Part shown: in pieces, positions 1-64,000 of the stretch
Layout of the letters: each line of letters starts with the position of its first letter
How positions within the stretch are numbered: position 1 is the first letter of the stretch
Assembly (NCBI RefSeq): GCF_000427625.1
Contig: NZ_ATYJ01000014.1
Span: forward strand, 186,001 to 250,000
DNA length: 64,000 nt
Source of the DNA: Methylobacter luteus IMV-B-3098
GTDB taxonomy: Bacteria > Pseudomonadota > Gammaproteobacteria > Methylococcales > Methylomonadaceae
Reading direction: 5' to 3'
Translations under genes and position numbers: made by a program
Notes under the pieces: model-generated
What the model was told of the DNA's origin: nothing
Databases searched by the model: none
What the model saw: only the letters and a program-made list of their open reading frames with translations

Positions 1-267
1 ATGATCTGAGGCGGATATATTACACTATCTCTCAAACTCAGCTGATCAATTCCTGTCCTACTGGTTTTTTAAACGGGATAACAACTGAAGATAGCTTAAA
101 CTGGCGGGTTTTGGCACCAAGCTGGCATTGAGCTGTCGTAAAACACTTGTTTTCCGACCGCACTGCTCAGGCGTTCAAAACAGGCGCATCGTCGCGCTAA
201 AAATGTACGGAAAACCCTCTCGTAATCTGCTACCGTGCGGAAACTTCAACTCAAGGGTTTTCCGCTT
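1..267. other. Non-coding flank with an inverted repeat
   Basis: No supported gene. An 11-bp perfect inverted repeat (CGGAAAACCCT at 208-218, its complement at 254-264) brackets a 35-nt loop just before the possible Tn3 transposase remnant, so it may be a transposon scar or a hairpin. Confidence 0.4.
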
Positions 268-375
268 ATGTTAGTCAGTGATGCGACTATGCTGAATTAA
301 CCCTTGTTGATTCAGGAGCATGTGAACCCGTATGGACGGCTCGATCTCGACATGATCGCCGACTCAATGCTATGA
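268..375 (+). pseudogene. Possible C-terminal remnant of a Tn3-family transposase
   Basis: This frame ends with a segment containing EHVNPYGRLDLDM, which resembles the C-terminal end of Tn3-type TnpA proteins as I remember them. An in-frame TAA at 298-300 and the lack of any upstream reading frame show it is not functional. The identification rests on about 20 residues, so it could be chance. It would fit the other mobile scars in the first kilobase. Confidence 0.3.
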
Positions 376-813
376 TCGAAATGGAGGCTGGTAACACGGA
401 TGTTGGGTCTACCCCAAGTTGGCTTGACAAGCGCTTGTGATTATCTAAGCTTTGAATAGCTATGGGAGTTCTCGGAAATAACCAATACCGAGGAACTGTC
501 CTGTCCTTCAGTTATGAAGCTCCCATAGGCTTTTTAATTGTAGGTATTGTTGTTCATACAATTATCCGTATATCAGTAAATTTTGGGGCGCTTTCGCGGG
601 AGCGAAAACCGGATGCTCTTCCGAGCTCGCTATTCGCCCAGTTGTGCAGATTTAAGTCGTTTTTTGCCGACCAATCTGCTTCAAATCAAAAAATTGCCAG
701 TGGCCGCTTTTAAATCGTTCCTGGCAGCTGTGTTGATTGGTCTACACATCAGTACACCGTAGCATAGACGCTAACGTACCATTTTTTCCTAATTCTGCGA
801 TTCCCCTTATAAG
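376..813. other. No gene seen; short imperfect inverted repeat
   Basis: No credible coding sequence: the open frame at 462-713 lacks a ribosome site and recognisable features. CTATGGGAG at 460-468 is mirrored at 520-528 and an inner CTCGG/CCGAG pair adds to it, giving a hairpin of about 69 bp that could be a miniature element or scar. Confidence 0.35.
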
Positions 814-960
814 ACGCTGAGATGGCCGGTCACCGACTGCTGGCTCCGGAGCTTTTCGGCGGCCCGGCTGGCGAATTCGGCTAACGCTTCGGACAATTCC
901 CGGTATTCCGTTAACCGGCGGCTGAAACTGCGCGAGCAGACGATCTGCTGCTTGTCCGGC
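814..960 (-). repeat. 147-bp inverted duplicate of an internal umuC segment
   Basis: Positions 814-960 are the reverse complement of 3618-3764 inside umuC. I saw no differences across the 147 bases, and the match stops sharply at both ends. The copy has no start or context, so it is a dead fragment. Its identity with the intact gene 2.7 kb away implies a recent duplication or gene-conversion event, and the pair could support inversion of 960-3618 by homologous recombination. Confidence 0.9.
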
Positions 961-1010
961 TGTCACTTTTCAAAGCCGATGTCAGTGGATTGTCAAAGCC
1001 GATGTCAGCA
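961..1010. repeat. Tandem 15-bp repeat, possible IS end
   Basis: CAAAGCCGATGTCAG occurs at 971-985 and 994-1008 (period 23), directly after the umuC fragment, whose flank begins TGTCA. Short tandem repeats behind a TGT end are typical of IS21-family termini, so this may be a stranded IS end. No transposase is attached. Confidence 0.4.
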
Positions 1011-1115
1011 AAAATCAAGAGTGTAGAGTAAGTCGCAAAACTTCAAATTTTCGCGACAATCTATTCATACTGAGAGATTGAGACGCAGTCGAATGGAAAC
1101 AACCCAGTGTCATCA

Positions 1116-1325
1116 TTACCAGCGATCCTCCGCCCATTTTTTTATCCCGGCCTCCGCATCATCCAGCAGCGCTTCAATAGAGTCATAGCCGCTTTTGCCC
1201 CGCCTTCTTCAAAAGCAAAAGCGGCCATTTTCATATCGACAATATACTCCAGGCTTAATCCCGCCACCGTTATTAATCAGATCCGTCATGTACGGGTATT
1301 TGTGAGCGTTTTTGATGGAGTTCAT
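1116..1325 (-). pseudogene. Small ORF of 69 codons with an in-frame TGA
   Basis: The ATG at 1325 lies 5 bp after the nuclease stop and is preceded by AGGGGTGA, a plausible ribosome site overlapping that stop, so the two genes look like an operon. The frame runs 38 codons, meets TGA at 1211-1209, then continues with sensible sequence (GYDSIEALLDDAEAGIKKW) to a TAA at 1118-1116. Tryptophan in place of the TGA would give a continuous acidic-tailed protein. No family recognised. Either a one-base nonsense mutation, a truncated 38-residue peptide, or readthrough. Confidence 0.45.
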
Positions 1326-1330
1326 GGTTA

Positions 1331-2206
1331 TCACCCCTTGTTGCACCCTTTTGGAATCAGCCATGAGACTGCCGGTTTGTCGTGTTTTGCATAGTCGGCT
1401 ACCGGTATTTTTTCGCCGGTCACACGCTCCAGCTCATCAACGCTGACCAGGTACCGGTCCAGGTTTTTCTTCGTGGCCTCAGGCGAGTTCGGCACGATCC
1501 AGGCGATCGCCCTTTCGTCTTGGCCCATGCCACGAATGATCACTTTCCAGAACGCGTCCGGGGTTTTAACGCCGTGCGACTTTACAAAGAAATCATCGCT
1601 TGGGTTGTCGCCCCAGATCACGCCGCCGATCACCAGCAACTCGTCGATGTCGCGGTAGCATTCGATGATCTCCTCGGTTAGCAGCCAGGCTCCCCTATTC
1701 ATATTCGCGGCCTGCGGCAGGATGTTGGTCATGGTGTTGCTTTGCCGGATCGCTGTCTCGGAGTGGTCCAGATGGTTCGCCGGCAGGAGATGGCCACGAT
1801 CGTAACTGCGGCCGTAGGCTTCAGAGCTGGTTTGCTGGCATGCCGCCGGCACATGCGGATCCAGGAAGAACTGGCCGTACCGCTTGGCGTTACCGGTATC
1901 GTGCTGGGCGTTGTATCTGAATTTGACCGCTCCCCGCCGGGTGCAATCCAGCCAGACGGTAAACCCCTCGTAATCCAGCTGAAGTAGACTGTCTATTTGG
2001 GTGATTTGGGTTGGCCGGGAGAATGGAGCCATCCCTGCCGCTCGCGCTTCGGATGGTGAGGTGGCCGGCCTTTTCGAGTTGTGGCAATGGGTTTCGCCGG
2101 TTTTGCGGTCGGTGTGGCAGCCCTCGGCGTTGGTTCGACCGGGATGGGATTGGGCGGCGCACGATGAAAGCAGGAAAAGCACAAGGCTGAAGATAGCGTA
2201 ACGCAT
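1331..2206 (-). CDS. DNA/RNA non-specific endonuclease, exported lipoprotein
   Basis: 291 residues. The N-terminus is a lipoprotein signal (hydrophobic stretch then LLSSC, lipidated Cys16), so the protein should sit in the envelope. Residues 29-42 form a His/Cys-rich motif (GCHTDRKTGETHCH) of the YHYH type. Residues about 80-280 are a NUC/ENDO_VII-type nuclease domain with the catalytic DRGH at 136-139 and Asn-rich segments (NMNRGAW) that follow in this family. Such enzymes cut single- and double-stranded DNA and RNA with Mg. It is the first gene of a short leftward unit with the small ORF at 1116-1325 and is divergent from umuDC. Possible roles are nutrient scavenging or acting on incoming DNA; the sequence does not decide. 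Confidence 0.85.
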   Translation of the reverse strand: MRYAIFSLVLFLLSSCAAQSHPGRTNAEGCHTDRKTGETHCHNSKRPATSPSEARAAGMAPFSRPTQITQIDSLLQLDYEGFTVWLDCTRRGAVKFRYNAQHDTGNAKRYGQFFLDPHVPAACQQTSSEAYGRSYDRGHLLPANHLDHSETAIRQSNTMTNILPQAANMNRGAWLLTEEIIECYRDIDELLVIGGVIWGDNPSDDFFVKSHGVKTPDAFWKVIIRGMGQDERAIAWIVPNSPEATKKNLDRYLVSVDELERVTGEKIPVADYAKHDKPAVSWLIPKGCNKG

Positions 2207-2443
2207 GAATTAAAGCTCGACTGTAAGCAAAAACCAGCGACTGTAACCCGAGAAGACCGAAAATAAAAGCGCGGCTTGTCGGCTCTACAAAGACCAAGGC
2301 TTGCGTTGTATCAACCAGTACAGAACGCGTTTCATTCGCCCCTGGGGTTTATTTTTTGCCAGTATACCCAAAACCGCTTAGAATGGCAGAGAAAGAGAAC
2401 AAAAAGAGAACAACAACAATCATCATCTTTTTTCGAGGGCATT

Positions 2444-2893
2444 ATGGATCAATTGCTGATACGCACACTCGTGAAGGATCTCTGGCGTCCGGATGGCGCG
2501 CAGAGACAGATAGCTCTGCCATTGTATACGGATAAGGTAGCGGCCGGCTTTCCCTCGCCGGCCGACGACTACATCGAGAAAACCTTGGACCTGAACGAGC
2601 TGCTTGTCAAGAAGCCGGCGGCCACGTTCTTTGTCCGGGCCGAAGGCGAATCGATGCTCGGCGCCGGCATTCACCCGAACGATATCCTGGTCGTGGACCG
2701 CTCCCTGGAACCGGTAGCCGGCAAAGTGGTGATTTGCGCTTTGAACGGCGCCCTGACCGTCAAGCGCCTGAAAAAGGCTGCCGGACAATGGCGGCTAGCG
2801 GCTGAAAACCCGGCCTATGTCGATATCGTCGTGAACGAAGGCCTGGAGCTAGTGGTGTGGGGCGTGGTCACGGCCGTGATCCATCCGCTGTGA
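2444..2893 (+). CDS. umuD: UmuD-like SOS mutagenesis protein (S24 peptidase fold)
   Basis: 149 residues from the ATG at 2444, preceded by CGAGGG at 2434-2439; an upstream in-frame start lacks a ribosome site and would add about 56 unrelated residues. The self-cleavage site is Ala34-Gly35 and the catalytic pair is Ser70 (GESMLGAG) and Lys107, each shifted by ten from the E. coli positions. After RecA-stimulated self-cleavage the processed dimer joins UmuC as error-prone polymerase V. The stop overlaps the umuC start (TGATG), so the pair is translationally coupled. umuDC operons are common cargo of conjugative elements. I found no convincing LexA box in the 237-bp upstream region. Confidence 0.93.
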   Translation: MDQLLIRTLVKDLWRPDGAQRQIALPLYTDKVAAGFPSPADDYIEKTLDLNELLVKKPAATFFVRAEGESMLGAGIHPNDILVVDRSLEPVAGKVVICALNGALTVKRLKKAAGQWRLAAENPAYVDIVVNEGLELVVWGVVTAVIHPL

Positions 2894-4176
2894 TGGCGTC
2901 GCTCCTCGCCTTGGTGGATTGCAATAATTTTTACGTGTCGTGCGAACGCGTATTCCGGCCGGACCTGATCGGCAAGCCTGTAATTGTGCTCAGCAATGGC
3001 GACGGTTGTATCGTCAGCCGTAGTCAGGAAGTCAAAGACTTAGGCATCAAGATGGGCGTGCCGGTGTACCAGGTCCGGCACCTGATTAATAAGCACCACA
3101 TTCAACTATTTTCCTCCCATTACAGCTTATACGGGGATCTGTCGGCTCGGGTCATGTCTGTACTTGAAGAGTTTGCCCCAAGCCTTGAGGTGTATTCGAT
3201 CGACGAGGCTTTCCTGGACTTAACGGGCGTGTGCCTGAAAGACCCTATGGCTTACGGCCAAGAGATCCGGGCAACTGTGAGACGAAACACCGGCATTCCG
3301 GTCTGCGTCGGTTTCGGTCCGACCAAGACACTGGCAAAACTGGCGAATTTCGCCGCCAAGAAGTGGCCTCGGATCGGCGGCGTGTTGGACCTGTCAGACC
3401 CGGTGCGCCGGGAAAAGCTGATGCGCACCGTGCCGGTCAATGAGGTCTGGGGCATCGGTTCGCGCATCGCTGCCCGCTTAAACCAGCTGGGCATTCATAC
3501 GGTCTGGGATCTGGCCCGCCAGCCGGCTGAGCGCATGCAGGCACAGTTCAACATCACCGTGGCCAGAACCGTGCTGGAGTTGAACGGCATTCCGTGCCTG
3601 GAACTGGAAGCGATAGCGCCGGACAAGCAGCAGATCGTCTGCTCGCGCAGTTTCAGCCGCCGGTTAACGGAATACCGGGAATTGTCCGAAGCGTTAGCCG
3701 AATTCGCCAGCCGGGCCGCCGAAAAGCTCCGGAGCCAGCAGTCGGTGACCGGCCATCTCAGCGTTTTTATTCGCACCAACCCGTTTAATCCGCAGGAGCC
3801 GCAATACCAGCGTTCGGCCGGCGTGAGGCTGAAGGCCGCGACACAGGATACCCGCGTGATCGTCAGCGAGGCGCACCGCTTGCTCAAGGAGCTATTCAGG
3901 CCTGGTTATCGCTACCAGAAATGCGGCGTGCAGCTGAGCTACATCCAATCGGCATCAGTGCCGGGGCAGCTGGATTTATTTGATAGGGCAACACCTGGCT
4001 GGCAGGCCGATAGTCCAGCACTCATGCAGGCCATGGACCGGATCAACCGGCGCTTCCCAAAAGGCATTGCGGTGGCAGCCGCCGGCTTTGACAAAGCCTG
4101 GCAATCCAAAGTGGAACGGCTTTCCCAGCGCTATACGACCGATTGGCGGGAACTGTTGCGTGTCAGGTGCGATTAA
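2893..4176 (+). CDS. umuC: DNA polymerase V catalytic subunit UmuC (Y-family)
   Basis: 427 residues, starting at the ATG that overlaps the umuD stop. Y-family catalytic acidic residues are visible: Asp9 (LVDCNNFYVSCE) and Asp104-Glu105 (YSIDEAFLDL). The thumb, little-finger and C-terminal UmuC-specific regions follow at normal length, so the gene appears intact. With cleaved UmuD it performs translesion synthesis and raises mutation after DNA damage. An inverted 147-bp copy of codons from the little-finger region lies at 814-960. The downstream boundary is only 12 bp from an IS6-like element. Confidence 0.95.
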   Translation: MASLLALVDCNNFYVSCERVFRPDLIGKPVIVLSNGDGCIVSRSQEVKDLGIKMGVPVYQVRHLINKHHIQLFSSHYSLYGDLSARVMSVLEEFAPSLEVYSIDEAFLDLTGVCLKDPMAYGQEIRATVRRNTGIPVCVGFGPTKTLAKLANFAAKKWPRIGGVLDLSDPVRREKLMRTVPVNEVWGIGSRIAARLNQLGIHTVWDLARQPAERMQAQFNITVARTVLELNGIPCLELEAIAPDKQQIVCSRSFSRRLTEYRELSEALAEFASRAAEKLRSQQSVTGHLSVFIRTNPFNPQEPQYQRSAGVRLKAATQDTRVIVSEAHRLLKELFRPGYRYQKCGVQLSYIQSASVPGQLDLFDRATPGWQADSPALMQAMDRINRRFPKGIAVAAAGFDKAWQSKVERLSQRYTTDWRELLRVRCD

Positions 4177-4188
4177 ATGGCTTTTTTG

Positions 4189-4996
4189 GGTTCTGTTGCG
4201 TAAATTTTCGTCAATCGCAACTTGGTCATTCCAAATTGGTTTAGGCGGCCAATGAATAAAACTGTCTTGCAGCGGATAGATTTTGGTTATTGTCAGAAAC
4301 CCCCTGGCCTTTCTTTATCATGTGTATGAGTTCAACGCCTTGCAGAGTGATGCTGATCGAACGAAAAGATTTGAAGCCGAGCATCGGTCGAATAATGCGT
4401 TTGATGGCCCGGTGGTCCTGCTCGACGAGATTGTTCAGGTATTTGCTCTGACGAATCTCGATCTTGTGACCGGTTTCCTCCTGGAGTGCCTCGATAGCCG
4501 CGGCATTGGCGCCGCTCTTATCGATCGTGACCTTGTCCGGAAGACCATGCTGTCGAACCGCTTTCCTGAAAAAGCGCAGAGCAGCCTGCTTATCGCGACG
4601 GGCGGTGAGCAGAAAGTCGACGGTTTGGCCTTCTTTGTCGACGGCGCGGTAGAGATACGTCCATTGGCCTTTGATCTTGATGTCCGTCTCGTCCATCCTC
4701 CAACTCGTGCCGACCGGGCGCTTCTTAACTTTGCGGAAAGTAGCCTCCAGTTGAGGCGTGAATTTCTGAATCCAACGATAGATACTCGTGTGGTTGATGT
4801 ACACGCCGCGCTCCGCCACCATCTCCTTCAGATTCCGATAGCTCAGCGGGTAAGCCAGATACCAGCAGATACCGGTCAGGATGATGTCCTTTTCAAATCG
4901 GTGTCCTTTGAAGTTAATCATGTCGGTTTGTTGGAGGGTCGGCGGAGAGTGTATAGCTTACTGGAAACGACCGCTACTAACTAATGCAACAGAACC
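4189..4996 (-). mobile_element. IS6-family insertion sequence, 808 bp
   Basis: Terminal inverted repeats GGTTCTGTTGC (4189-4199) and GCAACAGAACC (4986-4996) bracket one transposase gene, the size and end sequence expected for the IS6/IS26 family. The 8 bases outside each end (CTTTTTTG and GAATAGGA) do not match, so no target duplication is seen. That is usual when the element arrived through cointegrate formation or when deletion has removed one flank. Confidence 0.9.
4241..4921 (-). CDS. IS6-family DDE transposase
   Basis: 226 residues. The N-terminal helix-turn-helix contains YINHTSIYRWIQKF and the catalytic DDE core shows WRMDETDIKIKG (first Asp), TIDKSGANAAAI (second Asp) and LVEQDHRAIKR (Glu), the spacing of the IS6 family. 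It drives replicative transposition that forms cointegrates. The frame is intact and fills the element, so it is probably active. Confidence 0.93.
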   Translation of the reverse strand: MINFKGHRFEKDIILTGICWYLAYPLSYRNLKEMVAERGVYINHTSIYRWIQKFTPQLEATFRKVKKRPVGTSWRMDETDIKIKGQWTYLYRAVDKEGQTVDFLLTARRDKQAALRFFRKAVRQHGLPDKVTIDKSGANAAAIEALQEETGHKIEIRQSKYLNNLVEQDHRAIKRIIRPMLGFKSFRSISITLQGVELIHMIKKGQGVSDNNQNLSAARQFYSLAA

Positions 4997-5038
4997 GAAT
5001 AGGATACTAAGGTTTAAGAAAACAATGCGTTAGGAAGG

Positions 5039-5132
5039 ATTCTGGCAATCTGAACAGCGATTCCGGCAGCTTGAACACCGATTCTGGAAATAACCCAAAA
5101 AGTGTTCAACTTGAAACCAGAATCGGTGTTCA
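5039..5132. mobile_element. Remnant of an IS end (IS21-like repeats)
   Basis: A 21-bp unit is repeated from 5039 to 5059 and 5060 to 5080, with a third partial copy to 5087. The last part, TGAACACCGATTCTGG (5072-5087), recurs inverted at 5117-5132. Repeated 20-bp transposase-binding sites near the ends are characteristic of IS21-type elements, but no transposase gene is here, so this looks like two residual ends lying head to head. Confidence 0.45.
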
Positions 5133-5277
5133 GGCTGGGCCAGAATATGCAGCCCCAATATGCAAGGGCTGTTTTTGAATTTTTTTCAATATAAAGAATG
5201 ATTTCCCACGATACTGATATTGAAACTCATCGGGCGAAAAATGGTCATTTTCCTTAACGATCCAATGAGGAAATCTC

Positions 5278-5547
5278 ATGAGAATTTTGAAATGGCAGCC
5301 CGATAACTTGCAGTCAGAATCCGTAAGGTATTATCTGGCTGATTTCGAATCCATTCCCGATAACGGAATCGCATGGGTCGTTCCAGACCAGAACGGCGAA
5401 GCCCTGCTCGATGGCCCAACAACGCCTACTGTATGGCTGCAAGATATTCTGTTTGAATTACAGAGCGAAGGCTTGATCTCTGAGGACGAACTGCTCTATC
5501 CATACATCGACGTTTTCGACCGATTGGCTGAGTTGACCGCTCAATAG
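5278..5547 (+). CDS. Hypothetical acidic protein, 89 aa
   Basis: No recognised family. The ATG follows GAGGAAAT, a usable ribosome site. The protein is acidic and soluble (DFESIPDNGIAWVVPDQNGE near residues 20-39; acidic C-terminus), with no membrane segment or signal. It resembles the many small plasmid-backbone proteins of unknown role seen also at 18-34 kb. It lies between an IS remnant and another orphan, so it may be a survivor of an interrupted plasmid cluster. Confidence 0.6.
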   Translation: MRILKWQPDNLQSESVRYYLADFESIPDNGIAWVVPDQNGEALLDGPTTPTVWLQDILFELQSEGLISEDELLYPYIDVFDRLAELTAQ

Positions 5548-5799
5548 CCTGGGAATTCTTAACGGACAATAAGAACTCCTTTCCCAGATATTCCCTCCCC
5601 TGGAAAGGGAAAAGCCTAAATCATCAGAGCCAGCTCATCAGAATGCGGCAGGCTTCCTCATTAACAACAGGTGCATTTTCATCAGATTTAAAGTCCGATC
5701 AGAGATGCAAGCAAAAAAACGCAGTTTAGAGCCTTGCATATTTTTCAAACCGTGGAAAATGTGTATCAACACTAACTCATCAACTACTGCGAGAAAAAT
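5548..5799. other. Non-coding gap with a two-part hairpin
   Basis: Directly after the 89-aa gene, CTGGGAA (5549-5555) pairs with TTCCCAG (5581-5587), and TTCTTA (5556-5561) pairs with TAAGAA (5570-5575). No T-run follows, so it is not a clear intrinsic terminator. Nothing else is recognised up to 5799. Confidence 0.4.
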
Positions 5800-6192
5800 A
5801 TGCAAGTACAAATGACTCTTACCATCGATTACAGCGCCAACGGATGTCAGTTTACTGATATTGCTGAACAGCTTAATCAATCCGCCCAGATCTTGGTTGA
5901 AGAAGGACTTTTATCCGGAAATTTAGATGCCGAGGTTAATGAATGGATCTGCTCGATTGATAGTGTAAATACAAACGGCTTTGTAAAAAATGTGAAACCT
6001 CATCATTCTGGAGGTGGAGTAATAATTGAAATGATTGAATTAAATGATAAATCAGTTATTGGTATCACGGATGATTGCATTGTTCTTTACCCATCAGAAG
6101 AGGCGTTAATGGATAACGAAGGCGAGAACGAATTGGGGATAATAGACAGACCAATTCCAGCAGAAAGCAGTTCTTCTATCGCCCAAGCATAA
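5800..6192 (+). CDS. Hypothetical acidic protein, 130 aa
   Basis: No family recognised. The first 45 residues look like a small alpha/beta domain (MTLTIDYSANGCQFTDIAEQ), followed by an acidic C-terminus. No signal or membrane segment. The ribosome site is weak (GCGAGAAAAAT before the ATG). Base composition is slightly AT-rich compared with umuDC, more like the 18-34 kb backbone genes. Confidence 0.55.
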   Translation: MQVQMTLTIDYSANGCQFTDIAEQLNQSAQILVEEGLLSGNLDAEVNEWICSIDSVNTNGFVKNVKPHHSGGGVIIEMIELNDKSVIGITDDCIVLYPSEEALMDNEGENELGIIDRPIPAESSSSIAQA

Positions 6193-6263
6193 TCGTTTCA
6201 GAAAGATCCCTGTCCATAAGCGGCAGGGATGGACGCAAAGAGCTAATTCTTCAAGGAAAACCA

Positions 6264-6434
6264 ATGCCAAATTTACCTAACAGCAGAATTCTCACGCCGG
6301 ACCAGAAAACAGTTATATCTAAAACCATCAAGGATACCAAACTGGCAATAGTCTCCCTGCTCCAAAGCGTCACAAATTTGTCATCACCCTCGTTTAAAAG
6401 GCAAACCGGAAACCCATTTATGCCGCGGAGCTAG
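6264..6434 (+). CDS. Hypothetical small protein, 56 aa
   Basis: An ATG with a good ribosome site (AAGGAAAA ending 5 bp upstream) opens a 57-codon frame rich in Ser, Thr and Lys, with no cysteine and no membrane segment. A hairpin (ATCCCTG and its complement around 6209-6228) precedes it. Supported only by ribosome site and position; no homologue recognised. Confidence 0.4.
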   Translation: MPNLPNSRILTPDQKTVISKTIKDTKLAIVSLLQSVTNLSSPSFKRQTGNPFMPRS

Positions 6435-6628
6435 GGATTTTCAATTACAATTCTTTCACCGTCTGGTGAGCAATTGATGAGCCGTCCAGCAGCAAGAGCC
6501 AATGTCGGCTTATAACAGGATTTTTGTTGCGGTTTGACTGATAAAGACTATCCCCCTGTGTCAGGATAGTTGTCCTCTCCCGCTAACGGGATAATTGGAA
6601 ACTAGACAGGGGACGGAAAGAAAGCTCA

Positions 6629-7126
6629 ATGCCACATTATTCAGCGGAACGCAAAGCGTCTGTATTAAGAAAACTGTTGCCACCCCATAACCGCTCAGTA
6701 CCGGAAGTCGCCCGAGAGGAAGGGATTTGTGACCAGACGTTATACAATTGGCGTAAACAAGCCAAACAACAAGGGGTGCCCGTGCCAGGCAGCAGGAAAC
6801 AAACAGAAGACTGGTCGCCGGAGGCAAAATTTGCCGCCGTGGTGGAAACTGCGGCCATGACCGAACTGGAACTGAGCGAATACTGCCGCCGCCAGGGCCT
6901 TTATCCCGAACAGATCCGGCGCTGGAAGGAGGCCTGTATTCAAGGCGCACAGAAGGCCGGAGCGCAACAACAGCAGCAACGACTGGAAGCGAAGCAGGAC
7001 AAACAGCGCATCAAGGCGCTCGAGAAAGAGCTCAACCGCAAGGAGAAAGCCCTGGCGGAAGCGGCGGCTTTACTGGTGCTGCGAAAAAAGTTGACCGCCC
7101 TCTGGGAGGCAAACGAGGCCGATTAA
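6629..7126 (+). CDS. IS3-family OrfA (helix-turn-helix)
   Basis: 165 residues. Two helix-turn-helix regions (residues about 1-45, with GICDQTLYNWRKQ, and 55-100, with CRRQGLYPEQIRRWK) precede a coiled-coil (residues about 105-150, glutamine and lysine rich). It binds the IS ends. Near its end, the heptamer AAAAAAG at 7084-7090 lets about some ribosomes shift -1 into orfB to make the OrfAB transposase; alone, OrfA is typically an inhibitor. Identical to the product of the inverted copy at 11644-12141. Confidence 0.92.
   Translation: MPHYSAERKASVLRKLLPPHNRSVPEVAREEGICDQTLYNWRKQAKQQGVPVPGSRKQTEDWSPEAKFAAVVETAAMTELELSEYCRRQGLYPEQIRRWKEACIQGAQKAGAQQQQQRLEAKQDKQRIKALEKELNRKEKALAEAAALLVLRKKLTALWEANEAD
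7084..7090 (+). other. -1 ribosomal frameshift signal A_AAA_AAG
   Basis: In the orfA frame the bases fall as A, AAA, AAG, the canonical slippery heptamer of IS3 elements. Slipping back one base continues without a stop through 7091-7152 into orfB. The mirror copy lies at 11680-11686 on the minus strand. Confidence 0.88.
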
Positions 7127-7152
7127 CCTCGTACCCGGAGCGGCAACAATTA

Positions 7153-8181
7153 GTGACCTGGATCCGCGCAGCCATCTCAGCGGGTGTCCGGAAGCGTTTG
7201 GCCTGCGCAGAGGCGGGCCTGAGCCTGCGCACCTTCCAGCGCTGGACGCAGGAGGCCGGCCAGATTAGTCAGGATCAGCGCGCGCAAGCGCAACGTCCGG
7301 CGCCTGCGAACAAGCTGTCGGAACAGGAACGGGCCCAGGTACTGGCTGTCTGTAACCAGCCGGACTATGCCGACCTGCCGCCCAGCCAGATCGTGCCGAG
7401 ACTGGCGGACCAGGGCGTGTATCTGGCCTCGGAATCCAGCTTTTATCGCATTCTGAAGGCGGCGGATCAGTTGCATCATCGGGGCCGTGCGAAAGCCAGA
7501 CAGAAATCCCGGCCGCCGACCACACATCAAGCCCGAGCGGCCAATGAAGTCTGGACCTGGGACATCAGTTATCTGCCGAGCGGCGTGCGCGGTCGGTTCT
7601 TTTATCTGTACCTGATCGTGGACATCTTCAGCCGTAAAATCGTTGGTTGGGAAGTGCACGAGCAGGAGTGTGGCGAAGCGGCGGCCGCTTTGGTACAGCG
7701 CGCGGTCTTGGCCGAGCATTGCTGGCGCAAGCCCCTGGTGCTGCATGCCGATAATGGCAGCCCGATGAAGTCGCAGACGCTGCAGGCCAAGCTTTACGAG
7801 CTGGGCATTACGCCTTCCCATAGCCGGCCCCGGGTCAGCAATGACAACCCGTATTCGGAAGCGCTGTTTAGGACCTTGAAATACTGTCCGCAATGGCCCT
7901 CGCAAGGCTTTGCCTCCCTGCTGGTCGCGCGTGAATGGATGAGCCGCTTCGTGTCTTGGTATAACGAAACGCATCGTCACAGCCAGATTCGGTTTGTTAC
8001 GCCGGCACAGCGCCATCGGGGCGAAGACCGGGCGATTCTTAACCGACGTGATCAGGTCTATGCCCAGGCCAAAAAACGGCATCCGGCCCGCTGGTCAGGC
8101 GCCACAAGAAACTGGACGCCAGCAGGCCCTGTTACGCTGAATCCGGAACGGAACGAGGCGGAAATAAAACAGGCTGCGTGA
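7153..8181 (+). CDS. IS3-family OrfB transposase domain (rve integrase core)
   Basis: 342 residues counted from a GTG; in practice it is probably translated as OrfAB fusion through the frameshift at 7084-7090, since its frame is open from there. An HTH region (AEAGLSLRTFQRW) precedes the integrase core with catalytic DDE residues: WDISYLP (Asp), LHADNGSPM (Asp) and SNDNPYSEALFRTLKY (Glu). Intact and identical to the inverted copy, so both copies are probably young and mobile. Confidence 0.93.
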   Translation: MTWIRAAISAGVRKRLACAEAGLSLRTFQRWTQEAGQISQDQRAQAQRPAPANKLSEQERAQVLAVCNQPDYADLPPSQIVPRLADQGVYLASESSFYRILKAADQLHHRGRAKARQKSRPPTTHQARAANEVWTWDISYLPSGVRGRFFYLYLIVDIFSRKIVGWEVHEQECGEAAAALVQRAVLAEHCWRKPLVLHADNGSPMKSQTLQAKLYELGITPSHSRPRVSNDNPYSEALFRTLKYCPQWPSQGFASLLVAREWMSRFVSWYNETHRHSQIRFVTPAQRHRGEDRAILNRRDQVYAQAKKRHPARWSGATRNWTPAGPVTLNPERNEAEIKQAA

Positions 8182-8217
8182 TCAAAAAACACGACAACTA
8201 TCTTGAAAAACACCGCT

Positions 8218-8757
8218 ATGAAAAGCGATTTCGAATTTTTAAAAGACTTGGCTGGAGATTTTTTTAAGCAAGAGTCGACCATGAATAGATTGTCCTTTAT
8301 TTATAAGGAGAGGGAAAAAATATTAGACTGGGAAAAATGGGTTCAGGTTGAGTTTGCCATACATTGTCAAAATCATGAAAAAGTGGCCAGTTGGGATAAA
8401 GAAATTCGTTACGAACTCGACAAAAGAATATCCAAAAACAAAGACACTTGCGTTATCGATTTTTGGGTCAGACAAAAACACAAGCAATCCGCGCTGGGTA
8501 TCGAGTTTAAGCAGCACCACTCGCCTGAATATTGCATAAAGGCCATGATGAACGATGTGGTCAAAGTGTTAAAGGTTAAATCCTCTCAGGACGACTTACG
8601 GAGTATTTGGTGTCTTGGCATTCATAAAGCCGAGAGTCAAGGCAGTGTAAAAACCACGGTTATGACATATGCAAAACACCATCTAATCCCTTTAGACGAA
8701 AATCTAATTCATTCAGATGAAATAGGCACAACCGGTTATTCCTTTACTATTTTTTGA
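8218..8757 (+). CDS. Hypothetical protein with PD-(D/E)XK-like nuclease motif
   Basis: 179 residues from the ATG at 8218, whose first three bases sit across the IS target duplication. In the uninterrupted ancestor an in-frame stop lies just upstream, so this ATG is the natural start. The middle contains CVIDFWV then, about 15 residues later, GIEFKQH: the D...ExK pattern of PD-(D/E)XK nucleases, often restriction or Holliday-junction enzymes. The assignment is structural guesswork. It lies directly before the gene with three XRE domains and on the same strand, 78 bp apart, which suggests one unit, perhaps defensive. Confidence 0.5.
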   Translation: MKSDFEFLKDLAGDFFKQESTMNRLSFIYKEREKILDWEKWVQVEFAIHCQNHEKVASWDKEIRYELDKRISKNKDTCVIDFWVRQKHKQSALGIEFKQHHSPEYCIKAMMNDVVKVLKVKSSQDDLRSIWCLGIHKAESQGSVKTTVMTYAKHHLIPLDENLIHSDEIGTTGYSFTIF

Positions 8758-8835
8758 TAGTGACAGATTTAATTAAAATAAATAATTAAAAAATTATTGG
8801 ATAAAAACCATATAAGGAAAGTTGGAGCAGGGCTA

Positions 8836-10554
8836 ATGAATAAAGGGGGGAGACCCAAATTAGATCAGCGCGCGTTCAAGATCGCAACACGCATACGGAT
8901 GCGTCGCAAAGCATTAGGTCTGAGTGCAGTGGAGGTTTCTCGGCGTGTAGGTCAAGAGATTGGAACCTACAGAGCGTGGGAAAAACAATTTGGGCCGCAG
9001 AGTGAAAAAAAGTATCTCAACCTGCTTAGCCAGGCGTTGTCAATCAGTGAAGAGGTATTAACCGGTGACACGGAAGACACAGAAACAACAGCTAGCCTTT
9101 TCTCTATTCAATCTAAGCCAGCGGAAAACTTAACCCCTGATCAACTCGCTTTTTTAGGTCAACGAGCTAAAGCTCAGCGCAAAGTGCTCAAGCAAAATAG
9201 AAATGAAGCCTCAGTAATAATTGGTATTAATCCGGGAGTGCTTTTTTCCTGGGAAAGATCCATTCCAAGCACTATCAGCCAGGAAGATATTAATGCATGG
9301 GAAGCAGCCCTTAAAGTACCGAATGGATGGTTGCTGGATCTTGAGAGTGAACTTGTAAGTGGAGCAAAATCGGATAGTGATTTCTTTATCAACCTAAAGC
9401 CAGCAGAAAGTTTACCACTCACTCAGCTCGACTTACTGGCGGTAAGAGCTAGAGAACGACGTAAAGCACTCAAGCTAAGTCGGAAAGAGGTAGCGTTGAA
9501 GGCCGGTATTAGTGTTGCCACGCTTATAAGCCGGGAAAAATCTATTCCGAACAATATCAGACAGGCAAGTATAAATGCCTGGGAAGCAGCGCTTGAAGTA
9601 CCGAAAGGATGGGTCTTGAACACGGAGATTGAGATTCCTGTACCAGAGCCGGTTGTAGTCGTAGTTAAGGTTGATGACTCTCTGACGGCCGCCGAAGAAA
9701 TTCGTAAGATCGGTTGCTGGATTGCCAGAAAAAAACTTGAGAAAACGATGGATATTGACCAATTAACACCAGCCGAAGCAAGATTCGCCGAAATGTTTGC
9801 TTTGCGTTACGGTGTAGCGGGTGAAGAGATATCGACCTTAAAGGCTGTCGGTGATGTTTTTGCATTGACTCGAGAACGCGTCAGGCAAATTGTTGATGCG
9901 ATGCTTGAAAGACTTCAGTTTCACAAATTTGAAACGCCTATTATCGATAAGCTATTTAGCAGTATTTTGACTTGTCTTCCTGCCACGCTCGCCGATATTG
10001 ATCAGCATTATAGGGATCAGTTGGGAGAATCACTATCTGTTGAAAGTTTGAGTCGCTTCTCCCGTGAAGTTCTCGGTAAAGGCGGTTTTCAGATCACAGA
10101 AAATCCAGGCGGAATATCAAGAACATGGGAAAAAGTCGTTATCAATCCCGCAACGCATAACGAAGCAAAAATACGTGCTATTCGTGAAGCCGCACTTGAT
10201 ATGATTCGCAGCAGCGGCGGAGCACAAGTTCACTGGGTTGCTGGATGTGCCTCTGAACTAAGTCGAGAGATGGTAACAGTACAAGATGTTCTGCAAACAT
10301 GCAGGATGATCACTGGTTTTAATTGGCTTGTCGAGGAAGATGGCTGGTTCTGGCTAGGGGAGTCTATGCCGGCTGATAATAGGGTTTTGACTCAATCAAA
10401 AAAAATGTTGGCGGTTGCCGGTCGCCGTCTCGATACCGAAGATATTCAGCAAGGCTTATCGCGAGCCAGGCGTTATTATTACGACCCTAATCGGTCGCGC
10501 CCAATAATGATTGAACCACCACTGACAGTCGTTAAATCCATACTCTCACAGGTA
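8836..10554 (+). pseudogene. 5' part of a split regulator: three XRE-like domains plus sigma region 4-like domain
   Basis: 573 codons from the ATG at 8836 (GGAGCAGGG upstream; a TTG at 8797 is less likely). Residues about 12-70, 100-165 and 185-250 are three tandem XRE-like helix-turn-helix units; units 2 and 3 share the signature INAWEAALxVPxGW. Residues about 315-370 match sigma-70 region 4 (TLKAVGDVFALTRERVRQI, then DAMLERL). The rest is alpha-helical. IS3 copy 2 follows at codon 573; the reading frame resumes exactly at 12223. The truncated protein would keep all the DNA-binding domains and add only a few residues from the IS, so it might still act. No known family with this layout comes to mind. 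Confidence 0.7.
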
Positions 10555-10588
10555 CGGTGTTTTTCAAGATAGTTGTCGTGTTTTTTGA

Positions 10589-11617
10589 TCACGCAGCCTG
10601 TTTTATTTCCGCCTCGTTCCGTTCCGGATTCAGCGTAACAGGGCCTGCTGGCGTCCAGTTTCTTGTGGCGCCTGACCAGCGGGCCGGATGCCGTTTTTTG
10701 GCCTGGGCATAGACCTGATCACGTCGGTTAAGAATCGCCCGGTCTTCGCCCCGATGGCGCTGTGCCGGCGTAACAAACCGAATCTGGCTGTGACGATGCG
10801 TTTCGTTATACCAAGACACGAAGCGGCTCATCCATTCACGCGCGACCAGCAGGGAGGCAAAGCCTTGCGAGGGCCATTGCGGACAGTATTTCAAGGTCCT
10901 AAACAGCGCTTCCGAATACGGGTTGTCATTGCTGACCCGGGGCCGGCTATGGGAAGGCGTAATGCCCAGCTCGTAAAGCTTGGCCTGCAGCGTCTGCGAC
11001 TTCATCGGGCTGCCATTATCGGCATGCAGCACCAGGGGCTTGCGCCAGCAATGCTCGGCCAAGACCGCGCGCTGTACCAAAGCGGCCGCCGCTTCGCCAC
11101 ACTCCTGCTCGTGCACTTCCCAACCAACGATTTTACGGCTGAAGATGTCCACGATCAGGTACAGATAAAAGAACCGACCGCGCACGCCGCTCGGCAGATA
11201 ACTGATGTCCCAGGTCCAGACTTCATTGGCCGCTCGGGCTTGATGTGTGGTCGGCGGCCGGGATTTCTGTCTGGCTTTCGCACGGCCCCGATGATGCAAC
11301 TGATCCGCCGCCTTCAGAATGCGATAAAAGCTGGATTCCGAGGCCAGATACACGCCCTGGTCCGCCAGTCTCGGCACGATCTGGCTGGGCGGCAGGTCGG
11401 CATAGTCCGGCTGGTTACAGACAGCCAGTACCTGGGCCCGTTCCTGTTCCGACAGCTTGTTCGCAGGCGCCGGACGTTGCGCTTGCGCGCGCTGATCCTG
11501 ACTAATCTGGCCGGCCTCCTGCGTCCAGCGCTGGAAGGTGCGCAGGCTCAGGCCCGCCTCTGCGCAGGCCAAACGCTTCCGGACACCCGCTGAGATGGCT
11601 GCGCGGATCCAGGTCAC
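10589..11617 (-). CDS. IS3-family OrfB transposase domain, copy 2
   Basis: Same 342-residue product as 7153-8181, including the three catalytic acidic residues, and likewise reached by a -1 frameshift, here at 11686-11680. Transcription runs opposite to the interrupted regulator. Confidence 0.93.
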   Translation of the reverse strand: MTWIRAAISAGVRKRLACAEAGLSLRTFQRWTQEAGQISQDQRAQAQRPAPANKLSEQERAQVLAVCNQPDYADLPPSQIVPRLADQGVYLASESSFYRILKAADQLHHRGRAKARQKSRPPTTHQARAANEVWTWDISYLPSGVRGRFFYLYLIVDIFSRKIVGWEVHEQECGEAAAALVQRAVLAEHCWRKPLVLHADNGSPMKSQTLQAKLYELGITPSHSRPRVSNDNPYSEALFRTLKYCPQWPSQGFASLLVAREWMSRFVSWYNETHRHSQIRFVTPAQRHRGEDRAILNRRDQVYAQAKKRHPARWSGATRNWTPAGPVTLNPERNEAEIKQAA

Positions 11618-11643
11618 TAATTGTTGCCGCTCCGGGTACGAGG

Positions 11644-12141
11644 TTAATCGGCCTCGTTTGCCTCCCAGAGGGCGGTCAACTTTTTTCGCAGCACCAGTAA
11701 AGCCGCCGCTTCCGCCAGGGCTTTCTCCTTGCGGTTGAGCTCTTTCTCGAGCGCCTTGATGCGCTGTTTGTCCTGCTTCGCTTCCAGTCGTTGCTGCTGT
11801 TGTTGCGCTCCGGCCTTCTGTGCGCCTTGAATACAGGCCTCCTTCCAGCGCCGGATCTGTTCGGGATAAAGGCCCTGGCGGCGGCAGTATTCGCTCAGTT
11901 CCAGTTCGGTCATGGCCGCAGTTTCCACCACGGCGGCAAATTTTGCCTCCGGCGACCAGTCTTCTGTTTGTTTCCTGCTGCCTGGCACGGGCACCCCTTG
12001 TTGTTTGGCTTGTTTACGCCAATTGTATAACGTCTGGTCACAAATCCCTTCCTCTCGGGCGACTTCCGGTACTGAGCGGTTATGGGGTGGCAACAGTTTT
12101 CTTAATACAGACGCTTTGCGTTCCGCTGAATAATGTGGCAT
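11644..12141 (-). CDS. IS3-family OrfA, copy 2
   Basis: Same 165-residue product as 6629-7126, with two helix-turn-helix regions and a coiled-coil. Its start lies 77 bp inside the right end of the element. Confidence 0.92.
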   Translation of the reverse strand: MPHYSAERKASVLRKLLPPHNRSVPEVAREEGICDQTLYNWRKQAKQQGVPVPGSRKQTEDWSPEAKFAAVVETAAMTELELSEYCRRQGLYPEQIRRWKEACIQGAQKAGAQQQQQRLEAKQDKQRIKALEKELNRKEKALAEAAALLVLRKKLTALWEANEAD

Positions 12142-12222
12142 TGAGCTTTCTTTCCGTCCCCTGTCTAGTTTCCAATTATCCCGTTAGCGGGAGAGGACAA
12201 CTATCCTGACACAGGGGGGGTA

Positions 12223-12804
12223 CCATGGGCAAAAGTGATTCAATCCGATGACTTTTTAGCTGATCCAATGATTCCAGTCGAAGACGTTCTCTCTGATTCT
12301 GAACTGGAAATATACAATTTAATGCTGTCTGCAGGTGGGGCAATGTCTCGTTATGAAATCGCTCAAGCAAAGAATGTTTTTAGCAATGTCATGCTATCGA
12401 TGAATCTGGATAATTCATCAATATTTACTAAGTTGGACGTCGGTGTCTTTGCTTTACGTGGTCGACCTCTTAATATTGCATCAATACAGCGAGCCATGGA
12501 AAGCGTAGGAGGACCGTCGGTTAAACCCGCTGAAATAATTGATGGTTATGTTAGTTTTCCATTAACTCTTACTGAGTACTTGGTACGCAATAAGTTTATT
12601 GAAGCTCCTGTAAGAGTTGTACCTCATCTTGAAGAAGGTGACTATGTAGTGAATGGATTCGATGCGCCAGCAAGATTTTCTATGAAATTTCGACGCTTTT
12701 ATCATCTGATTCAGAAAATGATCAGTTTGGGTTATGGCATTGGAGATACTGTGATGATTCAGATATTGATCAGCGATAAAAAAATCACATTATCAAAGTA
12801 TTAA
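12223..12804 (+). pseudogene. 3' part of the split XRE/sigma-like regulator
   Basis: 193 codons plus stop. When IS copy 2 and one GGTA are removed, CAG GTA joins CCA TGG and the frame continues, giving a 766-residue ancestral protein. This part holds a winged-helix-like segment (LSDSELEIYNLMLSAGG, then ALRGRPLNIASI) reminiscent of HARE-HTH modules, followed by a basic C-terminus (RFSMKFRRFYHLI). A GTG at 12235 could restart translation, but no ribosome site supports it. The gene ends 14 bp before the IS701-like element, whose arrival may have removed downstream sequence. Confidence 0.7.
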
Positions 12805-12818
12805 AAACTTGAGATTAG

Positions 12819-14262
12819 TATTACAGTTGTAGATTCTCTCGCTGCCTGCGCCGCCGATAGTGGCAGGCACGGGCCACGGCTTGATGGCGTCTTCGCCATA
12901 ATGACCAACCCACGGTGTGCACGGCCTTGGGCGGATGCCGCCACCGCCATTGCCACAACAGCTTACGCACTTCCGGCACGGTCAACTGAATCAGTGCCGC
13001 CGCTGCTTCCAGGCTTGCCAGCTCAGCCGTTTGCTGTTTTTTTAGCGGCAGACGGTTCCTTAGCACGGGCGCACAACACCGCCAGATAGGCCAGCGCCGC
13101 CATCGCCAGGGTCATGGGTCGGTACCAACCGTGCCAACTACGCACTTCATAGTGATCCAGGCCGACTTCGCCTTTGGCTGCCGCAAAGCACTCTTCCACG
13201 GTCCATCGCGAGCCTGCCACCTGTACCAAGGTCTGCAGATCCGTACCGGGCGGCACATAGCAAACGTAGTAAGCCAACTCGCCATCCGTCAAACGGCGCC
13301 GTAGCAGCAGCCAGCGTTCCCCCGGCATCTGCCAGGACAGCAGCGGGATTCTCAGCCAGTCATAATAGCGCGGTCCCTTGGTGCCATCGCCCGCCGATAG
13401 TCTGACCCAGTCTTGCTGTTGGACCGTGGCCGCCAGCTGAGCCACCGTTTTTTGGCCGGTCGAGTCCGGTCACACGTACTGATTGTTCGCCACTGCCAGC
13501 ACGAAGTGCAAGTCCTGCTGCTCCAGCCAGACGCGCAGACTGCGGTTGTCGCCATACACGGCATCGCCAGTGATCCAGGCAAACGGCACCTGCGCGGCAA
13601 CGGCCCGCTCGATCATGCGTTGCGCCAACTGCGGCTTGGTGGCGAATTCGACCGTTTCAGGCACTTTGGCGGCAGCCCGTCGGACCGTATCGCCGGCCCA
13701 TTCCTTGGGTAAATACAGTTCGCGGTCCATCAACACCCGCCCGCGCTGACTGGCATAGGCCAGAAACACGCCGAGCTGGCAGTTCTCGATGCGTCCGGCT
13801 GTGCCACTGTACTGGCGTTGCACGCCGACTGAATGCCGGCCTTTCTTGAGAAAGCCGGTTTCGTCGACCACCAGCACGGCATCGGGCTCGCCCAGATGCT
13901 CGATCACATACGTCCGCAGGTCATCACGCACCGCATCGGCATCCCAGCGTGCCCGGTCCAGCAGATGCTGTAAGCTGTAGGGCGTCTGTCGATTGACCGC
14001 TTCCGACAATTGCCAGCTGGTTTTGCGCTCAATGGGGCTGAGCAAGCCCGTCACGTAATCGAGCGCCCGCTGGCGCATGGCCTGCCGCCCAAAATGCTGG
14101 CCAATCCTGGCAAACCCGATCTGCAAGTCCGATTGCCAATTCGCTGACCGGGCCGCGTACTGTCTTGTCGTCGCATTCATCACTTACCTCGTCAATGCAT
14201 AGGAACAACAGGCATTGGACTGAGCGGACGACATCAATATCCTTCAAATTACAACTGTAATA
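12819..14262 (-). mobile_element. IS701-family element, 1444 bp, inserted into an IS256-type element
   Basis: TATTACAGTTGTA at 12819-12831 is repeated inverted at 14250-14262 and brackets a damaged IS701-type transposase. The right side lies inside an IS256-type transposase gene; the left side abuts the split regulator. The 4 bases outside are TTAG (left) and TTAA (right): not identical, consistent with a deletion that joined two different loci after insertion. Confidence 0.8.
12821..14183 (-). pseudogene. IS701-family transposase, broken by a TGA and a frameshift
   Basis: The N-terminal 237 codons (14183-13473) carry the IS701 signature LVVDETGFLKKGRHSVGVQRQYSG with the first catalytic Asp, and WITGDAVYGDN with the second. 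Translation then meets TGA at 13472-13470, where relatives usually have Trp (NNQYV, stop, PDSTGQKTVAQL). The same frame continues to about 13043, including the catalytic Glu region (VAGSRWTVEECFAAAKGEVG). A run of seven A on the coding strand (13043-13037) appears to hold one extra base; with six, the frame joins the C-terminal LIQLTVPEVRKLLW segment ending at 12821. Two lesions make it inactive unless the homopolymer is an assembly error. Confidence 0.85.
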
Positions 14263-15380
14263 TTAAAGGCCATCGCCAGGGTGGTCGTCCGACTGCCGCA
14301 GTGCTTGGTTTTGATCGTTCTCAGCCTGACGGTGGCAAAGACAGACTCTATCGGATTGCTGGTGCGAATGTGCTGCCAGTTTTCGGCCGGATAATCATAA
14401 AAGGCCAGCATAGCCTCTTTGTCTTTAGCCAGGCAGGCCATCGCTTTCGGATATTTCGGCTCGAACCGTTCAATACAATGATCAAAGGCCTGGTAAGCTT
14501 TTTCCCGGGTTTCCGCCTGCCAGATCGCGTGCAGCGCCTCCTTGACCTTGGGCTGCATGGCTTTCGGCAGCTTTTCCAGGACATTGGCCGTCTTATGCAC
14601 CCAGCAGCGCTGCTGGTCGGTCTCCGGCCAGAGCTTGGCCACGGCTTTCCAGAAGCCCAGCGCCCCATCACCGATAGCCAGTTTGGGTGAATCCTTCAGG
14701 CCTCGCTGCCTCAAGTCCGTCAATACCTCCTCCCAACTCGCCGCCGATTCACGGTAGCCGTCGGCCAGGGCTACCAGCTCTTTGCGGCCGTTTTCATCGG
14801 AGCCGATAATCACCAGCAGGCATAATCGGTCATCCAGGCGCACATGGCTGTAGACGCCGTCGGCCCAGACATAGACGTAGCGCTTTTGGCTCAAGTCACG
14901 CCGCGTCCAGTTCTGGTAATCCTGCTCCCAATCCTGCTTTAAACGGCTGATCGTGGCCGCGGACAAGCCCGGCGCCTCCGGTCCCAGCAGATGCTTTAAA
15001 GTCTCTGAGAAGTCTCCCGTGGAGATCCCTCTCAGATAAAGCCAGGGCAGAAACTCCTCCATGTTCCTGGTACGCTTCAAATAGGGCGGCACCAGATTGC
15101 TGTTAAACTTGATGCCCGAGCCGGAACGGTCGCGCACTTTCGGCACGTTGACCGCAATGTCGCCGAGCCCGGTTTGAATCGAACGTTCAGGCAGATAACC
15201 GTTCCGGACCACGACGGTTTTATGCTCATCGGTTGTTAATGCGCGATGCTGCTCGAGGAAGGCCGCGACTTCGGCTTCAATGGCGGCAGCCAATAGTTTA
15301 CGGGCGCCTTCCCGCAGCACTTCCTGTAACGGATTATTCTGTTCTGGCTTATTCAGGTTAATAACATTACTATCTGTCAT
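14263..15380 (-). pseudogene. IS256-family transposase lacking its C-terminus
   Basis: About 372 native codons remain. Features of mutator-type transposases are present: VVVRNGYLPERSIQT, KVRDRSGSGIKF, YVWADGVYSHVRLDD (first Asp), LAIGDGALGFWKAV (second Asp), RCWVHKTANVLEKLP and SNPIESVFATVRLRT with the catalytic Glu region. It should continue about 35-40 residues beyond GSRTTTLAMAF but runs into the IS701 end and stops after FNITVVI. All catalytic residues survive, but the missing C-terminus and lost IS end make it immobile. Confidence 0.88.
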
Positions 15381-15479
15381 AGCGGTGTTTTCCTTAGGTT
15401 GGTGGTTGATCTGGCGAGATCTACCAACAGGTTACACCGCTTTCCTCTCTAGGTCATACACCAAAAATGACTATACCTC
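14263..15479 (-). mobile_element. Truncated IS256-family (mutator) element
   Basis: The intact end is at about 15479, where the coding strand reads GAGGTATAGTCATTTTTGG directly after codons of the rep paralogue. The other end is missing: it is cut at 14262 by the IS701-type element and does not reappear on the far side. So the order of events is rep paralogue, IS256 insertion, IS701 insertion, then deletion. Confidence 0.8.
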
Positions 15480-15833
15480 AAGCGCCTCTTCAACAAGCTC
15501 TTCCGTGGCACTTGGATAATATACAGAGACATCGTCTTCATCATCAGAAATGAGAGCTGGCAAGATTTTAACAGAGAACCATTGCTCGAAATGCTGGCAT
15601 CTGAGCTTAAGCATTGGAGGAAATTGATTGTTCTTTCTTGATTCGTTTGCCGTTTGGCTAGAAAGAACATATTTCGGCAAACAGTCCCAGAGTGGAATGG
15701 AATCGGACAAGCTCTCTAATTCCTTCGGCGTGTTGTACAGAAAATCCTGGAACATATCGATCTGCTGACATTTGAAATAGCCAGATGACGGAGGAAGATA
15801 TTTTTTTATTGGAATTATGCTTTTGGATGACAT
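15480..15833 (-). pseudogene. N-terminal fragment of a second replication initiator
   Basis: 118 codons from the ATG at 15833 align with the N-terminus of the initiator at 16606-17703: both have CQQID(L/M)FQDFL near residue 25, a WD(A/C)LPKY segment, and YYPSA(N/T)E(S/E)LVE(D/E)AL at the end. The IS256-type end cuts it after LVEEAL. Its start, upstream promoter (15868-15901) and the iterons further upstream are preserved, so transcription may continue. Presumably the ancestral element had two initiators, or two replicons fused. Confidence 0.82.
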
Positions 15834-15867
15834 TGGCCTTACACGACGTAGAGAATACCTACGCGCA

Positions 15868-15901
15868 ATGATAAGCATTTTTTTAACGTTGTGTCGGGTC
15901 G
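15868..15901 (-). promoter_or_regulatory. Plasmid-type promoter A (rep paralogue)
   Basis: On the coding strand CGACCCGAC (complement of 15893-15901) is followed by exactly 19 nt and TATCAT (15873-15868), about 35 nt before the ATG. The same layout precedes rep, the giant exported protein and traC. CTTTCGACCCGAC sits where a -35 element or activator site should be. Confidence 0.7.
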
Positions 15902-15962
15902 AAAGAAGGCCAAAAACAGCCTGTTTTGATTTAATACATTTGAGCTTTTTTCGAAGGAAACT

Positions 15963-16318
15963 AAGGATATAAAGGATATTAAGAAAGGATATATAAGGAG
16001 GGGTTGAAAAACATTTTATTTTTCAATTGAATACGGCGTCAGTTGCGGGTTAAACCTACCGTCAGTTGCGGGTTAAACCTACTTTCGCATTTCAGTTGCG
16101 GGTTAAACCTACCGCATTTTTGAGCACCTGCGGGTTAAACCTACCGCATTTTTGAGTACCTGCGGGTTAAACCTACCGCATTTTTGAGCACCTCCGGGTT
16201 AAACCTACCGCATTTTTCTGAAAAATCTGTGGATAAGTTAGCCCGATTTTGCACCTGCGGATTAAACCTACCGCTAGTTGCGGGTTAAACCTACCGTCAC
16301 CTGCGGGTTAAACCTACC
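15963..16318. repeat. oriV: Vegetative origin: nine iterons, AT-rich repeats
   Basis: Nine copies of TGCGGGTTAAACCTACC start at 16044, 16067, 16097, 16129, 16161, 16193, 16256, 16279 and 16302. Variants: copy 2 ends in T, copy 6 has TCCGGG, copy 7 has CGGATT. Spacing is 23, 30, 32, 32, 32, 63, 23 and 23 bp; the 63-bp gap holds a DnaA box. To the left, AAGGATAT repeats at 15963, 15972 and 15985 form an AT-rich stretch, a candidate melting region. This is the standard layout of an iteron-controlled theta origin. The iterons lie between the truncated and the intact initiator genes. Confidence 0.93.
16229..16237 (-). promoter_or_regulatory. DnaA box TTATCCACA
   Basis: A perfect consensus DnaA-binding site on the minus strand, in the enlarged gap between iterons 6 and 7, as expected for an origin that recruits host DnaA. 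Confidence 0.88.
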
Positions 16319-16605
16319 GTCAGATTAGTCAACGAACGGTTCGCGGTTAAGCTGCCGCTCAGTCCCGACGGCTGTTGGTTTGGACAACCAAAACATCAAG
16401 TGCACAACAGTTCCCGGATCTGGTGGTTTCGATGCCGGGAAGCTGATCGAGGGCTGCTGACGCCCTCTGCGGGTGGATGCACTGGGGCTATTGCTGGTCG
16501 TAGGATAACGGTTGCCAATGTGCAAGATCGGAATGGTGCTTGCTTGTTGATGCGTCAACTACCGGGATATGGCAAGAAGTTGAGGAAGATGTGGGTGGAT
16601 AGTAG
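16319..16605. other. Non-coding spacer between iterons and rep
   Basis: No credible gene. A TTGGTT/AACCAA hairpin lies near 16376-16391. The end of this gap is the 3' side of rep; no T-rich terminator is evident. Confidence 0.4.
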
Positions 16606-17703
16606 TTACAGTGGCCAGTTAGTAGATTGGGTGATAGTTTTACCGGTTGTCACATGCAGTTGCAGTAATTTTTCTTTAGCATCAGCTTGTCTTTTGTTGG
16701 CTGCCTTGACCATTTTAATGAAATTCTGATGTGGATTGGCCTCGTAAATAATATTGATAATTTTATTCCGGGGACCTCGTATGTCCTCTATTCTTTTTAC
16801 AGATGAAAACACGTTAATAGCTTGGAAATTTTTGAAAATTTCTTCTAGTTCCTTGATAGCGTCATTTCCTCGCGCACGCTCCAGCATACCGCTTTCCTGC
16901 CGGATAGTGGCGTGAGACAGGGTAATTGGGGTTGTTAAGCTGGCATTGGTGTAGTAGTGCGCCAATTTCTTGTATAGCCAACGTGCCAAATGTGATTTCA
17001 AGTGCATCATTTCGCTATAGTTAAATTGCCTGTAATCAACATATCTCATGGCTTTTTCTACAAGCGGATGAAAATATGCAACCCATTGCGAATCTGGATT
17101 TTCAAGTCTGTCTTTTCTTGAAAAGCCAGTCAGGGAGATGAATTTTTCGATAGAAACGCCCTCCCCTTTTGCATTTTTAGTTCGGATTTCGATGTCTGAA
17201 CCGGATAGTATGAGTAACGATTTAATGACCTCCTGGTAAGAACGGGTATGGCCTTGATTTTTAAGTTCGGTTCTCAATTGATGCAGGCTGAAAGTGACTC
17301 CGCATTGCATGTCCTTAAGATCGTGAAAGCATTGGTTTTGAAAGGTCGCAATCTTTCTTAGTGCGTCTTCAACGAGAGATTCATTGGCAGATGGGTAGTA
17401 GGCTTGCCCGTTTTCGTCAGCCAACAATGCGGGAGAAATATAAATGCTATAGTTGTTCCTCATGAATGTTACATCTCTTCGAAGCAGCGGTAACAACCCC
17501 TCTTTTGTACGCATCTTGTTTTGTTCGACCTGTGAAATCGAATATTTCGGCAAGGCATCCCATAGTTCAATCGTATTGGATAGTGGCTCCCGCTGGAAAT
17601 TATGGTTAACCAAAAAATCCTGGAACAGATCTATCTGCTGACATTCGAAAGCGGTAACTGACGGCCGGACAAATTTAGTTTTTGCTATTTCAGGCGTTTT
17701 CAT
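16606..17703 (-). CDS. rep: Plasmid replication initiator
   Basis: 365 residues with the winged-helix character of iteron-binding initiators: an N-terminal dimerisation-type part and a C-terminal wing containing HLKSHLARWLYKKLAHYYTNA, a helix typical of RepA/TrfA-like proteins. It should bind the 17-bp iterons and load replication proteins with DnaA. The neighbours support this: iterons directly downstream and a related fragment beyond them. The ATG at 17703 has a strong upstream promoter (17736-17769). A GCATTTTCAAAAATGC inverted repeat lies between the CGACCCGAC box and the -10 and could be an operator for autoregulation. I cannot name the incompatibility group. Confidence 0.85.
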   Translation of the reverse strand: MKTPEIAKTKFVRPSVTAFECQQIDLFQDFLVNHNFQREPLSNTIELWDALPKYSISQVEQNKMRTKEGLLPLLRRDVTFMRNNYSIYISPALLADENGQAYYPSANESLVEDALRKIATFQNQCFHDLKDMQCGVTFSLHQLRTELKNQGHTRSYQEVIKSLLILSGSDIEIRTKNAKGEGVSIEKFISLTGFSRKDRLENPDSQWVAYFHPLVEKAMRYVDYRQFNYSEMMHLKSHLARWLYKKLAHYYTNASLTTPITLSHATIRQESGMLERARGNDAIKELEEIFKNFQAINVFSSVKRIEDIRGPRNKIINIIYEANPHQNFIKMVKAANKRQADAKEKLLQLHVTTGKTITQSTNWPL

Positions 17704-17735
17704 CGATCTCTGCTTAGTTGTTTCAGTGATCGCTT

Positions 17736-17769
17736 ATATTATGCGCATTTTTGAAAATGCGTCGGGTCG
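17736..17769 (-). promoter_or_regulatory. Plasmid-type promoter B (rep)
   Basis: Coding strand: CGACCCGAC (complement of 17761-17769), 19 nt, TAATAT (17741-17736), then 32 nt to the rep ATG. The 19-nt spacer contains the palindrome GCATTTTCAAAAATGC. Downstream of the box on the other strand, the sequence AAAAACGCCAAAAAACGG resembles that beside promoters A and D. Confidence 0.75.
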
Positions 17770-18120
17770 AAAAACGCCAAAAAACGGTCTCTTTTGATGG
17801 AGCACATGCAATTTGAAAATTGAAATTTTCGAAAACTGCTATCAGTGTGTTTGCTTCAATTTATGGAGGACGAAATTTGCTGGCCATATTACGACAGTTA
17901 CCGCCGATCAAGTTACGATAGAGTATGTCCTGTATGCGCCTTAGTCAGTGCGTTATCTTTGTCTTTGGCTCTAACTGAGACAGAACGTTTTTTTGATTTT
18001 TAGCCGGACATAGAGTATTTTTGTATTAAATACAGATAGCATTTGAGTCGTCTAAGAAATTGAAAGAGCGAAAACGATATGTAATTTTCGCTGTTTCTAT
18101 ATTGGCATACTCAAAAATAA
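17770..18120. other. Non-coding region upstream of rep
   Basis: No supported gene. A 46-codon frame at 17863-18003 contains CPVCA but lacks a ribosome site. The stretch separates leftward rep from the rightward cluster, so it should hold regulatory sequence; I see no clear terminator. Confidence 0.4.
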
Positions 18121-18131
18121 CGAATTTTTGT

Positions 18132-18240
18132 AGTTCTCTAAGAGAACTCAAAAGCCAGTGCCAGTTCAGCACTTTAAATAAGGAATCGATGAAGCGCGTT
18201 TAGCGTGATTATTTTTAAGCGGTTTTGCCGCTATATTTTT
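18132..18240 (+). promoter_or_regulatory. Long promoter/leader cassette R1
   Basis: First of three related cassettes (others at 24030 and 30311). In order: palindrome AGTTCTCTAAGAGAACT (18132-18148), inverted repeat AGTGC/GCACT (18157-18173), TTAAAT as possible -10 (18174-18179), then GCGC-GUUUA-GCGU and AGCGG/CCGCT hairpins and a T-rich stretch. The palindrome centre is 34 bp before the -10, where an activator could contact RNA polymerase. Confidence 0.65.
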
Positions 18241-18318
18241 AACCTGTCCAGGGGAAATCCATGTTCCCCGGCCGGGCTTCGTGTGTTTCCTCTGGTATTT
18301 TCCAAAGGAAATGACATG
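18241..18318 (+). promoter_or_regulatory. Three-part leader unit U1
   Basis: Segment 1: hairpin GGGGAAATCC...TTCCCC (18251-18269). Segment 2: GTGTGTTTCCTC (18281-18292). Segment 3: AAAGGAAATGAC-ATG (18304-18318). Segment 2 pairs over 6 bp (UUUCCU with AGGAAA) with the ribosome site, and the GGGGAAA of segment 1 offers a competing partner. Confidence 0.6.
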
Positions 18319-18447
18319 AGACTATTCATTCTTGTTCTGATGATGTTCAGCATTGGCGCCATTTGGCCTGCCAGTCAAACATTGAAGGCAGGCGCGGCTT
18401 TAAATGCCAGTCGTCACGCTCTCATTGAAGCGTTGACATCCAACTAA
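18316..18447 (+). CDS. Small membrane peptide, 43 aa
   Basis: ATG at 18316 with AAAGGA at 18305-18310. The first 18 residues (MRLFILVLMMFSIGAIWP) are a single hydrophobic segment or signal, followed by a short Ala-rich tail. First gene of the long rightward cluster; its TAA stop is part of the next leader unit. No family recognised. A second peptide of this kind is at 20178-20294. Confidence 0.55.
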   Translation: MRLFILVLMMFSIGAIWPASQTLKAGAALNASRHALIEALTSN

Positions 18448-18522
18448 CCCCTCTGGGAGATCATTCCCAGCAAAGGGGCATGGTCTCCTTTTTCTTTTTT
18501 GTCTATAGGAGACTTTCAAATG
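18445..18522 (+). promoter_or_regulatory. Three-part leader unit U2 (ssb)
   Basis: Outer stem CCCCT/AGGGG. Segment 1 TGGGAGATCATTCCCA (18454-18469), segment 2 ATGGTCTCC (18480-18488) then a T-rich run, segment 3 GGAGACTTTCAA-ATG (18508-18522). Segment 2 pairs 9 bp with segment 1 (one G-U) or 6 bp with the Shine-Dalgarno. The upstream stop codon TAA forms the first bases of the unit. Confidence 0.75.
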
Positions 18523-18936
18523 TACAACAAAGCAGTTCTTATTGGTCGTTTAGGTGCTGATCCAGAAATTCGGTACACCGCGCAGCAAAAGGCAATTGCC
18601 AACTTGAGCGTGGCTACGACGGAATCTTGGAGAGATAAATCTGGCGAGCGTCAAGAACGGACAGAATGGCACCGTGTTGTTCTGTTCGGCAAGCTTGCCG
18701 AAATTGCCCGCGATCACCTCAAAAGTGGCGCGCTAGTCTTGCTTGAGGGACCTAATCGTACCCGCAAATGGCGGGATAATTCTGGCAATGATCGGTATAC
18801 GACTGAGATCCATGCGGATGTCTTGAAAATGCTCGGTTCCAAATCGGATAAGGCAGCTTCTGGCTCTGCACCATCGTCAAGTCCATCGGAGGCTTATTCG
18901 GATTACGATGATTTTGATGGTAATCAGCCGCTTTAG
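18520..18936 (+). CDS. ssb: Single-stranded DNA-binding protein
   Basis: 138 residues from ATG 18520 (GGAGAC 7 bp before). The OB-fold runs from residue 1 to about 108 with the family motif [16 protein letters not shown] and the tryptophans W40, W54 typical of ssDNA contact. A Ser-rich linker follows, then an acidic tip ([10 protein letters not shown]) that departs from the usual DDIPF ending, so contacts with host partner proteins may differ. Together with bet and exo it forms a phage-like annealing recombination module, as in SXT/R391 and IncA/C elements, and it can also coat transferred single strands. Confidence 0.93.
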
Positions 18937-19000
18937 GAGTATTGCTGGTTAATCACGGCGTTGCTCCGTCTTTTCTGAGCATCGCTTCGTTTTAAATTTT

Positions 19001-19077
19001 CCCATGGGGACATCATTGTCCCTTGGGACTCCTGGTGTCCCTACCTTAATTCATTTTTATTTAGGAGTAACACCATG
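19001..19077 (+). promoter_or_regulatory. Three-part leader unit U3 (bet)
   Basis: Segment 1 GGGGACATCATTGTCCC (19006-19022) inside a CCCA/TGGG stem, segment 2 TGGTGTCCC (19033-19041), segment 3 GGAGTAACACC-ATG (19064-19077). Segment 2 pairs 9 bp with segment 1 (one G-U) or 6 bp perfectly with ACACCA at the start codon. Confidence 0.75.
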
Positions 19078-20097
19078 AGCAAACAATCATCACTGTTCCA
19101 GAAATTCGCAGAAAAATTCAGTTTCTCGGATGAAAGAGAGTTGATCAACACGTTGAAGGCGACCGCTTTCAAAGTCAAAGACGGCGAAGTCACCGATGCC
19201 CAGATGATGGCCTTATTGATCGTTGCTGACCAATATGGGCTGAATCCGTTCACTAAGGAAATTTTCGCCTATCCCGACAAACAGAACGGTATCGTGCCTG
19301 TTGTCTCTGTCGATGGCTGGTCGCGCATCATCAATCAGCATCCTGATATGGATGGCCTTGAGTTCATTTACGATGAAAACATCGTGACTGAGGCGGATGC
19401 CAAGCCTTGCCCTGCGTCGATCGAGTGCGTGATCTACCGTAAAGGCAGAGCGCATCCAGTCCGTATCAAGGAGTTCCTGGATGAAACGTATCGATCAACC
19501 TTTAAAGGCGTTAAAAACGGACAACCTTTTGAGATTAAAACCCCCTGGCAGTCGCATACCAAAAGGATGCTGCGCCATAAAGCCTTAATCCAGTGTTCTC
19601 GTATTGCCTTTGGTTTCACCGGTATTTATGACCAGGACGAAGCTGAACGTATTATCGAAGGCCAGGCTGAGCGTATTATTGAAGAGGTTCAATCCGAAGC
19701 CAGTGTGAAGGCCAAACAGATGCTGCCACGCCTCATCAATCGCGCTACCCGAGAAGGTTCTTGGCAAGCCGCGCTTGAATATGTCGGCGAACAATTCTCA
19801 GGATTCGATCTGGATTTCATGAAACATGGGCTTAATGCGGCTAAAGTAGCGGCTGAAGTAACTCAGCTTCCTGCTGATGCCAATGCTAAGCCAGGTCCAG
19901 CACGACAAGCCTCTGCGCCCAATGCTGACCCTAACGCTAAGCCAGCTTCAGCACAGCAATCCTCTGCGCCAAAAACAGATGTAGCTCAGAACACCGATTC
20001 TGCATCAGATTCTGGCAAGCAAGCTCAGGGCCAAAACGCTACTGTCAACAGGCAACGTAAAACGCCTCTAAGTGAAACAAGAGCCACATTAGCTTAA
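19075..20097 (+). CDS. bet: Bet/RecT-family single-strand annealing protein
   Basis: 340 residues. Residues about 1-195 match the phage Beta core (ADQYGLNPFTKEIFAYPDK, then VSVDGWSRIIN and KRMLRHKALIQCSRIAFGF). The C-terminal 100 residues are low-complexity (Pro, Ala, Ser, Asn) with a repeated ANAKPGPA/PNAKPASA-like segment, probably a flexible tether. It anneals complementary single strands produced by the partner exonuclease encoded at 20510. In SXT-like elements such modules generate hybrid elements by recombination between related plasmids. Confidence 0.93.
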   Translation: MSKQSSLFQKFAEKFSFSDERELINTLKATAFKVKDGEVTDAQMMALLIVADQYGLNPFTKEIFAYPDKQNGIVPVVSVDGWSRIINQHPDMDGLEFIYDENIVTEADAKPCPASIECVIYRKGRAHPVRIKEFLDETYRSTFKGVKNGQPFEIKTPWQSHTKRMLRHKALIQCSRIAFGFTGIYDQDEAERIIEGQAERIIEEVQSEASVKAKQMLPRLINRATREGSWQAALEYVGEQFSGFDLDFMKHGLNAAKVAAEVTQLPADANAKPGPARQASAPNADPNAKPASAQQSSAPKTDVAQNTDSASDSGKQAQGQNATVNRQRKTPLSETRATLA

Positions 20098-20111
20098 TTG
20101 TTAACTGTATC

Positions 20112-20180
20112 AACCCTTTCGGGCATTCTGAATGCCCATTTGGGTTAAGGATGCCCTTTGTTTTTTAGGAGCATCCTATG
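20112..20180 (+). promoter_or_regulatory. Three-part leader unit U4
   Basis: Outer stem AACCC/GGGTT (20112-20116, 20142-20146). Segment 1 GGGCATTCTGAATGCCC (20121-20137), segment 2 AGGATGCCC (20148-20156) then TTTGTTTTTT, segment 3 GGAGCATCCT-ATG (20168-20180). Segment 2 pairs 9 bp with segment 1 (one G-U) or 7 bp perfectly with GCATCCT. Confidence 0.78.
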
Positions 20181-20294
20181 ATTAAAGACCTACTTATCAA
20201 CTGCATATCCTTTTTGTTCATCGCGCTGACTTTTGCGCTGGCATTAATCGGAGATCTGACCTTTCCTGAGTTGTTCGTAACGGTTCTTAAGTAA
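20178..20294 (+). CDS. Small membrane peptide, 38 aa
   Basis: ATG with GGAG 7 bp upstream opens a frame with one transmembrane helix (ISFLFIALTFALALIG) and short polar ends. It sits between bet and a 44-residue ORF in a recombination operon; a role in membrane targeting or as a toxin-like peptide cannot be told apart. Confidence 0.55.
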   Translation: MIKDLLINCISFLFIALTFALALIGDLTFPELFVTVLK

Positions 20295-20310
20295 GTTTCA
20301 TTATTAAATT

Positions 20311-20381
20311 AACCCACCTGGGAAGCATCGTTCCCTTGTGGGTTCATCGTGTGCTTCCCATTATTTTTTGGAGGCATTATG
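20311..20381 (+). promoter_or_regulatory. Three-part leader unit U5
   Basis: Outer stem AACCCAC/GTGGGTT (20311-20317, 20338-20344). Segment 1 GGGAAGCATCGTTCCC (20320-20335), segment 2 GTGCTTCCC (20351-20359) then T-run, segment 3 GGAGGCATT-ATG (20370-20381). Pairing 2:1 is 9 bp (one G-U); 2:3 is 8 bp (two G-U). Confidence 0.75.
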
Positions 20382-20513
20382 AGGATAATAATCAACAAGT
20401 TGTGGTACAGCATTGATTACCGCGAGTACGACACACCGACGATTATTCGTCGCAAGGGATTCAGCATCCTCAGAAAATTCTGGAACTTGCGTGAAACGGG
20501 AGATCGACAATGA
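20379..20513 (+). CDS. Small basic protein, 44 aa
   Basis: ATG at 20379 after GGAGG. The peptide is basic (KLWYSIDYREYDTPTIIRRK) and ends with a TGA that overlaps the exonuclease start (ATGA), so it is translationally coupled to exo and probably sets its expression or partners with it. No family recognised. Confidence 0.6.
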   Translation: MRIIINKLWYSIDYREYDTPTIIRRKGFSILRKFWNLRETGDRQ

Positions 20514-21508
20514 AAATTGTCAACTTTCCGCAGCGCACGCCCGAATGGCATGAATGGCGGACTTCTGGTGTTTCGGCATCGGAAGCTATCGTGGTGCTTG
20601 GGAAGTGTTCGGCAAGGACAATTTACCGTCTGTACACGGAGAAAAAAGGGATCACATTGCTCGATAATCTGGCCAACAATCCCTTTGTTCAACGTGGCAT
20701 TCGCCTTGAATCCACCGCGCGCAGTTCTTTTGAACGCCGGCATAACACCCTGCTTTTGCCGATCTGTGCCGAATCTGAAGAATTCCCGTTTCTTCGGGCC
20801 TCGTTTGATGGCTTGGACGATGACGGGATTCCGGTGGAATTGAAAGTGCCGATGGAAGCTAATTTTCGCGACGCGCAACAAAACGGCGTCAATTCGAAGA
20901 TTTACCAACGGTATTACTATCAAGTCCAGCAGCAGATCGCGGTTGCCGAAACCGATCGAGGCTATTTGTCGCTCTACTGGAATGACAAGGAGCAATTCGA
21001 TTTCTTGATTCCAAGAGATGATCAGGTGATCCAGGAACTGATCTTTAAAGCGCGCGATTTTGTCGAGCGTATGAAAAAGAATCAGCCGCCGCCAACGGAT
21101 CCGGATCGCGATATTTACATACCACCCGGCCAGGAGATGGATCAATGGCAGTTGCTTGCAGCTGATTACCATCGGAATGAGGAAACGATCAGGGAATTGA
21201 AAGCCAGGATCGAGCCTCTTTTGCAGCAGCAGGCCGACATTGAAAAAGGCTTCCTGGACCTGATGGGTGAATATGCCCAAGCCGAAAGTGCAGGTCTTAG
21301 GGTCAGTCGCTTTCTGGTTCAGGGCAGCATCGATTACAAGGCGGCGTTAATGGCCTTGCAACCCGATGTTGATCCCGCCTTTCTGGAGCAATTTCGTAAG
21401 TCGTCCTCGGAACGAACTCGTGTTACGACCAAGGACGAAGAAAAAGCGACCGTGCCATTCTCAATGGATGCGGTCATGTCTACATTAGAGCGCGATTTCT
21501 GGTTCTGA
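20510..21508 (+). CDS. exo: YqaJ/lambda-type exonuclease
   Basis: 332 residues. The catalytic core of the PD-(D/E)XK exonuclease fold is visible: SGVSASEA at 19-26, RGIRLE at 62-67, Asp100 (ASFDG), Glu110-x-Lys112 (PVELKVP), and the YYYQVQQQI helix. It should chew one strand of duplex ends to feed the Bet annealing protein. The C-terminal 150 residues add a helical extension with a coiled-coil-like segment (EETIRELKARIEPLLQQQ). Translationally coupled to the 44-aa ORF upstream. Confidence 0.9.
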   Translation: MKIVNFPQRTPEWHEWRTSGVSASEAIVVLGKCSARTIYRLYTEKKGITLLDNLANNPFVQRGIRLESTARSSFERRHNTLLLPICAESEEFPFLRASFDGLDDDGIPVELKVPMEANFRDAQQNGVNSKIYQRYYYQVQQQIAVAETDRGYLSLYWNDKEQFDFLIPRDDQVIQELIFKARDFVERMKKNQPPPTDPDRDIYIPPGQEMDQWQLLAADYHRNEETIRELKARIEPLLQQQADIEKGFLDLMGEYAQAESAGLRVSRFLVQGSIDYKAALMALQPDVDPAFLEQFRKSSSERTRVTTKDEEKATVPFSMDAVMSTLERDFWF

Positions 21509-21532
21509 CGAGCCTTTAGTCGTTAATTTTTT

Positions 21533-21595
21533 AACCCATCGGGGAACACTGTCCCCGCTGGGTGCAGGTGTTCCCCATTTTTTGGAGGCACTATG
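21533..21595 (+). promoter_or_regulatory. Three-part leader unit U6
   Basis: Outer stem AACCCA/TGGGT. Segment 1 GGGGAACACTGTCCCC (21541-21556), segment 2 AGGTGTTCCCC (21566-21576) then ATTTTTT, segment 3 GGAGGCACT-ATG (21584-21595). Pairing 2:1 is 10-11 bp; 2:3 is only about 6 bp with three G-U, one of the weaker units. Confidence 0.65.
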
Positions 21596-21943
21596 CGCCG
21601 ACGATACCGAGGATTTGATCCTTCGCTGAACCTGGACTGAATCGAGGACGAGTGGCTATGGCTTCACAGCACGGAACCGTTGCTGGAAGAAACACCGCCC
21701 TGGTCGGAACAGGAGATTTTCGATGTCTGCGAATGTCTTCTGCAGGATTCTTTGCAGAATCTGTTTGACAGCCGCTGCTCATTGGAAACCGTTGTCGAAA
21801 TATACAAATGGTTAACGGACGACAACGATCCCAACCCATTTAGTTTTAACAATTGCTGCCTATTGACAGAACTTGATCCCGATGCCATTCGGGATTCGGT
21901 GCTGTACCGTCTGGCAAAAATACGCAAGTTCTTCTTGCATTAA
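21593..21943 (+). pseudogene. Hypothetical acidic protein with in-frame TGA
   Basis: The ATG after GGAGG starts MRRRYRGFDPSLNLD, then meets TGA at 21638-21640; the same frame continues IEDEWLWLHSTEPLLEETP to 21943. Trp at the TGA would give a 116-residue acidic protein with a good ribosome site and a leader unit in place. No alternative start with a ribosome site serves the downstream part (a TTG at 21680 is weak). Either a recent nonsense mutation or readthrough. No family recognised. Confidence 0.6.
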
Positions 21944-21946
21944 CTT

Positions 21947-22027
21947 AACCCAACCGGGGAAACACCATTTCCCGGTCTGGGGCTTGGCGTTTCCCCATTC
22001 TGATTTAGATTTAGGAGAAACACCATG
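21947..22027 (+). promoter_or_regulatory. Three-part leader unit U7
   Basis: Begins 3 nt after the upstream stop. Segment 1 (21956-21973) starts GGGGAAACACCAT; segment 2 TGGCGTTTCCCC (21985-21996); segment 3 GGAGAAACACC-ATG (22014-22027). The word GAAACACCAT is identical in segments 1 and 3, and segment 2 has the same single A-C mismatch with both. Confidence 0.78.
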
Positions 22028-22726
22028 CCTGAATTGAAAAAATTCGCAGTCAGTTACACCATTGACTACCAACATCGAATAGTTGTTGGCATCTCAGCAT
22101 TGAATGCCGAGTCCGCCATCAAAATTGCCACCAAGGCATTTGATGAGGGCGAGATTTGGGAGGATACGCCTGATATGCCGCTCCTATTCGATGACTATGA
22201 AGAAATTGAAGGCGAAACCCTGGAATTTTTCGCTGAAGAAGTTTCGGAATTTCCAGAACCCGATTCGTCAGTGATCAAGCTGAAGCAAGATCAGTTTGCC
22301 TATCAGGCTTGCCGATCCTTATTGGAAGGCGACTTTAATGTAGCACGTGATTTTGCCCAAAAGGCTTGCCCCAAGGTTGCTGAAAAACCGGAGAACTACT
22401 GTTTGACCAGCTTAGAGGTTTTGGATCTTGCTCAAGACTATAACCTTGAGCTCTCCTTGGCTGTCAATGATTCCTTTATGACAGGTATTTTCTTGAATGC
22501 TCAATCCAGAGGCCGGTATTTCCATAAGGGATTTGACGGTCATTCGAAAAAGATTAAGGCGCACGAGTTTTTGCTTGCTTACCCTCTCTCATTGGGAAAG
22601 GTCTGGCGCATTGATCGTAAAACGCCGGCAAAATCGTTGTTACGCCGTTTTCAGGCCGTTCAACAGATTATTGTCAAGCATCTGATGTCATTGGCGTATT
22701 TCTCGCCCTTGACGCATTTAATCTAA
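22025..22726 (+). CDS. Hypothetical protein, 233 aa
   Basis: ATG preceded by GGAG. The first 75 residues form an acidic alpha/beta domain (FAVSYTIDYQHRIVVGISALNAESAIKIA is the pattern of small DpnD/PcfM-like domains, a weak resemblance). The middle is helical and Cys-containing, the C-terminus basic. No signal or membrane segment. Position suggests a plasmid-establishment or recombination role, but nothing specific can be said. Confidence 0.6.
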   Translation: MPELKKFAVSYTIDYQHRIVVGISALNAESAIKIATKAFDEGEIWEDTPDMPLLFDDYEEIEGETLEFFAEEVSEFPEPDSSVIKLKQDQFAYQACRSLLEGDFNVARDFAQKACPKVAEKPENYCLTSLEVLDLAQDYNLELSLAVNDSFMTGIFLNAQSRGRYFHKGFDGHSKKIKAHEFLLAYPLSLGKVWRIDRKTPAKSLLRRFQAVQQIIVKHLMSLAYFSPLTHLI

Positions 22727-22741
22727 CTTTCGATTTAGCTT

Positions 22742-22805
22742 GAGGGAGGGCTTATTTTCCTTTTAGGAAAATAGCTTCTCCCCTTTAATGGAGGAAATCA
22801 TCATG
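22742..22805 (+). promoter_or_regulatory. Degenerate leader unit U8
   Basis: Here the unit is one long hairpin: GGAGGGCTTATTTTCC (from 22745) with GGAAAATAGCTTCTCC, loop TTTTA, then CTTTAAT and GGAGGAAATCATC-ATG. The outer AACCC stem is missing. It can act as a terminator-like stem but the anti-ribosome-site pairing is weak. Confidence 0.5.
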
Positions 22806-23066
22806 TTGATTAACACTCAATCCAATCTTGTACCGAAAACGGTCGGTCCATTTCGTATTCAGAAGATGCCTAGCATTTTCATGTCAAGAAATGGTAAGAA
22901 CGATATTGTCATTCACAAGGAAAACAGTGAGAACTGGGGCGCCATGTATGATGACAAGTATTATAGGATCGCCATGATTCTCGATGCCGAAACCTTTCAT
23001 CCTATTCGCTCTAACCTTACGGTGCCGAGTGAAGTTCTGGACAATTTGAAGGTGTGGGGATTTTGA
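22803..23066 (+). CDS. Hypothetical protein, 87 aa
   Basis: The ATG at 22803 follows GGAGGAAATC; the upstream in-frame ATG at 22788 lies before the ribosome site and is rejected. The product is a small mixed alpha/beta protein with MSRNGKNDIVIHKENSENWG in the middle and no recognised family. It is followed 2 bp later by the next gene, so the two are one translational unit. Confidence 0.6.
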   Translation: MLINTQSNLVPKTVGPFRIQKMPSIFMSRNGKNDIVIHKENSENWGAMYDDKYYRIAMILDAETFHPIRSNLTVPSEVLDNLKVWGF

Positions 23067-23068
23067 CT

Positions 23069-23341
23069 ATGTTGGAATATTTGACTAATCGTTTTTTTCG
23101 GTTAAAGCAGGCTTTGGAACAAGCCAGAGCTGCATTGCCCGATGCGAGCTTTGCTGAACAGGAAGGCATTGATCCTGACCTGATCGTTCGTATCAACTGC
23201 GTTTTGCATAGCTCTGATGATTTTGAGGTATTGAAACTTGCGTTAATGGATGCGAGAGAAGCGTTACCTACAGCCTGGATTAACCATGGCGGCGTTTCAC
23301 AGGAATTGCTGGATTTAATCGATTCAGCCCTCCACATGTAA
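23069..23341 (+). CDS. Hypothetical helical protein, 90 aa
   Basis: ATG at 23069, two bases after the previous stop, with no ribosome site of its own, so translation likely depends on the gene before. Predicted all-helical, with two similar halves (LKQALEQARAALPDASF and LKLALMDAREALPTAWI, each followed by xxGxxxxLLxxI), an internal repeat. No family recognised. Confidence 0.6.
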   Translation: MLEYLTNRFFRLKQALEQARAALPDASFAEQEGIDPDLIVRINCVLHSSDDFEVLKLALMDAREALPTAWINHGGVSQELLDLIDSALHM

Positions 23342-23380
23342 TCAGGCACCTTCCCTTCCAGGAAGCGTGTTTCATTTTTG

Positions 23381-23451
23381 AACCCTCGCGGGCTTATTCC
23401 CGCCAGGGAGTAACTCCGCGATTTTTTAATGTTCAAGGAGTTACTAATATG
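23381..23451 (+). promoter_or_regulatory. Three-part leader unit U9
   Basis: Segment 1 GCGGGCTTATTCCCGC (23388-23403), segment 2 AGTAACTCC (23409-23417, continuing GCG), segment 3 AGGAGTTACTAAT-ATG (23436-23451). Segment 2 pairs 9 bp perfectly with GGAGTTACT, or about 10 bp with segment 1 (two G-U, one mismatch). Confidence 0.78.
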
Positions 23452-23898
23452 TCATTTGACAAAGACACCACTGTAAAGCCTGTTGAGCCCGATGCGGTAC
23501 TGACTGAAGACGGTTATCTATTCTTCAGGCTCAGCAACGGGATGTACGTGGACAATCCGGCTTGTGCGGATCTGGGCTACAGCTCATTGGCTCAGTTGAC
23601 CGAGACCATCGACATCATGACGCCAAGAGCGACCGCAAAGCGTTTGGCCGATTATCATGACTGGACGCAGGAAGAACTTGCTCACGCAATCTCAGCCTTG
23701 GATAGTGTCTATGGCTCTGAAGATGCGGTTAAGCTCGCAAACGGCCGCGAGATTCGCTGGCTATCGGCAGCTTGCACCTATGTGCGCGTGGTACAGTCAG
23801 GTTTTGAGCTTGCTTGCTGGTCCAGCGCTGACTGGCGGTTTGCTTCTGAAAAGACGATGGCAGCCATCCTGGCCTGTAGTGCAGGCGGCAAGTTGTAA
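23449..23898 (+). CDS. Hypothetical protein, 149 aa
   Basis: ATG after AAGGAG. The first 50 residues look like a small beta-rich module (LTEDGYLFFRLSNGMYVDNP), the rest helical with several Trp. No signal or membrane segment. Last gene of the first sub-operon: an attenuator-like terminator and a new promoter cassette follow within 320 bp. Confidence 0.6.
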   Translation: MSFDKDTTVKPVEPDAVLTEDGYLFFRLSNGMYVDNPACADLGYSSLAQLTETIDIMTPRATAKRLADYHDWTQEELAHAISALDSVYGSEDAVKLANGREIRWLSAACTYVRVVQSGFELACWSSADWRFASEKTMAAILACSAGGKL

Positions 23899-23950
23899 GG
23901 CCTCTTCTCTAAAGACGTGCACTTTTGCTGTTTTTAGCATTTAACATTCA

Positions 23951-24027
23951 GACGGACACAGGCATAATAGGCTTGTGCCGTCTTTCCAGAATGCTCGGAT
24001 TGAGTATTGCGGAAAGACGGAATTTTT
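23951..24027 (+). terminator. Intrinsic terminator with competing hairpin
   Basis: Terminator stem CCGTCTTTCC...GGAAAGACGG (23978-24020) followed by AATTTTT. Its 5' arm CCGTCT can instead pair with AGACGG at 23951, part of a GACGG(A)CACA/TGTGCCGTC hairpin. The identical choice of partners recurs at 30231-30307, so the arrangement is selected. Confidence 0.8.
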
Positions 24028-24029
24028 GT

Positions 24030-24140
24030 AGTTCTCTAAGAGAACTCAAAATCAGTGCCAGTTCAGCACTCAAAATAAGGAATCGATGAAGCGCTACGGC
24101 GTGATTATTTTTTAAGCGGCTCTGCCGCATTTATATTTTT
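24030..24140 (+). promoter_or_regulatory. Long promoter/leader cassette R2
   Basis: Palindrome AGTTCTCTAAGAGAACT (24030-24046), AGTGC/GCACT (24054-24070), CAAAAT as -10 (24072-24077), AAGGAATCGATG, then GCGC-UACG-GCGU (a UNCG tetraloop hairpin, 24091-24102) and GCGGC/GCCGC hairpin followed by T-rich sequence. Same spacing as R1 and R3. It should drive the AAA/WGR/DUF3150/VWA sub-operon. Confidence 0.68.
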
Positions 24141-24223
24141 AACCTGTTCAGGGGAAATCCATGTTCCCCGGCCGGGCTACGTGTGTTTTTCCTTGGTTTT
24201 ATAACTTAAGGAAACACACGATG
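24141..24223 (+). promoter_or_regulatory. Three-part leader unit U10 (AAA ATPase)
   Basis: Segment 1 GGGGAAATCC...TTCCCC (24151-24169) is identical to U1. Segment 2 CGTGTGTTTTTCC (24180-24192), segment 3 AGGAAACACACG-ATG (24209-24223). Segment 2 pairs 9 bp perfectly with AAACACACG plus CC with GG across a 2-nt bulge, covering the whole ribosome site. Confidence 0.75.
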
Positions 24224-25192
24224 AATACTCAAACTAAAAAATTCCCTATTGGCTCAACTTTCGGCATCCAGGCTCCTGCAGCGATGATGGTGGAAGGTTT
24301 TGAGGAGGATCAGCATCCTTCCATTCCGGCCAAGAAGGAATACCTGTTCAGAAATGAACATCTAAGGGATGTATTGGCTTTTCTGGCCAATCCGCTGGGT
24401 GATGCGTTGTATCTGACCGGACCTACAGGTTCCGGCAAGACTTCGCTGATCTGCCAGGTGGCATCCCGTCTTAATTGGCCCGTTCAGCAAGCGACCTGCC
24501 ATGGTCGTCTTGAGTTAAATGATCTGATTGGTCAATTCATGCTCGTCAACGGTTCCATGACTTTTGTCCATGGGCCTTTGGCTCAGGCCGTCCTGCATGG
24601 GCATCTGTTGATTTTGAATGAGATCGACTTGATGGATCCGTCCGAGCTGGCTGGCTTGAACGATATCATTGAAGGCCAACCTTTGATGATTCCTCAAAAC
24701 GGCGGCGAAGTGATTAAGCCTGATCCCAAGTTCCGTTTGATTGCTACCGGCAACTCGGCCGGCCAAGGCGATCAAAGCGGACTTTATCAAGGCGTCATGC
24801 AGCAGAACTTGGCGTTTCTCGATCGCTTCAGATTAATGGAAGTCGGTTATCCCGAAGCTTCTGTTGAGAAGGACATCCTGAAATCCGTGTTGGCCAGCAT
24901 GGGCATTCCTGTCGATTCCGTGATGGAAACGTTGACAGACAAAATGATCCAGGTGGCCAATGAAATCCGCCGACTTTTTATCGGTGGAACTGATGGTTCA
25001 GGCGAGTTGAGCGTCACAATGTCCACCCGGACGTTGATACGCTGGACCAATCTGATGATTGCGTACAAACGCGCTCCCAATGCGCTGGCTTATTCGCTGG
25101 ATCGTGCTCTCACCTTGCGTGCGGAACCGGCCCAACGTGAAGCTATCCACCGTATCGCGCAGGATGTCTTCGGCGATGCCTGGAGTAACTGA
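24221..25192 (+). CDS. CobS/MoxR-like AAA ATPase
   Basis: 323 residues from the ATG at 24221 (AGGAAAC upstream; the earlier in-frame ATG at 24161 lies inside the leader hairpin). Walker A is GPTGSGKT (67-74), Walker B is LLILNEID (129-136), sensor 1 is RLIATGNSAG. The fold is that of CobS/MoxR ATPases, which work with VWA-domain partners to remodel proteins or insert metal ions. Its likely partner is the VWA protein at 28036. SXT/R391 and IncA/C elements carry a CobS-like gene in the same neighbourhood; function there is unknown to me. Confidence 0.88.
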   Translation: MNTQTKKFPIGSTFGIQAPAAMMVEGFEEDQHPSIPAKKEYLFRNEHLRDVLAFLANPLGDALYLTGPTGSGKTSLICQVASRLNWPVQQATCHGRLELNDLIGQFMLVNGSMTFVHGPLAQAVLHGHLLILNEIDLMDPSELAGLNDIIEGQPLMIPQNGGEVIKPDPKFRLIATGNSAGQGDQSGLYQGVMQQNLAFLDRFRLMEVGYPEASVEKDILKSVLASMGIPVDSVMETLTDKMIQVANEIRRLFIGGTDGSGELSVTMSTRTLIRWTNLMIAYKRAPNALAYSLDRALTLRAEPAQREAIHRIAQDVFGDAWSN

Positions 25193-25194
25193 TC

Positions 25195-25938
25195 ATGTCA
25201 AACCGTCAGTATGAACTGTTCCGTTACCGGAATCCCGATGGCTCGTCGAAAGACTGGGCAATCAGGATTAATGGCGATGGGACTTATACGAAACGCTGGG
25301 GCAAAACCGGTACCCGTTTAACGGCCAAGGATTTTCCTATGTCTCATCCCGACGATGTGCATACGGAGAAGCGTGGAAAATTAAACAAGGGCTACCAATC
25401 GTTAGGCATGTGCTTTATTGATGATGACGGGAACATCAGTACGATCCCGCCAGCCTCTTCAAAGCCTGCCGGCGAAGATCCCCATTCTACCCAGGAGGAT
25501 GCGCGCATTTATTGGCGCATCAAGATGCCCAGTTCCGTGAATAGCGCTACTGTTGCGTTTTTGAAGGGTACTGCTACGGGGTACGCGATTGCCGTTTTGA
25601 GAGCTTATCCTGATTGTACCTGGGTAGAGAAAGTCAAAGACGGCCACGGCGATCTTATTAAGCCGGGTGCTGGTTCTTTGCTGAAAGAAAACGGAGTGGG
25701 TTCTCTGCTCCTGCTGATGGCGCTGAAGAAAAAAGGCGCAGCCAGCGGTGTCACGATTTCCCTGTCTCGTGAAGACGGCATAGAAATCAGCGACCAACTG
25801 AAACTGGAAAGCCAGGCCTTGTCGTTTTTCGACACGGATCTGGAATTTGTTCGTTCGCTTGCAGAAAGCATTGATCTGCTCGACAAAAGGCTTGACCTCT
25901 CCACGGTCGAGACCTTTGTTGACGATTTTTATTTCTGA
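25195..25938 (+). CDS. WGR-domain protein
   Basis: 247 residues, starting 2 bp after the ATPase stop and so translationally coupled. Residues about 5-75 are a WGR domain (YELFRYRNPDGSSKDWAIRI, then KRWGKTGTR), a nucleic-acid-binding module known from PARPs and some bacterial proteins. The remainder is a mixed domain with no recognised family. It is the only junction in the cluster lacking a leader unit, which ties its synthesis to that of the ATPase. Confidence 0.82.
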   Translation: MSNRQYELFRYRNPDGSSKDWAIRINGDGTYTKRWGKTGTRLTAKDFPMSHPDDVHTEKRGKLNKGYQSLGMCFIDDDGNISTIPPASSKPAGEDPHSTQEDARIYWRIKMPSSVNSATVAFLKGTATGYAIAVLRAYPDCTWVEKVKDGHGDLIKPGAGSLLKENGVGSLLLLMALKKKGAASGVTISLSREDGIEISDQLKLESQALSFFDTDLEFVRSLAESIDLLDKRLDLSTVETFVDDFYF

Positions 25939-25952
25939 CAACTTTTTGAATT

Positions 25953-26033
25953 TAACCCACAGGGGGCAACTATCGTCCCTGGTGGGCGTAGTCTGCCCTC
26001 TCTTGTATTTATTCTTTTGGAGACGCAGCTATG
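25953..26033 (+). promoter_or_regulatory. Three-part leader unit U11
   Basis: Outer stem CCCAC/GTGGG. Segment 1 starts AGGGGGCAACTATC (25961-25980), segment 2 GTAGTCTGCCCTC (25988-26000), segment 3 GGAGACGCAGCT-ATG (26019-26033). Segment 2 pairs with GGGCA-ACTA of segment 1 or GCAG-CTA of segment 3, each with one bulged base. Confidence 0.68.
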
Positions 26034-27425
26034 TCACATAATGCAGAAATGATTCTGGACCAGATCGATGTTGTTAAACTCGACATTAACCTGTGGACGA
26101 GTTCGAAAAAATTACGCCCTGAGGACCTGGTGCTCGGCGATGGTTCAATACTTCCCCCGGAAGATTTGGCGCATCTCGGTACCAAGAAAACCGTCGATCC
26201 TGAAAAATTGAGGGAATTCAACCGGATCAAGAAGGAAGCGGAACGTATCTGCCTGGAATCGGGCACCCGTTTTCTCGGCGGTTTTGCCAATCCCAGGAGC
26301 GAAATTCCTCGGATCATACAAGAGCTGGACAACCTTTCCAAAACCTTTGAGGAGGCAAAGAGAGAGTTCATCTCGACCTATGACAACGATACCCAAGACT
26401 GGATCGCCCGCCATCCTGAATTCGGCGATGCTATCCGTCGTGCCATTGAGCCCGTCGCCAGCGTGGCCAGCAAATTGCGCTTCGACTATGTCATTTTCCG
26501 CGTTACCCGACCGGATTCGGACGGACAAGCGGATGAATCATTGGCTCAGCACGCGAAGCAGGCGGATGAAGCATTGGTTCGGCGTGCGAATTCTATGAGT
26601 GATCAGCTTTTTCATGAGATTGCCCAGGAAGCCAACCAACTGGTCGAGCGCTCGTTTGTGGGCAAGGACACCGTGACTGGCAGAGCGTTGAATACGTTCC
26701 GTCGCATGCGGGATAAACTGGATAGTTTGGGTTTCCTTGACCATCGGTGCATGCCGGTTGTCGACGAGATCGATACGGTTCTGGGCGCTTTACCGGCTAA
26801 CGGTCCTTATAACGGCGTGGCGTTCCACAGTCTGTTCAGACTAGGTCTGTTGTTGTCCGATCCGGACAAGATCAAACGTCATGGCAGCGGCTTGTTGCAG
26901 GTGCCAGGTATCTTCCCTGAAGAAGAGGAAGCTGACGATGATGTTGTTGTGAATGAGCAGGTCATTTCTGATGACCAGGTCATTCTCGCGGCGGATTCCG
27001 AGGTTGCTGTTCCAGCGCCTGTTTCTGCTCCGGAAGTGATTCAATCGTCTGCGCCAGAGATTATCGCTGTGGCTGAAGAGAGCACTGTGGGTGAACAACC
27101 TGAAGCGCCATCCGAAAGTGCTGATATCGATGATATTCCTGGGTTTGACGATTTCCTGGCGACTTTCCAGCCTGGTCAGGATGTTTCTGATGCCGCACCT
27201 GCCGTTGTTGCTGATACTCAAGTCAGCACCATTCAGGAAGCGGTGTTCGAAACTCCGGCGGCGGCTGTCTTTATAGAATCCGTTAAGGAAACTGTAAATG
27301 CCGCGGCTCAATCAGTGTCGGCCATCCCTGCTGAATCCGTTCAGGATGATCGGGATGTCAATGCTGATGAGATGAAACCTGACGAAACTGTTGCTTCTGC
27401 TGAAGCTGGCGATTTCTGGTTCTAA
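26031..27425 (+). CDS. DUF3150-like protein, 464 aa
   Basis: Residues about 10-290 resemble DUF3150 proteins found beside CobS-like ATPases in conjugative elements (KLDINLWTSSKKLRPEDL near the start, then long helices with FLGGFANPRSEIPRI). The C-terminal 170 residues are low-complexity, acidic and rich in Val, Ala and Glu, probably disordered. Interest lies in context: ATPase, WGR, DUF3150 and VWA form one sub-operon under cassette R2, so they likely form one machine. Confidence 0.72.
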   Translation: MSHNAEMILDQIDVVKLDINLWTSSKKLRPEDLVLGDGSILPPEDLAHLGTKKTVDPEKLREFNRIKKEAERICLESGTRFLGGFANPRSEIPRIIQELDNLSKTFEEAKREFISTYDNDTQDWIARHPEFGDAIRRAIEPVASVASKLRFDYVIFRVTRPDSDGQADESLAQHAKQADEALVRRANSMSDQLFHEIAQEANQLVERSFVGKDTVTGRALNTFRRMRDKLDSLGFLDHRCMPVVDEIDTVLGALPANGPYNGVAFHSLFRLGLLLSDPDKIKRHGSGLLQVPGIFPEEEEADDDVVVNEQVISDDQVILAADSEVAVPAPVSAPEVIQSSAPEIIAVAEESTVGEQPEAPSESADIDDIPGFDDFLATFQPGQDVSDAAPAVVADTQVSTIQEAVFETPAAAVFIESVKETVNAAAQSVSAIPAESVQDDRDVNADEMKPDETVASAEAGDFWF

Positions 27426-27443
27426 TCTCGCTTTTTTCATTCT

Positions 27444-27510
27444 ACCCGGCGGGTGCAATGCATCCCGCAGGGGTGTTCTGCCCTCGCCTCCATTTCCTGG
27501 ACAGAATATG
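27444..27510 (+). promoter_or_regulatory. Three-part leader unit U12
   Basis: Segment 1 GCGGGTGCAATGCATCCCGC (27449-27468), segment 2 GTTCTGCCCTC (27475-27485), segment 3 GGACAGAAT-ATG (27499-27510). Segment 2 pairs UUCUG-CC with GGACAGAA across one bulge. The Shine-Dalgarno here is only GGA, which fits the changed word. Confidence 0.65.
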
Positions 27511-27945
27511 AGTACATTAAAATTAAGTGCAAGCATGCAAAAAAAAGTTATTACTCGCTTGCAAGGAGAATGGCATATTGACTTGTGGGATAACCCTCAA
27601 TTTGATATTGCTTTCAACTGGATTCAATGTCACTTGTTTGATGAATTAATCAGCGGGTGCCATCTGATGTTTAATACGGCAACATGCGACTCTGAAGTGA
27701 ATGCGAGAAAAACGCTCGAACTGCTTCAGCTGTTTGCTAACATCAAGCCTATAACCGATGACGCTGAGGGGTTGGAACAGTACAAAGGAGATTTCCAGTT
27801 TGATACAGATTTCGGGAAAATGACTGTATCAACTTCAAATCTGTTTTCACTCTATGATCACAAAGATGAACTAAGTATCCCGGATGAGCTTTTAGCTATT
27901 CTGGATGGCATGTTTGCAGACCTTGTGATTTGGCCAAAAAAGTAA
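27508..27945 (+). CDS. Hypothetical protein, 145 aa
   Basis: ATG at 27508; the longer frame from 27391 runs through the leader hairpins and is rejected. The product is soluble, mixed alpha/beta, Trp- and Cys-containing (HIDLWDNPQFDIAFNWIQC) with no recognised family. It separates the DUF3150 and VWA genes. Confidence 0.6.
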   Translation: MSTLKLSASMQKKVITRLQGEWHIDLWDNPQFDIAFNWIQCHLFDELISGCHLMFNTATCDSEVNARKTLELLQLFANIKPITDDAEGLEQYKGDFQFDTDFGKMTVSTSNLFSLYDHKDELSIPDELLAILDGMFADLVIWPKK

Positions 27946-27972
27946 TGAACGGATTTTGATAATTTAAACTTT

Positions 27973-28038
27973 AACCCTCAAGGGGCAAACATGCCCTATG
28001 GGAATCATGATTTGCCCATTTTTTTGGAGTAGACCATG
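27973..28038 (+). promoter_or_regulatory. Three-part leader unit U13 (VWA gene)
   Basis: Segment 1 GGGGCAAACATGCCC (27982-27996), segment 2 ATGATTTGCCC (28007-28017) then ATTTTTTT, segment 3 GGAGTAGACC-ATG (28026-28038). Pairing 2:1 is 10 bp with one bulge; 2:3 is weak (5 of 6 positions), so this unit looks more terminator-like than ribosome-blocking. Confidence 0.6.
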
Positions 28039-29889
28039 AGAAATAACACATTGAACAACGCATTTCCCATTGTTGCGGCAGCCTTAGGCAACAAATTTGG
28101 TGTCAAGGTCAGAGTAGGCGGCCAGCATGCCTATACCGATGGCAAGTCAATCAACCTGCCGGCTTACAACTTTGAAGATTCGTCTTACAAGGATGTGGCT
28201 TGGGGCTATCTGGCGCATGAAGCGGCTCATCTGCGGTTTACCGATTTCGCTGATTTTGGTAATGCCGCTACCAGTCCGATCCGCAAGCACATTCTCAATT
28301 TTCTGGAAGATATCCGTATCGAGAAGCAGATGCAGGAAACTTATCCGGGTACCAGACGGACGACGGAAAAAGTGGTTGAGCATTTGATTAAGACGGGCGA
28401 TTTTAAAGTCGTCAGTCAAGATCAGCAGGTTCATCCCGCTGCCGTTTTGAGTCAGTTTTTGCTGTTTCGTCTTCGTAATGATGTGCTGGGGCAGAATGCC
28501 CTGTCATCTTATGCAGATACTGCTGAAGCCTTGTTGGAAGAAACCTTCCCGGTCGGCGCAGTAACCCGACTTGCAGGTCTTCTTTCCGAAGTCCCGAATC
28601 TAGATTCTACGCGTGCTTGTGTTCGGCTTACCGATCGTATTCTGCGCATGATCGAAGAAGAGCAGGAAAAGGAACAGGAAAGAGTGCGGCAACAGAAGCA
28701 GTCTCAGCAGCAAGAGAGTGATGATTCGTCATCGCAATCGCAGACGGCTTCCGGTAATTCTGATCAGGATGATGATTCAAGCGATGATGATTCCCAACAG
28801 GATGATTCGTCTCAAGATGATGATTCTCAAAGCGATCAGGATGATGGTCAGGATCAAAGCCAATCTCAAAACTCACAGTCGAGTAATGAGGGTGATGACG
28901 ACAATGATCAGGAGGACGATCAACAAGCTGGTCAGGGCAATACACAGTCCGCCGGCAGCAGTAATGATCAATCACAGGGCCAGGACAGTGAGCAACTGGC
29001 GCAAGCCTTGGCTTCTGTATTATCGGCCGGTGAAGACGATGTGCCTGATGACTTGTTCGAAGTCGTTCAAGCGCTTTTGGGCAGTCAGCCTCGAAACGCT
29101 TATGATTCGGATATTGAAATGCCACTTGCCATGGATCCTTCCAGGAATTCTGCTGCTGGCAATGCCGTGTTAAACAGTGTACTGAATCATTCGGGCAAAA
29201 TCCGGGCTTCTCTTCAGGGCCTGGTGCAATCAAGCCGTTATGACAGACCTGTGGCTAAGCGTTCAGGCAATCGTATTGTCGGTCGAAAATTGTCCCGCTT
29301 GGTTCAAGGTGATGCGCGCATTTTCGAACGCCGATTTCATCATTCGGCACCCAATACCGCAATTCACCTGTTGGTTGACGGCTCCGGCTCTATGAGTGGC
29401 GTGTATGATCAGCAATCGAAGTCCCGGTTGATCGATATTGCCATTGAATCGGCCGTTGCATTGGTATTGGCGCTTGAAGGCATTTCAGGTGTTAATCCGG
29501 CTGTGACGCGATTTCCGTATGGTGATACGTCCAATGTGGTTCCGTTGTTGAAGCATGGGCAGAAGGCTCGTCCTAATGCGGCAGTGTTTTTGCCGGCTAC
29601 GGATGGAGGCACGCCACTGCATTCGGCTCTTTGGTATGCGGCAGGATCTGTACTGGCCACGCGTGAAGCGCGGAAAGTCATCATCGTTCTGACCGATGGC
29701 GAACCCGATGATCGAAGTTTGACTAAAGCGATCATCAATCGTTGTGAAGCGACGGGCATCGAACTGGTTGGCATTGGCATCTGCCATAATGTCAGCCATT
29801 TGTTCGATAACTCGATCTGCATCAGCAACGTCTCCGAGTTGAAAACTGAACTATTCAGAATCAGCCGAGACCTGTTGTTGACCGCTTGA
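28036..29889 (+). CDS. CobT-like VWA protein with HExxH motif
   Basis: 617 residues. An N-terminal metal-binding HEAAH motif (61-65) with a nearby EDIRIEKQM helix resembles a zincin fold. Residues about 210-325 are an extreme Asp/Ser/Gln-rich linker. The C-terminal VWA domain carries the MIDAS motif DGSGS near residue 450 (LLVDGSGSMSG), GGTPLHSAL, and VLTDGEPDD. This domain order is that of CobT-type chelatase partners and of VWA proteins paired with MoxR-like ATPases; the ATPase at 24221 is the natural partner. HExxH plus VWA suggests a regulated protease or a metal-dependent remodelling machine. Confidence 0.88.
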   Translation: MRNNTLNNAFPIVAAALGNKFGVKVRVGGQHAYTDGKSINLPAYNFEDSSYKDVAWGYLAHEAAHLRFTDFADFGNAATSPIRKHILNFLEDIRIEKQMQETYPGTRRTTEKVVEHLIKTGDFKVVSQDQQVHPAAVLSQFLLFRLRNDVLGQNALSSYADTAEALLEETFPVGAVTRLAGLLSEVPNLDSTRACVRLTDRILRMIEEEQEKEQERVRQQKQSQQQESDDSSSQSQTASGNSDQDDDSSDDDSQQDDSSQDDDSQSDQDDGQDQSQSQNSQSSNEGDDDNDQEDDQQAGQGNTQSAGSSNDQSQGQDSEQLAQALASVLSAGEDDVPDDLFEVVQALLGSQPRNAYDSDIEMPLAMDPSRNSAAGNAVLNSVLNHSGKIRASLQGLVQSSRYDRPVAKRSGNRIVGRKLSRLVQGDARIFERRFHHSAPNTAIHLLVDGSGSMSGVYDQQSKSRLIDIAIESAVALVLALEGISGVNPAVTRFPYGDTSNVVPLLKHGQKARPNAAVFLPATDGGTPLHSALWYAAGSVLATREARKVIIVLTDGEPDDRSLTKAIINRCEATGIELVGIGICHNVSHLFDNSICISNVSELKTELFRISRDLLLTA

Positions 29890-29900
29890 TCTTTGCCTTA

Positions 29901-29932
29901 TGGCCAATCTTTTTTGATTGGCCAGATTTTTT
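29901..29932 (+). terminator. Hairpin with T-run after the VWA gene
   Basis: TGGCCAATC (29901-29909) pairs perfectly with GATTGGCCA (29916-29924), followed by GATTTTTT. It stands where other junctions have a leader unit but lacks a segment complementary to the next ribosome site. Confidence 0.75.
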
Positions 29933-29954
29933 ATTCAGTTCCAATGGAGAATTT

Positions 29955-30137
29955 ATGCTTTCAAAAAAGCAATCTGAGTTCTTATCAAAACTAGCTGACT
30001 TGTGCGATGAGTACAATGCTGGCTTTACCTATACTAAAGATGACGATGGTATTCATGTTTTGATAGATGGGATAGATGTTTTTGCCGATTATCTTGATAT
30101 GGATGCCGCTGGTACTATTCGTAAAGCATTAATTTAA
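29955..30137 (+). CDS. Hypothetical small acidic protein, 60 aa
   Basis: ATG at 29955 with TGGAG 8 bp before; the longer frame from 29886 crosses the terminator hairpin and is rejected. Acidic, soluble (LADLCDEYNAGFTYTKDDDG), no recognised family. Last gene before the second attenuator/promoter boundary. Confidence 0.6.
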   Translation: MLSKKQSEFLSKLADLCDEYNAGFTYTKDDDGIHVLIDGIDVFADYLDMDAAGTIRKALI

Positions 30138-30230
30138 TGCTTTACCTTCACATATGGTTAATTCGTTTTTTTGATTAGCCATTTTCCTACCCGGACAAGG
30201 CGTTTTCCTTTTCTGGGTAGCTTAACATTT

Positions 30231-30307
30231 AGACGGCACAGATTCAGTTCTGTACCGTCTTTCCAGAATGCTTGCCTGGATCGAGCATTGCGGAAAGACG
30301 GAATTTT
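30231..30307 (+). terminator. Intrinsic terminator with competing hairpin, second copy
   Basis: Terminator stem CCGTCTTTCC...GGAAAGACGG (30255-30301) then AATTTTT. AGACGGCACAG at 30231 can pair with CTGTACCGTCT and occlude the terminator arm. Same logic as 23951-24027 although the loop sequences differ. The 30138-30230 stretch before it holds no gene, only weak stems (CTACCC/GGGTAG). Confidence 0.8.
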
Positions 30308-30310
30308 TGC

Positions 30311-30416
30311 AGTTCTCTGAGAGAACTCAAAAGCAGTGCCAGTTCAGCACTTAAAATAAGGAATCGGTGAAGCGTTTCGGCGCGATTACTTTTTAGCGGC
30401 TTAGCCGTATTTTCAA
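30311..30416 (+). promoter_or_regulatory. Long promoter/leader cassette R3
   Basis: Palindrome AGTTCTCTGAGAGAACT (30311-30327, centre base changed but symmetry kept), AGTGC/GCACT (30335-30351), TAAAAT as -10 (30352-30357), AAGGAATC, then GCGU-UUCG-GCGC hairpin and GCGGC/GCCGU hairpin. Relative to R2 the UNCG hairpin shows compensatory change (GCGC/GCGU against GCGU/GCGC), supporting RNA structure. Confidence 0.68.
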
Positions 30417-30522
30417 CCTGTCCAGGGGAAATCCATGTTTTCCCGGTCGGGATTCATGGTTTTTGTCTGGCTTCAGGCCATTATCGCCCCATGCTCCGCA
30501 TGGCAAGCGACCTTTACTTTAA
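30417..30522 (+). promoter_or_regulatory. Orphan leader unit without its gene
   Basis: Segment 1 GGGGAAATCC... (30425-30444) matches U1 and U10, and segment 2 CATGGTTTTTGTC lies at 30455-30467, but no complementary ribosome site and no gene follow before unit U14. The remaining 55 bases hold nothing recognised. A gene was probably deleted here. Confidence 0.5.
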
Positions 30523-30594
30523 AAACCCGCCGGGAACAATTTTGCTCCCAGTGGGGGAAGTTTTGTCTCCCGGTTTTTTGGAGACAAAACTATG
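30523..30594 (+). promoter_or_regulatory. Three-part leader unit U14 (GHKL gene)
   Basis: Segment 1 GGGAACAATTTTGCTCCC (30532-30549), segment 2 AGTTTTGTCTCCC (30559-30571) then GGTTTTTT, segment 3 GGAGACAAAACT-ATG (30580-30594). Segment 2 pairs 12 bp perfectly with the entire ribosome site; with segment 1 it pairs about 8 bp with one bulge. Confidence 0.82.
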
Positions 30595-32193
30595 AAACAA
30601 ATCTCAATGCAAGTGAACCCAGGCAACCTGGTTAAAAGCTTGAAGTTCAGCTTTACCAACAAGACCACGGCTCTTGGCGAACTCATGCAGAACGCCCGTC
30701 GTGCCGGCGCAGCTTCCGTTCAATTCGAATTCGCTCCGGAGACTAAAATTCTCCAGATCACGGATAACGGTTGTGGCATCAATTCCATCGAAACGCTGCT
30801 AACTGTGGCAGAATCCGGTTGGGATGCGGATGTTGTCGCTCAAGAGCATCCGTTCGGTATTGGCTTTCTGTCAGCTCTCTTTGCCTGCCGGCACATCGCT
30901 GTCGTCAGCAAAAGCGGCCGCATTTCCGTTAATACGGAGGATGTCCTGTCGTTCAAGCCGGTTACGGTATCACCCGTCACTGATTGGAATGGCATCACCC
31001 GCATCAAGATGTTAGGTGTTGAGCTCGAATCGAAACTGATCGAATCAACGCTCAAACGCTTCGCGAAAGGATTTCCAATTCCGGTTTTTTTCAATGGCGA
31101 AAGCCTGGAAAGAGATCAGGTGTTGGATTCCGGCCTGGATTTTGTCGATACTGAAGTCGGCTCGGTTCATCTGGTCGGCCTGGATAAACCCGATGGCGCT
31201 CATTATGCGTTTGAAGTGTATCTGCAGGGCTTGCCCATTTACCGATCCCATTTGTATTGCAGTACGACGCATGTCATCCATCTCGACTCTGCGCGTTTCC
31301 ATGCGCGGTTACCGGATCGGGACAACCTCGTTGATGAGTCCGATGTGATTAAGCTCATTCATCAAGCGTTGCAACAGGCTATCGAAAATCGCCTGCTTCA
31401 GCTCAAAAGCACATTGTCCGCTCAGGATTTTGTGCAGTTCTTTGACATGATGAGGCACTGGGGATTGTTGGGCTTGCTCAATGATGTGGAGGTACTTCCA
31501 CAACAGGCAGTCCGCAAGATCACGTCCTATCCTGTCTGCGATTCTGAGCTTTACGGCTGCTTCACGGCTTGTCCGGAAAAACCCGTGACTCGCGCAGAAG
31601 TTGAAAATCGTCAGGTGGAAATTGTCGATATTGAAGGCGATATCCAAAGCGATGGCGCTGCGCGCTTCATGTTTGCCTGGATGCGGGATTCCCTGATTTA
31701 CGAGGGGTGTCTTGATAACGGGCACTGGATTCATTCGATGATTCGCTCTCTCGATGAGGAAGAAGTCATGATTGATCTGGTTAATCAAACACACGCCTCG
31801 CGATTTAAAGGCAGTTGGGTATGGGTGGATGTTAAGTTTTGCGATTCCTACCGCATCCGGATTGGCAACGATGTCGTTGAAATTACTAGTCAGGCTTTCT
31901 ACGAAGGCAACGAAAACGGTGGTTGCATTGTGATGCCTAAAGACGATGGTTCTGCAGCTGTCCTGGAACAAGTGTCAACGTTCCGGTCAGAACACGAAGA
32001 TTACCAGGAAGCCATACACGAGACCGATGGTGACGCTTTTTCCACTTTCGTTATCGCCAATGTGCTGACAGATTCTGGCCAGGCATTCCACCGATTGCTG
32101 CCGAGTTTTCAAGGCTGCCCTTCCCTTTATGGCAAAGCGTTTGAAGTGGTGCTCGATAAAAATGGCCAGGTTGCTTTGGTAACGGCTGTTTAA
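30592..32193 (+). CDS. GHKL-family ATPase, 533 aa
   Basis: The Bergerat ATP-binding fold is clear: N-box ELMQNARRAGA (30-40), G1 box ITDNGCGI (56-63), G2 region FGIGFLSALF (88-97). This fold is shared by Hsp90, MutL, topoisomerase II and histidine kinases; here no phosphoacceptor or kinase dimerisation domain follows, so an Hsp90- or MutL-like ATPase is more likely. The C-terminal half is unrecognised. First gene of the third sub-operon under cassette R3. Similar stand-alone GHKL ATPases occur on plasmids and in defence islands, but its job here is unknown. Confidence 0.82.
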   Translation: MKQISMQVNPGNLVKSLKFSFTNKTTALGELMQNARRAGAASVQFEFAPETKILQITDNGCGINSIETLLTVAESGWDADVVAQEHPFGIGFLSALFACRHIAVVSKSGRISVNTEDVLSFKPVTVSPVTDWNGITRIKMLGVELESKLIESTLKRFAKGFPIPVFFNGESLERDQVLDSGLDFVDTEVGSVHLVGLDKPDGAHYAFEVYLQGLPIYRSHLYCSTTHVIHLDSARFHARLPDRDNLVDESDVIKLIHQALQQAIENRLLQLKSTLSAQDFVQFFDMMRHWGLLGLLNDVEVLPQQAVRKITSYPVCDSELYGCFTACPEKPVTRAEVENRQVEIVDIEGDIQSDGAARFMFAWMRDSLIYEGCLDNGHWIHSMIRSLDEEEVMIDLVNQTHASRFKGSWVWVDVKFCDSYRIRIGNDVVEITSQAFYEGNENGGCIVMPKDDGSAAVLEQVSTFRSEHEDYQEAIHETDGDAFSTFVIANVLTDSGQAFHRLLPSFQGCPSLYGKAFEVVLDKNGQVALVTAV

Positions 32194-32204
32194 TTCATTC
32201 TATT

Positions 32205-32284
32205 AACCCGTTCGGGAAATACTTTCCCGGTCGCGGCGTGAGGTGTTTCCCGATTTATTTTTTTTATTTTGGAGAAACACGATG
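32205..32284 (+). promoter_or_regulatory. Three-part leader unit U15
   Basis: Segment 1 GGGAAATACTTTCCC (32214-32228), segment 2 AGGTGTTTCCC (32241-32251) then long T-rich run, segment 3 GGAGAAACACG-ATG (32271-32284). Pairing 2:1 is 11 bp (two G-U); 2:3 is 7 bp perfect (GUGUUUC with GAAACAC). Confidence 0.78.
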
Positions 32285-32668
32285 AAACAAACTTCCACGT
32301 CAATTGGCCAACCGTACAAAAATCCTAACGGTGATTTGCAATGCGATGCGGTGGGGCATCTGGGCGATTATGTCATCCGCAAAACAGCGGACCATACCTG
32401 GATTGCCATTCAGTTGTTCGGCGCGATAGGCAGTATTGCCGCAACCGCTCCCACGCCTGAAGACGCCTTTAACCAGGCGGAAGACTGGCATTACGCCAAC
32501 GGCATCCAGAAACGTCTGACTATGAGCTTGGCTATCGAAGGCGTTGAGACATTTGATCTGGAGCTCGCTTTAAATGAAGTGTTGAAACTGGTCAGCGAAG
32601 GCTATACGTCCGGTTCCGATAGAAACGAGACTGGATCGTACAAGTTTTCAATTGACGCTATTGATTAA
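32282..32668 (+). CDS. Hypothetical protein, 128 aa
   Basis: ATG at 32282 with GGAG. The product looks like a two-layer small domain (VGHLGDYVIRKTADHTWIAI) followed by helices; no signal or membrane segment. No family recognised. Confidence 0.6.
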   Translation: MKQTSTSIGQPYKNPNGDLQCDAVGHLGDYVIRKTADHTWIAIQLFGAIGSIAATAPTPEDAFNQAEDWHYANGIQKRLTMSLAIEGVETFDLELALNEVLKLVSEGYTSGSDRNETGSYKFSIDAID

Positions 32669-32679
32669 TTAACTAACTA

Positions 32680-32764
32680 AACCCCTGCGGGAAAAATCTT
32701 TTTCCCAGCCGGGACTCATGATTTTTCCCGCTTTTTTTTGCTTTTAAGCAGGAGAAAAATCATG
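32680..32764 (+). promoter_or_regulatory. Three-part leader unit U16
   Basis: Segment 1 GGGAAAAATCTTTTTCCC (32689-32706), segment 2 CATGATTTTTCCC (32717-32729) then CTTTTTTTT, segment 3 GGAGAAAAATC-ATG (32751-32764). Segment 2 pairs 11 bp perfectly with segment 3 including AUG, and 10 bp perfectly with segment 1: the clearest two-way choice. Confidence 0.85.
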
Positions 32765-33622
32765 ACAAATTCATTTTTTGCCAAGAAAGTTGACCGTCGC
32801 AGCCGTTCGGCCATGGTTGATTTTTTGCGAACTCATTATCGCTACGACACCCTGAATTCATGGAATCGGTCGACCTCTTATGCGCAGTGCATCAAGATCC
32901 ATCGTCTGGGCTTGACTTCTGAGCAATCAGACAAAGCCTATGACCTGCTGGAGACGGATTTCTGGGATGAAATCAGATGGCCGATCGATGAGTTCACTGA
33001 CTCTCAAGGTGGCTGTTACACCATCGGTACTAACGGTCGTTCCGGGGGTTATCTGGTGTTGCATGAGCCTCGTCGTGAGCTGACAGGACATCTCAGCTAT
33101 TGTCCTTCTTGCGGCCAGCGGAACTTCAAAAAAGTGCCGCCTGCTTTCGAGGAGGCTGCCGAGCAAGTTATTGCTCAGGAGATTCTCAAAAGCAGAAACG
33201 CGTGGCAGTCGGGTGTTTATTTGTCGCAGCCCTCAATAGAAGCTTTATTGCTTTCCCATGATGAGAAGTTGTCGATAATCACCCGCCTGAAAGCCCAGTT
33301 AGCCGATTGTTCCCTGACGGATGCTTGCGGTGCCTGTTGGAAGCCACGCCGTAACTACAGTGTGCCGCCTGTTGTGCAATTGGCCGTTTATGCGGGCAAA
33401 GGCATTGATCAAGGCGAAGCGTTTGATGCCGAAGAGTGGTCAATGGAGGCGCTGCGAGAACGTGTCGATCTGGTTTGCGCCTTTGATGCCGTTTGCGATC
33501 AGATCCGCCATAACTTCATCGCTTTGCTGGTTGGCTATGACGTGGTCGAGGAAACGGTTCATCGACCCGTCAAAGTCAAAGTTCTCCGTGAGCGTGCTGC
33601 TGGAGGTTTTGATGCTGAGTGA
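32762..33622 (+). CDS. Hypothetical protein with Cys pair, 286 aa
   Basis: ATG at 32762 after GGAG. The middle contains YCPSCGQRNF and, further on, DACGACWKP, a possible zinc-binding site of the C-x2-C type. The C-terminal part is helical. Unrecognised family; such proteins on conjugative elements are often annotated as hypothetical near primases. The stop overlaps the next gene. Confidence 0.6.
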   Translation: MTNSFFAKKVDRRSRSAMVDFLRTHYRYDTLNSWNRSTSYAQCIKIHRLGLTSEQSDKAYDLLETDFWDEIRWPIDEFTDSQGGCYTIGTNGRSGGYLVLHEPRRELTGHLSYCPSCGQRNFKKVPPAFEEAAEQVIAQEILKSRNAWQSGVYLSQPSIEALLLSHDEKLSIITRLKAQLADCSLTDACGACWKPRRNYSVPPVVQLAVYAGKGIDQGEAFDAEEWSMEALRERVDLVCAFDAVCDQIRHNFIALLVGYDVVEETVHRPVKVKVLRERAAGGFDAE

Positions 33623-33863
33623 AGTTGATGAAATCGATAGCGAGGACCTGGAGGCCGCCTCTGATTTTTACGAGCGTATGGTCAGTGGCACACGTTCTGA
33701 TCAGCAGGCCATTGCGATTGCACAAGCGCAATTTGGCGTTCCTATTGCGGGTCATGTTGTATTGAACCGTATTTTGGAACGGTACGCTTGTTCTCTGTTG
33801 ACTATTGAAGAGTGCGTCTTGACGTGTCTTGAACAGTCAGGCTTTATGCGTCTAGTTGACTAG
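33612..33863 (+). CDS. Hypothetical acidic protein, 83 aa
   Basis: ATG at 33612 overlaps the end of the previous gene by 11 bp and has GGAGG about 7 bp upstream. Acidic, helical (SEVDEIDSEDLEAASDFYERM), with Cys near the C-terminus. No family recognised. Confidence 0.6.
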   Translation: MLSEVDEIDSEDLEAASDFYERMVSGTRSDQQAIAIAQAQFGVPIAGHVVLNRILERYACSLLTIEECVLTCLEQSGFMRLVD

Positions 33864-33873
33864 ACGCTTCAAT

Positions 33874-34025
33874 TAACCCATCCGGGAAAAACTCCCGGCT
33901 GGGCCCATGGTTTTTCTCGGATGGTTTTTTCATCCTGTTCGCCTTCCGGGACTTCCTTGATTCTCACCTGGAGGGGGATCAAGGAAGTCCCGGTTGGCGG
34001 GACTTTTACAAGGAGAAAAACCATG
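33874..34025 (+). promoter_or_regulatory. Three-part leader unit U17 with inserted long hairpin
   Basis: Segment 1 CCGGGAAAAACTCCCGG (33882-33898), segment 2 CATGGTTTTTCTCGG (33906-33920), segment 3 GGAGAAAAACC-ATG (34012-34025). Segment 2 pairs 13 bp perfectly with segment 3 including AUG, and 11-12 bp with segment 1 (two G-U). Between 2 and 3 an extra perfect 16-bp stem (33946-33961 with 33978-33993) brings the two segments together, which no other unit needs. Confidence 0.82.
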
Positions 34026-34097
34026 TTTTACCCAAAACTTAAAATTGGTACCCAAGTGAGTCCCGTTGGTGTTCTTGTCGAAGAGGTGTTGGCATGA
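34023..34097 (+). CDS. Leader peptide, 24 aa, coupled to the primase
   Basis: ATG at 34023 sits at the strong Shine-Dalgarno of unit U17; the frame ends TGA at 34095-34097, overlapping the primase ATG at 34094. The primase itself has only weak ribosome-site bases (GAAGAGGTG) within this ORF. So the leader unit controls the 24-residue peptide, and the primase follows by coupling. Confidence 0.6.
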   Translation: MFYPKLKIGTQVSPVGVLVEEVLA

Positions 34098-35179
34098 GCA
34101 CTAAACCGATTGCGTCTAATGTTGTAAGAAACGCAGCTCGCGGTGTCTGGTTGTCCGTTCTGGACTCCCTGGCGCCCGAACTGGCAAAAGCGATCTCGAA
34201 ACCCGGCCGGCATACTGGTTGCCCTGTCCATGGTGGAAAAGATGGCTTCAAGCTGTTTCGTAATGCCGACATTTATGGTGGCGGCATTTGTAATACCTGT
34301 GGGCCTTATGCCGACGGGTTTTCACTCTTGATGTGGCTAAGAAGCTGGAGTTTTCCGGAAGCCTTATCGGCCGTGGCCGATGTGCTCGGACTGTCTTGCG
34401 ATTCGCATCAGAATCTGATTATTGGTCGAAAGCCGGTGATTATCGAGCCGTCAAGATCGGCCTCGGACGATGAGAAAATCAAGCGCAGTTTGAGGACGCT
34501 TTGGCGCGAATCAAAATCGCTTCACCATCCCGATGCGGAACCCGTCAGGCTGTATTTAGAGGCCCGCGGTCTGGATGGCTGGTTATCCGATTGGCCTAGC
34601 CTGCGTTTTCATCCCCGGCTTCAATACCGGGATGAAGACAACCGGATAATCGGCTATTTCCCAGCCATGCTGGCCCTGGTCGAAAAAGGTGATCAGGCGA
34701 TTACCATACACCGCACGTTTCTGACGCGCGAGGGTCGTAAGGCGCCTGTGGCTTCGCCCAAGAAAATGATGTCGATTCCTTCCGATCGCTTGATCATGGG
34801 AGCGGCTGTCCGTCTTGGTCGCCCTGTACGGGTGTTGTCGGTCACGGAGGGCATCGAAACTGCCTTGGCTGTTATTGAAGCCACGGGTATGGTCACCTGG
34901 CCGTTAATCAGTTCCACCTTCATGCAAGGCTTTGAGATACCTGCGGGCGTTGAAAAGCTGATCATCTGGGCGGATCTGGATCAGCCCAATAGGAAGACCG
35001 GCCTTCGGCCCGGCTCTGAGGCGGCGAGAAAGCTGGCTGAGCGTGCCAGGGCTCAAGGTATTGAAGCAGTCATTCGTGAGCCCAAAGGCCCTTTGCCTGT
35101 GGATGTCAAAAGCATCGATTGGCTGGATGTCTATAACCAGGACGGGCCGAATGCTTTCGCGTTCCGGTCTGTCATTTAG
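34094..35179 (+). CDS. Toprim primase with CHCC zinc finger
   Basis: 361 residues. The N-terminal zinc ribbon is C43-x2-H46...C66-x2-C69, as in DnaG- and P4-type primases. The Toprim domain carries the catalytic Glu in VTEGIETALA and Asp pair in IWADLDQP. No helicase domain follows, so it resembles the plasmid conjugative primases and the primase-helicase N-terminal family. It would prime the complementary strand after transfer or plasmid replication. Coupled to the 24-aa leader peptide. Confidence 0.88.
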   Translation: MSTKPIASNVVRNAARGVWLSVLDSLAPELAKAISKPGRHTGCPVHGGKDGFKLFRNADIYGGGICNTCGPYADGFSLLMWLRSWSFPEALSAVADVLGLSCDSHQNLIIGRKPVIIEPSRSASDDEKIKRSLRTLWRESKSLHHPDAEPVRLYLEARGLDGWLSDWPSLRFHPRLQYRDEDNRIIGYFPAMLALVEKGDQAITIHRTFLTREGRKAPVASPKKMMSIPSDRLIMGAAVRLGRPVRVLSVTEGIETALAVIEATGMVTWPLISSTFMQGFEIPAGVEKLIIWADLDQPNRKTGLRPGSEAARKLAERARAQGIEAVIREPKGPLPVDVKSIDWLDVYNQDGPNAFAFRSVI

Positions 35180-35192
35180 AAGGGAGGTTTCT

Positions 35193-35459
35193 ATGAGCAA
35201 CTATGTATTCGATGCCAGTCGGATCGATACTTCGCCAGGAAACCTGCTGTCGCCGTTCTCACCTCCTGCTGATTGGCAGGGGGACGACCGCCAATATGTT
35301 CAATGGCTTCGTGCTCGGTACCGGGTCGATCCTAATCTGAAACAGAGACTCGGAATCGCCATTCGGGCCGTTCGATTGCACAGACCGCTCGAAATCTCAG
35401 GCAACTACAGCCAAGTATTGCTTGAGATTATCGAGACTTTTGAACAAAAAAGGCGCTAA
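35193..35459 (+). CDS. Hypothetical basic protein, 88 aa
   Basis: ATG at 35193 after GGGAGG, 13 bp past the primase stop. Basic and soluble (YVQWLRARYRVDPNLKQRL). A hairpin GGCGCTAA/TTAGCGCC spans its stop codon (35452-35477). Probably the last gene of the rightward cluster; no family recognised. Confidence 0.6.
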   Translation: MSNYVFDASRIDTSPGNLLSPFSPPADWQGDDRQYVQWLRARYRVDPNLKQRLGIAIRAVRLHRPLEISGNYSQVLLEIIETFEQKRR

Positions 35460-35490
35460 TGCTGTTATGTTAGCGCCTGATTTCATCCCA

Positions 35491-35526
35491 AAACCGAGCC
35501 TGATTTTTTCAGTGCTCGGTTTTTTT
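35491..35526 (+). terminator. Intrinsic terminator of the long cluster
   Basis: AACCGAGC pairs with GCTCGGTT (stem 35492-35499 and 35514-35521) and runs into seven T. It closes the 18-35.5 kb cluster. Confidence 0.88.
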
Positions 35527-35589
35527 ATGCCTGGCGAAAACCGCATGAGCCCCCCAAAAAGTAAAAGGTCAGCGAAAAACCGCGTCTTT

Positions 35590-35623
35590 CGACCCGACAG
35601 AAAACTTTTTTTTAGGGCTTAAT
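35590..35623 (+). promoter_or_regulatory. Plasmid-type promoter C (giant exported protein)
   Basis: CGACCCGAC (35590-35598), 19 nt, CTTAAT (35618-35623). The -10 is weaker than in A, B and D and the leader to the ATG is about 100 nt. Upstream, a 21-nt stretch (35564-35584) recurs as reverse complement at 63921-63941 beside the pilin promoter region. Confidence 0.65.
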
Positions 35624-35724
35624 AGGCATTTTAAGCTGCCCTCGTTGCATGTGTTCAAAAAACACCTGCGTGCCGCCGTGATAACCCGGCGCATGGAGGT
35701 TAAACGTCCAAGGATTATCTCAAG

Positions 35725-38700
35725 ATGCGCTTGCCTAAATGTCTGTTAATCAATCTATTTGTTGCCTTATTGCTGGCCCTGCTGGGGGGTGCCTCGCCCG
35801 CCTGGTCTGACGTTACCGGCACGCTCACTGTCAGTAAGGGGACTTATGCCGGCGGTGTCAAGTTGCTTTGGACACCTATGGGAGATGGTGCGACTACTTA
35901 CGAAATCTGGCGATCTGAAGGCTTGAATGGACCCAAGTCGTTAATAACCACAGTAACTGGATCGGCCTCTGACAATTATGACCAGACCGCTCTTCATGGT
36001 GTAACTTATGGTTATTTCGTGAAGCTTACCGGTACAGCTCAGCAAACCAATACCGATTACGGCTACCGTATGCCGGAAATTACGACCCTTACAGGTTCAA
36101 ACGACAATTACATCAAGATTTCCGCCGGCTATAAATATAGTTTGGCTCTTAAAGCCGACGGCCGCTTGTTTGCTACGGGCCTTAATAGTTCGGGTCAGTT
36201 GGGTGACGGCACATTCGATAACAGTACAACGTTTAAACAAGTGCTGACTGACGTCAAAGATATACTGGCTGGAGCCAACGTTTCGCTCGCCCTGAAAAAC
36301 GACAATACGCTGTGGGTGGCCGGCTTCGGGTATAGTCATACCTGGCAACAAGTTTTGACTGGCGTGTCGGCCCTTCATGCCAGTGCCGAAAAAGGCACTT
36401 TTTGGGCTATCGTGTCGGGCACAGCCTATACAGGCACAGCGCCGAATAATTGGCAGGCTACGACTTATACAGACATCAAGCAAATCACGACTTCCTATGA
36501 TTTAACTCGGGGTCTGCCATCAATAGTAACCTATATACTTAAAACCGATGGTGAGCTTTACGCCAAAGGGTATTACTATGGCGGCAACTTCGTTTCTGTT
36601 GGATCTGGATTCAAGAAAATAGTGGTGGCTCCTATCTCGTCATGCAGCCCTGCTTGTGAATATCCTTTTATTTTCGGTATCAAGAATGACGATACCCTTT
36701 GGGCTTATGGAGGAGGTCCTGATATGTCGGATGGTTTGGGTGTGGAAGACCCTACAGTGCTAGCTGAGTGGCGACAAGTTTTTGACCATGTCAAAGACAT
36801 CTCATTCTACAACGCTATGCCAGATACAGGCATAAAAAATACCGTTGCTTTGGCCACTAAAACAGACGGCACACTCTGGGCCACTGGATGGGACAACGAG
36901 AATGGACAATACGGCGATGGGACAACGACATCTACTCCCTACTGGAAACAAGTCCTGGACAACGTGACAACGGCCTCAGCGGGATGGTTTCATTCCCTCG
37001 CCTTGAAAACCAACGGCACCCTCTGGGTGACAGGCGATAACGACCATGGCCAGCATGGTTTAAGCGATACCACACCCCGTGTCACTTGGACTCAAACAGG
37101 CTTCCTGTTGCCGGGTAAAGTTAACGGTGTAAGCGCCACCGATGGCACTCAGTACGACAAAGTGACGATAAACTGGATAGCTGAACCTGATGCAACTCTT
37201 TATGATATTTATCGCTCGGATGTCGCGGGTGATAAGGGGGATTTGATTGCATCCGGCCTGGCCTGGCCAGCGACCCATTACAATGACACGACCATTGCCG
37301 GTCTGACACATTACTTTTACACCGTCGTGGCCAAAAACCCGGTCGGTTCAGGGCCGGATTCCGAGCAGGACGAAGGTTATGGCAAATCAACGCCACTGCC
37401 TACTTTAACGGTATCGCCGGCCACCGTTTATCAGGGCGAAACAAAAATCGAAGCATCACTGCAGCTACCGGCGGACACGTCCTGCCCGCTGACCACCGTA
37501 CAGGCCGAGGCGGAAGCCGATCCGTTGAAATGCTATGTCGCCTTGACCACGACCGTGCCTGATCTGGCCGCCGGCACCGACGACAACGGCCTGCCCACGC
37601 TGGCGGGGTATCCGGGCACGGCCGGCGATTTCTCCGTGCAGGCCGTAGTCTCACGCTGGGTTAATGACACCCGTTATGACTCCGAACCGATCGTCAAAAC
37701 TGTGACGGTTTCTCCGGTCGTTTGGGACTTTGGCTTTGTCGGCAAAAGCGAGGTCTACATCGGGATTGAAACGGTCAACCTGACCTTCAGGCAGATATCG
37801 GAGCCTGTCTGTCATCTGGCAATTGATCAGGCCGCTGCTCTGGATGAAGCCGCCAGAGGCAGTCGGGCCTGTTTTGTGGAGTTCACCGGCGCCGACGGGC
37901 TGACCAAAAACCTGTCCCTGTCATTGAACCATATCAAGCTGGAAGGCGCATTGAGCCCTGTAGGAATTCATGCTCTGGGCTATACCGTCAAGTGCCAGTT
38001 TGCCGATGGACTGACTTCGGTGGTACAGACCGGCTCTTTCGATGTGAGCGTTCAGGAGCCCCCTCCACCACAAGTCACGCTGAAAGGTGGCTATAAAATA
38101 TCAGAAGGTAAATATTACGTCCCGCTGGGTCAGCCGATTACCCGCGCAACGTTCGAAGCGGCGATGCCGACCAGCGCCAAGCTGAAATACCAGCTGATCG
38201 ACAGCCAGCAAAACCTGGAGCGTGGCAACGTCATGAGCGGCGGCAGTTACTGGCTCTCAACACCGAACCTGGGCTTGCTGGAAGAGCGGCCGGTGACCTT
38301 GCGTGCGGCCTGGCAGGATTATCCGCAGTCCTATACCGAACAGGTGATCACGGCGATTGGCGGCACGGAGAGCAACTTGAAGTTGTTGATCGATGTCCCG
38401 CAACAAACCCCGGATACCGAGTTGGTGACCGTTAAGGTCAGGGTCGGCAAGTATACCCGGGATGGCCTGGTCTACACACCGGGAACGATGGGGCAATGGC
38501 GAACCCAGATTCTCGTTCAGACCAACCTCAAATCGGCCAAGACGCCGATCACGGATATGCAGGACCTGGGCAACGGCGAAGTGACCTTCCAGATCAACCC
38601 GACCGGCCTGCTATTCATGAAGCTGTCGGCGGTCGCCAAGCTGGTCAGCGATAGGCCGGAACTGGATGTGACCCTGACCTCGTCAATCCGTTATGTCGAA

Positions 38701-40386
38701 GTTGTCAAGGGCACGCCGATCGAAGGCGCGATCACGGCCAAGTCGCTGGATGGTCCGGCACCCAAGACATTCCCGCTTTCCTTGGTGATGACGCAGGACA
38801 ACCGCGCCGCATTGAAGGAGGTGACCTGGGAGCGCAGCGATAACGGCGGCCTGACCTGGGAGCCCCAGCCGAGGTCGAATACGATCCGGCATAATGTTTC
38901 TATGCCGGAACCCGGCCGGCGCAGGGTCCGGGCCAAAATGGTGAACAAGAACACCTTGGTCGAAAGCTACGCCGATCCCGTGGAAGTCTGGGCCTATTCG
39001 AAGCTGGACGCTGAAATCGTGGGTCCACGCCATGTGGCGCCGGGGCAAGCGGTCACGCTGGCAGCGCAGCTGTACCGGGCGGGCGTCCTGACCACGGATA
39101 CGGTAAATGAATGGACAATCGAGGCGCCCAGCGGCAAAACCGTGCAAACCGGCCCGACCGCCACGATTACCGAGGAAACCGAGGGCAAGGTCTACGTAAC
39201 GTTGCGGACACGACCAGCGGATACCAGCGACAATGACCCGGCAGCCTGGACGGCAGCGCGCTATTATGTGGTCGTGGACATGCCAGAGAAACCAAGAATC
39301 AGCGCACAAGGACCGAGGGATATCGAGGTAGGCAAAACATACCACTATCAGGGCACGGTCAAGCCGTCCTGGGGCGGCATGGAGAGCGTACACCGTATGG
39401 TGTCGGAATGGCAGCTGCCGGACGGCGCTCTCGTCGCAGGACAGACGCTGGACTGGTCGCCGACCGCGCAGGATCTGATCGACAAGCAGCCGCTGGTTTT
39501 CCGGGCCTGGGTGGACGGCTTCAAAGAAGCGACGCTGAGGGAGGCCACCTTGAGCTATGCGCCCTGGGCCTATGTCTGGCCAAACTGGAGCATTACCATG
39601 AAGCAGCTGACAGTGCAGGCACCGTCTGATCTGAACCTGCTTGTGGCCCATGACCTGCCGGCCATGAACCGGCGGTTCGAAGGCCTGACTTACGAATGGT
39701 CGTTCCCGCCCAATGTCAACGGCCGCCAGCATGCGGCGTTCCCGAACCGGGCCTCGGCCCAGGCTCTGTATGCCGGCGAGTACGACATCAGTGTCGCGAT
39801 CCGGGATAGCCGGGGGCATGAGACCGTACTGACCCAGCACGTCATCACCGAAGCGGCAGCGCCGTACAGCGCCACGCTCAAGGTGGGCAAGTCGAACCTG
39901 TTTGGCCGGGCGCCCATGACGGTGACAGTGCGGCCGACCGTCTACGGGGGGCATCCCTTGGATAAGGTCATCGGGCAGATCTGGAAGGTGGACGGCGTGC
40001 CGGTGGACGACTATACCAACCGCAGTTTCATGGTGAAAGAGATCGCCGAGGCCGGCGACCATCTCATCAGCTACACGCTGAACAGCCAGATGGGCGAGAC
40101 ACTGACCGTAAACGAAGCGCTGCCCTTGATGCCTAACCAGCCGCCCTCGTGCGAGCTGACGCCCAAGCCAAACATCTATGTGGTGTATGCCGAAGCTAGA
40201 TGCTCGGACCCGGATGGCAAGATCATCGGCTACAGTTGGGAAGTGAACGGGCAGCCGATCGGCTCGACCGGCTATCGGATCAGCTTCAGTAAGACGGGTT
40301 CACCGCAGTCGGCCCATGTGACCATCACGGCCATGGATGATGCTCACGCGTTATCTACGCCCGTATCCATCGATGTGAGTTATTGA
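35725..40386 (+). CDS. Giant exported protein: RCC1-like repeats, Fn3 and Ig-like domains
   Basis: 1553 residues with a cleavable signal (hydrophobic LLINLFVALLLALLGGA, likely cut after SPAWS). Residues about 30-120 are Fn3-like; about 128-470 hold RCC1-type beta-propeller repeats (repeated SLALKxDGxLWxTG pattern, e.g. HSLALKTNGTLWVTG); a second Fn3 follows near 475-560; the remainder is a string of Ig/PKD-like beta-sandwich domains. No LPXTG or obvious anchor; secretion is to the periplasm or surface. Giant Ig-like proteins of other conjugative plasmids (the R27 RSP type) contribute to mating or surface contacts, which is my inference here. RCC1 plus Ig in one exported plasmid protein is unusual. 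Confidence 0.75.
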   Translation: MRLPKCLLINLFVALLLALLGGASPAWSDVTGTLTVSKGTYAGGVKLLWTPMGDGATTYEIWRSEGLNGPKSLITTVTGSASDNYDQTALHGVTYGYFVKLTGTAQQTNTDYGYRMPEITTLTGSNDNYIKISAGYKYSLALKADGRLFATGLNSSGQLGDGTFDNSTTFKQVLTDVKDILAGANVSLALKNDNTLWVAGFGYSHTWQQVLTGVSALHASAEKGTFWAIVSGTAYTGTAPNNWQATTYTDIKQITTSYDLTRGLPSIVTYILKTDGELYAKGYYYGGNFVSVGSGFKKIVVAPISSCSPACEYPFIFGIKNDDTLWAYGGGPDMSDGLGVEDPTVLAEWRQVFDHVKDISFYNAMPDTGIKNTVALATKTDGTLWATGWDNENGQYGDGTTTSTPYWKQVLDNVTTASAGWFHSLALKTNGTLWVTGDNDHGQHGLSDTTPRVTWTQTGFLLPGKVNGVSATDGTQYDKVTINWIAEPDATLYDIYRSDVAGDKGDLIASGLAWPATHYNDTTIAGLTHYFYTVVAKNPVGSGPDSEQDEGYGKSTPLPTLTVSPATVYQGETKIEASLQLPADTSCPLTTVQAEAEADPLKCYVALTTTVPDLAAGTDDNGLPTLAGYPGTAGDFSVQAVVSRWVNDTRYDSEPIVKTVTVSPVVWDFGFVGKSEVYIGIETVNLTFRQISEPVCHLAIDQAAALDEAARGSRACFVEFTGADGLTKNLSLSLNHIKLEGALSPVGIHALGYTVKCQFADGLTSVVQTGSFDVSVQEPPPPQVTLKGGYKISEGKYYVPLGQPITRATFEAAMPTSAKLKYQLIDSQQNLERGNVMSGGSYWLSTPNLGLLEERPVTLRAAWQDYPQSYTEQVITAIGGTESNLKLLIDVPQQTPDTELVTVKVRVGKYTRDGLVYTPGTMGQWRTQILVQTNLKSAKTPITDMQDLGNGEVTFQINPTGLLFMKLSAVAKLVSDRPELDVTLTSSIRYVEVVKGTPIEGAITAKSLDGPAPKTFPLSLVMTQDNRAALKEVTWERSDNGGLTWEPQPRSNTIRHNVSMPEPGRRRVRAKMVNKNTLVESYADPVEVWAYSKLDAEIVGPRHVAPGQAVTLAAQLYRAGVLTTDTVNEWTIEAPSGKTVQTGPTATITEETEGKVYVTLRTRPADTSDNDPAAWTAARYYVVVDMPEKPRISAQGPRDIEVGKTYHYQGTVKPSWGGMESVHRMVSEWQLPDGALVAGQTLDWSPTAQDLIDKQPLVFRAWVDGFKEATLREATLSYAPWAYVWPNWSITMKQLTVQAPSDLNLLVAHDLPAMNRRFEGLTYEWSFPPNVNGRQHAAFPNRASAQALYAGEYDISVAIRDSRGHETVLTQHVITEAAAPYSATLKVGKSNLFGRAPMTVTVRPTVYGGHPLDKVIGQIWKVDGVPVDDYTNRSFMVKEIAEAGDHLISYTLNSQMGETLTVNEALPLMPNQPPSCELTPKPNIYVVYAEARCSDPDGKIIGYSWEVNGQPIGSTGYRISFSKTGSPQSAHVTITAMDDAHALSTPVSIDVSY

Positions 40387-40391
40387 TAATT

Positions 40392-40799
40392 ATGCGCTTA
40401 ATTAAAATCATTTTATTGTTGTCGAGCTTGTTATGCCGAGGCATAGCCTATGCCGAGCCCGCGATCACTGTATCCGATGCACAGGCCGGTCGGAATCCGG
40501 TAGTCAGCCAGACTCAGACTGTCCAGGAAAGCAATGCCGCCCAGACTCAACTGGAACAAGCGGCTGATCATTTTGATGCGTTTGCCCTGCTAATGCCAAA
40601 AGTCATCCAGGCCAAATGGGAGGCCTTTATGAGCCATGGCTTCAAGGCCATCCTGCTGCCGGATGCAACAACGCAGGCTGATGAAGAGCAAATGATTGAT
40701 TATCTAGTGAAAGGCTTGCAAGCTTTGGGGCGTTCCTTAGAGGAAGACCTGGCGGCTAAGAATCCGCCGAAACAAGATGCTTCATCCCAGTCTGAGTAG
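40392..40799 (+). CDS. Small exported helical protein, 135 aa
   Basis: ATG at 40392, just after the giant gene and in another frame; a TTG at 40383 is less likely. An N-terminal signal (LIKIILLLSSLLCRGIAYA) is followed by a mature acidic, helical protein (AAQTQLEQAADHFDAFALL). Coupled to the 1553-residue protein by overlap of their reading frames and so possibly its secretion partner or chaperone. No family recognised. Confidence 0.65.
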   Translation: MRLIKIILLLSSLLCRGIAYAEPAITVSDAQAGRNPVVSQTQTVQESNAAQTQLEQAADHFDAFALLMPKVIQAKWEAFMSHGFKAILLPDATTQADEEQMIDYLVKGLQALGRSLEEDLAAKNPPKQDASSQSE

Positions 40800-40859
40800 T
40801 CCATGTCGCCGACAGGTCACTTGATGACTCTGAAGCCGTGCTATCAGGCCAAGCTCGGG

Positions 40860-41894
40860 CTAGCCTTTATTTTTGTCCTCATTTTGCAACCACAGCTTCC
40901 CTTTTTTAGAAAGCCGATAACGCTGTGTAGGGCTTCTTGGTGAGCCGGGTTGGGTGCGCTCTAGCCAGCCCCCATCTAAAGCGGGGTTCAGATAATTATC
41001 TCTGAATGTTGGCCGGTGAGATAAGCCTAATGTTTGCATTAAGTTGGCGCTATTGATTTCTTTGTTACCAATAACTTCAAGCAGTCGTTTTACTTGGTCG
41101 GTTACATGGTCGCTTGCTTGGTCGGTAGTAACTGCCTCGCCAATGGCATCTGATAAAGCTTGTAGCATAAACTCGACGAATGGCGTGGTCTCTGCGCGTT
41201 CATCAGCTTCAGCCAAGACGCGATAATAATCATTCTGGCGCTCACGAATAACTGTTTCCACAGGCAAATAAGCCAACAAGGGTTTCCAATGGCGCAGAAT
41301 CAGGGTTTGCCATAATCGACCCATACGTCCATTACCGTCGGTAAAAGGATGGATGAACTCCAGTTCATAATGAAACAGGCAACTGGCAACTAAAGGGTGC
41401 TCTTCAGTACGTTTCAACCAAGCCAACAAATCAGCCATTAGATGAGGCACTCGGTCGGCAGGCGGCGCCATATGCACTAGTTGCTTGCCACGGAAGATAC
41501 CGACACCGCCGGGACGATATATGCCCGATTGGTCGACCAATGTTGACATCAGCAATCCATGCGCTGCCAATAAATCGGCTTCAGAGTCTGGATTCCAGTT
41601 TTCCATTGCTTCGTAAGCGGCAAAGGCATTACGGACTTCCTGAATTTCACGGGGCAAACCGAGGACGCGTTTCCCATCTATCACTGCCGTCACTTGTTCC
41701 AAAGTCAGTGTATTGTTCTCAATCGCCAGCGATGCCTGGATGGTACGGATCCGGTTTTCCCGACGTAAGCGTGGCGTCAGGTTTTGTTCAGCCAAGATCG
41801 TGTAACGTCCGATCTGTTCGCTGATTTCGGCGACCAGATTCAATATTGTTGGGGTAATAGTATAGGGCGGCTGATAGCTTTTTTGATTCGCCAT
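40860..41894 (-). CDS. Fic-domain AMP-transferase-type protein
   Basis: 344 residues. The Fic motif HPFTDGNGRMGR (about 181-192) is complete, so it should transfer AMP or another nucleotide moiety to a protein hydroxyl. The inhibitory motif SLAIEN (about 55-60), of the form [S/T]xxxE[G/N], lies in the N-terminal helix of the same protein, as in class II Fic enzymes; its Glu blocks ATP until displaced. A C-terminal winged-helix-like region (EINSANLMQTLGLSHRPTFR) may bind DNA or sense a ligand. No antitoxin gene flanks it, so self-inhibition is the likely control. Accessory gene between the giant protein and the CRISPR locus. Confidence 0.9.
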   Translation of the reverse strand: MANQKSYQPPYTITPTILNLVAEISEQIGRYTILAEQNLTPRLRRENRIRTIQASLAIENNTLTLEQVTAVIDGKRVLGLPREIQEVRNAFAAYEAMENWNPDSEADLLAAHGLLMSTLVDQSGIYRPGGVGIFRGKQLVHMAPPADRVPHLMADLLAWLKRTEEHPLVASCLFHYELEFIHPFTDGNGRMGRLWQTLILRHWKPLLAYLPVETVIRERQNDYYRVLAEADERAETTPFVEFMLQALSDAIGEAVTTDQASDHVTDQVKRLLEVIGNKEINSANLMQTLGLSHRPTFRDNYLNPALDGGWLERTQPGSPRSPTQRYRLSKKGKLWLQNEDKNKG

Positions 41895-42005
41895 TCAAGC
41901 TTTCTCTGCTGTTTCGATAAATTAGGTGTGGTTTAGATCGTTATTTGAGCTTGATAGTGTAATAGAGTAGATCGCTTGAGAAGAAGGAACAGGCTCATCA
42001 ATGCT

Positions 42006-42872
42006 CTAGAACAACAAATAATCTTTCAATTCATTTCTGTTCAATAGAATAATCTGCTGAACGACTGCCTCGCGCTCTTTGTCATCAGGACCGATTCTCA
42101 TCGCCTTTAGAAAATAAGACACAACTGCCGCCCTTACCTTGTGCTCTAGAACTCCGTTTTTCATTGCATAATCAAATTCAATAGCCGCTTTCTGACTATC
42201 GCTCAGCCCCGGATGTGGGCCGATTCTGACGGTGACAAATTGTTGCCAAGCCAGATCATTAGAGGAATTGATATCAGTTACTCCAATAAATTCAGTTGAT
42301 AGCACACGCGCTATAACAAAATCCCGAAATTCGTTATGGTTTCGGCTGAAAGCTCGCATATGCCAGCGTAGTCCGTCAAAAACCAGCGCATGTGGAGACA
42401 ACTGCAACTCTGCCAGCTCTGGCCGAGCCATTGATTGATAGCATACGCGTATTTCTTTGCCTGCCACTATAGCCTGATTGACTGTTTGCAAGATCATCCG
42501 ATCGATTTGCCTGAATACCGATTCCACAATCTCAACAGTTGGTAAATTATTTATCAGAGTCAGCACAGCACCACGGGTTCCGTCCCGTTGTACTTTCAAA
42601 ACCTGTAAAAATTCTCTGGCAGTCCCTTCCATAAAAGCCGGTTTAAAAGTGGCTTCAATCACATACCTTTTTAAAAATTTATCGTAGCGAATGTTATCGG
42701 GGCACATCGCCTGATAAAGCGTTAAATCCTTCGATGCTTGTACTCGACTGATGCCGAAATTATCCGTTAACGCATTCGTAGAGACGCTCCCACTCCAAAA
42801 CACCGTCGCTTCTAATAACGTCAAACGTTGCCGTTGTTCCCATTTTAAAGCCTGTTGCAAAAGCTGAGTCAT
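42006..42872 (-). CDS. WYL-domain transcriptional regulator
   Basis: 288 residues: N-terminal helix-turn-helix (about 20-60, LTDNFGISRVQASKDLTLY), then a WYL domain (about 120-200, with RVCYQS and PHALVFDGLRWHMRAF) and a C-terminal WCX-like part. WYL proteins sense nucleic acid or nucleotide ligands and regulate CRISPR and other defence genes. It is divergent from cas3 with only 138 bp between, so it probably controls the cas operon and itself. The initiation codon is ATG at 42872. Confidence 0.85.
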   Translation of the reverse strand: MTQLLQQALKWEQRQRLTLLEATVFWSGSVSTNALTDNFGISRVQASKDLTLYQAMCPDNIRYDKFLKRYVIEATFKPAFMEGTAREFLQVLKVQRDGTRGAVLTLINNLPTVEIVESVFRQIDRMILQTVNQAIVAGKEIRVCYQSMARPELAELQLSPHALVFDGLRWHMRAFSRNHNEFRDFVIARVLSTEFIGVTDINSSNDLAWQQFVTVRIGPHPGLSDSQKAAIEFDYAMKNGVLEHKVRAAVVSYFLKAMRIGPDDKEREAVVQQIILLNRNELKDYLLF

Positions 42873-43010
42873 AATGCTAGATTATATGAAAATATTATTT
42901 ATATATAAAATATCTTAATAGATAAAGTTTAATGCTTTTATTTCGTTTTGCAACTGTAAAGAAGTACTTGTAGCTACATTGGACAGGCATGAAATAAGGA
43001 ATCAACCTAC
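42873..43010. promoter_or_regulatory. Divergent promoter region of WYL and cas genes
   Basis: A very AT-rich 138-bp intergenic stretch (AATATTATTTATATATAAAATATC around 42890-42915) that must hold both promoters and any WYL operator. I could not define -35/-10 boxes with certainty. Confidence 0.55.
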
Positions 43011-45584
43011 GTGTTCAGACGTCACTCCCCAAGTAATTCTTATATCGATGCGCTTCAGTTAAATGAGTGCCTGGCTAAAACTTATCAGACCCCTTCGGGT
43101 GAAAGCCGCGCTGGGCGGCATGTTTTAAATCATTGCCAGATTGTCGGCGAGATCGCTCGGGAACTGCTTCATCGGTTACCTCACTGGTTAGTGGCCGAAT
43201 TTTTTCCTGATGGCTCAGAACTTATTGCGGGTGCTCACGATATCGGCAAAGTCAGCCCGACTTTTCAGGAAAAAATTTATCGCGGCACCGCTGGCTACAT
43301 AAATAACTCCAAGCCGGGGCTGGAAAGAGCCAATCCGGATACGGAAAAAAACTGGGGTGGCCATGCCGGCGTCAGCCAAGCGACGGCCCAATATCTGAAA
43401 CTAGGAAAATACATTCCTGAGATTCTCGGCCAGCATCACGGTTATTCGCCGAATGTGACTTACTCGGCGATAGAAGAAATATTCGGCGGCACAACCTGGA
43501 ATCAACGCCGGGAAGAATTGCTCGCCGGATTAATAGCTGCTCTGCAAGCCGAGTTTCCCGTCATTGCCAACGATTTGCAGGCGCGCGTGCTGGCGGGCTT
43601 TACCTGCGTAGCGGACTGGATTGGCTCCGGTTCTCTATTCAACGATCCGGCCGAAGACTGGCAGCCGCGTATCAAATCCGCCGTGGATGCAGCGGGCTTT
43701 GTGCAGCCCATGCTGAAACAGGATTTAAGTTTCGCCGAGATTTTTGGATGGCAACCTCGTGATGCCCAATGCTGTTTCATCGAGCAAGTAACACAGCCTG
43801 GCATCTATATATTGGAAGCGCCGATGGGATTGGGCAAGACCGAAGCCGCGCTGTACGCGGCTTATCAATTACTCGCCTCGAATCAGGCCACCGGCCTTTA
43901 TTTTGCACTACCGACCCAACTGACATCCGACAAAATTCATGACCGTGTCGGTGAATTTCTCAAGCAGATCCTGGATAGTGACAGCCTCCATCAGCAGCCA
44001 CTGTTGCTGCACGGCAATGCCTGGTTGAAAATCGAATTGGGCAAGGAAGGCAATCCCGGCGGCTCCTGGTTTCAAGCTTCTAAACGCGGCATTCTGGCGC
44101 CGTTTGCGGTCGGAACTATTGATCAGGCCTTGATGGCGGTCATGAATGTCAAGCATGGTTTTGTGCGGACTTTCGGTCTGGCCGGCAAAGTGGTGATACT
44201 GGATGAAGTGCATTCTTATGACAGCTATACAGGCACCCTGCTCGAAGAGTTGGTCAAAGCGCTCCGGCAACTGCACTGCACGGTCATTATTCTCAGCGCC
44301 ACACTGACCCATGAGCGCCGTCACGCATTATTGGGCTTGGGAACATCGAAAAATGACTATCCGTTGATTTCCGCTCTGCCCAAAAGCGGCGATTTTATTG
44401 AACAAGCAGCGCCAAACATAGCTAATGTCCAGGTTGATATTCAGCATTGCCAAAATGACAGCATCGCAATTGAAGAAGCACTAAAACGCGCTGGGTGGGC
44501 GCAGCAGGTATTGTGGGTGGAAAATACTGTCGCTGAAGCTCAGAAAATTTACCGGTTGCTGGCAAGTAGAGCACACTCGTTAAATATCGAATGCGGATTG
44601 TTGCATTCGCGCTATCTAAAAACTGACCGTGAAGGCAACGAAAGCCGTTGGACTGACCTATACGGCAAACATGGCGGCAAATTACGTGCGCAATGTGGGC
44701 GAATATTGGTGGGTACTCAGGTTCTGGAACAATCACTGGACATTGATGCCGACTTCTTAATCAGCCGCTTTGCGCCCAGCGACATGCTGTTGCAACGTAT
44801 AGGCCGCCTATGGCGGCATCAGGAAACGTGGCGTCCTACCAGTGCTCAACGCGAAGCTTGGCTATTAGCTCCTGACTTGACCAATGCGATCACAGATCCG
44901 GAGCAAGCCTTCGGGGCGACTGCACAAATTTACGCTCCCTATGTGCTGTGCCGCAGCCTGCAAGTATGGCAAGACCTGCAACACATCAATATACCTGGAC
45001 AGATCAGGGCGATTATTGAAGCGACTTACTCAGATCGGGAGGAATCCGGCGCCCTGCTGAACCATGCTAATGCCCTTGAGAAGAAGCGCGCAGACCTGAA
45101 GCGCATGGCCCTTTTGGGATTATCCACGGCCGGCAAAACGCTGTCGGAAGAAAAAGCCAGTACCCGCTATAGCGAACAGGATAGCGTCGAAGTGCTACTG
45201 ATTAAAGGTTATCGGATCGATAAGCAACAGGGTGGCGTTCTGGTGCGGTTTTTAGATGATACGAGCCTATTGCTGCCCGGTAAGGGCAAGGGCTTGCAGC
45301 CTGCGCAACAACGGGAACTGGCGGCAATGCTGCTGCAGAATACCGTGCGGGTTGCCGAGCATATGGCGCCTAAGCCAGTAGCCAGTAACGGTCTGGACTG
45401 GTTGCGAGGCTATCTGTATCTGGGCAAGACCGACGATGAAAGCCGACTGCGGGTGGCGAAAATACTGGACAGCGGTACAGCCGTCAGCCTGAACGATGGC
45501 GAAGCCTCCGATTTCTACTCGATTCAATACGATCAATATCTCGGCTATCAGGCCGACAAATCATCTCAGCAGGAGAATAAATGA
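43011..45584 (+). CDS. cas3: Type I-E Cas3 nuclease-helicase
   Basis: 857 residues from a GTG preceded by AAGGA. The HD nuclease domain has His41 and His76-Asp77 (GAHDIGKVSP). The SF2 helicase part has Walker A APMGLGKTEAA, box II ILDEVHSYD, motif III LSATLT and motif VI QRIGRLWRH. Cas3 is recruited by Cascade bound to a matching target and degrades it. The stop overlaps the cas8e start by 4 bp (ATGA). All key motifs are intact, so the interference arm should work. Confidence 0.95.
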   Translation: MFRRHSPSNSYIDALQLNECLAKTYQTPSGESRAGRHVLNHCQIVGEIARELLHRLPHWLVAEFFPDGSELIAGAHDIGKVSPTFQEKIYRGTAGYINNSKPGLERANPDTEKNWGGHAGVSQATAQYLKLGKYIPEILGQHHGYSPNVTYSAIEEIFGGTTWNQRREELLAGLIAALQAEFPVIANDLQARVLAGFTCVADWIGSGSLFNDPAEDWQPRIKSAVDAAGFVQPMLKQDLSFAEIFGWQPRDAQCCFIEQVTQPGIYILEAPMGLGKTEAALYAAYQLLASNQATGLYFALPTQLTSDKIHDRVGEFLKQILDSDSLHQQPLLLHGNAWLKIELGKEGNPGGSWFQASKRGILAPFAVGTIDQALMAVMNVKHGFVRTFGLAGKVVILDEVHSYDSYTGTLLEELVKALRQLHCTVIILSATLTHERRHALLGLGTSKNDYPLISALPKSGDFIEQAAPNIANVQVDIQHCQNDSIAIEEALKRAGWAQQVLWVENTVAEAQKIYRLLASRAHSLNIECGLLHSRYLKTDREGNESRWTDLYGKHGGKLRAQCGRILVGTQVLEQSLDIDADFLISRFAPSDMLLQRIGRLWRHQETWRPTSAQREAWLLAPDLTNAITDPEQAFGATAQIYAPYVLCRSLQVWQDLQHINIPGQIRAIIEATYSDREESGALLNHANALEKKRADLKRMALLGLSTAGKTLSEEKASTRYSEQDSVEVLLIKGYRIDKQQGGVLVRFLDDTSLLLPGKGKGLQPAQQRELAAMLLQNTVRVAEHMAPKPVASNGLDWLRGYLYLGKTDDESRLRVAKILDSGTAVSLNDGEASDFYSIQYDQYLGYQADKSSQQENK

Positions 45585-47092
45585 CAGTCGAAAACCGCTT
45601 TAACCTGATCGACGAGCCGTGGATACCGGTCGTCGATGTCGGACGAGTCAGTTTGAGAGACCTTTTCAGCCGCAGCGACTATCGAGCCTTGGGCGGCAAT
45701 CCGGTGCAGAAGATTGCTTTGATCAAGCTGCTGTTATCAATTGCTCAATCCGCAGCCACGCCAGCAGATGATGAGGCCTGGACCGATTTAGGCGCCCTAG
45801 GGCTATCGGCGAACTGTCTGGCGTATTTGGAGCGCTGGCATGACCGGTTTTGGCTGTACGGCGATCAGCCGTTTTTGCAGATGCCGGCCATTCGGACCGC
45901 TGGTCTCCAGAGCTTCGGGGCCGTATTGGCGGAAGTCGCTACCGGAAATACGACAGTATTGACACAAACGCAGATTGAAAAAAGTTTATCCGATGCGGAT
46001 AAAGCCTTGCTGATCGTATCGTTGATGGGATTCGGTCTGGGAGGCAAGAAAACCGACAACAGCGTGGTGCTGTCGCCGGGTTACACGGGCAAAACCAATG
46101 ACAAGGGAAAACCCGCTACTGGCAAGCCCGGCCCTGCCATTGGCTTTATGGGCTTTATGCACAATTTTTTGATCGGTCGATCTGTCCAGGAAACTCTATG
46201 GCTGAATCTGCTGACAGTAGAACAGCTCCAGCAAATGCGCATCTTTAGCGCCGGTTTGGGAAAAGCGCCTTGGGAGGCCATGCCGGTTGGTGAAGCCTGT
46301 GATATGGCCAAAAGCTTACAGGCCAGCCTGATCGGTCGATTGCTGCCGTTATCGCGCTTTTGTCTGCTGACAGAGACGGGACTGCATTATTCGGAAGGCA
46401 TTGCCCATCAGGGATACAAGGAAAGTATGGTCGATCCCAGTGTCTCGGTTGATTTTTCCGGCAAAGATCCGAAAGTGATCTGGGTTGACCCTGAAAAAAG
46501 GCCGTGGCGTTTTCTGCCCGCGCTATTGGGTTTTCTGGCGCAGACAGGTAATCAAGGGTTTGATTGCTATCAGCTCCGGTTTGGCCTTCAGCGGGCCAGA
46601 TCACAGGTCGACACGCTGGGCTTGTGGTCAGGTGGCCTGCGAGTTAGCAGCAATGCCGGCGAGCAGTTCGTTTCCGGCTCTGATGATTTCGTCGAATCCA
46701 TGGTCATGCTGCCTCAACAGATACTTGGGACATTATGGTATACCAATTTACAACTGGAAATGTTCGAATTGGATCAACTCTCCAAAGTCGTTTATAGCGC
46801 CACGCTTAACTATTTCAAAAACCAAAATATGGAAGGCAAAGCGCAGGCGGGTTTAGCCAGCAATCTGTTTTGGCAGCTCTGCGAGCGCAAGTTCCAGGAC
46901 CTAGTCAATGCCTGTGAAGATTTCAACCAAGCCACAGCCCTGCGCAAAACTTTCGCTGGTTTTGCCAATCGGGCCTACGATCACTTTTGCGCCAAAGACA
47001 CCGCCAGACAATTTGATGCATGGGCCAAAAATCGACCTAACCTAGTCAAATATCTGAAAGATCAAACCAAAACCGAAGAGGCTCAAGCGTGA
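45581..47092 (+). CDS. casA: Cascade large subunit Cas8e (Cse1/CasA)
   Basis: 503 residues beginning FNLIDEPWIPVVDVGR, the family signature. As in other Cse1 proteins it contains the loop region used to read the PAM and recruit Cas3, and a C-terminal four-helix part. ATGA and GTGA overlaps with cas3 and cse2 indicate one translationally coupled operon. Confidence 0.93.
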   Translation: MTVENRFNLIDEPWIPVVDVGRVSLRDLFSRSDYRALGGNPVQKIALIKLLLSIAQSAATPADDEAWTDLGALGLSANCLAYLERWHDRFWLYGDQPFLQMPAIRTAGLQSFGAVLAEVATGNTTVLTQTQIEKSLSDADKALLIVSLMGFGLGGKKTDNSVVLSPGYTGKTNDKGKPATGKPGPAIGFMGFMHNFLIGRSVQETLWLNLLTVEQLQQMRIFSAGLGKAPWEAMPVGEACDMAKSLQASLIGRLLPLSRFCLLTETGLHYSEGIAHQGYKESMVDPSVSVDFSGKDPKVIWVDPEKRPWRFLPALLGFLAQTGNQGFDCYQLRFGLQRARSQVDTLGLWSGGLRVSSNAGEQFVSGSDDFVESMVMLPQQILGTLWYTNLQLEMFELDQLSKVVYSATLNYFKNQNMEGKAQAGLASNLFWQLCERKFQDLVNACEDFNQATALRKTFAGFANRAYDHFCAKDTARQFDAWAKNRPNLVKYLKDQTKTEEAQA

Positions 47093-47610
47093 GTACCGAA
47101 ACAAGCAAAATCGGCAAAAGCGAGGCTTTTGTCAAGTTTACCGTTGAGCAATGCCAAAAAGACAAAGGCATTGCCGCAGGGCTGAGACGAGCCGATAACC
47201 CGGCGACCGAATACCAGTGCTGGGAGCATCTGGCCGCATTTTATATCGATCTGGAAAAAGATTTTGAACGCTTGCCGTATGCCACCATTGCCGCTGCCAT
47301 CGCTAAAGCGAAGGTGGACCATAACGGCGCTATCGGCATTGGCCGCGCCATTTCGCTGTGCTACGAAGACGGCAACAACAGCGACCAAGCTAAAGCTAGG
47401 CTGCGGCGCTTACTGGCCTGCGAATCCGTTGAGGAAGCCTGCCGGATATTACGGCCATTGTTCAGCCTGATCGATTCTAAAGCCAGCGTGACCTTGAACT
47501 ATGCGCAATTGCTAGCCGATTTGCTGAAGTTCCATTGGGACAATGAACGAGTCAAAGCCCGCTGGGCTCAAGACTTTTACAGCCGTATGGTCGATAAGGA
47601 GGCCTCATGA
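47089..47610 (+). CDS. casB: Cascade small subunit Cse2 (CasB, Cas11)
   Basis: 173 residues, all helical, starting with GTG at 47089 overlapping the cas8e stop. The family pattern of RRADNPATEYQCWEHL near residues 30-45 is recognisable. Two copies of this protein stabilise the R-loop in Cascade. The ATGA overlap with the next gene places it firmly in the operon. Confidence 0.92.
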   Translation: MSTETSKIGKSEAFVKFTVEQCQKDKGIAAGLRRADNPATEYQCWEHLAAFYIDLEKDFERLPYATIAAAIAKAKVDHNGAIGIGRAISLCYEDGNNSDQAKARLRRLLACESVEEACRILRPLFSLIDSKASVTLNYAQLLADLLKFHWDNERVKARWAQDFYSRMVDKEAS

Positions 47611-48242
47611 GCCCCCATCCTGTGATGCTCTATGCCAGCGCATTGCGCCTGTCGCGTAGTGATATCAAGGCGCTAAAAATCACTGATTCCTATTCTTTGC
47701 ATCGGGTCGTTTACGACTTGTTCGACGATGTCCGCAGCGAACAACAAAAGCAAGCCAGCGTTCCCAGCGGCATTTTATATGCCGATAAGGGCGGTGATTT
47801 TAACAGTCGCCTGATTCTGATGCTGGCCGATCGTCCGCCCAATCCATCGCCGGCGTTCGGGGAAGTCGAGAGCAAAACCATCAATGAGCCTTTTTTGCAA
47901 CACAGCCGTTATGCCTTTGAAGTGACGGTCAATCCCGGCAAGCGCGACAAACAGACCGGCAAAATTGTACCGGTGCGCGGCCGTGAGGCGATCACCGGCT
48001 GGTTCATTGATCGCGCAGAAAAATCCTGGGGCTTTAGCGTCAACCCTAACAACCTGCAGATTGAAAAGATGGCCGTGCAAAGCTTTAAAAAAGGCATCCA
48101 GACCATTACCCACGGCAGCGCTACTTTAAAAGGCGAACTGCATGTCAACGACCGCGACCGGTTCATCCAAAGTTTCCGGCAAGGCATCGGCCGTGGCCGG
48201 GCCTTTGGTTTCGGGCTGTTGCAAATCGTACCGCTTAACTAA
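47607..48242 (+). CDS. cas6e: CRISPR RNA endonuclease Cas6e (CasE)
   Basis: 211 residues. The catalytic His32 (SYSLHRVVYDLF) and the C-terminal Gly-rich loop GIGRGRAFGFGLL (about 195-207) are diagnostic. It cuts the repeat hairpin (CCCCAT/ATGGGG) and stays bound to the crRNA. Its position between cse2 and cas7e departs from the common order in which cas6e follows cas5e. Confidence 0.93.
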   Translation: MSPHPVMLYASALRLSRSDIKALKITDSYSLHRVVYDLFDDVRSEQQKQASVPSGILYADKGGDFNSRLILMLADRPPNPSPAFGEVESKTINEPFLQHSRYAFEVTVNPGKRDKQTGKIVPVRGREAITGWFIDRAEKSWGFSVNPNNLQIEKMAVQSFKKGIQTITHGSATLKGELHVNDRDRFIQSFRQGIGRGRAFGFGLLQIVPLN

Positions 48243-48275
48243 TCACATTCGTTTTATATTACAAGGATTCAATAC

Positions 48276-49322
48276 ATGATTAATAACCCACTTAAAAACA
48301 CCCGCATCGAGTTCCACATCCTGCAATCTTTTCCGGTGACTTGCCTGAACCGCGACGATGTCGGTGCGCCCAAAACCGCCGTGGTTGGCGGTAGTACCCG
48401 AGCCCGGGTCAGTTCTCAGGCCTGGAAACGGCCGGTGCGCATGGCTATGCAGGATTTCGGCGCCAAATTGGCCATCCGCAGCAAACTGGTTGCCGATTAT
48501 GTAGCAAAAGCCTGTGCCAAGCTTGGTGCCAACGAAGAACAGGCTCAGTCCTGTGGGGAAGCGATTGCCGCCTCGTTCAGCAAAGACACGCTGCATTTTT
48601 TTACCGAAACAGAAGCGCAAGCTTTTGCAGCATTCGCCCAGGACCAGGGGTTCGATAGCAGCAAGATCAAAGACAAGGACATCCAGAAACTTGCTAAGAA
48701 AACCTTCAATCCGGCGATTGATGGTCTGGATATTGCTTTATTCGGCCGTATGGTTGCGCAAGCGACGGAACTCAATGTCGAAGCGGCCGCCTCGTTCTCA
48801 CACGCCATTTCCACCCACAGAATCAGCAATGAAGTCGAATTCTTTACGGCTCTGGATGATCTGCAAGACGATCCCGGCGCCGCCCACATGGGCAGCCTGG
48901 AATTCAACTCCTCTACGTACTACCGTTACGTTAGTCTGGATCTTGGGCAACTCCATCAAACCTTGGCCGGACAGAATTTACCGGAAGCGGTAGAAGCCTT
49001 TACCAAAGCCCTGTTTGTAGCGGTGCCGGCGGCTCGGCAAAGCACCCAATCCGGCGCCTCGCCTTGGGAATTCGCCAGAGTGCTGGTCAGGAAAGGCCAA
49101 CGCCTGCAAGTACCTTTTGAAACGACCGTTAAAGCCAAAGATGGCGGTTTCCTGCAACCTAGCATTAATGCATTAACTGACTATTTAGCCAAAAAAGAAA
49201 AACTGGCCGGCTCCTTATTTGGAAAAATCAATGACTATACCTTTGGCGAAGATGAGAACTTCAGCATCGACGATCTGGTCGCGGCATTGAAACAACATGC
49301 CAAGGTTGCCGTGGATGAATAA
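48276..49322 (+). CDS. cas7e: Cascade backbone Cas7e (CasC)
   Basis: 348 residues with the family N-terminus (RIEFHILQSFPVTCLNRDD, then GGSTRARVSSQAWKR). Six copies form the crRNA-binding backbone. It starts 33 bp after cas6e with AAGGA as ribosome site. The stop overlaps cas5e by 8 bp. Confidence 0.95.
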   Translation: MINNPLKNTRIEFHILQSFPVTCLNRDDVGAPKTAVVGGSTRARVSSQAWKRPVRMAMQDFGAKLAIRSKLVADYVAKACAKLGANEEQAQSCGEAIAASFSKDTLHFFTETEAQAFAAFAQDQGFDSSKIKDKDIQKLAKKTFNPAIDGLDIALFGRMVAQATELNVEAAASFSHAISTHRISNEVEFFTALDDLQDDPGAAHMGSLEFNSSTYYRYVSLDLGQLHQTLAGQNLPEAVEAFTKALFVAVPAARQSTQSGASPWEFARVLVRKGQRLQVPFETTVKAKDGGFLQPSINALTDYLAKKEKLAGSLFGKINDYTFGEDENFSIDDLVAALKQHAKVAVDE

Positions 49323-50034
49323 TCCTTATCTGTTACTGTGGCTGGAAGCGCCATTGCAATCCTGGGGGCACGATTCTAAATTCGGCCGCCGCGATACCCT
49401 TAATTTTCCGACTAAATCCGGTGTTTTGGGATTGGTCTGTAGTGCCTTAGGCGCAGGTGGCGAGCAATTCGAATTGCTGGCTGAATTCGCTGCGCTCACG
49501 CAAACCGTGCTGTCTTTCGTCCGCTGCCGCAGCAATAATATAGGAGAACTGGTTAAGATTGACCGAGAGCCGCTGCTGCGCGATTTTCATATGGTTGGTA
49601 GCGGTTACGACGATCAGGATCCGTGGTCCAGTTTGCTAATTCCCAAAACCAGTGAGGGCAAAAAAGCTGTAGGTGGTGGCACCAAAATGACCTACCGCTA
49701 TTACCTGCAGGATGCCTACTTTGCCGTGCTGCTGCAAGTGCCGGCAACCCGAGCCGATGTTATCGCCGAAGCCCTGCAAAACCCGGCTTGGGATATCTAC
49801 TTAGGCCGAAAAAACTGCGTGCCGACCGATTTCATCTATCGTGGACGGTATGCAGATGAAGCCGAGGCCATTGATCATGCCCTAGCAATTGTGCAGGACA
49901 AGACCTTAATGGAGGACTTTCGCGTAGTCGACGGCGAATATCCAGGTGAAGTCCTGACTTTGATGGATGTGCCTATCCAATTCGGCGAACACAAACTTTA
50001 CCGTGATCGTCGAGTGACGGTGGTAACAGCCTAA
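49315..50034 (+). CDS. cas5e: Cascade subunit Cas5e (CasD)
   Basis: 239 residues from the ATG at 49315, which overlaps the cas7e stop; a start at 49297 would overlap much more. Begins MNNPYLLLWLEAPLQSWG, the family signature, with FPTKSGVLGLVCSALG. It caps the 5' handle of the crRNA. Confidence 0.94.
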   Translation: MNNPYLLLWLEAPLQSWGHDSKFGRRDTLNFPTKSGVLGLVCSALGAGGEQFELLAEFAALTQTVLSFVRCRSNNIGELVKIDREPLLRDFHMVGSGYDDQDPWSSLLIPKTSEGKKAVGGGTKMTYRYYLQDAYFAVLLQVPATRADVIAEALQNPAWDIYLGRKNCVPTDFIYRGRYADEAEAIDHALAIVQDKTLMEDFRVVDGEYPGEVLTLMDVPIQFGEHKLYRDRRVTVVTA

Positions 50035-50107
50035 CCGGGCCTGCCGTTCATGCTTTTTAACAATTTGGATTATTCTCGACTGGGGATGGGATACGGAAAG
50101 GTTTTTT

Positions 50108-50989
50108 ATGACTGCTGAGAAGGACTCAACGCGCCTGCTGATAAAAGTCACGCGCGACACGCTGCCACAGGTCAGCAGCAAATATCCTTTTATCTATCTG
50201 GAACGGGGCCGGATGGAGATTGATGATAGCAGCGTCAAATGGATAGACTGCGATAACAACGTCGTGCGCTTACCCATTGCAACCTTGAATTGCCTATTGT
50301 TAGGGCCGGGAACCACTGTTACTCATGAGGCCATCAAGGTCATCGCATCGGCTAATTGCAATGTTTGCTGGGTAGGGGAAGACAGCCTGCTATTTTATGC
50401 AATAGGCCAAACACCCACAGCTAATACGCGCAATTTTCGCAGGCAAATGCTGTTATCGGCTGATGAGAAAAAATCACTGGAGGTCGCACGAAGGATGTAT
50501 GCACGACGCTTTCCTAAGGCCGAGCTGACAGGTAAAAGTCTGAAGGAAATGATGGGCATGGAAGGCTACCGTGTGCGCGAGTTATATGAGCAAAAAGCCC
50601 AGGAGTACCAAGTCGGATGGAAAGGTCGAGCGTATGTGCCAGGCAAATTTGAATTGGGTGATATGACTAACCAGATTCTGACCTCAACTAATGCCGCACT
50701 ATATGGAATTTTAAGTTCGGCGGTACATAGCATGGGTTATTCACCGCATATCGGTTTTATCCATTCTGGCAGTCCTTTACCTTTTGTTTACGATCTGGCT
50801 GATTTATACAAGGAAAAGTTGTGTATTGATCTGGCGTTTGCATTAACGGTCGAGATGGCCGGACGCTATAACAAGCACAAGGTAGCAGAAAGTTTTAGGA
50901 AAAGAGTGATAGAAATGGATTTGCTAGCCTGTATCAGTGCCGATATTGAAGAAATGCTAGGAGGTAAAAGTGCTCGTCGTGATAGCTAA
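50108..50989 (+). CDS. cas1: Cas1 integrase, I-E type
   Basis: 293 residues. The metal-binding Glu (MGMEGYRVRELY), His (PHIGFIHSG) and Asp (PFVYDLADLYK) are all present. With Cas2 it integrates new spacers. The 73-bp gap after cas5e might hold a weak internal promoter. Ends 20 bp inside cas2. Confidence 0.95.
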   Translation: MTAEKDSTRLLIKVTRDTLPQVSSKYPFIYLERGRMEIDDSSVKWIDCDNNVVRLPIATLNCLLLGPGTTVTHEAIKVIASANCNVCWVGEDSLLFYAIGQTPTANTRNFRRQMLLSADEKKSLEVARRMYARRFPKAELTGKSLKEMMGMEGYRVRELYEQKAQEYQVGWKGRAYVPGKFELGDMTNQILTSTNAALYGILSSAVHSMGYSPHIGFIHSGSPLPFVYDLADLYKEKLCIDLAFALTVEMAGRYNKHKVAESFRKRVIEMDLLACISADIEEMLGGKSARRDS

Positions 50990-51293
50990 TGATCTGCCGC
51001 CTGCGGTCAGAGGTCGAATGAAGCTCTGGTTTGTTGAGCCGCGTCCCAATGTGTTCGTTTCCGGTGTGAAAGACTCGGTAGGTAAATCTGTGGTGGATTA
51101 TCTGTATCAGCATTGTCCACCGGAAAGTGGCTTGATGATTTTTCGTCGCATCAATAAAACACCAGGTTATGAAATTCTCGGTGTTGGCGATACCCGACGG
51201 AGTATTATCGAAATTTCTGGCTTGCAATTAGTGCAGGAAAAAGAAGGAGAAGCTCTGATTATTAATGACCAAAACAGCATATCTTGCGATTGA
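50970..51293 (+). CDS. cas2: Cas2, I-E type, with C-terminal extension
   Basis: 107 residues from GTG 50970 (AGGAGG directly upstream). The fold is the I-E form (LVVIANDLPPAVRGRMKLWF). E. coli Cas2 is about 94 residues; here the last dozen residues (EALIINDQNSISCD) are encoded by what must be leader DNA, because the first repeat begins only 27 bp after the stop. Confidence 0.9.
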   Translation: MLVVIANDLPPAVRGRMKLWFVEPRPNVFVSGVKDSVGKSVVDYLYQHCPPESGLMIFRRINKTPGYEILGVGDTRRSIIEISGLQLVQEKEGEALIINDQNSISCD

Positions 51294-51320
51294 TCTTCAT
51301 ACTCACCACAATTTGTTGGT

Positions 51321-52690
51321 GTCTTCCCCATACGCATGGGGGTGTTTCCTGCGTTCACTATGAAAGCAGGATGGTAGAAAAGTCTTCCCCATACGCATGG
51401 GGGTGTTTCTAAGGCCGAGGTTGCCATATTCTTTGATGTGGCGTCTTCCCCATACGCATGGGGGTGTTTCTCTGTTTAGGTTGAATGAGGCGGCGATAGC
51501 TACGTCTTCCCCATACGCATGGGGGTGTTTCTAACCACGCATCTTTTAATGATTGGTTGCCAGCGTCTTCCCCATACGCATGGGGGTGTTTCTTCTTTTG
51601 CTAAAGCAGCGGCCTTTTCTCCGGCGTCTTCCCCATACGCATGGGGGTGTTTCTGCCTGATCAGGACCTTTATGAGCCAAGAATATGTCTTCCCCATACG
51701 CATGGGGGTGTTTCTTGGACAGCGCATTAGGTGCAAGGATGAGAGGCGTCTTCCCCATACGCATGGGGGTGTTTCCACTATCGGCAACATGGGCGCAGCA
51801 TCGGGCAGGTCTTCCCCATACGCATGGGGGTGTTTCCGTGCGGGTATTCAGAAACAACGTCGGCAGCGTGTCTTCCCCATACGCATGGGGGTGTTTCTGA
51901 GCAAAGACTATTCGGTAATGCCCTGCCTCAGTCTTCCCCATACGCATGGGGGTGTTTCTACTATGTTCACGGTTTCGGATTTCCCGGAACAGTCTTCCCC
52001 ATACGCATGGGGGTGTTTCTCTAAGAGCAAAATTAACCCGCTCATCTGCATCGTCTTCCCCATACGCATGGGGGTGTTTCGGCTACACGCATTTAGATGC
52101 GCCCTGGGCTGAGGTCTTCCCCATACGCATGGGGGTGTTTCCAGATTTTGACCGGCGTCGAGGTGCTGGAAAGTGTCTTCCCCATACGCATGGGGGTGTT
52201 TCCTTGGTGTACTCTTCGCGCGACTGGCCAAGCTTGTCTTCCCCATACGCATGGGGGTGTTTCTGGATTCGCTGATTGATAAATACAATCAACTGAGTCT
52301 TCCCCATACGCATGGGGGTGTTTCCGTACTGAGTTGGTTCGCCATTCAGCACGCCGCGTCTTCCCCATACGCATGGGGGTGTTTCTAGCTTCCTAATCCG
52401 GCAGATATTAAACCAAACGTCTTCCCCATACGCATGGGGGTGTTTCCATGATGCAGCAGGACAGCGGGCAGCAATATATGTCTTCCCCATACGCATGGGG
52501 GTGTTTCTTGGTCGCGTCCATGTTTTTAACGCGCAAGCGCGTCTTCCCCATACACATGGGGGTGTTTCTGCCGACCGCCTCACGCGCGGCGCTGACATTG
52601 GGTCTTCCCCATACGCATGGGGGTGTTTCTCACTTGATAATGTGAAAAGAGATTTGGGCATTGTCTTCCCCATACGCATGGGGGTGTTTG
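51321..52690 (+). CRISPR. Type I-E CRISPR array, 23 repeats, 22 spacers
   Basis: Repeats of 28 nt start GTCTTCCCCATACGCATGGG and end GGTGTTTC; a perfect 6-bp stem CCCCAT/ATGGGG with loop ACGC lies inside. Repeat starts are spaced exactly 61 bp at all 22 steps (51321, 51382 and so on to 52663), giving 33-nt spacers. Repeat 21 (52541) has a G-to-A change in the loop and repeat 23 a changed last base, marking the old, trailer end. The newest end is next to cas2. The first base after the repeat is T 14 times, C 7 times, G once, so position 29 is a pyrimidine-type PAM remnant. No spacer obviously matches elsewhere in the window by eye. Confidence 0.98.
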
Positions 52691-52751
52691 TAAGAGACGA
52701 AGCAAAATACTTCGCAAAGCAAGCAATAGTATCGAGATATCTAGGCTAACC

Positions 52752-52785
52752 AGCCAGCTTATGTAGTGCATAGGCTGGCTTTTTT
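52752..52785 (+). terminator. Intrinsic terminator after the array
   Basis: AGCCAGC pairs with GCTGGCT in a 12-bp extended stem (52752-52763 with 52769-52780) followed by five T. It should end the pre-crRNA transcript. Confidence 0.85.
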
Positions 52786-52815
52786 CTACGCCGGGGACTT
52801 ATTCGGTTAGAAAAT

Positions 52816-53289
52816 TTAAAAGTTGGACAAGTTGTTAATATTTCCCATTGAACTAAGGCCAAATGATGAGATGCTGTTTGAATTCAGGTCAAATGATGAA
52901 CTGTTGTCAAAAGAAGAAAAACTGTCGTTGCTATGCAAATCAAAGCCATAAGGATTGCCAGCAACATCAACTCCTGAGTAGTTACTAATCATGGGCAATC
53001 CAGTTGCGGGGTTGATGTTTCTTTCAAACAAACGATCAAATAAATCGTTTTTGCCAAAACGATTACCAGCAGTATCAAAACCAAACATGTCGCCACCAAT
53101 CATAGGCAATCCAGTTGCAGGATTTAAAAGAACTATTTGGTTTTCGTCAAAAGGATTTTGGTTATTTTTAAAAGAGTTAATCGATAACCTTATGCTATCG
53201 AATAGAAAGGCAATTCGTTTGCAGGCTGATCCAAAAATTGATCGAATAAAATTAAAGACAAAAGCGATCCAATAACTAACAAAGTACAT
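52816..53289 (-). CDS. Hypothetical protein with NPATGLPM repeats, 157 aa
   Basis: An N-terminal hydrophobic stretch (SYWIAFVFNFIRSIFGSA) could be a membrane anchor. Two copies of NPATGLPMI (about residues 57 and 93) are each followed by GxDxAGNxYG-like loops, a short motif seen in scattered small bacterial proteins. The C-terminus is a Ser/Asn/Phe-rich tail with FDLNSNS-like repeats. No function known to me. It is the first leftward gene beyond the array. Confidence 0.65.
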   Translation of the reverse strand: MYFVSYWIAFVFNFIRSIFGSACKRIAFLFDSIRLSINSFKNNQNPFDENQIVLLNPATGLPMIGGDMFGFDTAGNRFGKNDLFDRLFERNINPATGLPMISNYSGVDVAGNPYGFDLHSNDSFSSFDNSSSFDLNSNSISSFGLSSMGNINNLSNF

Positions 53290-53507
53290 ATCTAACTCCT
53301 TAATTCAAGCTCTTTCGTAGAAAGTGACCCGGGGACTCGACGCGCTGTCGGAAGGCTTTGCATTTTTCCAAAGCGATTTTTGCGCAGGGAAAATGCAAGA
53401 TCCTATCTGTTCTGGTGACTACCTGGCTTCCCGCCTCGCAGCGGACGCCCCAAGGAACAAATATACCAAAAATCAAAAGAAACGGTTTGTTTCAAGTGCT
53501 TTAGGCT
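53290..53507. other. Non-coding gap
   Basis: No supported gene. TTGCATTTTTCC (from 53358) and GGGAAAATGCAA (to 53394) form a stem with an 18-nt loop. Nothing else recognised. Confidence 0.4.
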
Positions 53508-53828
53508 TTAACCATACTGCGTGTTAAATTTCTTCGCGACTGTTTCAGTTAGCTGGATATTGGCATCTCTAACGGATGCCAATGCCTCATTTATGACAGC
53601 GGTTATCAATTCTTCAGCTTGAACTTTCCGACCTTGCAAGATCTCAGGTGCAAGCGTAAGAGTTTTTATCTCGCGGCGACCGGTGAGTACGACTTTAACG
53701 TCGCCCCCTTCGCTTTCGCATAGAAATTCAAGCTGTTCAAATTCCCGTTTGGCCTGGTCAAGCTGACGTTTGTAAATCTGGCCCAATTCTTGAGGATTTA
53801 TTTTCTTTTTGTTTTTTGGTTTCAACAT
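53508..53828 (-). CDS. YbaB/EbfC-family DNA-binding protein
   Basis: 106 residues: a central region with the family pattern GGDVKVVLTGRREIKTLTL, flanked by helices, forming a tweezer-like homodimer that binds DNA non-specifically. Lysine-rich N-terminus. It is the last gene of the leftward transfer operon, 24 bp after traG, so it may compact or protect the plasmid or regulate transfer. YbaB proteins are usually chromosomal neighbours of recR; finding one in a tra operon is unusual. Confidence 0.82.
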   Translation of the reverse strand: MLKPKNKKKINPQELGQIYKRQLDQAKREFEQLEFLCESEGGDVKVVLTGRREIKTLTLAPEILQGRKVQAEELITAVINEALASVRDANIQLTETVAKKFNTQYG

Positions 53829-53851
53829 GAAATTACCTTTTCTTTCGTTAA

Positions 53852-56848
53852 TTATTTCGGTGGTATTGGGGGTAAATCGTTATCTGATATATTTCGTTGA
53901 GGTTTATCGTCGTCGCCAAAATTTTCATTTATGAAGTCTTTGGCTTTAGTTCTCATAGTGTCTGCACTTTTTTCTGCCGCGACAACCGTGTTGTCATAAA
54001 AAAGTGATCCTTCGTTTATCATAGCCCTTCCCATCATATGGGACGTATCTTTGTTGTTATCAATTTTTCCACCCAACTCAATATTTTTTCTGACTTCATC
54101 AGGATTACCGAGATTGCTATGCTTAAGCGCCGCCTCCACTTTAGCGCGCGGCCCTGTACCAGATTGGTTTCCTGGCTTGGAAGTCTGACCTGATTTTGAG
54201 CCGCTGGAATTGTTATCCTTGTCGGCGGTATGATTTAGCGTGGCTGGTTTGCTTGTTTGAGCCGATTTTGGAATATGCTCTTGATGAGGTGCCGTGTGGG
54301 ATGCAGTTTGTTTGAGCGCCGATGGGTGCCCGCTACGGCTTTCAACACCGACATCAGAATCTTGGTCGCCGGCATAACCTTTGACTTTTGATCTGAATCC
54401 CTCGGCCATGTCATTGCTGACAATGCTATCCACTGACTGGCTATTATTTTTGAATTCGGTTGGGCTAATATCCATGCCGGTACCGCTTGTTGTGGGCAGC
54501 AGGAAATCGTTGAAGGTTTTTGTCGCGGCGACAGGATCTGCGCTGTTGAGTTTTAAGAAACCAGCCAACGTTTCGCGATCGTCGCCGATCAGGCCCGATG
54601 CGCTTGAGCTATTGATTTCATATTGTGCCTCACTACTCAGTTTGGCATATGCTTGCGGCCCTATTTTCTCTTCTAAAGCCCGGTTGGCATTGGATATATC
54701 AGCCAATGCCCCTGCTTTATTAAGCGCTGGGCCAAGTTGCCATGTAGCCATATTGATGGATTTTGCATTGGAATCCTGCATGGACGCCATTTCAGAATAG
54801 CGCTCTTCTGCCTGTTGAACGGCTTGCAACTGGCTTTGGTATTGCTCGCCAAGTGCTTCCATTTCCTCAGAAGCCTGGAAGCTTTGATTAGTACTGGTTG
54901 TCGATTTGCCATTGCTAGAATTTGTTAACTCTTGGTATTGATCTGTTTTAGTGTAGGACTGTGACGCCAAGTCAGATAATGCTTCTTTTCTTTCTGCGGT
55001 CATGCTAGCTACAGAATCCAGGGACGATTCAACAGCGGCCTTCATGAAACTCTTATTTCCACCGAGACCTGCATTCAAGCCTGCATTCAAGCCTGCTTTA
55101 ACCGCTTCTGATTCCGCCGATGACATGGAAGCTGTATCGCTGACAGTCCTGCCGTCACTCGTTGTCCATCCAGTGCCAGAGGAGAGAGTTTGGTTCACGG
55201 CGCTGGTGGTCGCATTAGCGACGCTACTCATAGTGCCGGATCGACTGGAAAGCTGATTGATCTTACTCATGGTCTCGTTGGCAGTCGCACTGGCACTGCG
55301 AACCGAGCCAGCGGCGCTTTGCTTCGCTCTTCCAAACGTGGATGACGATGAAATAGTGGTATCGGCCATTCCGGACTGCTTGGTCCCGGTGTTCGGCGAG
55401 GCCTCCGTTTTTGAACCTAAGGTCATGGCGGGCGTCGACTGGTAGGCGTCCGGCCTCAATCGACCTGGATCAACGCTGCTGGAGGCACCTGACATCATCT
55501 TGCTGGACAGGTTGGTGGCCGTCACGGAACCGCCGTAGACGATCATCAAGGCCAGAGCCGGCACACTGGACGCCAGCATGCCGCCGGCCGACAGCCAGGT
55601 TTCCAATGTCCCATACAATTGGTCATGGTTGATCATGGCGGTCAGTCCGGATCCGTTGGATTCCGCATTCTCCGCAATCGTTTTAAGCGCTCGCGAGGTC
55701 ACAATGGTAATGTATAGATTGCATACCGCCATCAGCGGTCCCCATAACGAGATCCAGATCATCATCTGCACATAGCGCACCAGCATGGTCATGCCGACAG
55801 GGCCCAACGTGGTCAGGAAAGCCACAATGGGCGAAATGGCCACGGTAAAAATTTCCACAAACGCCATCAAGGGTTGGGCAATCTCATTAAACATCGATTG
55901 CTCGCTGGCCCACTGCAAATTGAGCTGCTCTTTGCCCTGGCGCTGGATGAATGCGACCGGACCGCCCTTCAGATAGGATGCCAGCAAGGCGTTTTGCATA
56001 TAGGTCTGCGAATCAATCTGTGCCTGATCCAGTGCAACAGCCGCCTGATCAATGGTCTCTGCGGCTGTGTGCGAGGGATCTTGAATGCCGAGCAAGCCTG
56101 ACACATACCTGTCCAGCGCCTCTGAAAACTCACTGGATTTCATGTAATTGACGATATCCTGATAAGCGCCTTTGCAATTTTTCTGCGTGCCGGCAGCGCC
56201 GGATGAAGGCAACTTCACCAGGATATCGATGTTGACAAACGACGTGATCAACGCACCTAACAAATCATCGGATTTTTGCAATCCTTCAATAGTCACTTCC
56301 GCATCGCTCCCGCCTCTTTCCAAATCGAACATGACGCAACTTTCGATATAGGCATTCAGTGTTTCGCCCAGGCTGCCGGACAGAGAGGAATCGGATCCGG
56401 CAGTACCCAACCCGATATGCTGTAATTTGATTAATGTGTTCAGCGAATTCAGATAGCCGTTATTCAACAGGCTGGCTTCAGCGGGCGTTGAAAACGCCGT
56501 TTCAAACATCTCCGTCATCTTGACGCCCATAGTTGATATGACAGACATGGGGACAACGACGCCCAGCGGCACATCGTCAACCGTCCTTACCTCGCCCGTA
56601 TAGACATCCTCGATAATGGCCGTCGCTTTCGGTATAAACAACACTGAATAGGCAAGCAGCGCGATCAGCGAGTAGCGCAACGGGAATTCCTGATTGGTCA
56701 GGTAATTAATTGAAATTAACAAAATCCCCAGCACAAATCCGGCATTGATGAGTTTATTCAGGCTGTTATTGCCGAAGATCATCGCGACGCCTTTGAATGC
56801 TTCATACAGCATTTCGCCATCGCCGATACTTAAAATGTCATAAGTCAT
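53852..56848 (-). CDS. traG: Conjugal transfer protein TraG (mating-pair stabilisation)
   Basis: 998 residues. The N-terminal third has several transmembrane segments (VLGILLISINYLT, RYSLIALLAYSVLFIP, later VALMIVYGGSV type stretches), matching the TraG N-domain; the C-terminal third is Ser/Thr-rich and probably periplasmic or cytoplasmic. It assembles with TraH and the pilus machinery and stabilises mating pairs. The domain layout and the traH-traG order follow F and SXT. Confidence 0.9.
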   Translation of the reverse strand: MTYDILSIGDGEMLYEAFKGVAMIFGNNSLNKLINAGFVLGILLISINYLTNQEFPLRYSLIALLAYSVLFIPKATAIIEDVYTGEVRTVDDVPLGVVVPMSVISTMGVKMTEMFETAFSTPAEASLLNNGYLNSLNTLIKLQHIGLGTAGSDSSLSGSLGETLNAYIESCVMFDLERGGSDAEVTIEGLQKSDDLLGALITSFVNIDILVKLPSSGAAGTQKNCKGAYQDIVNYMKSSEFSEALDRYVSGLLGIQDPSHTAAETIDQAAVALDQAQIDSQTYMQNALLASYLKGGPVAFIQRQGKEQLNLQWASEQSMFNEIAQPLMAFVEIFTVAISPIVAFLTTLGPVGMTMLVRYVQMMIWISLWGPLMAVCNLYITIVTSRALKTIAENAESNGSGLTAMINHDQLYGTLETWLSAGGMLASSVPALALMIVYGGSVTATNLSSKMMSGASSSVDPGRLRPDAYQSTPAMTLGSKTEASPNTGTKQSGMADTTISSSSTFGRAKQSAAGSVRSASATANETMSKINQLSSRSGTMSSVANATTSAVNQTLSSGTGWTTSDGRTVSDTASMSSAESEAVKAGLNAGLNAGLGGNKSFMKAAVESSLDSVASMTAERKEALSDLASQSYTKTDQYQELTNSSNGKSTTSTNQSFQASEEMEALGEQYQSQLQAVQQAEERYSEMASMQDSNAKSINMATWQLGPALNKAGALADISNANRALEEKIGPQAYAKLSSEAQYEINSSSASGLIGDDRETLAGFLKLNSADPVAATKTFNDFLLPTTSGTGMDISPTEFKNNSQSVDSIVSNDMAEGFRSKVKGYAGDQDSDVGVESRSGHPSALKQTASHTAPHQEHIPKSAQTSKPATLNHTADKDNNSSGSKSGQTSKPGNQSGTGPRAKVEAALKHSNLGNPDEVRKNIELGGKIDNNKDTSHMMGRAMINEGSLFYDNTVVAAEKSADTMRTKAKDFINENFGDDDKPQRNISDNDLPPIPPK

Positions 56849-56859
56849 GGTGAATATCC

Positions 56860-58221
56860 TTAATGGATTTTATGATTCAAAGGCTCTCTTAGCGACCTGA
56901 CCAGGTTTTCCTGTAAAGAAAGCAAGGTGTTAACGCCCGCTATTGCGTTATTTGCAATAGCCCGTTGTGAATTAATTTGTTCTTTCTTGTCCCGCATGAC
57001 CTGGAGCATGGATGAATCCATGGGCCTTCCCGTGCCTTCAACGGCGTTTCTGACGGCGTCATACATTTCCTCGATGAAATAACTGGTAAGCTCGATCGCT
57101 TGTATATCCACCATTCTGTCTCCTGCCAGCCCGGCCGAGTTTATTTCAGTGCTCAAACGTCTCAACAAGCCATAGGCGCCCGGCGATGTTGAGGCAATGA
57201 ATTTCTGCTCCTCATTTGTGAATTGATCGGCAAGGGCCTTGCTGGCCAATTTTCTGACAATGCCGCCGGTTCCCGTAGCGCCCGATCCGGTGCCGAACAG
57301 CATTTTCCTGATCTTCGGTCGCATGCCGGTGATAGTAATAACCTGGCTGTTATTACCGCTAGGCAGCAAACATTTCGAACTCTCACATTTATAGATAGTT
57401 ACTTGTCCGCCTTCTATGAAATCCCGGACACTCAAAAGCGCTGGGCGAGTATCATACTGAGCATCCGAGTTATCGTTTTTTACGTTGCGGATGATTGTGC
57501 CCGTCAGGCTCATCATGACCATTTTCATCTGCTCATCATTACTGGTATACCAACTGGCTGCATTTGATGCCTGCAGGGCTTCATAAACGATATTGCCGGT
57601 AATTTCATTCACAGATCCGTGAGCAATCATCACCTTGGCCGGAGAGTCTGTTGTGCCTTCTTTCGCTTTAAAGAAGTCCTCCAGGTAACCATGTTGAGCA
57701 GTCAGTCCCCCGGCCTCAAAGACTTCTTTGTCCCGCCATGCTTTCAAGCCTGTTGCATTGACAACATTCTGAGCCGCTTCGCATGAATTCCGCATGAGCG
57801 AGTTGAGGGTCGCCACGTCTTTTTGTAGCTTCGACATAATTTGCGAGCACGTGGGGCACATGCCTTCAATGGCTAATTGAAACGCGTAACCGACTGCCGC
57901 CTGGGCAATGCTACGCATAAGCTGAGTAAACTGCGCGCTATTAATATAGGAGAAAGAACCACCAAACAGGTCAATTCCGCCACAGCCTCCCTTGATGTCC
58001 GGCGGGATAAATGAAACAAGGTTGGGATGAACCACCTTGTTGCGCATTGAGAGACTGCCGCCGGCGATCACCCCGCGCCTCTGGGTTTGATAGGATCCGG
58101 CCGCCGTGACATTGATCATGTCATTGAACATGCCGTTTAACTCGCTATCGAGTCCTGCTTGTGCTGGATGGGCCATGAACAGCGCTAAGCAGATGAGTGC
58201 CAACAGAGTTCGGTTTCGCAT
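56860..58221 (-). CDS. traH: Conjugal transfer protein TraH
   Basis: 453 residues from the ATG at 58221; a start at 58263 would overlap the neighbour more and precede the signal peptide. Signal sequence LLALICLALFMAHPAQA is cleaved before GLDSELNGMFNDM. The family pattern GGCGGIDLFGGSFS is present. TraH is a periplasmic pilus-assembly protein working with TraF and TraW. Confidence 0.93.
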   Translation of the reverse strand: MRNRTLLALICLALFMAHPAQAGLDSELNGMFNDMINVTAAGSYQTQRRGVIAGGSLSMRNKVVHPNLVSFIPPDIKGGCGGIDLFGGSFSYINSAQFTQLMRSIAQAAVGYAFQLAIEGMCPTCSQIMSKLQKDVATLNSLMRNSCEAAQNVVNATGLKAWRDKEVFEAGGLTAQHGYLEDFFKAKEGTTDSPAKVMIAHGSVNEITGNIVYEALQASNAASWYTSNDEQMKMVMMSLTGTIIRNVKNDNSDAQYDTRPALLSVRDFIEGGQVTIYKCESSKCLLPSGNNSQVITITGMRPKIRKMLFGTGSGATGTGGIVRKLASKALADQFTNEEQKFIASTSPGAYGLLRRLSTEINSAGLAGDRMVDIQAIELTSYFIEEMYDAVRNAVEGTGRPMDSSMLQVMRDKKEQINSQRAIANNAIAGVNTLLSLQENLVRSLREPLNHKIH

Positions 58222-58223
58222 AA

Positions 58224-58991
58224 TTAGATCCAGACGATATCGCTGAAATAATCCATCCGGCATTGGTAAAAATTATTGCCGGTTTTTTTTGTCGGCGCTT
58301 TAACGGCTTTTTTTAGCCGAGCCTGATTTCTTGACAGAAAGTAGCCTTGCCCGTATTTGATGCCCATCAGGATGGCGCAGGTCACGTCGGATTTCGAATA
58401 CAGGTCATCGGCGATGATCTGTATATGCTCGGCATTCAATTTTTCGATGACGCCATACGCCTGCGATGCGATGGACAAATCTTCCCGCATCTCCATGATG
58501 GCGCCTTTTTTAATCTTGAACACATCGATGTATTCACTGATGCCTTTCGAATTGAATTCAAAAAGTCGGGCATGAAATAAGCCGACCCTGATCTGGCGCT
58601 TCCGCAGTATTTCAAACAGCGGCCGGGATTGTTCGAGCGCCTGGTACCCTTCCTGATCGCGCGCATCGATGACGATTTCCAACGGAACCGACGGCAGCGA
58701 CGAAGTCAATTCATCCAGGAACAGTTTCAGATCGTTCGGCTTGGTCTGATGGGCGAGTCCCCACGACAAATAGATCGGCCGCCCGGATTTATGCAGCCAT
58801 TTCGACAAGTGGGCATGGATGTCCGCCAGCAAGGGCTTTTCGTTGCCGGATTGAATCAGCTTGAAGGTATCTTGAGCTTTTAATAGTTTTTGTCCGCGCT
58901 TAACATTAACTTCCATGCCGACCATGGTTGCGTCAGCCAGATGGAAGCGCGGCGTGAATAGAGGCACATATCGGTCTTTAGTGTGATGCAT
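58224..58991 (-). CDS. Degenerate EAL-domain protein in the transfer operon
   Basis: 255 residues resembling EAL phosphodiesterases in outline: FTPRFHLADATMVGMEV at the site of the EAL motif (reads EVN), LEIVIDARDQEG, and ILMGIKYGQGYFLSRNQARL, the conserved C-terminal helix. The DDFG(T/S)G loop and the ExL catalytic residues are missing, so it should not hydrolyse c-di-GMP but could bind it or a partner. Placed between traF and traH in the operon, 3 bp from the traH start, suggesting control of transfer. Confidence 0.72.
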   Translation of the reverse strand: MHHTKDRYVPLFTPRFHLADATMVGMEVNVKRGQKLLKAQDTFKLIQSGNEKPLLADIHAHLSKWLHKSGRPIYLSWGLAHQTKPNDLKLFLDELTSSLPSVPLEIVIDARDQEGYQALEQSRPLFEILRKRQIRVGLFHARLFEFNSKGISEYIDVFKIKKGAIMEMREDLSIASQAYGVIEKLNAEHIQIIADDLYSKSDVTCAILMGIKYGQGYFLSRNQARLKKAVKAPTKKTGNNFYQCRMDYFSDIVWI

Positions 58992-59044
58992 TTGTTTTTA
59001 AAAATTGTTTTCAGTGGTAAGCAGTCAGTAGCATTTAAGCTGCT

Positions 59045-60079
59045 TCAAAGTTGTTGTCTTAAGTTATCGCGAATGATCCTCACCAATTCGCCTGGTTCAT
59101 TCACGGTCTTTTCGTCAATGCTCTGAAGGGTCCGGTTATCTACCTGGATGGGGTTCACCTTCAGCGTGTCCTGATACTCATCGTCATTCAGCCAACCATT
59201 CTCATAAGATAAGGCGATGGCCCGTTTGACGATTTCGTCACCGGATAACAAGCCCTGTCCCAGTTGCAGGGCGCCGCCGTTCTCGCCCGGTTTAACCAGG
59301 AATAACGCGGGCGTGGTCTCGACCCCCAGTTTCTTGGCCTGGCCCCGGTCAAGGGTGAAATCAGGAAATTCCCCGTTTGACAAAGGCAGGCCGTCGAGCG
59401 CAATAGGGAGCACCTTGAATCCGTAGGCATTCATCAGGCCTTTCAAGACGCCGGCTTCCTTGACGCAGAATTCGCAGGTGCTGGCATAGAAGAACCACAA
59501 CCCCGCGCTTTCAGCCAGTTTTTTCGATGCCTTTTCGATGCCTTGGGTTGACATCTCATCTTTGGCGAACGCCCCGAATGTGGCGATCGGACGCCTGGCG
59601 TTCTCGTCCAATACGGAATCGCTCATCACCACCCGCTGGGAAACCTCGGTAAATTTCTCGGCTTTGTCCAGCATGACCCGTTGCAAATACATATAGGCCG
59701 ACACGTTTTCATGGGTCGGTTCGTCGATCGCCTTATCGCGATACTTTTCCATGTTCTTGCGGAACCACTCAGCCGACAGGGGCTTGGGTCCTGAGGGAGC
59801 CGCCGGCGCCGCTGGTTTCTCCGGTGTAGGCGGAGGTGGCAACGTCGGTGCTGGCGGCTCTACTTCGGCCATGTCCTCTTCCAAGGCCGGGTCTTCGTAC
59901 CAGAACCAGCCGCGCTCCTTGTCCTCGTAAAAAGGCGCCCCGTCAGAAACGGACGCGGAGGACTCCCGTCCATCGGAGACGCTGAAAAACGAGCCGGCGT
60001 TGTCGTTTTCCTGAGCGGACACGGCATGACTGCAGCAGGCCAGCGCGAGCGTTAAGGGCGGCAGGAGCTGTCTGATCAC
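59045..60079 (-). CDS. traF: Conjugal transfer protein TraF, thioredoxin-like
   Basis: 344 residues. Signal peptide LTLALACCSHAVSA. The middle is Pro/Glu-rich (PPAPTLPPPPTPEKPAAPAAP), followed by a thioredoxin-fold domain with FFYASTCEFCVKEAG: a CxxC active site (CEFC), present here although F-plasmid TraF lacks it. It helps fold or assemble disulphide-rich pilus components. Its stop is overlapped by the upstream gene (start of traF inside the end of 60076). Confidence 0.9.
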   Translation of the reverse strand: MIRQLLPPLTLALACCSHAVSAQENDNAGSFFSVSDGRESSASVSDGAPFYEDKERGWFWYEDPALEEDMAEVEPPAPTLPPPPTPEKPAAPAAPSGPKPLSAEWFRKNMEKYRDKAIDEPTHENVSAYMYLQRVMLDKAEKFTEVSQRVVMSDSVLDENARRPIATFGAFAKDEMSTQGIEKASKKLAESAGLWFFYASTCEFCVKEAGVLKGLMNAYGFKVLPIALDGLPLSNGEFPDFTLDRGQAKKLGVETTPALFLVKPGENGGALQLGQGLLSGDEIVKRAIALSYENGWLNDDEYQDTLKVNPIQVDNRTLQSIDEKTVNEPGELVRIIRDNLRQQL

Positions 60080-60786
60080 GCCGCGACTTCTTGTTCAGCG
60101 TCAAGCGTGGCGGTTTCTTCCTGCGGCGCCTGAGGGGTAGTGTCTTGGGCCGCCGTGCGGTTATCATCCGTTTCCGATGCAAGGGCTTCGGTCTGACCGT
60201 CGTCTTGCTGTCTGGCCTGGTTCCGTGCTTGCACCCGGTCTCTGACCCCTAAGGAAAGCGTCCGGGTTTGCGTCTGGATGCGTCTTATTTCACCGTCAAT
60301 TTCAGCGAGCGCCTTGTTCCGTTGCAGGTCATCGATCACGCAGGCCAGCCAGAGGGCGCTGAGTTTTTCATCCAGTTCCTGCACGGTTTTTAAGGTCTGC
60401 AAGAACCGGTTGGCCAAGGGATCAATAATGGTGATATGGGTCGTGCCGAATTGCGGCTTGCTCATGTTCACGTTATCTTTTTTCAGGAGCTGCTCGGCCA
60501 CGGTGATCTTCTTGCGCAGGTTGTCATTGACCTCTTCCATCAGGCCAATGATTTCCTTGGTCAGCTCGCTTTCCACCGTGGCGTTGGCACCGACGCGGCA
60601 ATAGAACCGCAACAGATAAGCGGCACGGGAAAACCGGTCAAAATTGCGCCGGTAGAGGCGCAATACGTTAACGGAGAAACGCGCTTGCACGATAATGCGG
60701 TTATCGCGGCACTCGCTGATGAAATGTCGTCTGACCGGATTATCCCGGGTGGGGCGACTGGATGCGTTTTGTGGAGTTTCAGCCAT
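60076..60786 (-). CDS. DUF1845-like protein
   Basis: 236 residues. The core (about 20-180) resembles DUF1845 proteins of integrating conjugative elements (RNFDRFSRAAYLLRFYCRVG, then NRFLQTLKTVQELDEKLSALW). The C-terminus is low-complexity Gln/Ala/Glu/Thr-rich. No signal. It sits between traC and traF with a 4-bp overlap to traF; function uncertain, possibly a regulator of transfer or a cytoplasmic accessory of the secretion system. Confidence 0.65.
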   Translation of the reverse strand: MAETPQNASSRPTRDNPVRRHFISECRDNRIIVQARFSVNVLRLYRRNFDRFSRAAYLLRFYCRVGANATVESELTKEIIGLMEEVNDNLRKKITVAEQLLKKDNVNMSKPQFGTTHITIIDPLANRFLQTLKTVQELDEKLSALWLACVIDDLQRNKALAEIDGEIRRIQTQTRTLSLGVRDRVQARNQARQQDDGQTEALASETDDNRTAAQDTTPQAPQEETATLDAEQEVAA

Positions 60787-60819
60787 GATGGGGTCTCTCT
60801 GGGTTCGTTTATGGAGCGG

Positions 60820-63225
60820 TTAATAGCCGGAGCGCAGAATGTCTTCAATCGCTTCGGCGGTCGTCATGCCGCGGCGGGTGCGTTCTGCAATTTTTTTAAT
60901 GTCATCAGGGTGTGTCGAATACAGCAGCTTGGTGTACTTATCCACCATCAATCGACCTATCCCCAGGCCGTAGCTGGTCATGAAGAAGATTTCCGAATAC
61001 TGGCCGGTGACGGTATGCACGGACTTCAGGAACGTATAACCGCCCTCCCCGATCATGAGCCGGTTCTGGCGTTTGATCGATTCAATGGTTTCGGGCTTCT
61101 GGTAGAGCAGGAAAAGATTGGCCGAGTTTTCGGCGATCGCCACACCCGACGGCGAGTTGTACAGGTCGTTTAACGATTGGGTAATGGTGATGGCGGCGCC
61201 ATTGTATTTCCGGAACCGGCGATAGCCGGTCTCGATAAAGCTGGCGATGTTGCCTTTGGCCAGCAGATCCCAGGCTTCGTCAATGATGAGGATTTTCCGC
61301 TGGTCACGGTTGCCCAGATACATGGCCTGCTGGATCTGGTAGATCAGAATCAGCAGCACGACCTGTTGCAAGTGACTGCGGCCTTTCAGCTCTTCGAGCT
61401 CCAGGCAGGTCAGCGCATTATCAAAATTGACGTTATTTTCGCCATTGAAGAAGCGCCCGTATTCGCCGCCTGACGTGAAGGCGAATAACTGATGCCCCAT
61501 GTCCACGACACGCTGGTCCTCGTCCTGGAGCAGTCGTTCCGCCACCCGGTCAACCGTCATGGACCGTGCGTACTGATCCCAGAGCGCTTTCAGGATAGAA
61601 CGCAGTCTCGCCAGCTGCAGATCGGTCAGTTTGTCTTCCATCGCGGCCATGGACACAATGATCCCTACCAGCATGTCCGCCTCTTCATTGTAGTTTTTGA
61701 TAATCTGAAACGGATTCAGACAAATATGACTGTCTTCGCCAAACTCAACGAAATCACCGCCAATCGCTTTGGTCAGTTTCTCGTAAGAACGACCGATATC
61801 GATCACCCAGCACTTGGCGCCGGAACTGATATAGGAGGTGATGATATCGTTGGTCAAAAACGATTTGCCCGAGCCGGAGGCCGCCACGACGCAGGTGTTG
61901 TAATTCGTGTTGGAATCAAAAATATCCATGTTCATGATTTGCCCGCCACGCGAAATGAACGTCAGCTGTGGCGTTCCTGTACCGCTCCAGTCCGAGGTAA
62001 TGGGCAAGAATTCGACGGCGTGCCTCGAGCCGCAGCGCTTGTAGCGTTGCAGGAATTGCACGGCTTTGGCGTCGGCGCAAAAAGGCATCGCATTGACCAG
62101 CATCGGCAGCGTGACGTATTTGTCCTCCTTCATGTTCCAGCCCAGCTCGCTGAAATAGGTCTGGGCTTCCGTGAGCCGGGTACTGCTTTTTTCCAGCGAG
62201 TCGGTAAACAACCCGACGCACAATTTGATTTTGAGTATCCGGTCGCCATCGTTGATGGATTGGAACAGCATATCCGCACTCTCTTTTTTAAAGAGCAGCC
62301 TGGGATTGAATTTCAGCATCGGCCCGTAAGCCTGATAATTGATCGCATTGCGTTCCTTGTCGGCTTTCTGCTTTTCAGTGGCGTTATCCGGAATGAAGAT
62401 ATTCAGGTTGATGAAAAAGTTACCGTGAATGCCGCGGTTGCCGGTCAGGGGATCGCCGATCAGCCGGCGCATGTTTTGCAGGCTCATCTTGCCGGGCAAC
62501 CGCACCGGCGACAGGATGCGCAGCCGTTTATGGCCGAGCCAGGCGCCATTGGCCTCGATTTGCATCATGTCGTCGGATTCGCTGAGCTGCTCATTAATCG
62601 GGGTCGTCGGGTCGTAGTAAGACGCCGCGCTACGCCAGTTGGCAGACGGGCTCCAGTGCAGGATTTGCCCGATCACGCGCAGGTAGCGTTCGGCATCCAT
62701 CGATTGCGGTTCAAAGCCGGCCGATTTCAGCGTTTGTTCAAACGACAGGCGCAGATCCCGGGCTTGGGCAAATTCATGCTGGGTCGGGAGTTGGCCTTTT
62801 TTCTCCAGCGGTAGCTTGATCGTGAAAACCACTTTATAGTCGCGGACAAAGGATTGGGCGTGCAGGCTGATGGCTTGACTCGCCCCTTCCGTCAGCATGT
62901 TCAGGCGATTTTCCATGGACTCTTTCAGCGCCGGATCCTGGGTGGTGCGAAGCTGCTTGATCTGATCCAGCGTCGGACGAATGTCCTGTGAACCCATCAG
63001 CATGATCTGGATGAAGCTTGCTTTCGGGTAATCGAACGTGAACAACACGTTCAGTCGCTGAGTGACAGACTCATCGCCGGCAGGCAGTGGCTTGCTGACA
63101 AAGCCGAAGCCCAGGTACCCGTCGGCCATGAAAAACAACTGGTTGTTCTCGTCGAACGATTCGACCGGGACGAGTTCCCTTAGTGTATGTCGCTTGAGAT
63201 GCTTTTCATAAACCGATGCACTCAT
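60820..63225 (-). CDS. traC: Conjugal transfer ATPase TraC (VirB4 family)
   Basis: 801 residues. Walker A is ASGSGKSFL, Walker B is ILIIDEAWDLL, and the RCGSRHAVEFLPITSDW segment upstream is typical of TraC. It powers pilus assembly at the inner membrane. The ATG at 63225 follows promoter D closely and is 26-30 nt from the presumed transcript start. It opens the leftward operon traC, DUF1845, traF, EAL-like, traH, traG, ybaB. Confidence 0.94.
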   Translation of the reverse strand: MSASVYEKHLKRHTLRELVPVESFDENNQLFFMADGYLGFGFVSKPLPAGDESVTQRLNVLFTFDYPKASFIQIMLMGSQDIRPTLDQIKQLRTTQDPALKESMENRLNMLTEGASQAISLHAQSFVRDYKVVFTIKLPLEKKGQLPTQHEFAQARDLRLSFEQTLKSAGFEPQSMDAERYLRVIGQILHWSPSANWRSAASYYDPTTPINEQLSESDDMMQIEANGAWLGHKRLRILSPVRLPGKMSLQNMRRLIGDPLTGNRGIHGNFFINLNIFIPDNATEKQKADKERNAINYQAYGPMLKFNPRLLFKKESADMLFQSINDGDRILKIKLCVGLFTDSLEKSSTRLTEAQTYFSELGWNMKEDKYVTLPMLVNAMPFCADAKAVQFLQRYKRCGSRHAVEFLPITSDWSGTGTPQLTFISRGGQIMNMDIFDSNTNYNTCVVAASGSGKSFLTNDIITSYISSGAKCWVIDIGRSYEKLTKAIGGDFVEFGEDSHICLNPFQIIKNYNEEADMLVGIIVSMAAMEDKLTDLQLARLRSILKALWDQYARSMTVDRVAERLLQDEDQRVVDMGHQLFAFTSGGEYGRFFNGENNVNFDNALTCLELEELKGRSHLQQVVLLILIYQIQQAMYLGNRDQRKILIIDEAWDLLAKGNIASFIETGYRRFRKYNGAAITITQSLNDLYNSPSGVAIAENSANLFLLYQKPETIESIKRQNRLMIGEGGYTFLKSVHTVTGQYSEIFFMTSYGLGIGRLMVDKYTKLLYSTHPDDIKKIAERTRRGMTTAEAIEDILRSGY

Positions 63226-63262
63226 TTTTTTACCCCGTGTGTTAATAAAAAACAGAGCTGCT

Positions 63263-63296
63263 ATTTTAGGGGGCGGAAAATTTTTCTGTCGGGTCG
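63263..63296 (-). promoter_or_regulatory. Plasmid-type promoter D (traC)
   Basis: Coding strand: CGACCCGAC (complement of 63288-63296), 19 nt, TAAAAT (63268-63263), then 37 nt to the traC ATG. The best -10 of the four. The surrounding 40 bases, including ACGCGCAAAAAACGCCTG on the other strand, align with A and B. Confidence 0.78.
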
Positions 63297-63367
63297 AAAG
63301 ACGCGCAAAAAACGCCTGTTTTAATTTTTTTTAGCCAAATCGGGCTTTTTTAAAGAAAATTCGGCAT

Positions 63368-63403
63368 AAAAAAAGGCCGCACATGTTTTCATGGGCAGCC
63401 TTT
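63368..63403 (-). terminator. Terminator after the pilin gene
   Basis: On the minus strand AAGGCTGCCCATG pairs with CATGTGCGGCCTT (63402-63390 with 63385-63373, two internal mismatches) and runs into a T-run. It separates the pilin transcript from promoter D and traC. Confidence 0.82.
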
Positions 63404-63454
63404 CAAGAATTCAAGCCTATATCGCCCGTTGTGGAACAGGCGATATGGGGGGCA

Positions 63455-63757
63455 TTAGACCAGCGCGGCTACCACACCGTTGATCACGGTCGGCGCGTAA
63501 TACAGGGCTAAAGCACCGCCGATGCCGATAACCACCGCGATGATGGATTGGTTAACGATACCCGCCGCCAGACCTACCAGGAACATGCCCAGCGCGATGA
63601 TTTTGCCCAAGGTGCCTTGAGTCCAGCCGACCAGCAGCGTGTAAATGTCGTCGAACTCAGTGCCCGCAGTACCGGCCATCGCGTCGTTAGACGCCAAGGC
63701 AACCGCAGCAACGGCAGCAGAGGTCAGAACTACTTTAGATTTCATTAAACGTTTCAT
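63455..63757 (-). CDS. traA: Pilin precursor (TraA/VirB2-like)
   Basis: 100 residues from the ATG at 63757 with GGAG 9 bp upstream; an in-frame TTG at 63772 overlaps the ribosome site and is rejected. A long leader (KVVLTSAAVAAVALASNDAMAG) is cleaved after AMA, leaving a mature peptide of about 70 residues with two hydrophobic helices (IIALGMFLVGLAAGIV and IIAVVIGIGGALALYYA), the architecture of F-type and VirB2 pilins. Its own terminator follows, allowing a higher expression level than the assembly genes. Confidence 0.82.
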   Translation of the reverse strand: MKRLMKSKVVLTSAAVAAVALASNDAMAGTAGTEFDDIYTLLVGWTQGTLGKIIALGMFLVGLAAGIVNQSIIAVVIGIGGALALYYAPTVINGVVAALV

Positions 63758-64000
63758 GGGAACAAACTCCAAAAAAAATATGCTTAGGGTCTTGGCCAGC
63801 TATTGCAATTTACCGGCCGGGGTTCTGTTCCGGAACGGAAATCATTGTCTATAAATTTTTAAAAAATTTCAGATCGAAAGAGGCCCAAACACACTGACCT
63901 TTCAGTTGAAAAGTGAAAGGCGCGGTTTTTCGCTGACCTTTCGGGGGGATGGACGCCTAAAAAGGCCATTTTTTTAAAAATTTTTGGGTTTTTGGCGAAA
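63758..64000. promoter_or_regulatory. Region upstream of the pilin gene
   Basis: No gene seen. CAGATCGAAAG (63870-63880) resembles the box of promoters A-D but is weaker and its -10 distance does not fit. CTGACCTTT occurs twice (around 63894 and 63933), and a CCTTTCA/TGAAAGG inverted repeat lies between. A 21-nt stretch (63921-63941) matches the complement of 35564-35584 near promoter C. Confidence 0.5.

Follow-up and report, generated by a model that had tools for sequence, protein, structure and literature searches.

On a megaplasmid of Methylobacter luteus IMV-B-3098 lies a gene cluster in which the same type of putative RNA switch precedes almost every separately started gene. In the window, i.e. 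the whole stretch of 64,000 nucleotides that was analysed, a covariance model detects 18 such units between 18238 and 34025, all on the + strand: 15 have E<=0.0025 and three, at 30412, 27440 and 23378, are weak (E 0.04-0.13). Four of the 48 model rows are window sequences, which match by construction. The first unit (18238..18318; R1 20.6 bits, E 3e-4) stands behind a repeated promoter-side block and leads into a 43-aa ORF (start 18316). It is followed by units before ssb (18443..18522, start 18520; R1 25.2 bits; SSB, PF00436), a recT/bet-like gene (18996..19077, start 19075; R1 24.0 bits; RecT, PF03837), a 38-aa ORF (20109..20180, start 20178; R1 52.9 bits; a model row) and a 44-aa ORF (20308..20381, start 20379; R1 43.9 bits; a model row) that overlaps a YqaJ exonuclease gene (20510; PF09588). 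Further units precede an ORF at 21593 that is interrupted by an in-frame TGA (21530..21595; R1 47.2 bits), a 233-aa ORF (21944..22027, start 22025; R1 44.3 bits), an 87-aa ORF (22733..22805, start 22803; R1 18.4 bits, E 0.0014) and a 149-aa ORF (23378..23451, start 23449), where the model match is weak (R1 11.7 bits, E 0.13) but the pairing clear, with a 9-bp e:f helix.

The second half of the cluster begins with a unit before a MoxR-type AAA ATPase (24138..24223, start 24221; R1 17.5 bits, E 0.0025; AAA_5, PF07728), followed by those before a DUF3150 gene (25951..26033, start 26031; R1 40.9 bits; PF11348), a 145-aa ORF (27440..27510, start 27508; weak, R1 12.8 bits, E 0.063) and a CobT/VWA gene (27970..28038, start 28036; R1 59.6 bits; a model row; CobT PF06213, VWA PF00092). 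The HATPase gene (start 30592) has a tandem pair: a weak extra unit upstream (30412..30493; R1 13.5 bits, E 0.039) and a strong one (30521..30594; R1 37.8 bits; a model row) with a 12-bp e:f helix at 30559/30580. Next are the units of a 128-aa ORF (32202..32284, start 32282; R1 32.4 bits) and a 286-aa ORF (32677..32764, start 32762; R1 44.2 bits; e at 32717, f at 32754). The last one (33872..34025; R1 26.8 bits for 33872-33923) has a long e-f loop holding an extra hairpin at about 33939-34000, with e at 33906, f at 34013 and words of 13 bp; it precedes a 24-codon ORF (start 34023), the stop of which overlaps the start of the primase gene (34094). Units precede 17 of the 18 spaced starts of the window and none of the six close-packed ones; the spaced start at 29955 is without a convincing unit. 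Non-coding repeat blocks precede the units at 18238, 24138 and 30412, of which the latter two lie 240-275 nt beyond the nearest gene. Across the 5-Mb genome, where scoring covered 150 of the 494 candidates from a first look, 13 matches with E<=0.003 were found, all in the cluster and one a mirror on the - strand.

Each leader consists of six alternating segments: a (YAACCC), b (GGG plus a word), c (CCC), d (GGG), e (the complementary word' plus CCC) and f (GGAG, the word and ATG). In fold A, a pairs with d, b with c and e with f, and the ribosome site is closed; in fold B, b pairs with e and c with d, and the site is released. The earlier note had described b, e and f as segments 1, 2 and 3, so that its 1:2 is b:e, its 2:3 is e:f and 1:3, our control, is b:f. 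Its ten quoted words are all present, nine of them at the coordinates it gave, but GAGAAAAACCATG begins at 34013 and not at 34012; AGGATGC and GCATCCT have further copies elsewhere in the cluster. It rightly held that 2:3 covers the Shine-Dalgarno (SD) sequence and the start codon, and overlooked a second helix accompanying 1:2. Because 1:2 carries this helix, in which segment 1' pairs with the outer stem's 3' strand, it is the SD-free state.

Energy prediction on full units gives e:f without b:e in 191 of 225, the remaining 34 having another ground state; with f omitted from folding, b:e forms in 192 of 225. Keeping f open has a mean computed cost of 6.6 kcal/mol (186 units). Both folds were found computationally in only 175 of the 225 units, in which A is favoured over B by about 7 kcal/mol and the barriers, as rough path estimates, average 18.3 kcal/mol from the latch (a:d, b:c) to B and 14.6 kcal/mol from B to A. 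Outside the SD, the start codon and the pairing strands, strong conservation among 150 rows is confined to YAA before CCC. The A immediately before CCC is a requirement of the search pattern and its conservation is built in; the second A, which the pattern does not demand, is kept in 119/150 rows, whereas T directly follows d in 29/225 units, so that its pairing partner is mostly absent. The loops show no conserved core (150 aligned rows).

The pattern specified the CCC-GGG-CCC-GGG spacing, an A preceding the first CC, and the presence of an SD and an ORF, and did not require word complementarity. It gave 198 matches in 27 loci, and one match was not parsed; the set of 186 units represents 188 matches minus two long spurious ones, and a larger set of 383 was reduced to 225 by removing near-identical units (some stretches were present under two locus ids). 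The 48 model rows (68 were picked) stem from those units, 133 out of 174 of suitable length, for which fold A was already the prediction; this choice biases the model, A1 and A2 towards fold A.

Several comparisons indicate that both pairings are under selection. Own-unit b:e and e:f are far stronger than between-unit swaps (z -28.5 and -23.8; 186 units; 0/300 permutations), with the control b:f also slightly above swapped (z -2.8, 0/300 permutations, 186 units; z -2.0 in L039), and in each of seven locus groups tested at most 1/500 permutations match the observed b:e or e:f complementarity. For the nine of 18 window units tested, the observed value is reached in 0/500 permutations for 1:2, 0/500 for 2:3 and 160/500 for the 1:3 control. 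Within a locus the own partner is the best one for b:e in 127 and for e:f in 109 of the 208 units tested from the 225 non-redundant ones, against 28 expected, while the control b:f stays at chance (30/208). The covariance model encodes e:f and not b:e; in loci outside the model the corresponding counts are 31/59 and 27/59 (expected 11, control 13). Orthologous leaders of vwa, duf3150, recT and moxR likewise have stronger own than swapped pairs; among the six ssb leaders e:f is not unit-specific. The covariation check proposed by the earlier note came out divided: over 145 distinct rows double changes exceed those of shuffles in both folds (251 vs 113.5 in A, 134 vs 82.6 in B), but the number of doubly changed pairs does not (293/500 and 417/500 shuffles reach the counts for A and B), nor do the pair types of fold B (142/500 reach the observed). 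Its shuffling check bore it out: a perfect helix of >=7 bp joining the SD-ATG stretch to the preceding 103 nt is present in 8/16 unit leaders tested, as against 5/100 other starts of that contig and 9.2% of leaders with a shuffled upstream part. The leader observation is real and confirmed, including the alternative pairing of segment 2 with 1 or 3; segment e has two competing partners, both maintained by covariation.

The class extends to IncC, one Pseudomonas plasmid and at least 40 of 369 sampled gammaproteobacterial genomes; the scans scored 12-13 candidates per genome and the counts are lower bounds. In the annotated IncC block, 15 strong matches (E<=5.1e-4) were found, with units before 15/17 spaced starts and 0/4 close-packed ones; the spaced starts 8743 and 17203 are without a convincing unit. 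The IncC bet leader (L027:11642-11723), which is not a model row, fits the model with R1 49.1 bits. Two relatives, L029 and L030, retain the genes and lack the units. The E. coli K-12 islands CP4-44, CP4-57 and CP4-6 show no units (best E 0.12); they carry RadC and antirestriction genes similar to those that follow units in other places. Among the E. coli genomes listed, none yielded a named SXT bet leader. Rfam 15 at gathering score gives no matches in the window and only two group II intron matches in L134, L135, L136, L138, L027 and L028, and E-value searches of the window block, L136 and L139 yielded nothing relevant.

The earlier note knew of no described RNA class with this layout, a view that has to be given up for one member: a review reports the element preceding bet in SXT/R391 ICEs and IncA/C plasmids as a strong translational attenuator (PMC4542580, citing Garriss et al. 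2013). The site is the same, the IncC bet leader being a unit, as is the recT leader of the window, and the effect reported there, lower translation in vivo (PMC4542580), is like the translational reading suggested here by sequence. It was reported singly, whereas we find 15 strong units in IncC and 18 in the window, with two alternative folds and a broad occurrence. As far as we found in the literature, one copy, the bet leader, was known before. Other precedents share parts of the design. In erm translation attenuation the segments alternate, the SD is hidden by default and re-pairing frees it, as would happen here; but erm has a leader peptide at a fixed place, whereas the units have none, serve many genes with words that vary by gene, and have a latch that is a two-part stem (a:d, b:c). 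No translated leader frame occurs at a fixed place in 184 units (frames >=30 codons), the upstream stop ranging from overlapping to >100 nt away. Translational riboswitches have anti-anti-SD and anti-SD segments resembling b and e, but the units show no conserved unpaired core like that of a ligand site. The MS2 maturation-gene leader also has two folds with the SD closed in the final one; it is translated only until folding completes, whereas the unit barriers do not favour a transient B during synthesis. A nascent-RNA timer, with B first and then A, is not favoured by the rough computed values (18.3 vs 14.6 kcal/mol). A decoy leader peptide starting inside segment 1 was likewise set aside, an ATG lying in the right range in only 22/186 units.

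These features lead to the proposal that each unit is probably a two-state translational attenuator of six alternating segments. In fold A, the latch hairpin, with a:d outside and b:c inside, would occupy b; e would then take f, hiding the SD and start codon and turning the gene off. Once the latch is opened, b:e and c:d would form and f would be free, and we infer this fold to be the "on" state. Capture of the YAACCC strand, or any other opening of the latch, may bring about the shift. As most units are predicted to rest in fold A, translation would be low by default. A simpler account, in which e:f reduces translation and b merely tunes the level without any signal, seems to us somewhat unlikely. 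The predicted dominance of fold A agrees with it, as do the lack of a conserved loop core and of a shared regulator in the IncC/window comparison; yet b:e is as strictly kept as e:f, which a plain SD hairpin would not need, and the second A of segment a is conserved despite its mostly absent partner.

The earlier note favoured a relay in which a ribosome at the end of one gene melts the outer stem and thereby licenses the next start, which we regard as unlikely and which fails as a general rule. It had placed the outer stem 3-27 nt past the upstream stop in most units; this describes five of nine window units tested but not the other four (distances -1, 15, 17, 4, 40, 16, 28, 154 and 12 nt), and class-wide, among units with an upstream ORF, the distance is <=15 nt in 46/184 and >50 nt in 54/184; the window units behind non-coding blocks (18238, 24138, 30412) likewise speak against the rule. 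The relay would fit the stop codons that overlap or touch segment a in 5/9 IncC units tested, the close-packed genes without a unit and the latch-to-B barrier, whose height (175 units) suggests that active opening is needed. Of the three promoter-side blocks in the window, two hold a 9-codon frame ending about 20-27 nt before segment a, but the first has a 4-codon frame only, and reading the analogous IncC blocks revealed none. The U-run that the note saw after segment 2 is usual in the window, with T-runs >=5 after e in 7/9 units tested, and terminator-like sites on both cluster strands are twofold enriched (41 vs a shuffled mean of 19.7, sd 4.6); that b:e plus U-run forms an intrinsic terminator, with the latch as antiterminator, is nevertheless very unlikely. 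Between segment 2 and the SD such runs occur in only 65/225 units class-wide (IncC 1/9, L067 0/12, L070 0/12), being absent from most units outside AT-rich methanotroph loci; complementarity of e to the SD-start stretch would be superfluous in a terminator, and bet/exo are highly transcribed and poorly expressed according to the review (PMC4542580). A role at the DNA level without RNA function, by single-strand hairpins or recombination or protein sites, is hardly credible: the units are partly palindromic and located in mobile elements, but f coincides with the SD and start codon and the pattern occurs 196 times on the bet strand vs twice on the other (27 loci; the pattern includes SD, start and ORF).

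With a two-state attenuator at almost every start not packed closely behind another gene, the block would be damped gene by gene and could answer one common signal. We tentatively suggest, as a rather unlikely extension, that one trans-acting factor, a protein or small RNA, captures YAACCC in each unit, so that 15-18 genes open at once as a translational regulon, perhaps at a defined point in conjugation; the units would then form a widespread undescribed class in which the words of each gene change jointly at all three places, since pairing alone counts. A comparison of IncC plasmid ORFs with the window's contig, which 44 of 629 match, brings out no obvious shared regulator carried by the elements. 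Those missing from the unit-less plasmid pPp47 are a replication protein, Bet, a large protein with an Ig-like domain, a toprim gene, the small protein encoded after it, ParM, topoisomerase 3 and ORF 21504-22688 (both weak matches), and shadow ORFs on the reverse strand, with no clear RNA-binding regulator among them.

IncC-type conjugative plasmids spread drug resistance. Their recombination genes, like those of SXT, are described as strongly transcribed, while bet of SXT is reported to be kept low by a translational attenuator. If nearly every spaced gene of such a block carries this two-state switch, the block has a second layer of control that is invisible to transcript data, and one can look for a common trigger. 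The three-way complementarity, in which one segment serves two partners, is a clear trace in natural sequence of selection for two alternative RNA folds. The unit can also be of use in locating the genuine start codons of mobile genes whose annotation is poor.

The leaders of this block are built on a repeated unit of six alternating segments: YAACCC (a), some free bases, GGG followed by a word (b), a short loop, CCC (c), a few bases, GGG (d), a short spacer, the word's complement with CCC or CTCC at its end (e), a loop of variable length, and finally GGAG with the word again and ATG (f). The start codon is often also complemented by segment e (CATGG...). Two alternative folds emerge: in fold A, pairing of a:d, b:c (the latch) and e:f closes the Shine-Dalgarno sequence and ATG; in fold B, b:e encloses c:d and leaves a and f free. 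The earlier note had recognized b:e and e:f, and every one of its sequence words is found in the window, but it overlooked c:d; as c:d lies inside b:e, fold B is one long hairpin. Several moxR leaders among loci L039-L049 show an additional inverted repeat between e and f (e.g. CGGGTGAAACCCTG). In another locus, L137 (50-7378), nine units before different genes have a nearly identical word, as if homogenized, while words diverge elsewhere.

The block of small and mid-size genes at 18.2-35.5 kb of the window, on a contig of 317,982 bases, comprises ssb, recT, a YqaJ exonuclease, a MoxR-type ATPase, DUF3150, CobT/VWA, a HATPase and a toprim primase, plus unknown genes; in the plasmid records that were searched, Methylobacter sp. 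YRD-M1 is the genome's nearest named relative by the DUF3150 protein. R1, a covariance model of 48 units from 32 sources (four of them window units), matches 18 units in the block, on the + strand, 15 at E<=0.0025 and three weakly. Across the 5-Mb genome, with 150 of 494 candidates scored, all 13 R1 matches with E<=0.003 lie inside the block, one being a mirror match on the other strand. By our own gene list and the R1 units, 17 of the 18 spaced starts (those at a distance from the upstream gene) are preceded by a unit, with two before the HATPase gene, and none of the six close-packed or overlapping starts (20510, 23054, 25195, 33612, 34094, 35193) has one. The sole spaced start lacking a unit, 29955, shows a plain terminator-like hairpin in its place (29889-29955). 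Perfect helices of at least 7 bp to the Shine-Dalgarno region occur in 8/16 unit leaders vs 5/100 other starts on the contig.

Several other features were noted in the window. The ORF after unit 21530 (21593-21943) is ended at 15 codons by an in-frame TGA with the frame open beyond, which may reflect a broken gene or recoding at this codon. Three copies of a block of up to about 190 nt are present (18115-18288, 23992-24188, 30273-30462; pieces 72-96% alike), each directly preceding a unit and carrying a hairpin and a GTGCCAGTTCAGCAC stretch; an analogue in the IncC plasmid block (L027) has two copies, 13783-13983 and 17538-17803. They may be promoters within the block or a further RNA element. 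A small protein downstream of the primase gene (35043-35459) has an IncC counterpart (34% identity, E 7e-17) and no match in the unit-less plasmid pPp47; Pfam gave no match for its 88-aa form starting at 35193. Outside the block, ORF pairs of identical sizes (165 + 342 aa; 6629-8181 and 10589-12141) lie inverted around a 591-aa ORF, an arrangement resembling that of an IS-flanked composite element.

Both pairings were compared with chance by exchanging segments between units, with segments picked by a CCC-GGG-CCC-GGG spacing pattern that makes no demand on word complementarity. In 186 units, own b:e pairs average -14.9 against -9.6 kcal/mol when swapped (z -28.5) and e:f -13.1 against -8.5 (z -23.8); the control b:f differs little (-5.4 against -5.1; z -2.8), yet 0/300 permutations reach it. 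For nine window units, 0/500 permutations reach either the b:e or the e:f value, and 160/500 reach the control. After redundancy removal (383 to 225 units), the own partner is the best in its locus in 127/208 cases for b:e and 109/208 for e:f, with 28 expected and 30 in the control. In loci outside R1, the best 90 of 142 matches yielded 82 parsed and 69 non-redundant units; among the 59 in loci with at least three, the own partner ranks first in 31 cases for b:e and 27 for e:f, with 11 expected and 13 in the control. The specificity extends to orthologous leaders, where about one own-best case is expected for each pairing: own/swapped energies for b:e and e:f are -16.6/-11.1 and -13.3/-9.3 in vwa (own-best 4 and 4 of 20, control 1), -17.0/-13.8 and -14.4/-11.0 in duf3150 (3 and 4 of 17, control 2), -16.9/-12.8 and -12.4/-9.7 in recT (5 and 5 of 19, control 1), and -14.8/-10.0 and -12.5/-8.9 in moxR (6 and 5 of 19, control 3). 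Among ssb leaders b:e gives -14.5/-12.4 (own-best 2 of 6) and e:f -11.8/-12.0 (0 of 6), so that e:f is not unit-specific there; the hatpase set has only four leaders.

Column-wise covariation, which the earlier note had proposed to test for both pairings, bears this out in part. In an alignment of the best 150 of 380 R1 matches, which has 145 distinct rows, retains related sequences and is fitted to fold A and not to fold B, double changes exceed shuffles for both folds (251 vs 113.5 for A, 134 vs 82.6 for B), but neither fold beats the shuffles in how many pairs show a double change, and fold B does not in its number of pair types either. Sliding fold B by -2 columns also scores almost equally (0.247 vs 0.251); on these results together, its column-wise support is weaker than the unit-wise support.

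The unit is best read as a translational attenuator that is off by default, and by R1 the IncC bet leader is itself such a unit. ViennaRNA places e:f in the ground state of 168/186 units; with the stretch from Shine-Dalgarno to ATG held open, b:e forms in 163/186, costing 6.6 kcal/mol on average. Of the 225 non-redundant units, 191 contain e:f but no b:e in the ground state, 33 contain b:e and one neither, and b:e forms in 192/225 when f is left out. Rough calculations on the 175/225 units showing both folds estimate barriers of 18.3 (latch to B) and 14.6 kcal/mol (B to A). From these we infer that the latch would fold first and trap b, making off the default, and something should then be needed to open it. 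The earlier note had proposed a relay, in which the ribosome ending one gene opens the next leader. A stop codon does fall at segment a in five of nine IncC units tested, and a relay fits some IncC units, but as a rule for the class it fails: only 46 of 184 units have segment a within 15 nt of the upstream stop, with 26 at 16-20, 30 at 21-30, 28 at 31-50, 39 at 51-100 and 15 beyond 100 nt, some distances being uncertain since every ORF with 30 codons or more counted as upstream. Its terminator-like attenuation likewise suits the AT-rich lineage and not the rest of the class.

Units of this kind also occur beyond Methylobacter. In the annotated IncC block 15/17 spaced genes have a unit (8743 and 17203 lack a convincing one; those of 17803 and 22246 are weak matches only), as do none of the four close-packed genes (10127, 19165, 19448, 23960), and R1 matches with E<=0.0013 on the 137-kb plasmid are confined to record positions 78,351-94,617. 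Three stretches of pPp47 gave no R1 match up to E 0.5. The DUF3150 protein marks relatives in 20/151 genomes, our own included, and the pattern finds units in 23/25 such loci. Neither pattern nor R1 finds any in plasmids L029 and L030, which keep the recT, exonuclease, MoxR, DUF3150 and VWA genes (L029 also ssb); several L029 genes at 8119-20288 follow a repeated ribosome-site leader of another type (ATGAGGTATAT and the like). IncC Bet as query gave 61 loci, partly on the same contigs as earlier ones: in 27 of them (L051-L077; none in L075 and L076) the bet strand carries 196 pattern occurrences and the opposite strand two, and in the other 34 (L078-L111) each strand carries two. By rough E-values, R1 matches with E<=1e-5 occur in at least 40/369 sampled genomes of the class, our own included (at least 13 with three or more), and at least 20/398 of the phylum, at least three outside the class. 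Genes downstream of units in these scan-found elements include those for an antirestriction protein, RadC, DUF6094, DUF6573, DUF4942, helicase, RecT, MoxR and DUF3150 (seven of 20 proteins scanned lack a Pfam match). Given this gene range, the unit seems to go with element types rather than particular genes; no units were found in K-12 islands that carry RadC and antirestriction genes.

One member was already known: the review PMC4542580 reports a strong translational attenuator upstream of bet in SXT and IncA/C elements. Beyond that statement, literature searches of open papers found nothing on repeated units; such leaders are not mentioned in the passages seen of PMC4344509, PMC3915882, PMC4207636 and PMC11541004, nor do the terms searched occur in PMC2786100, and Rfam 15 gave no relevant match in the stretches searched. 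Thus, neither the class as a whole, nor its design of two folds, nor its use at one gene after another was found in the open papers searched, and these appear new.

Two A's before the CCC of segment a are conserved (the first, required by the pattern, in 131/150 rows; the second, not required, in 119/150) and mostly lack a pairing partner, a T directly following d in 29/225 units. This hints that segment a may be read as sequence, as would be expected if one trans-acting factor served all units; gene-content comparison offered no clear candidate. IncC units at L027 8468-8536 and 21367-21431 end at unannotated start codons (8534, 21429), and that at 22108-22218 ends at 22216, which is in frame with the annotated start at 22246 and precedes it by 30 nt. 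Units may help to locate true start codons.
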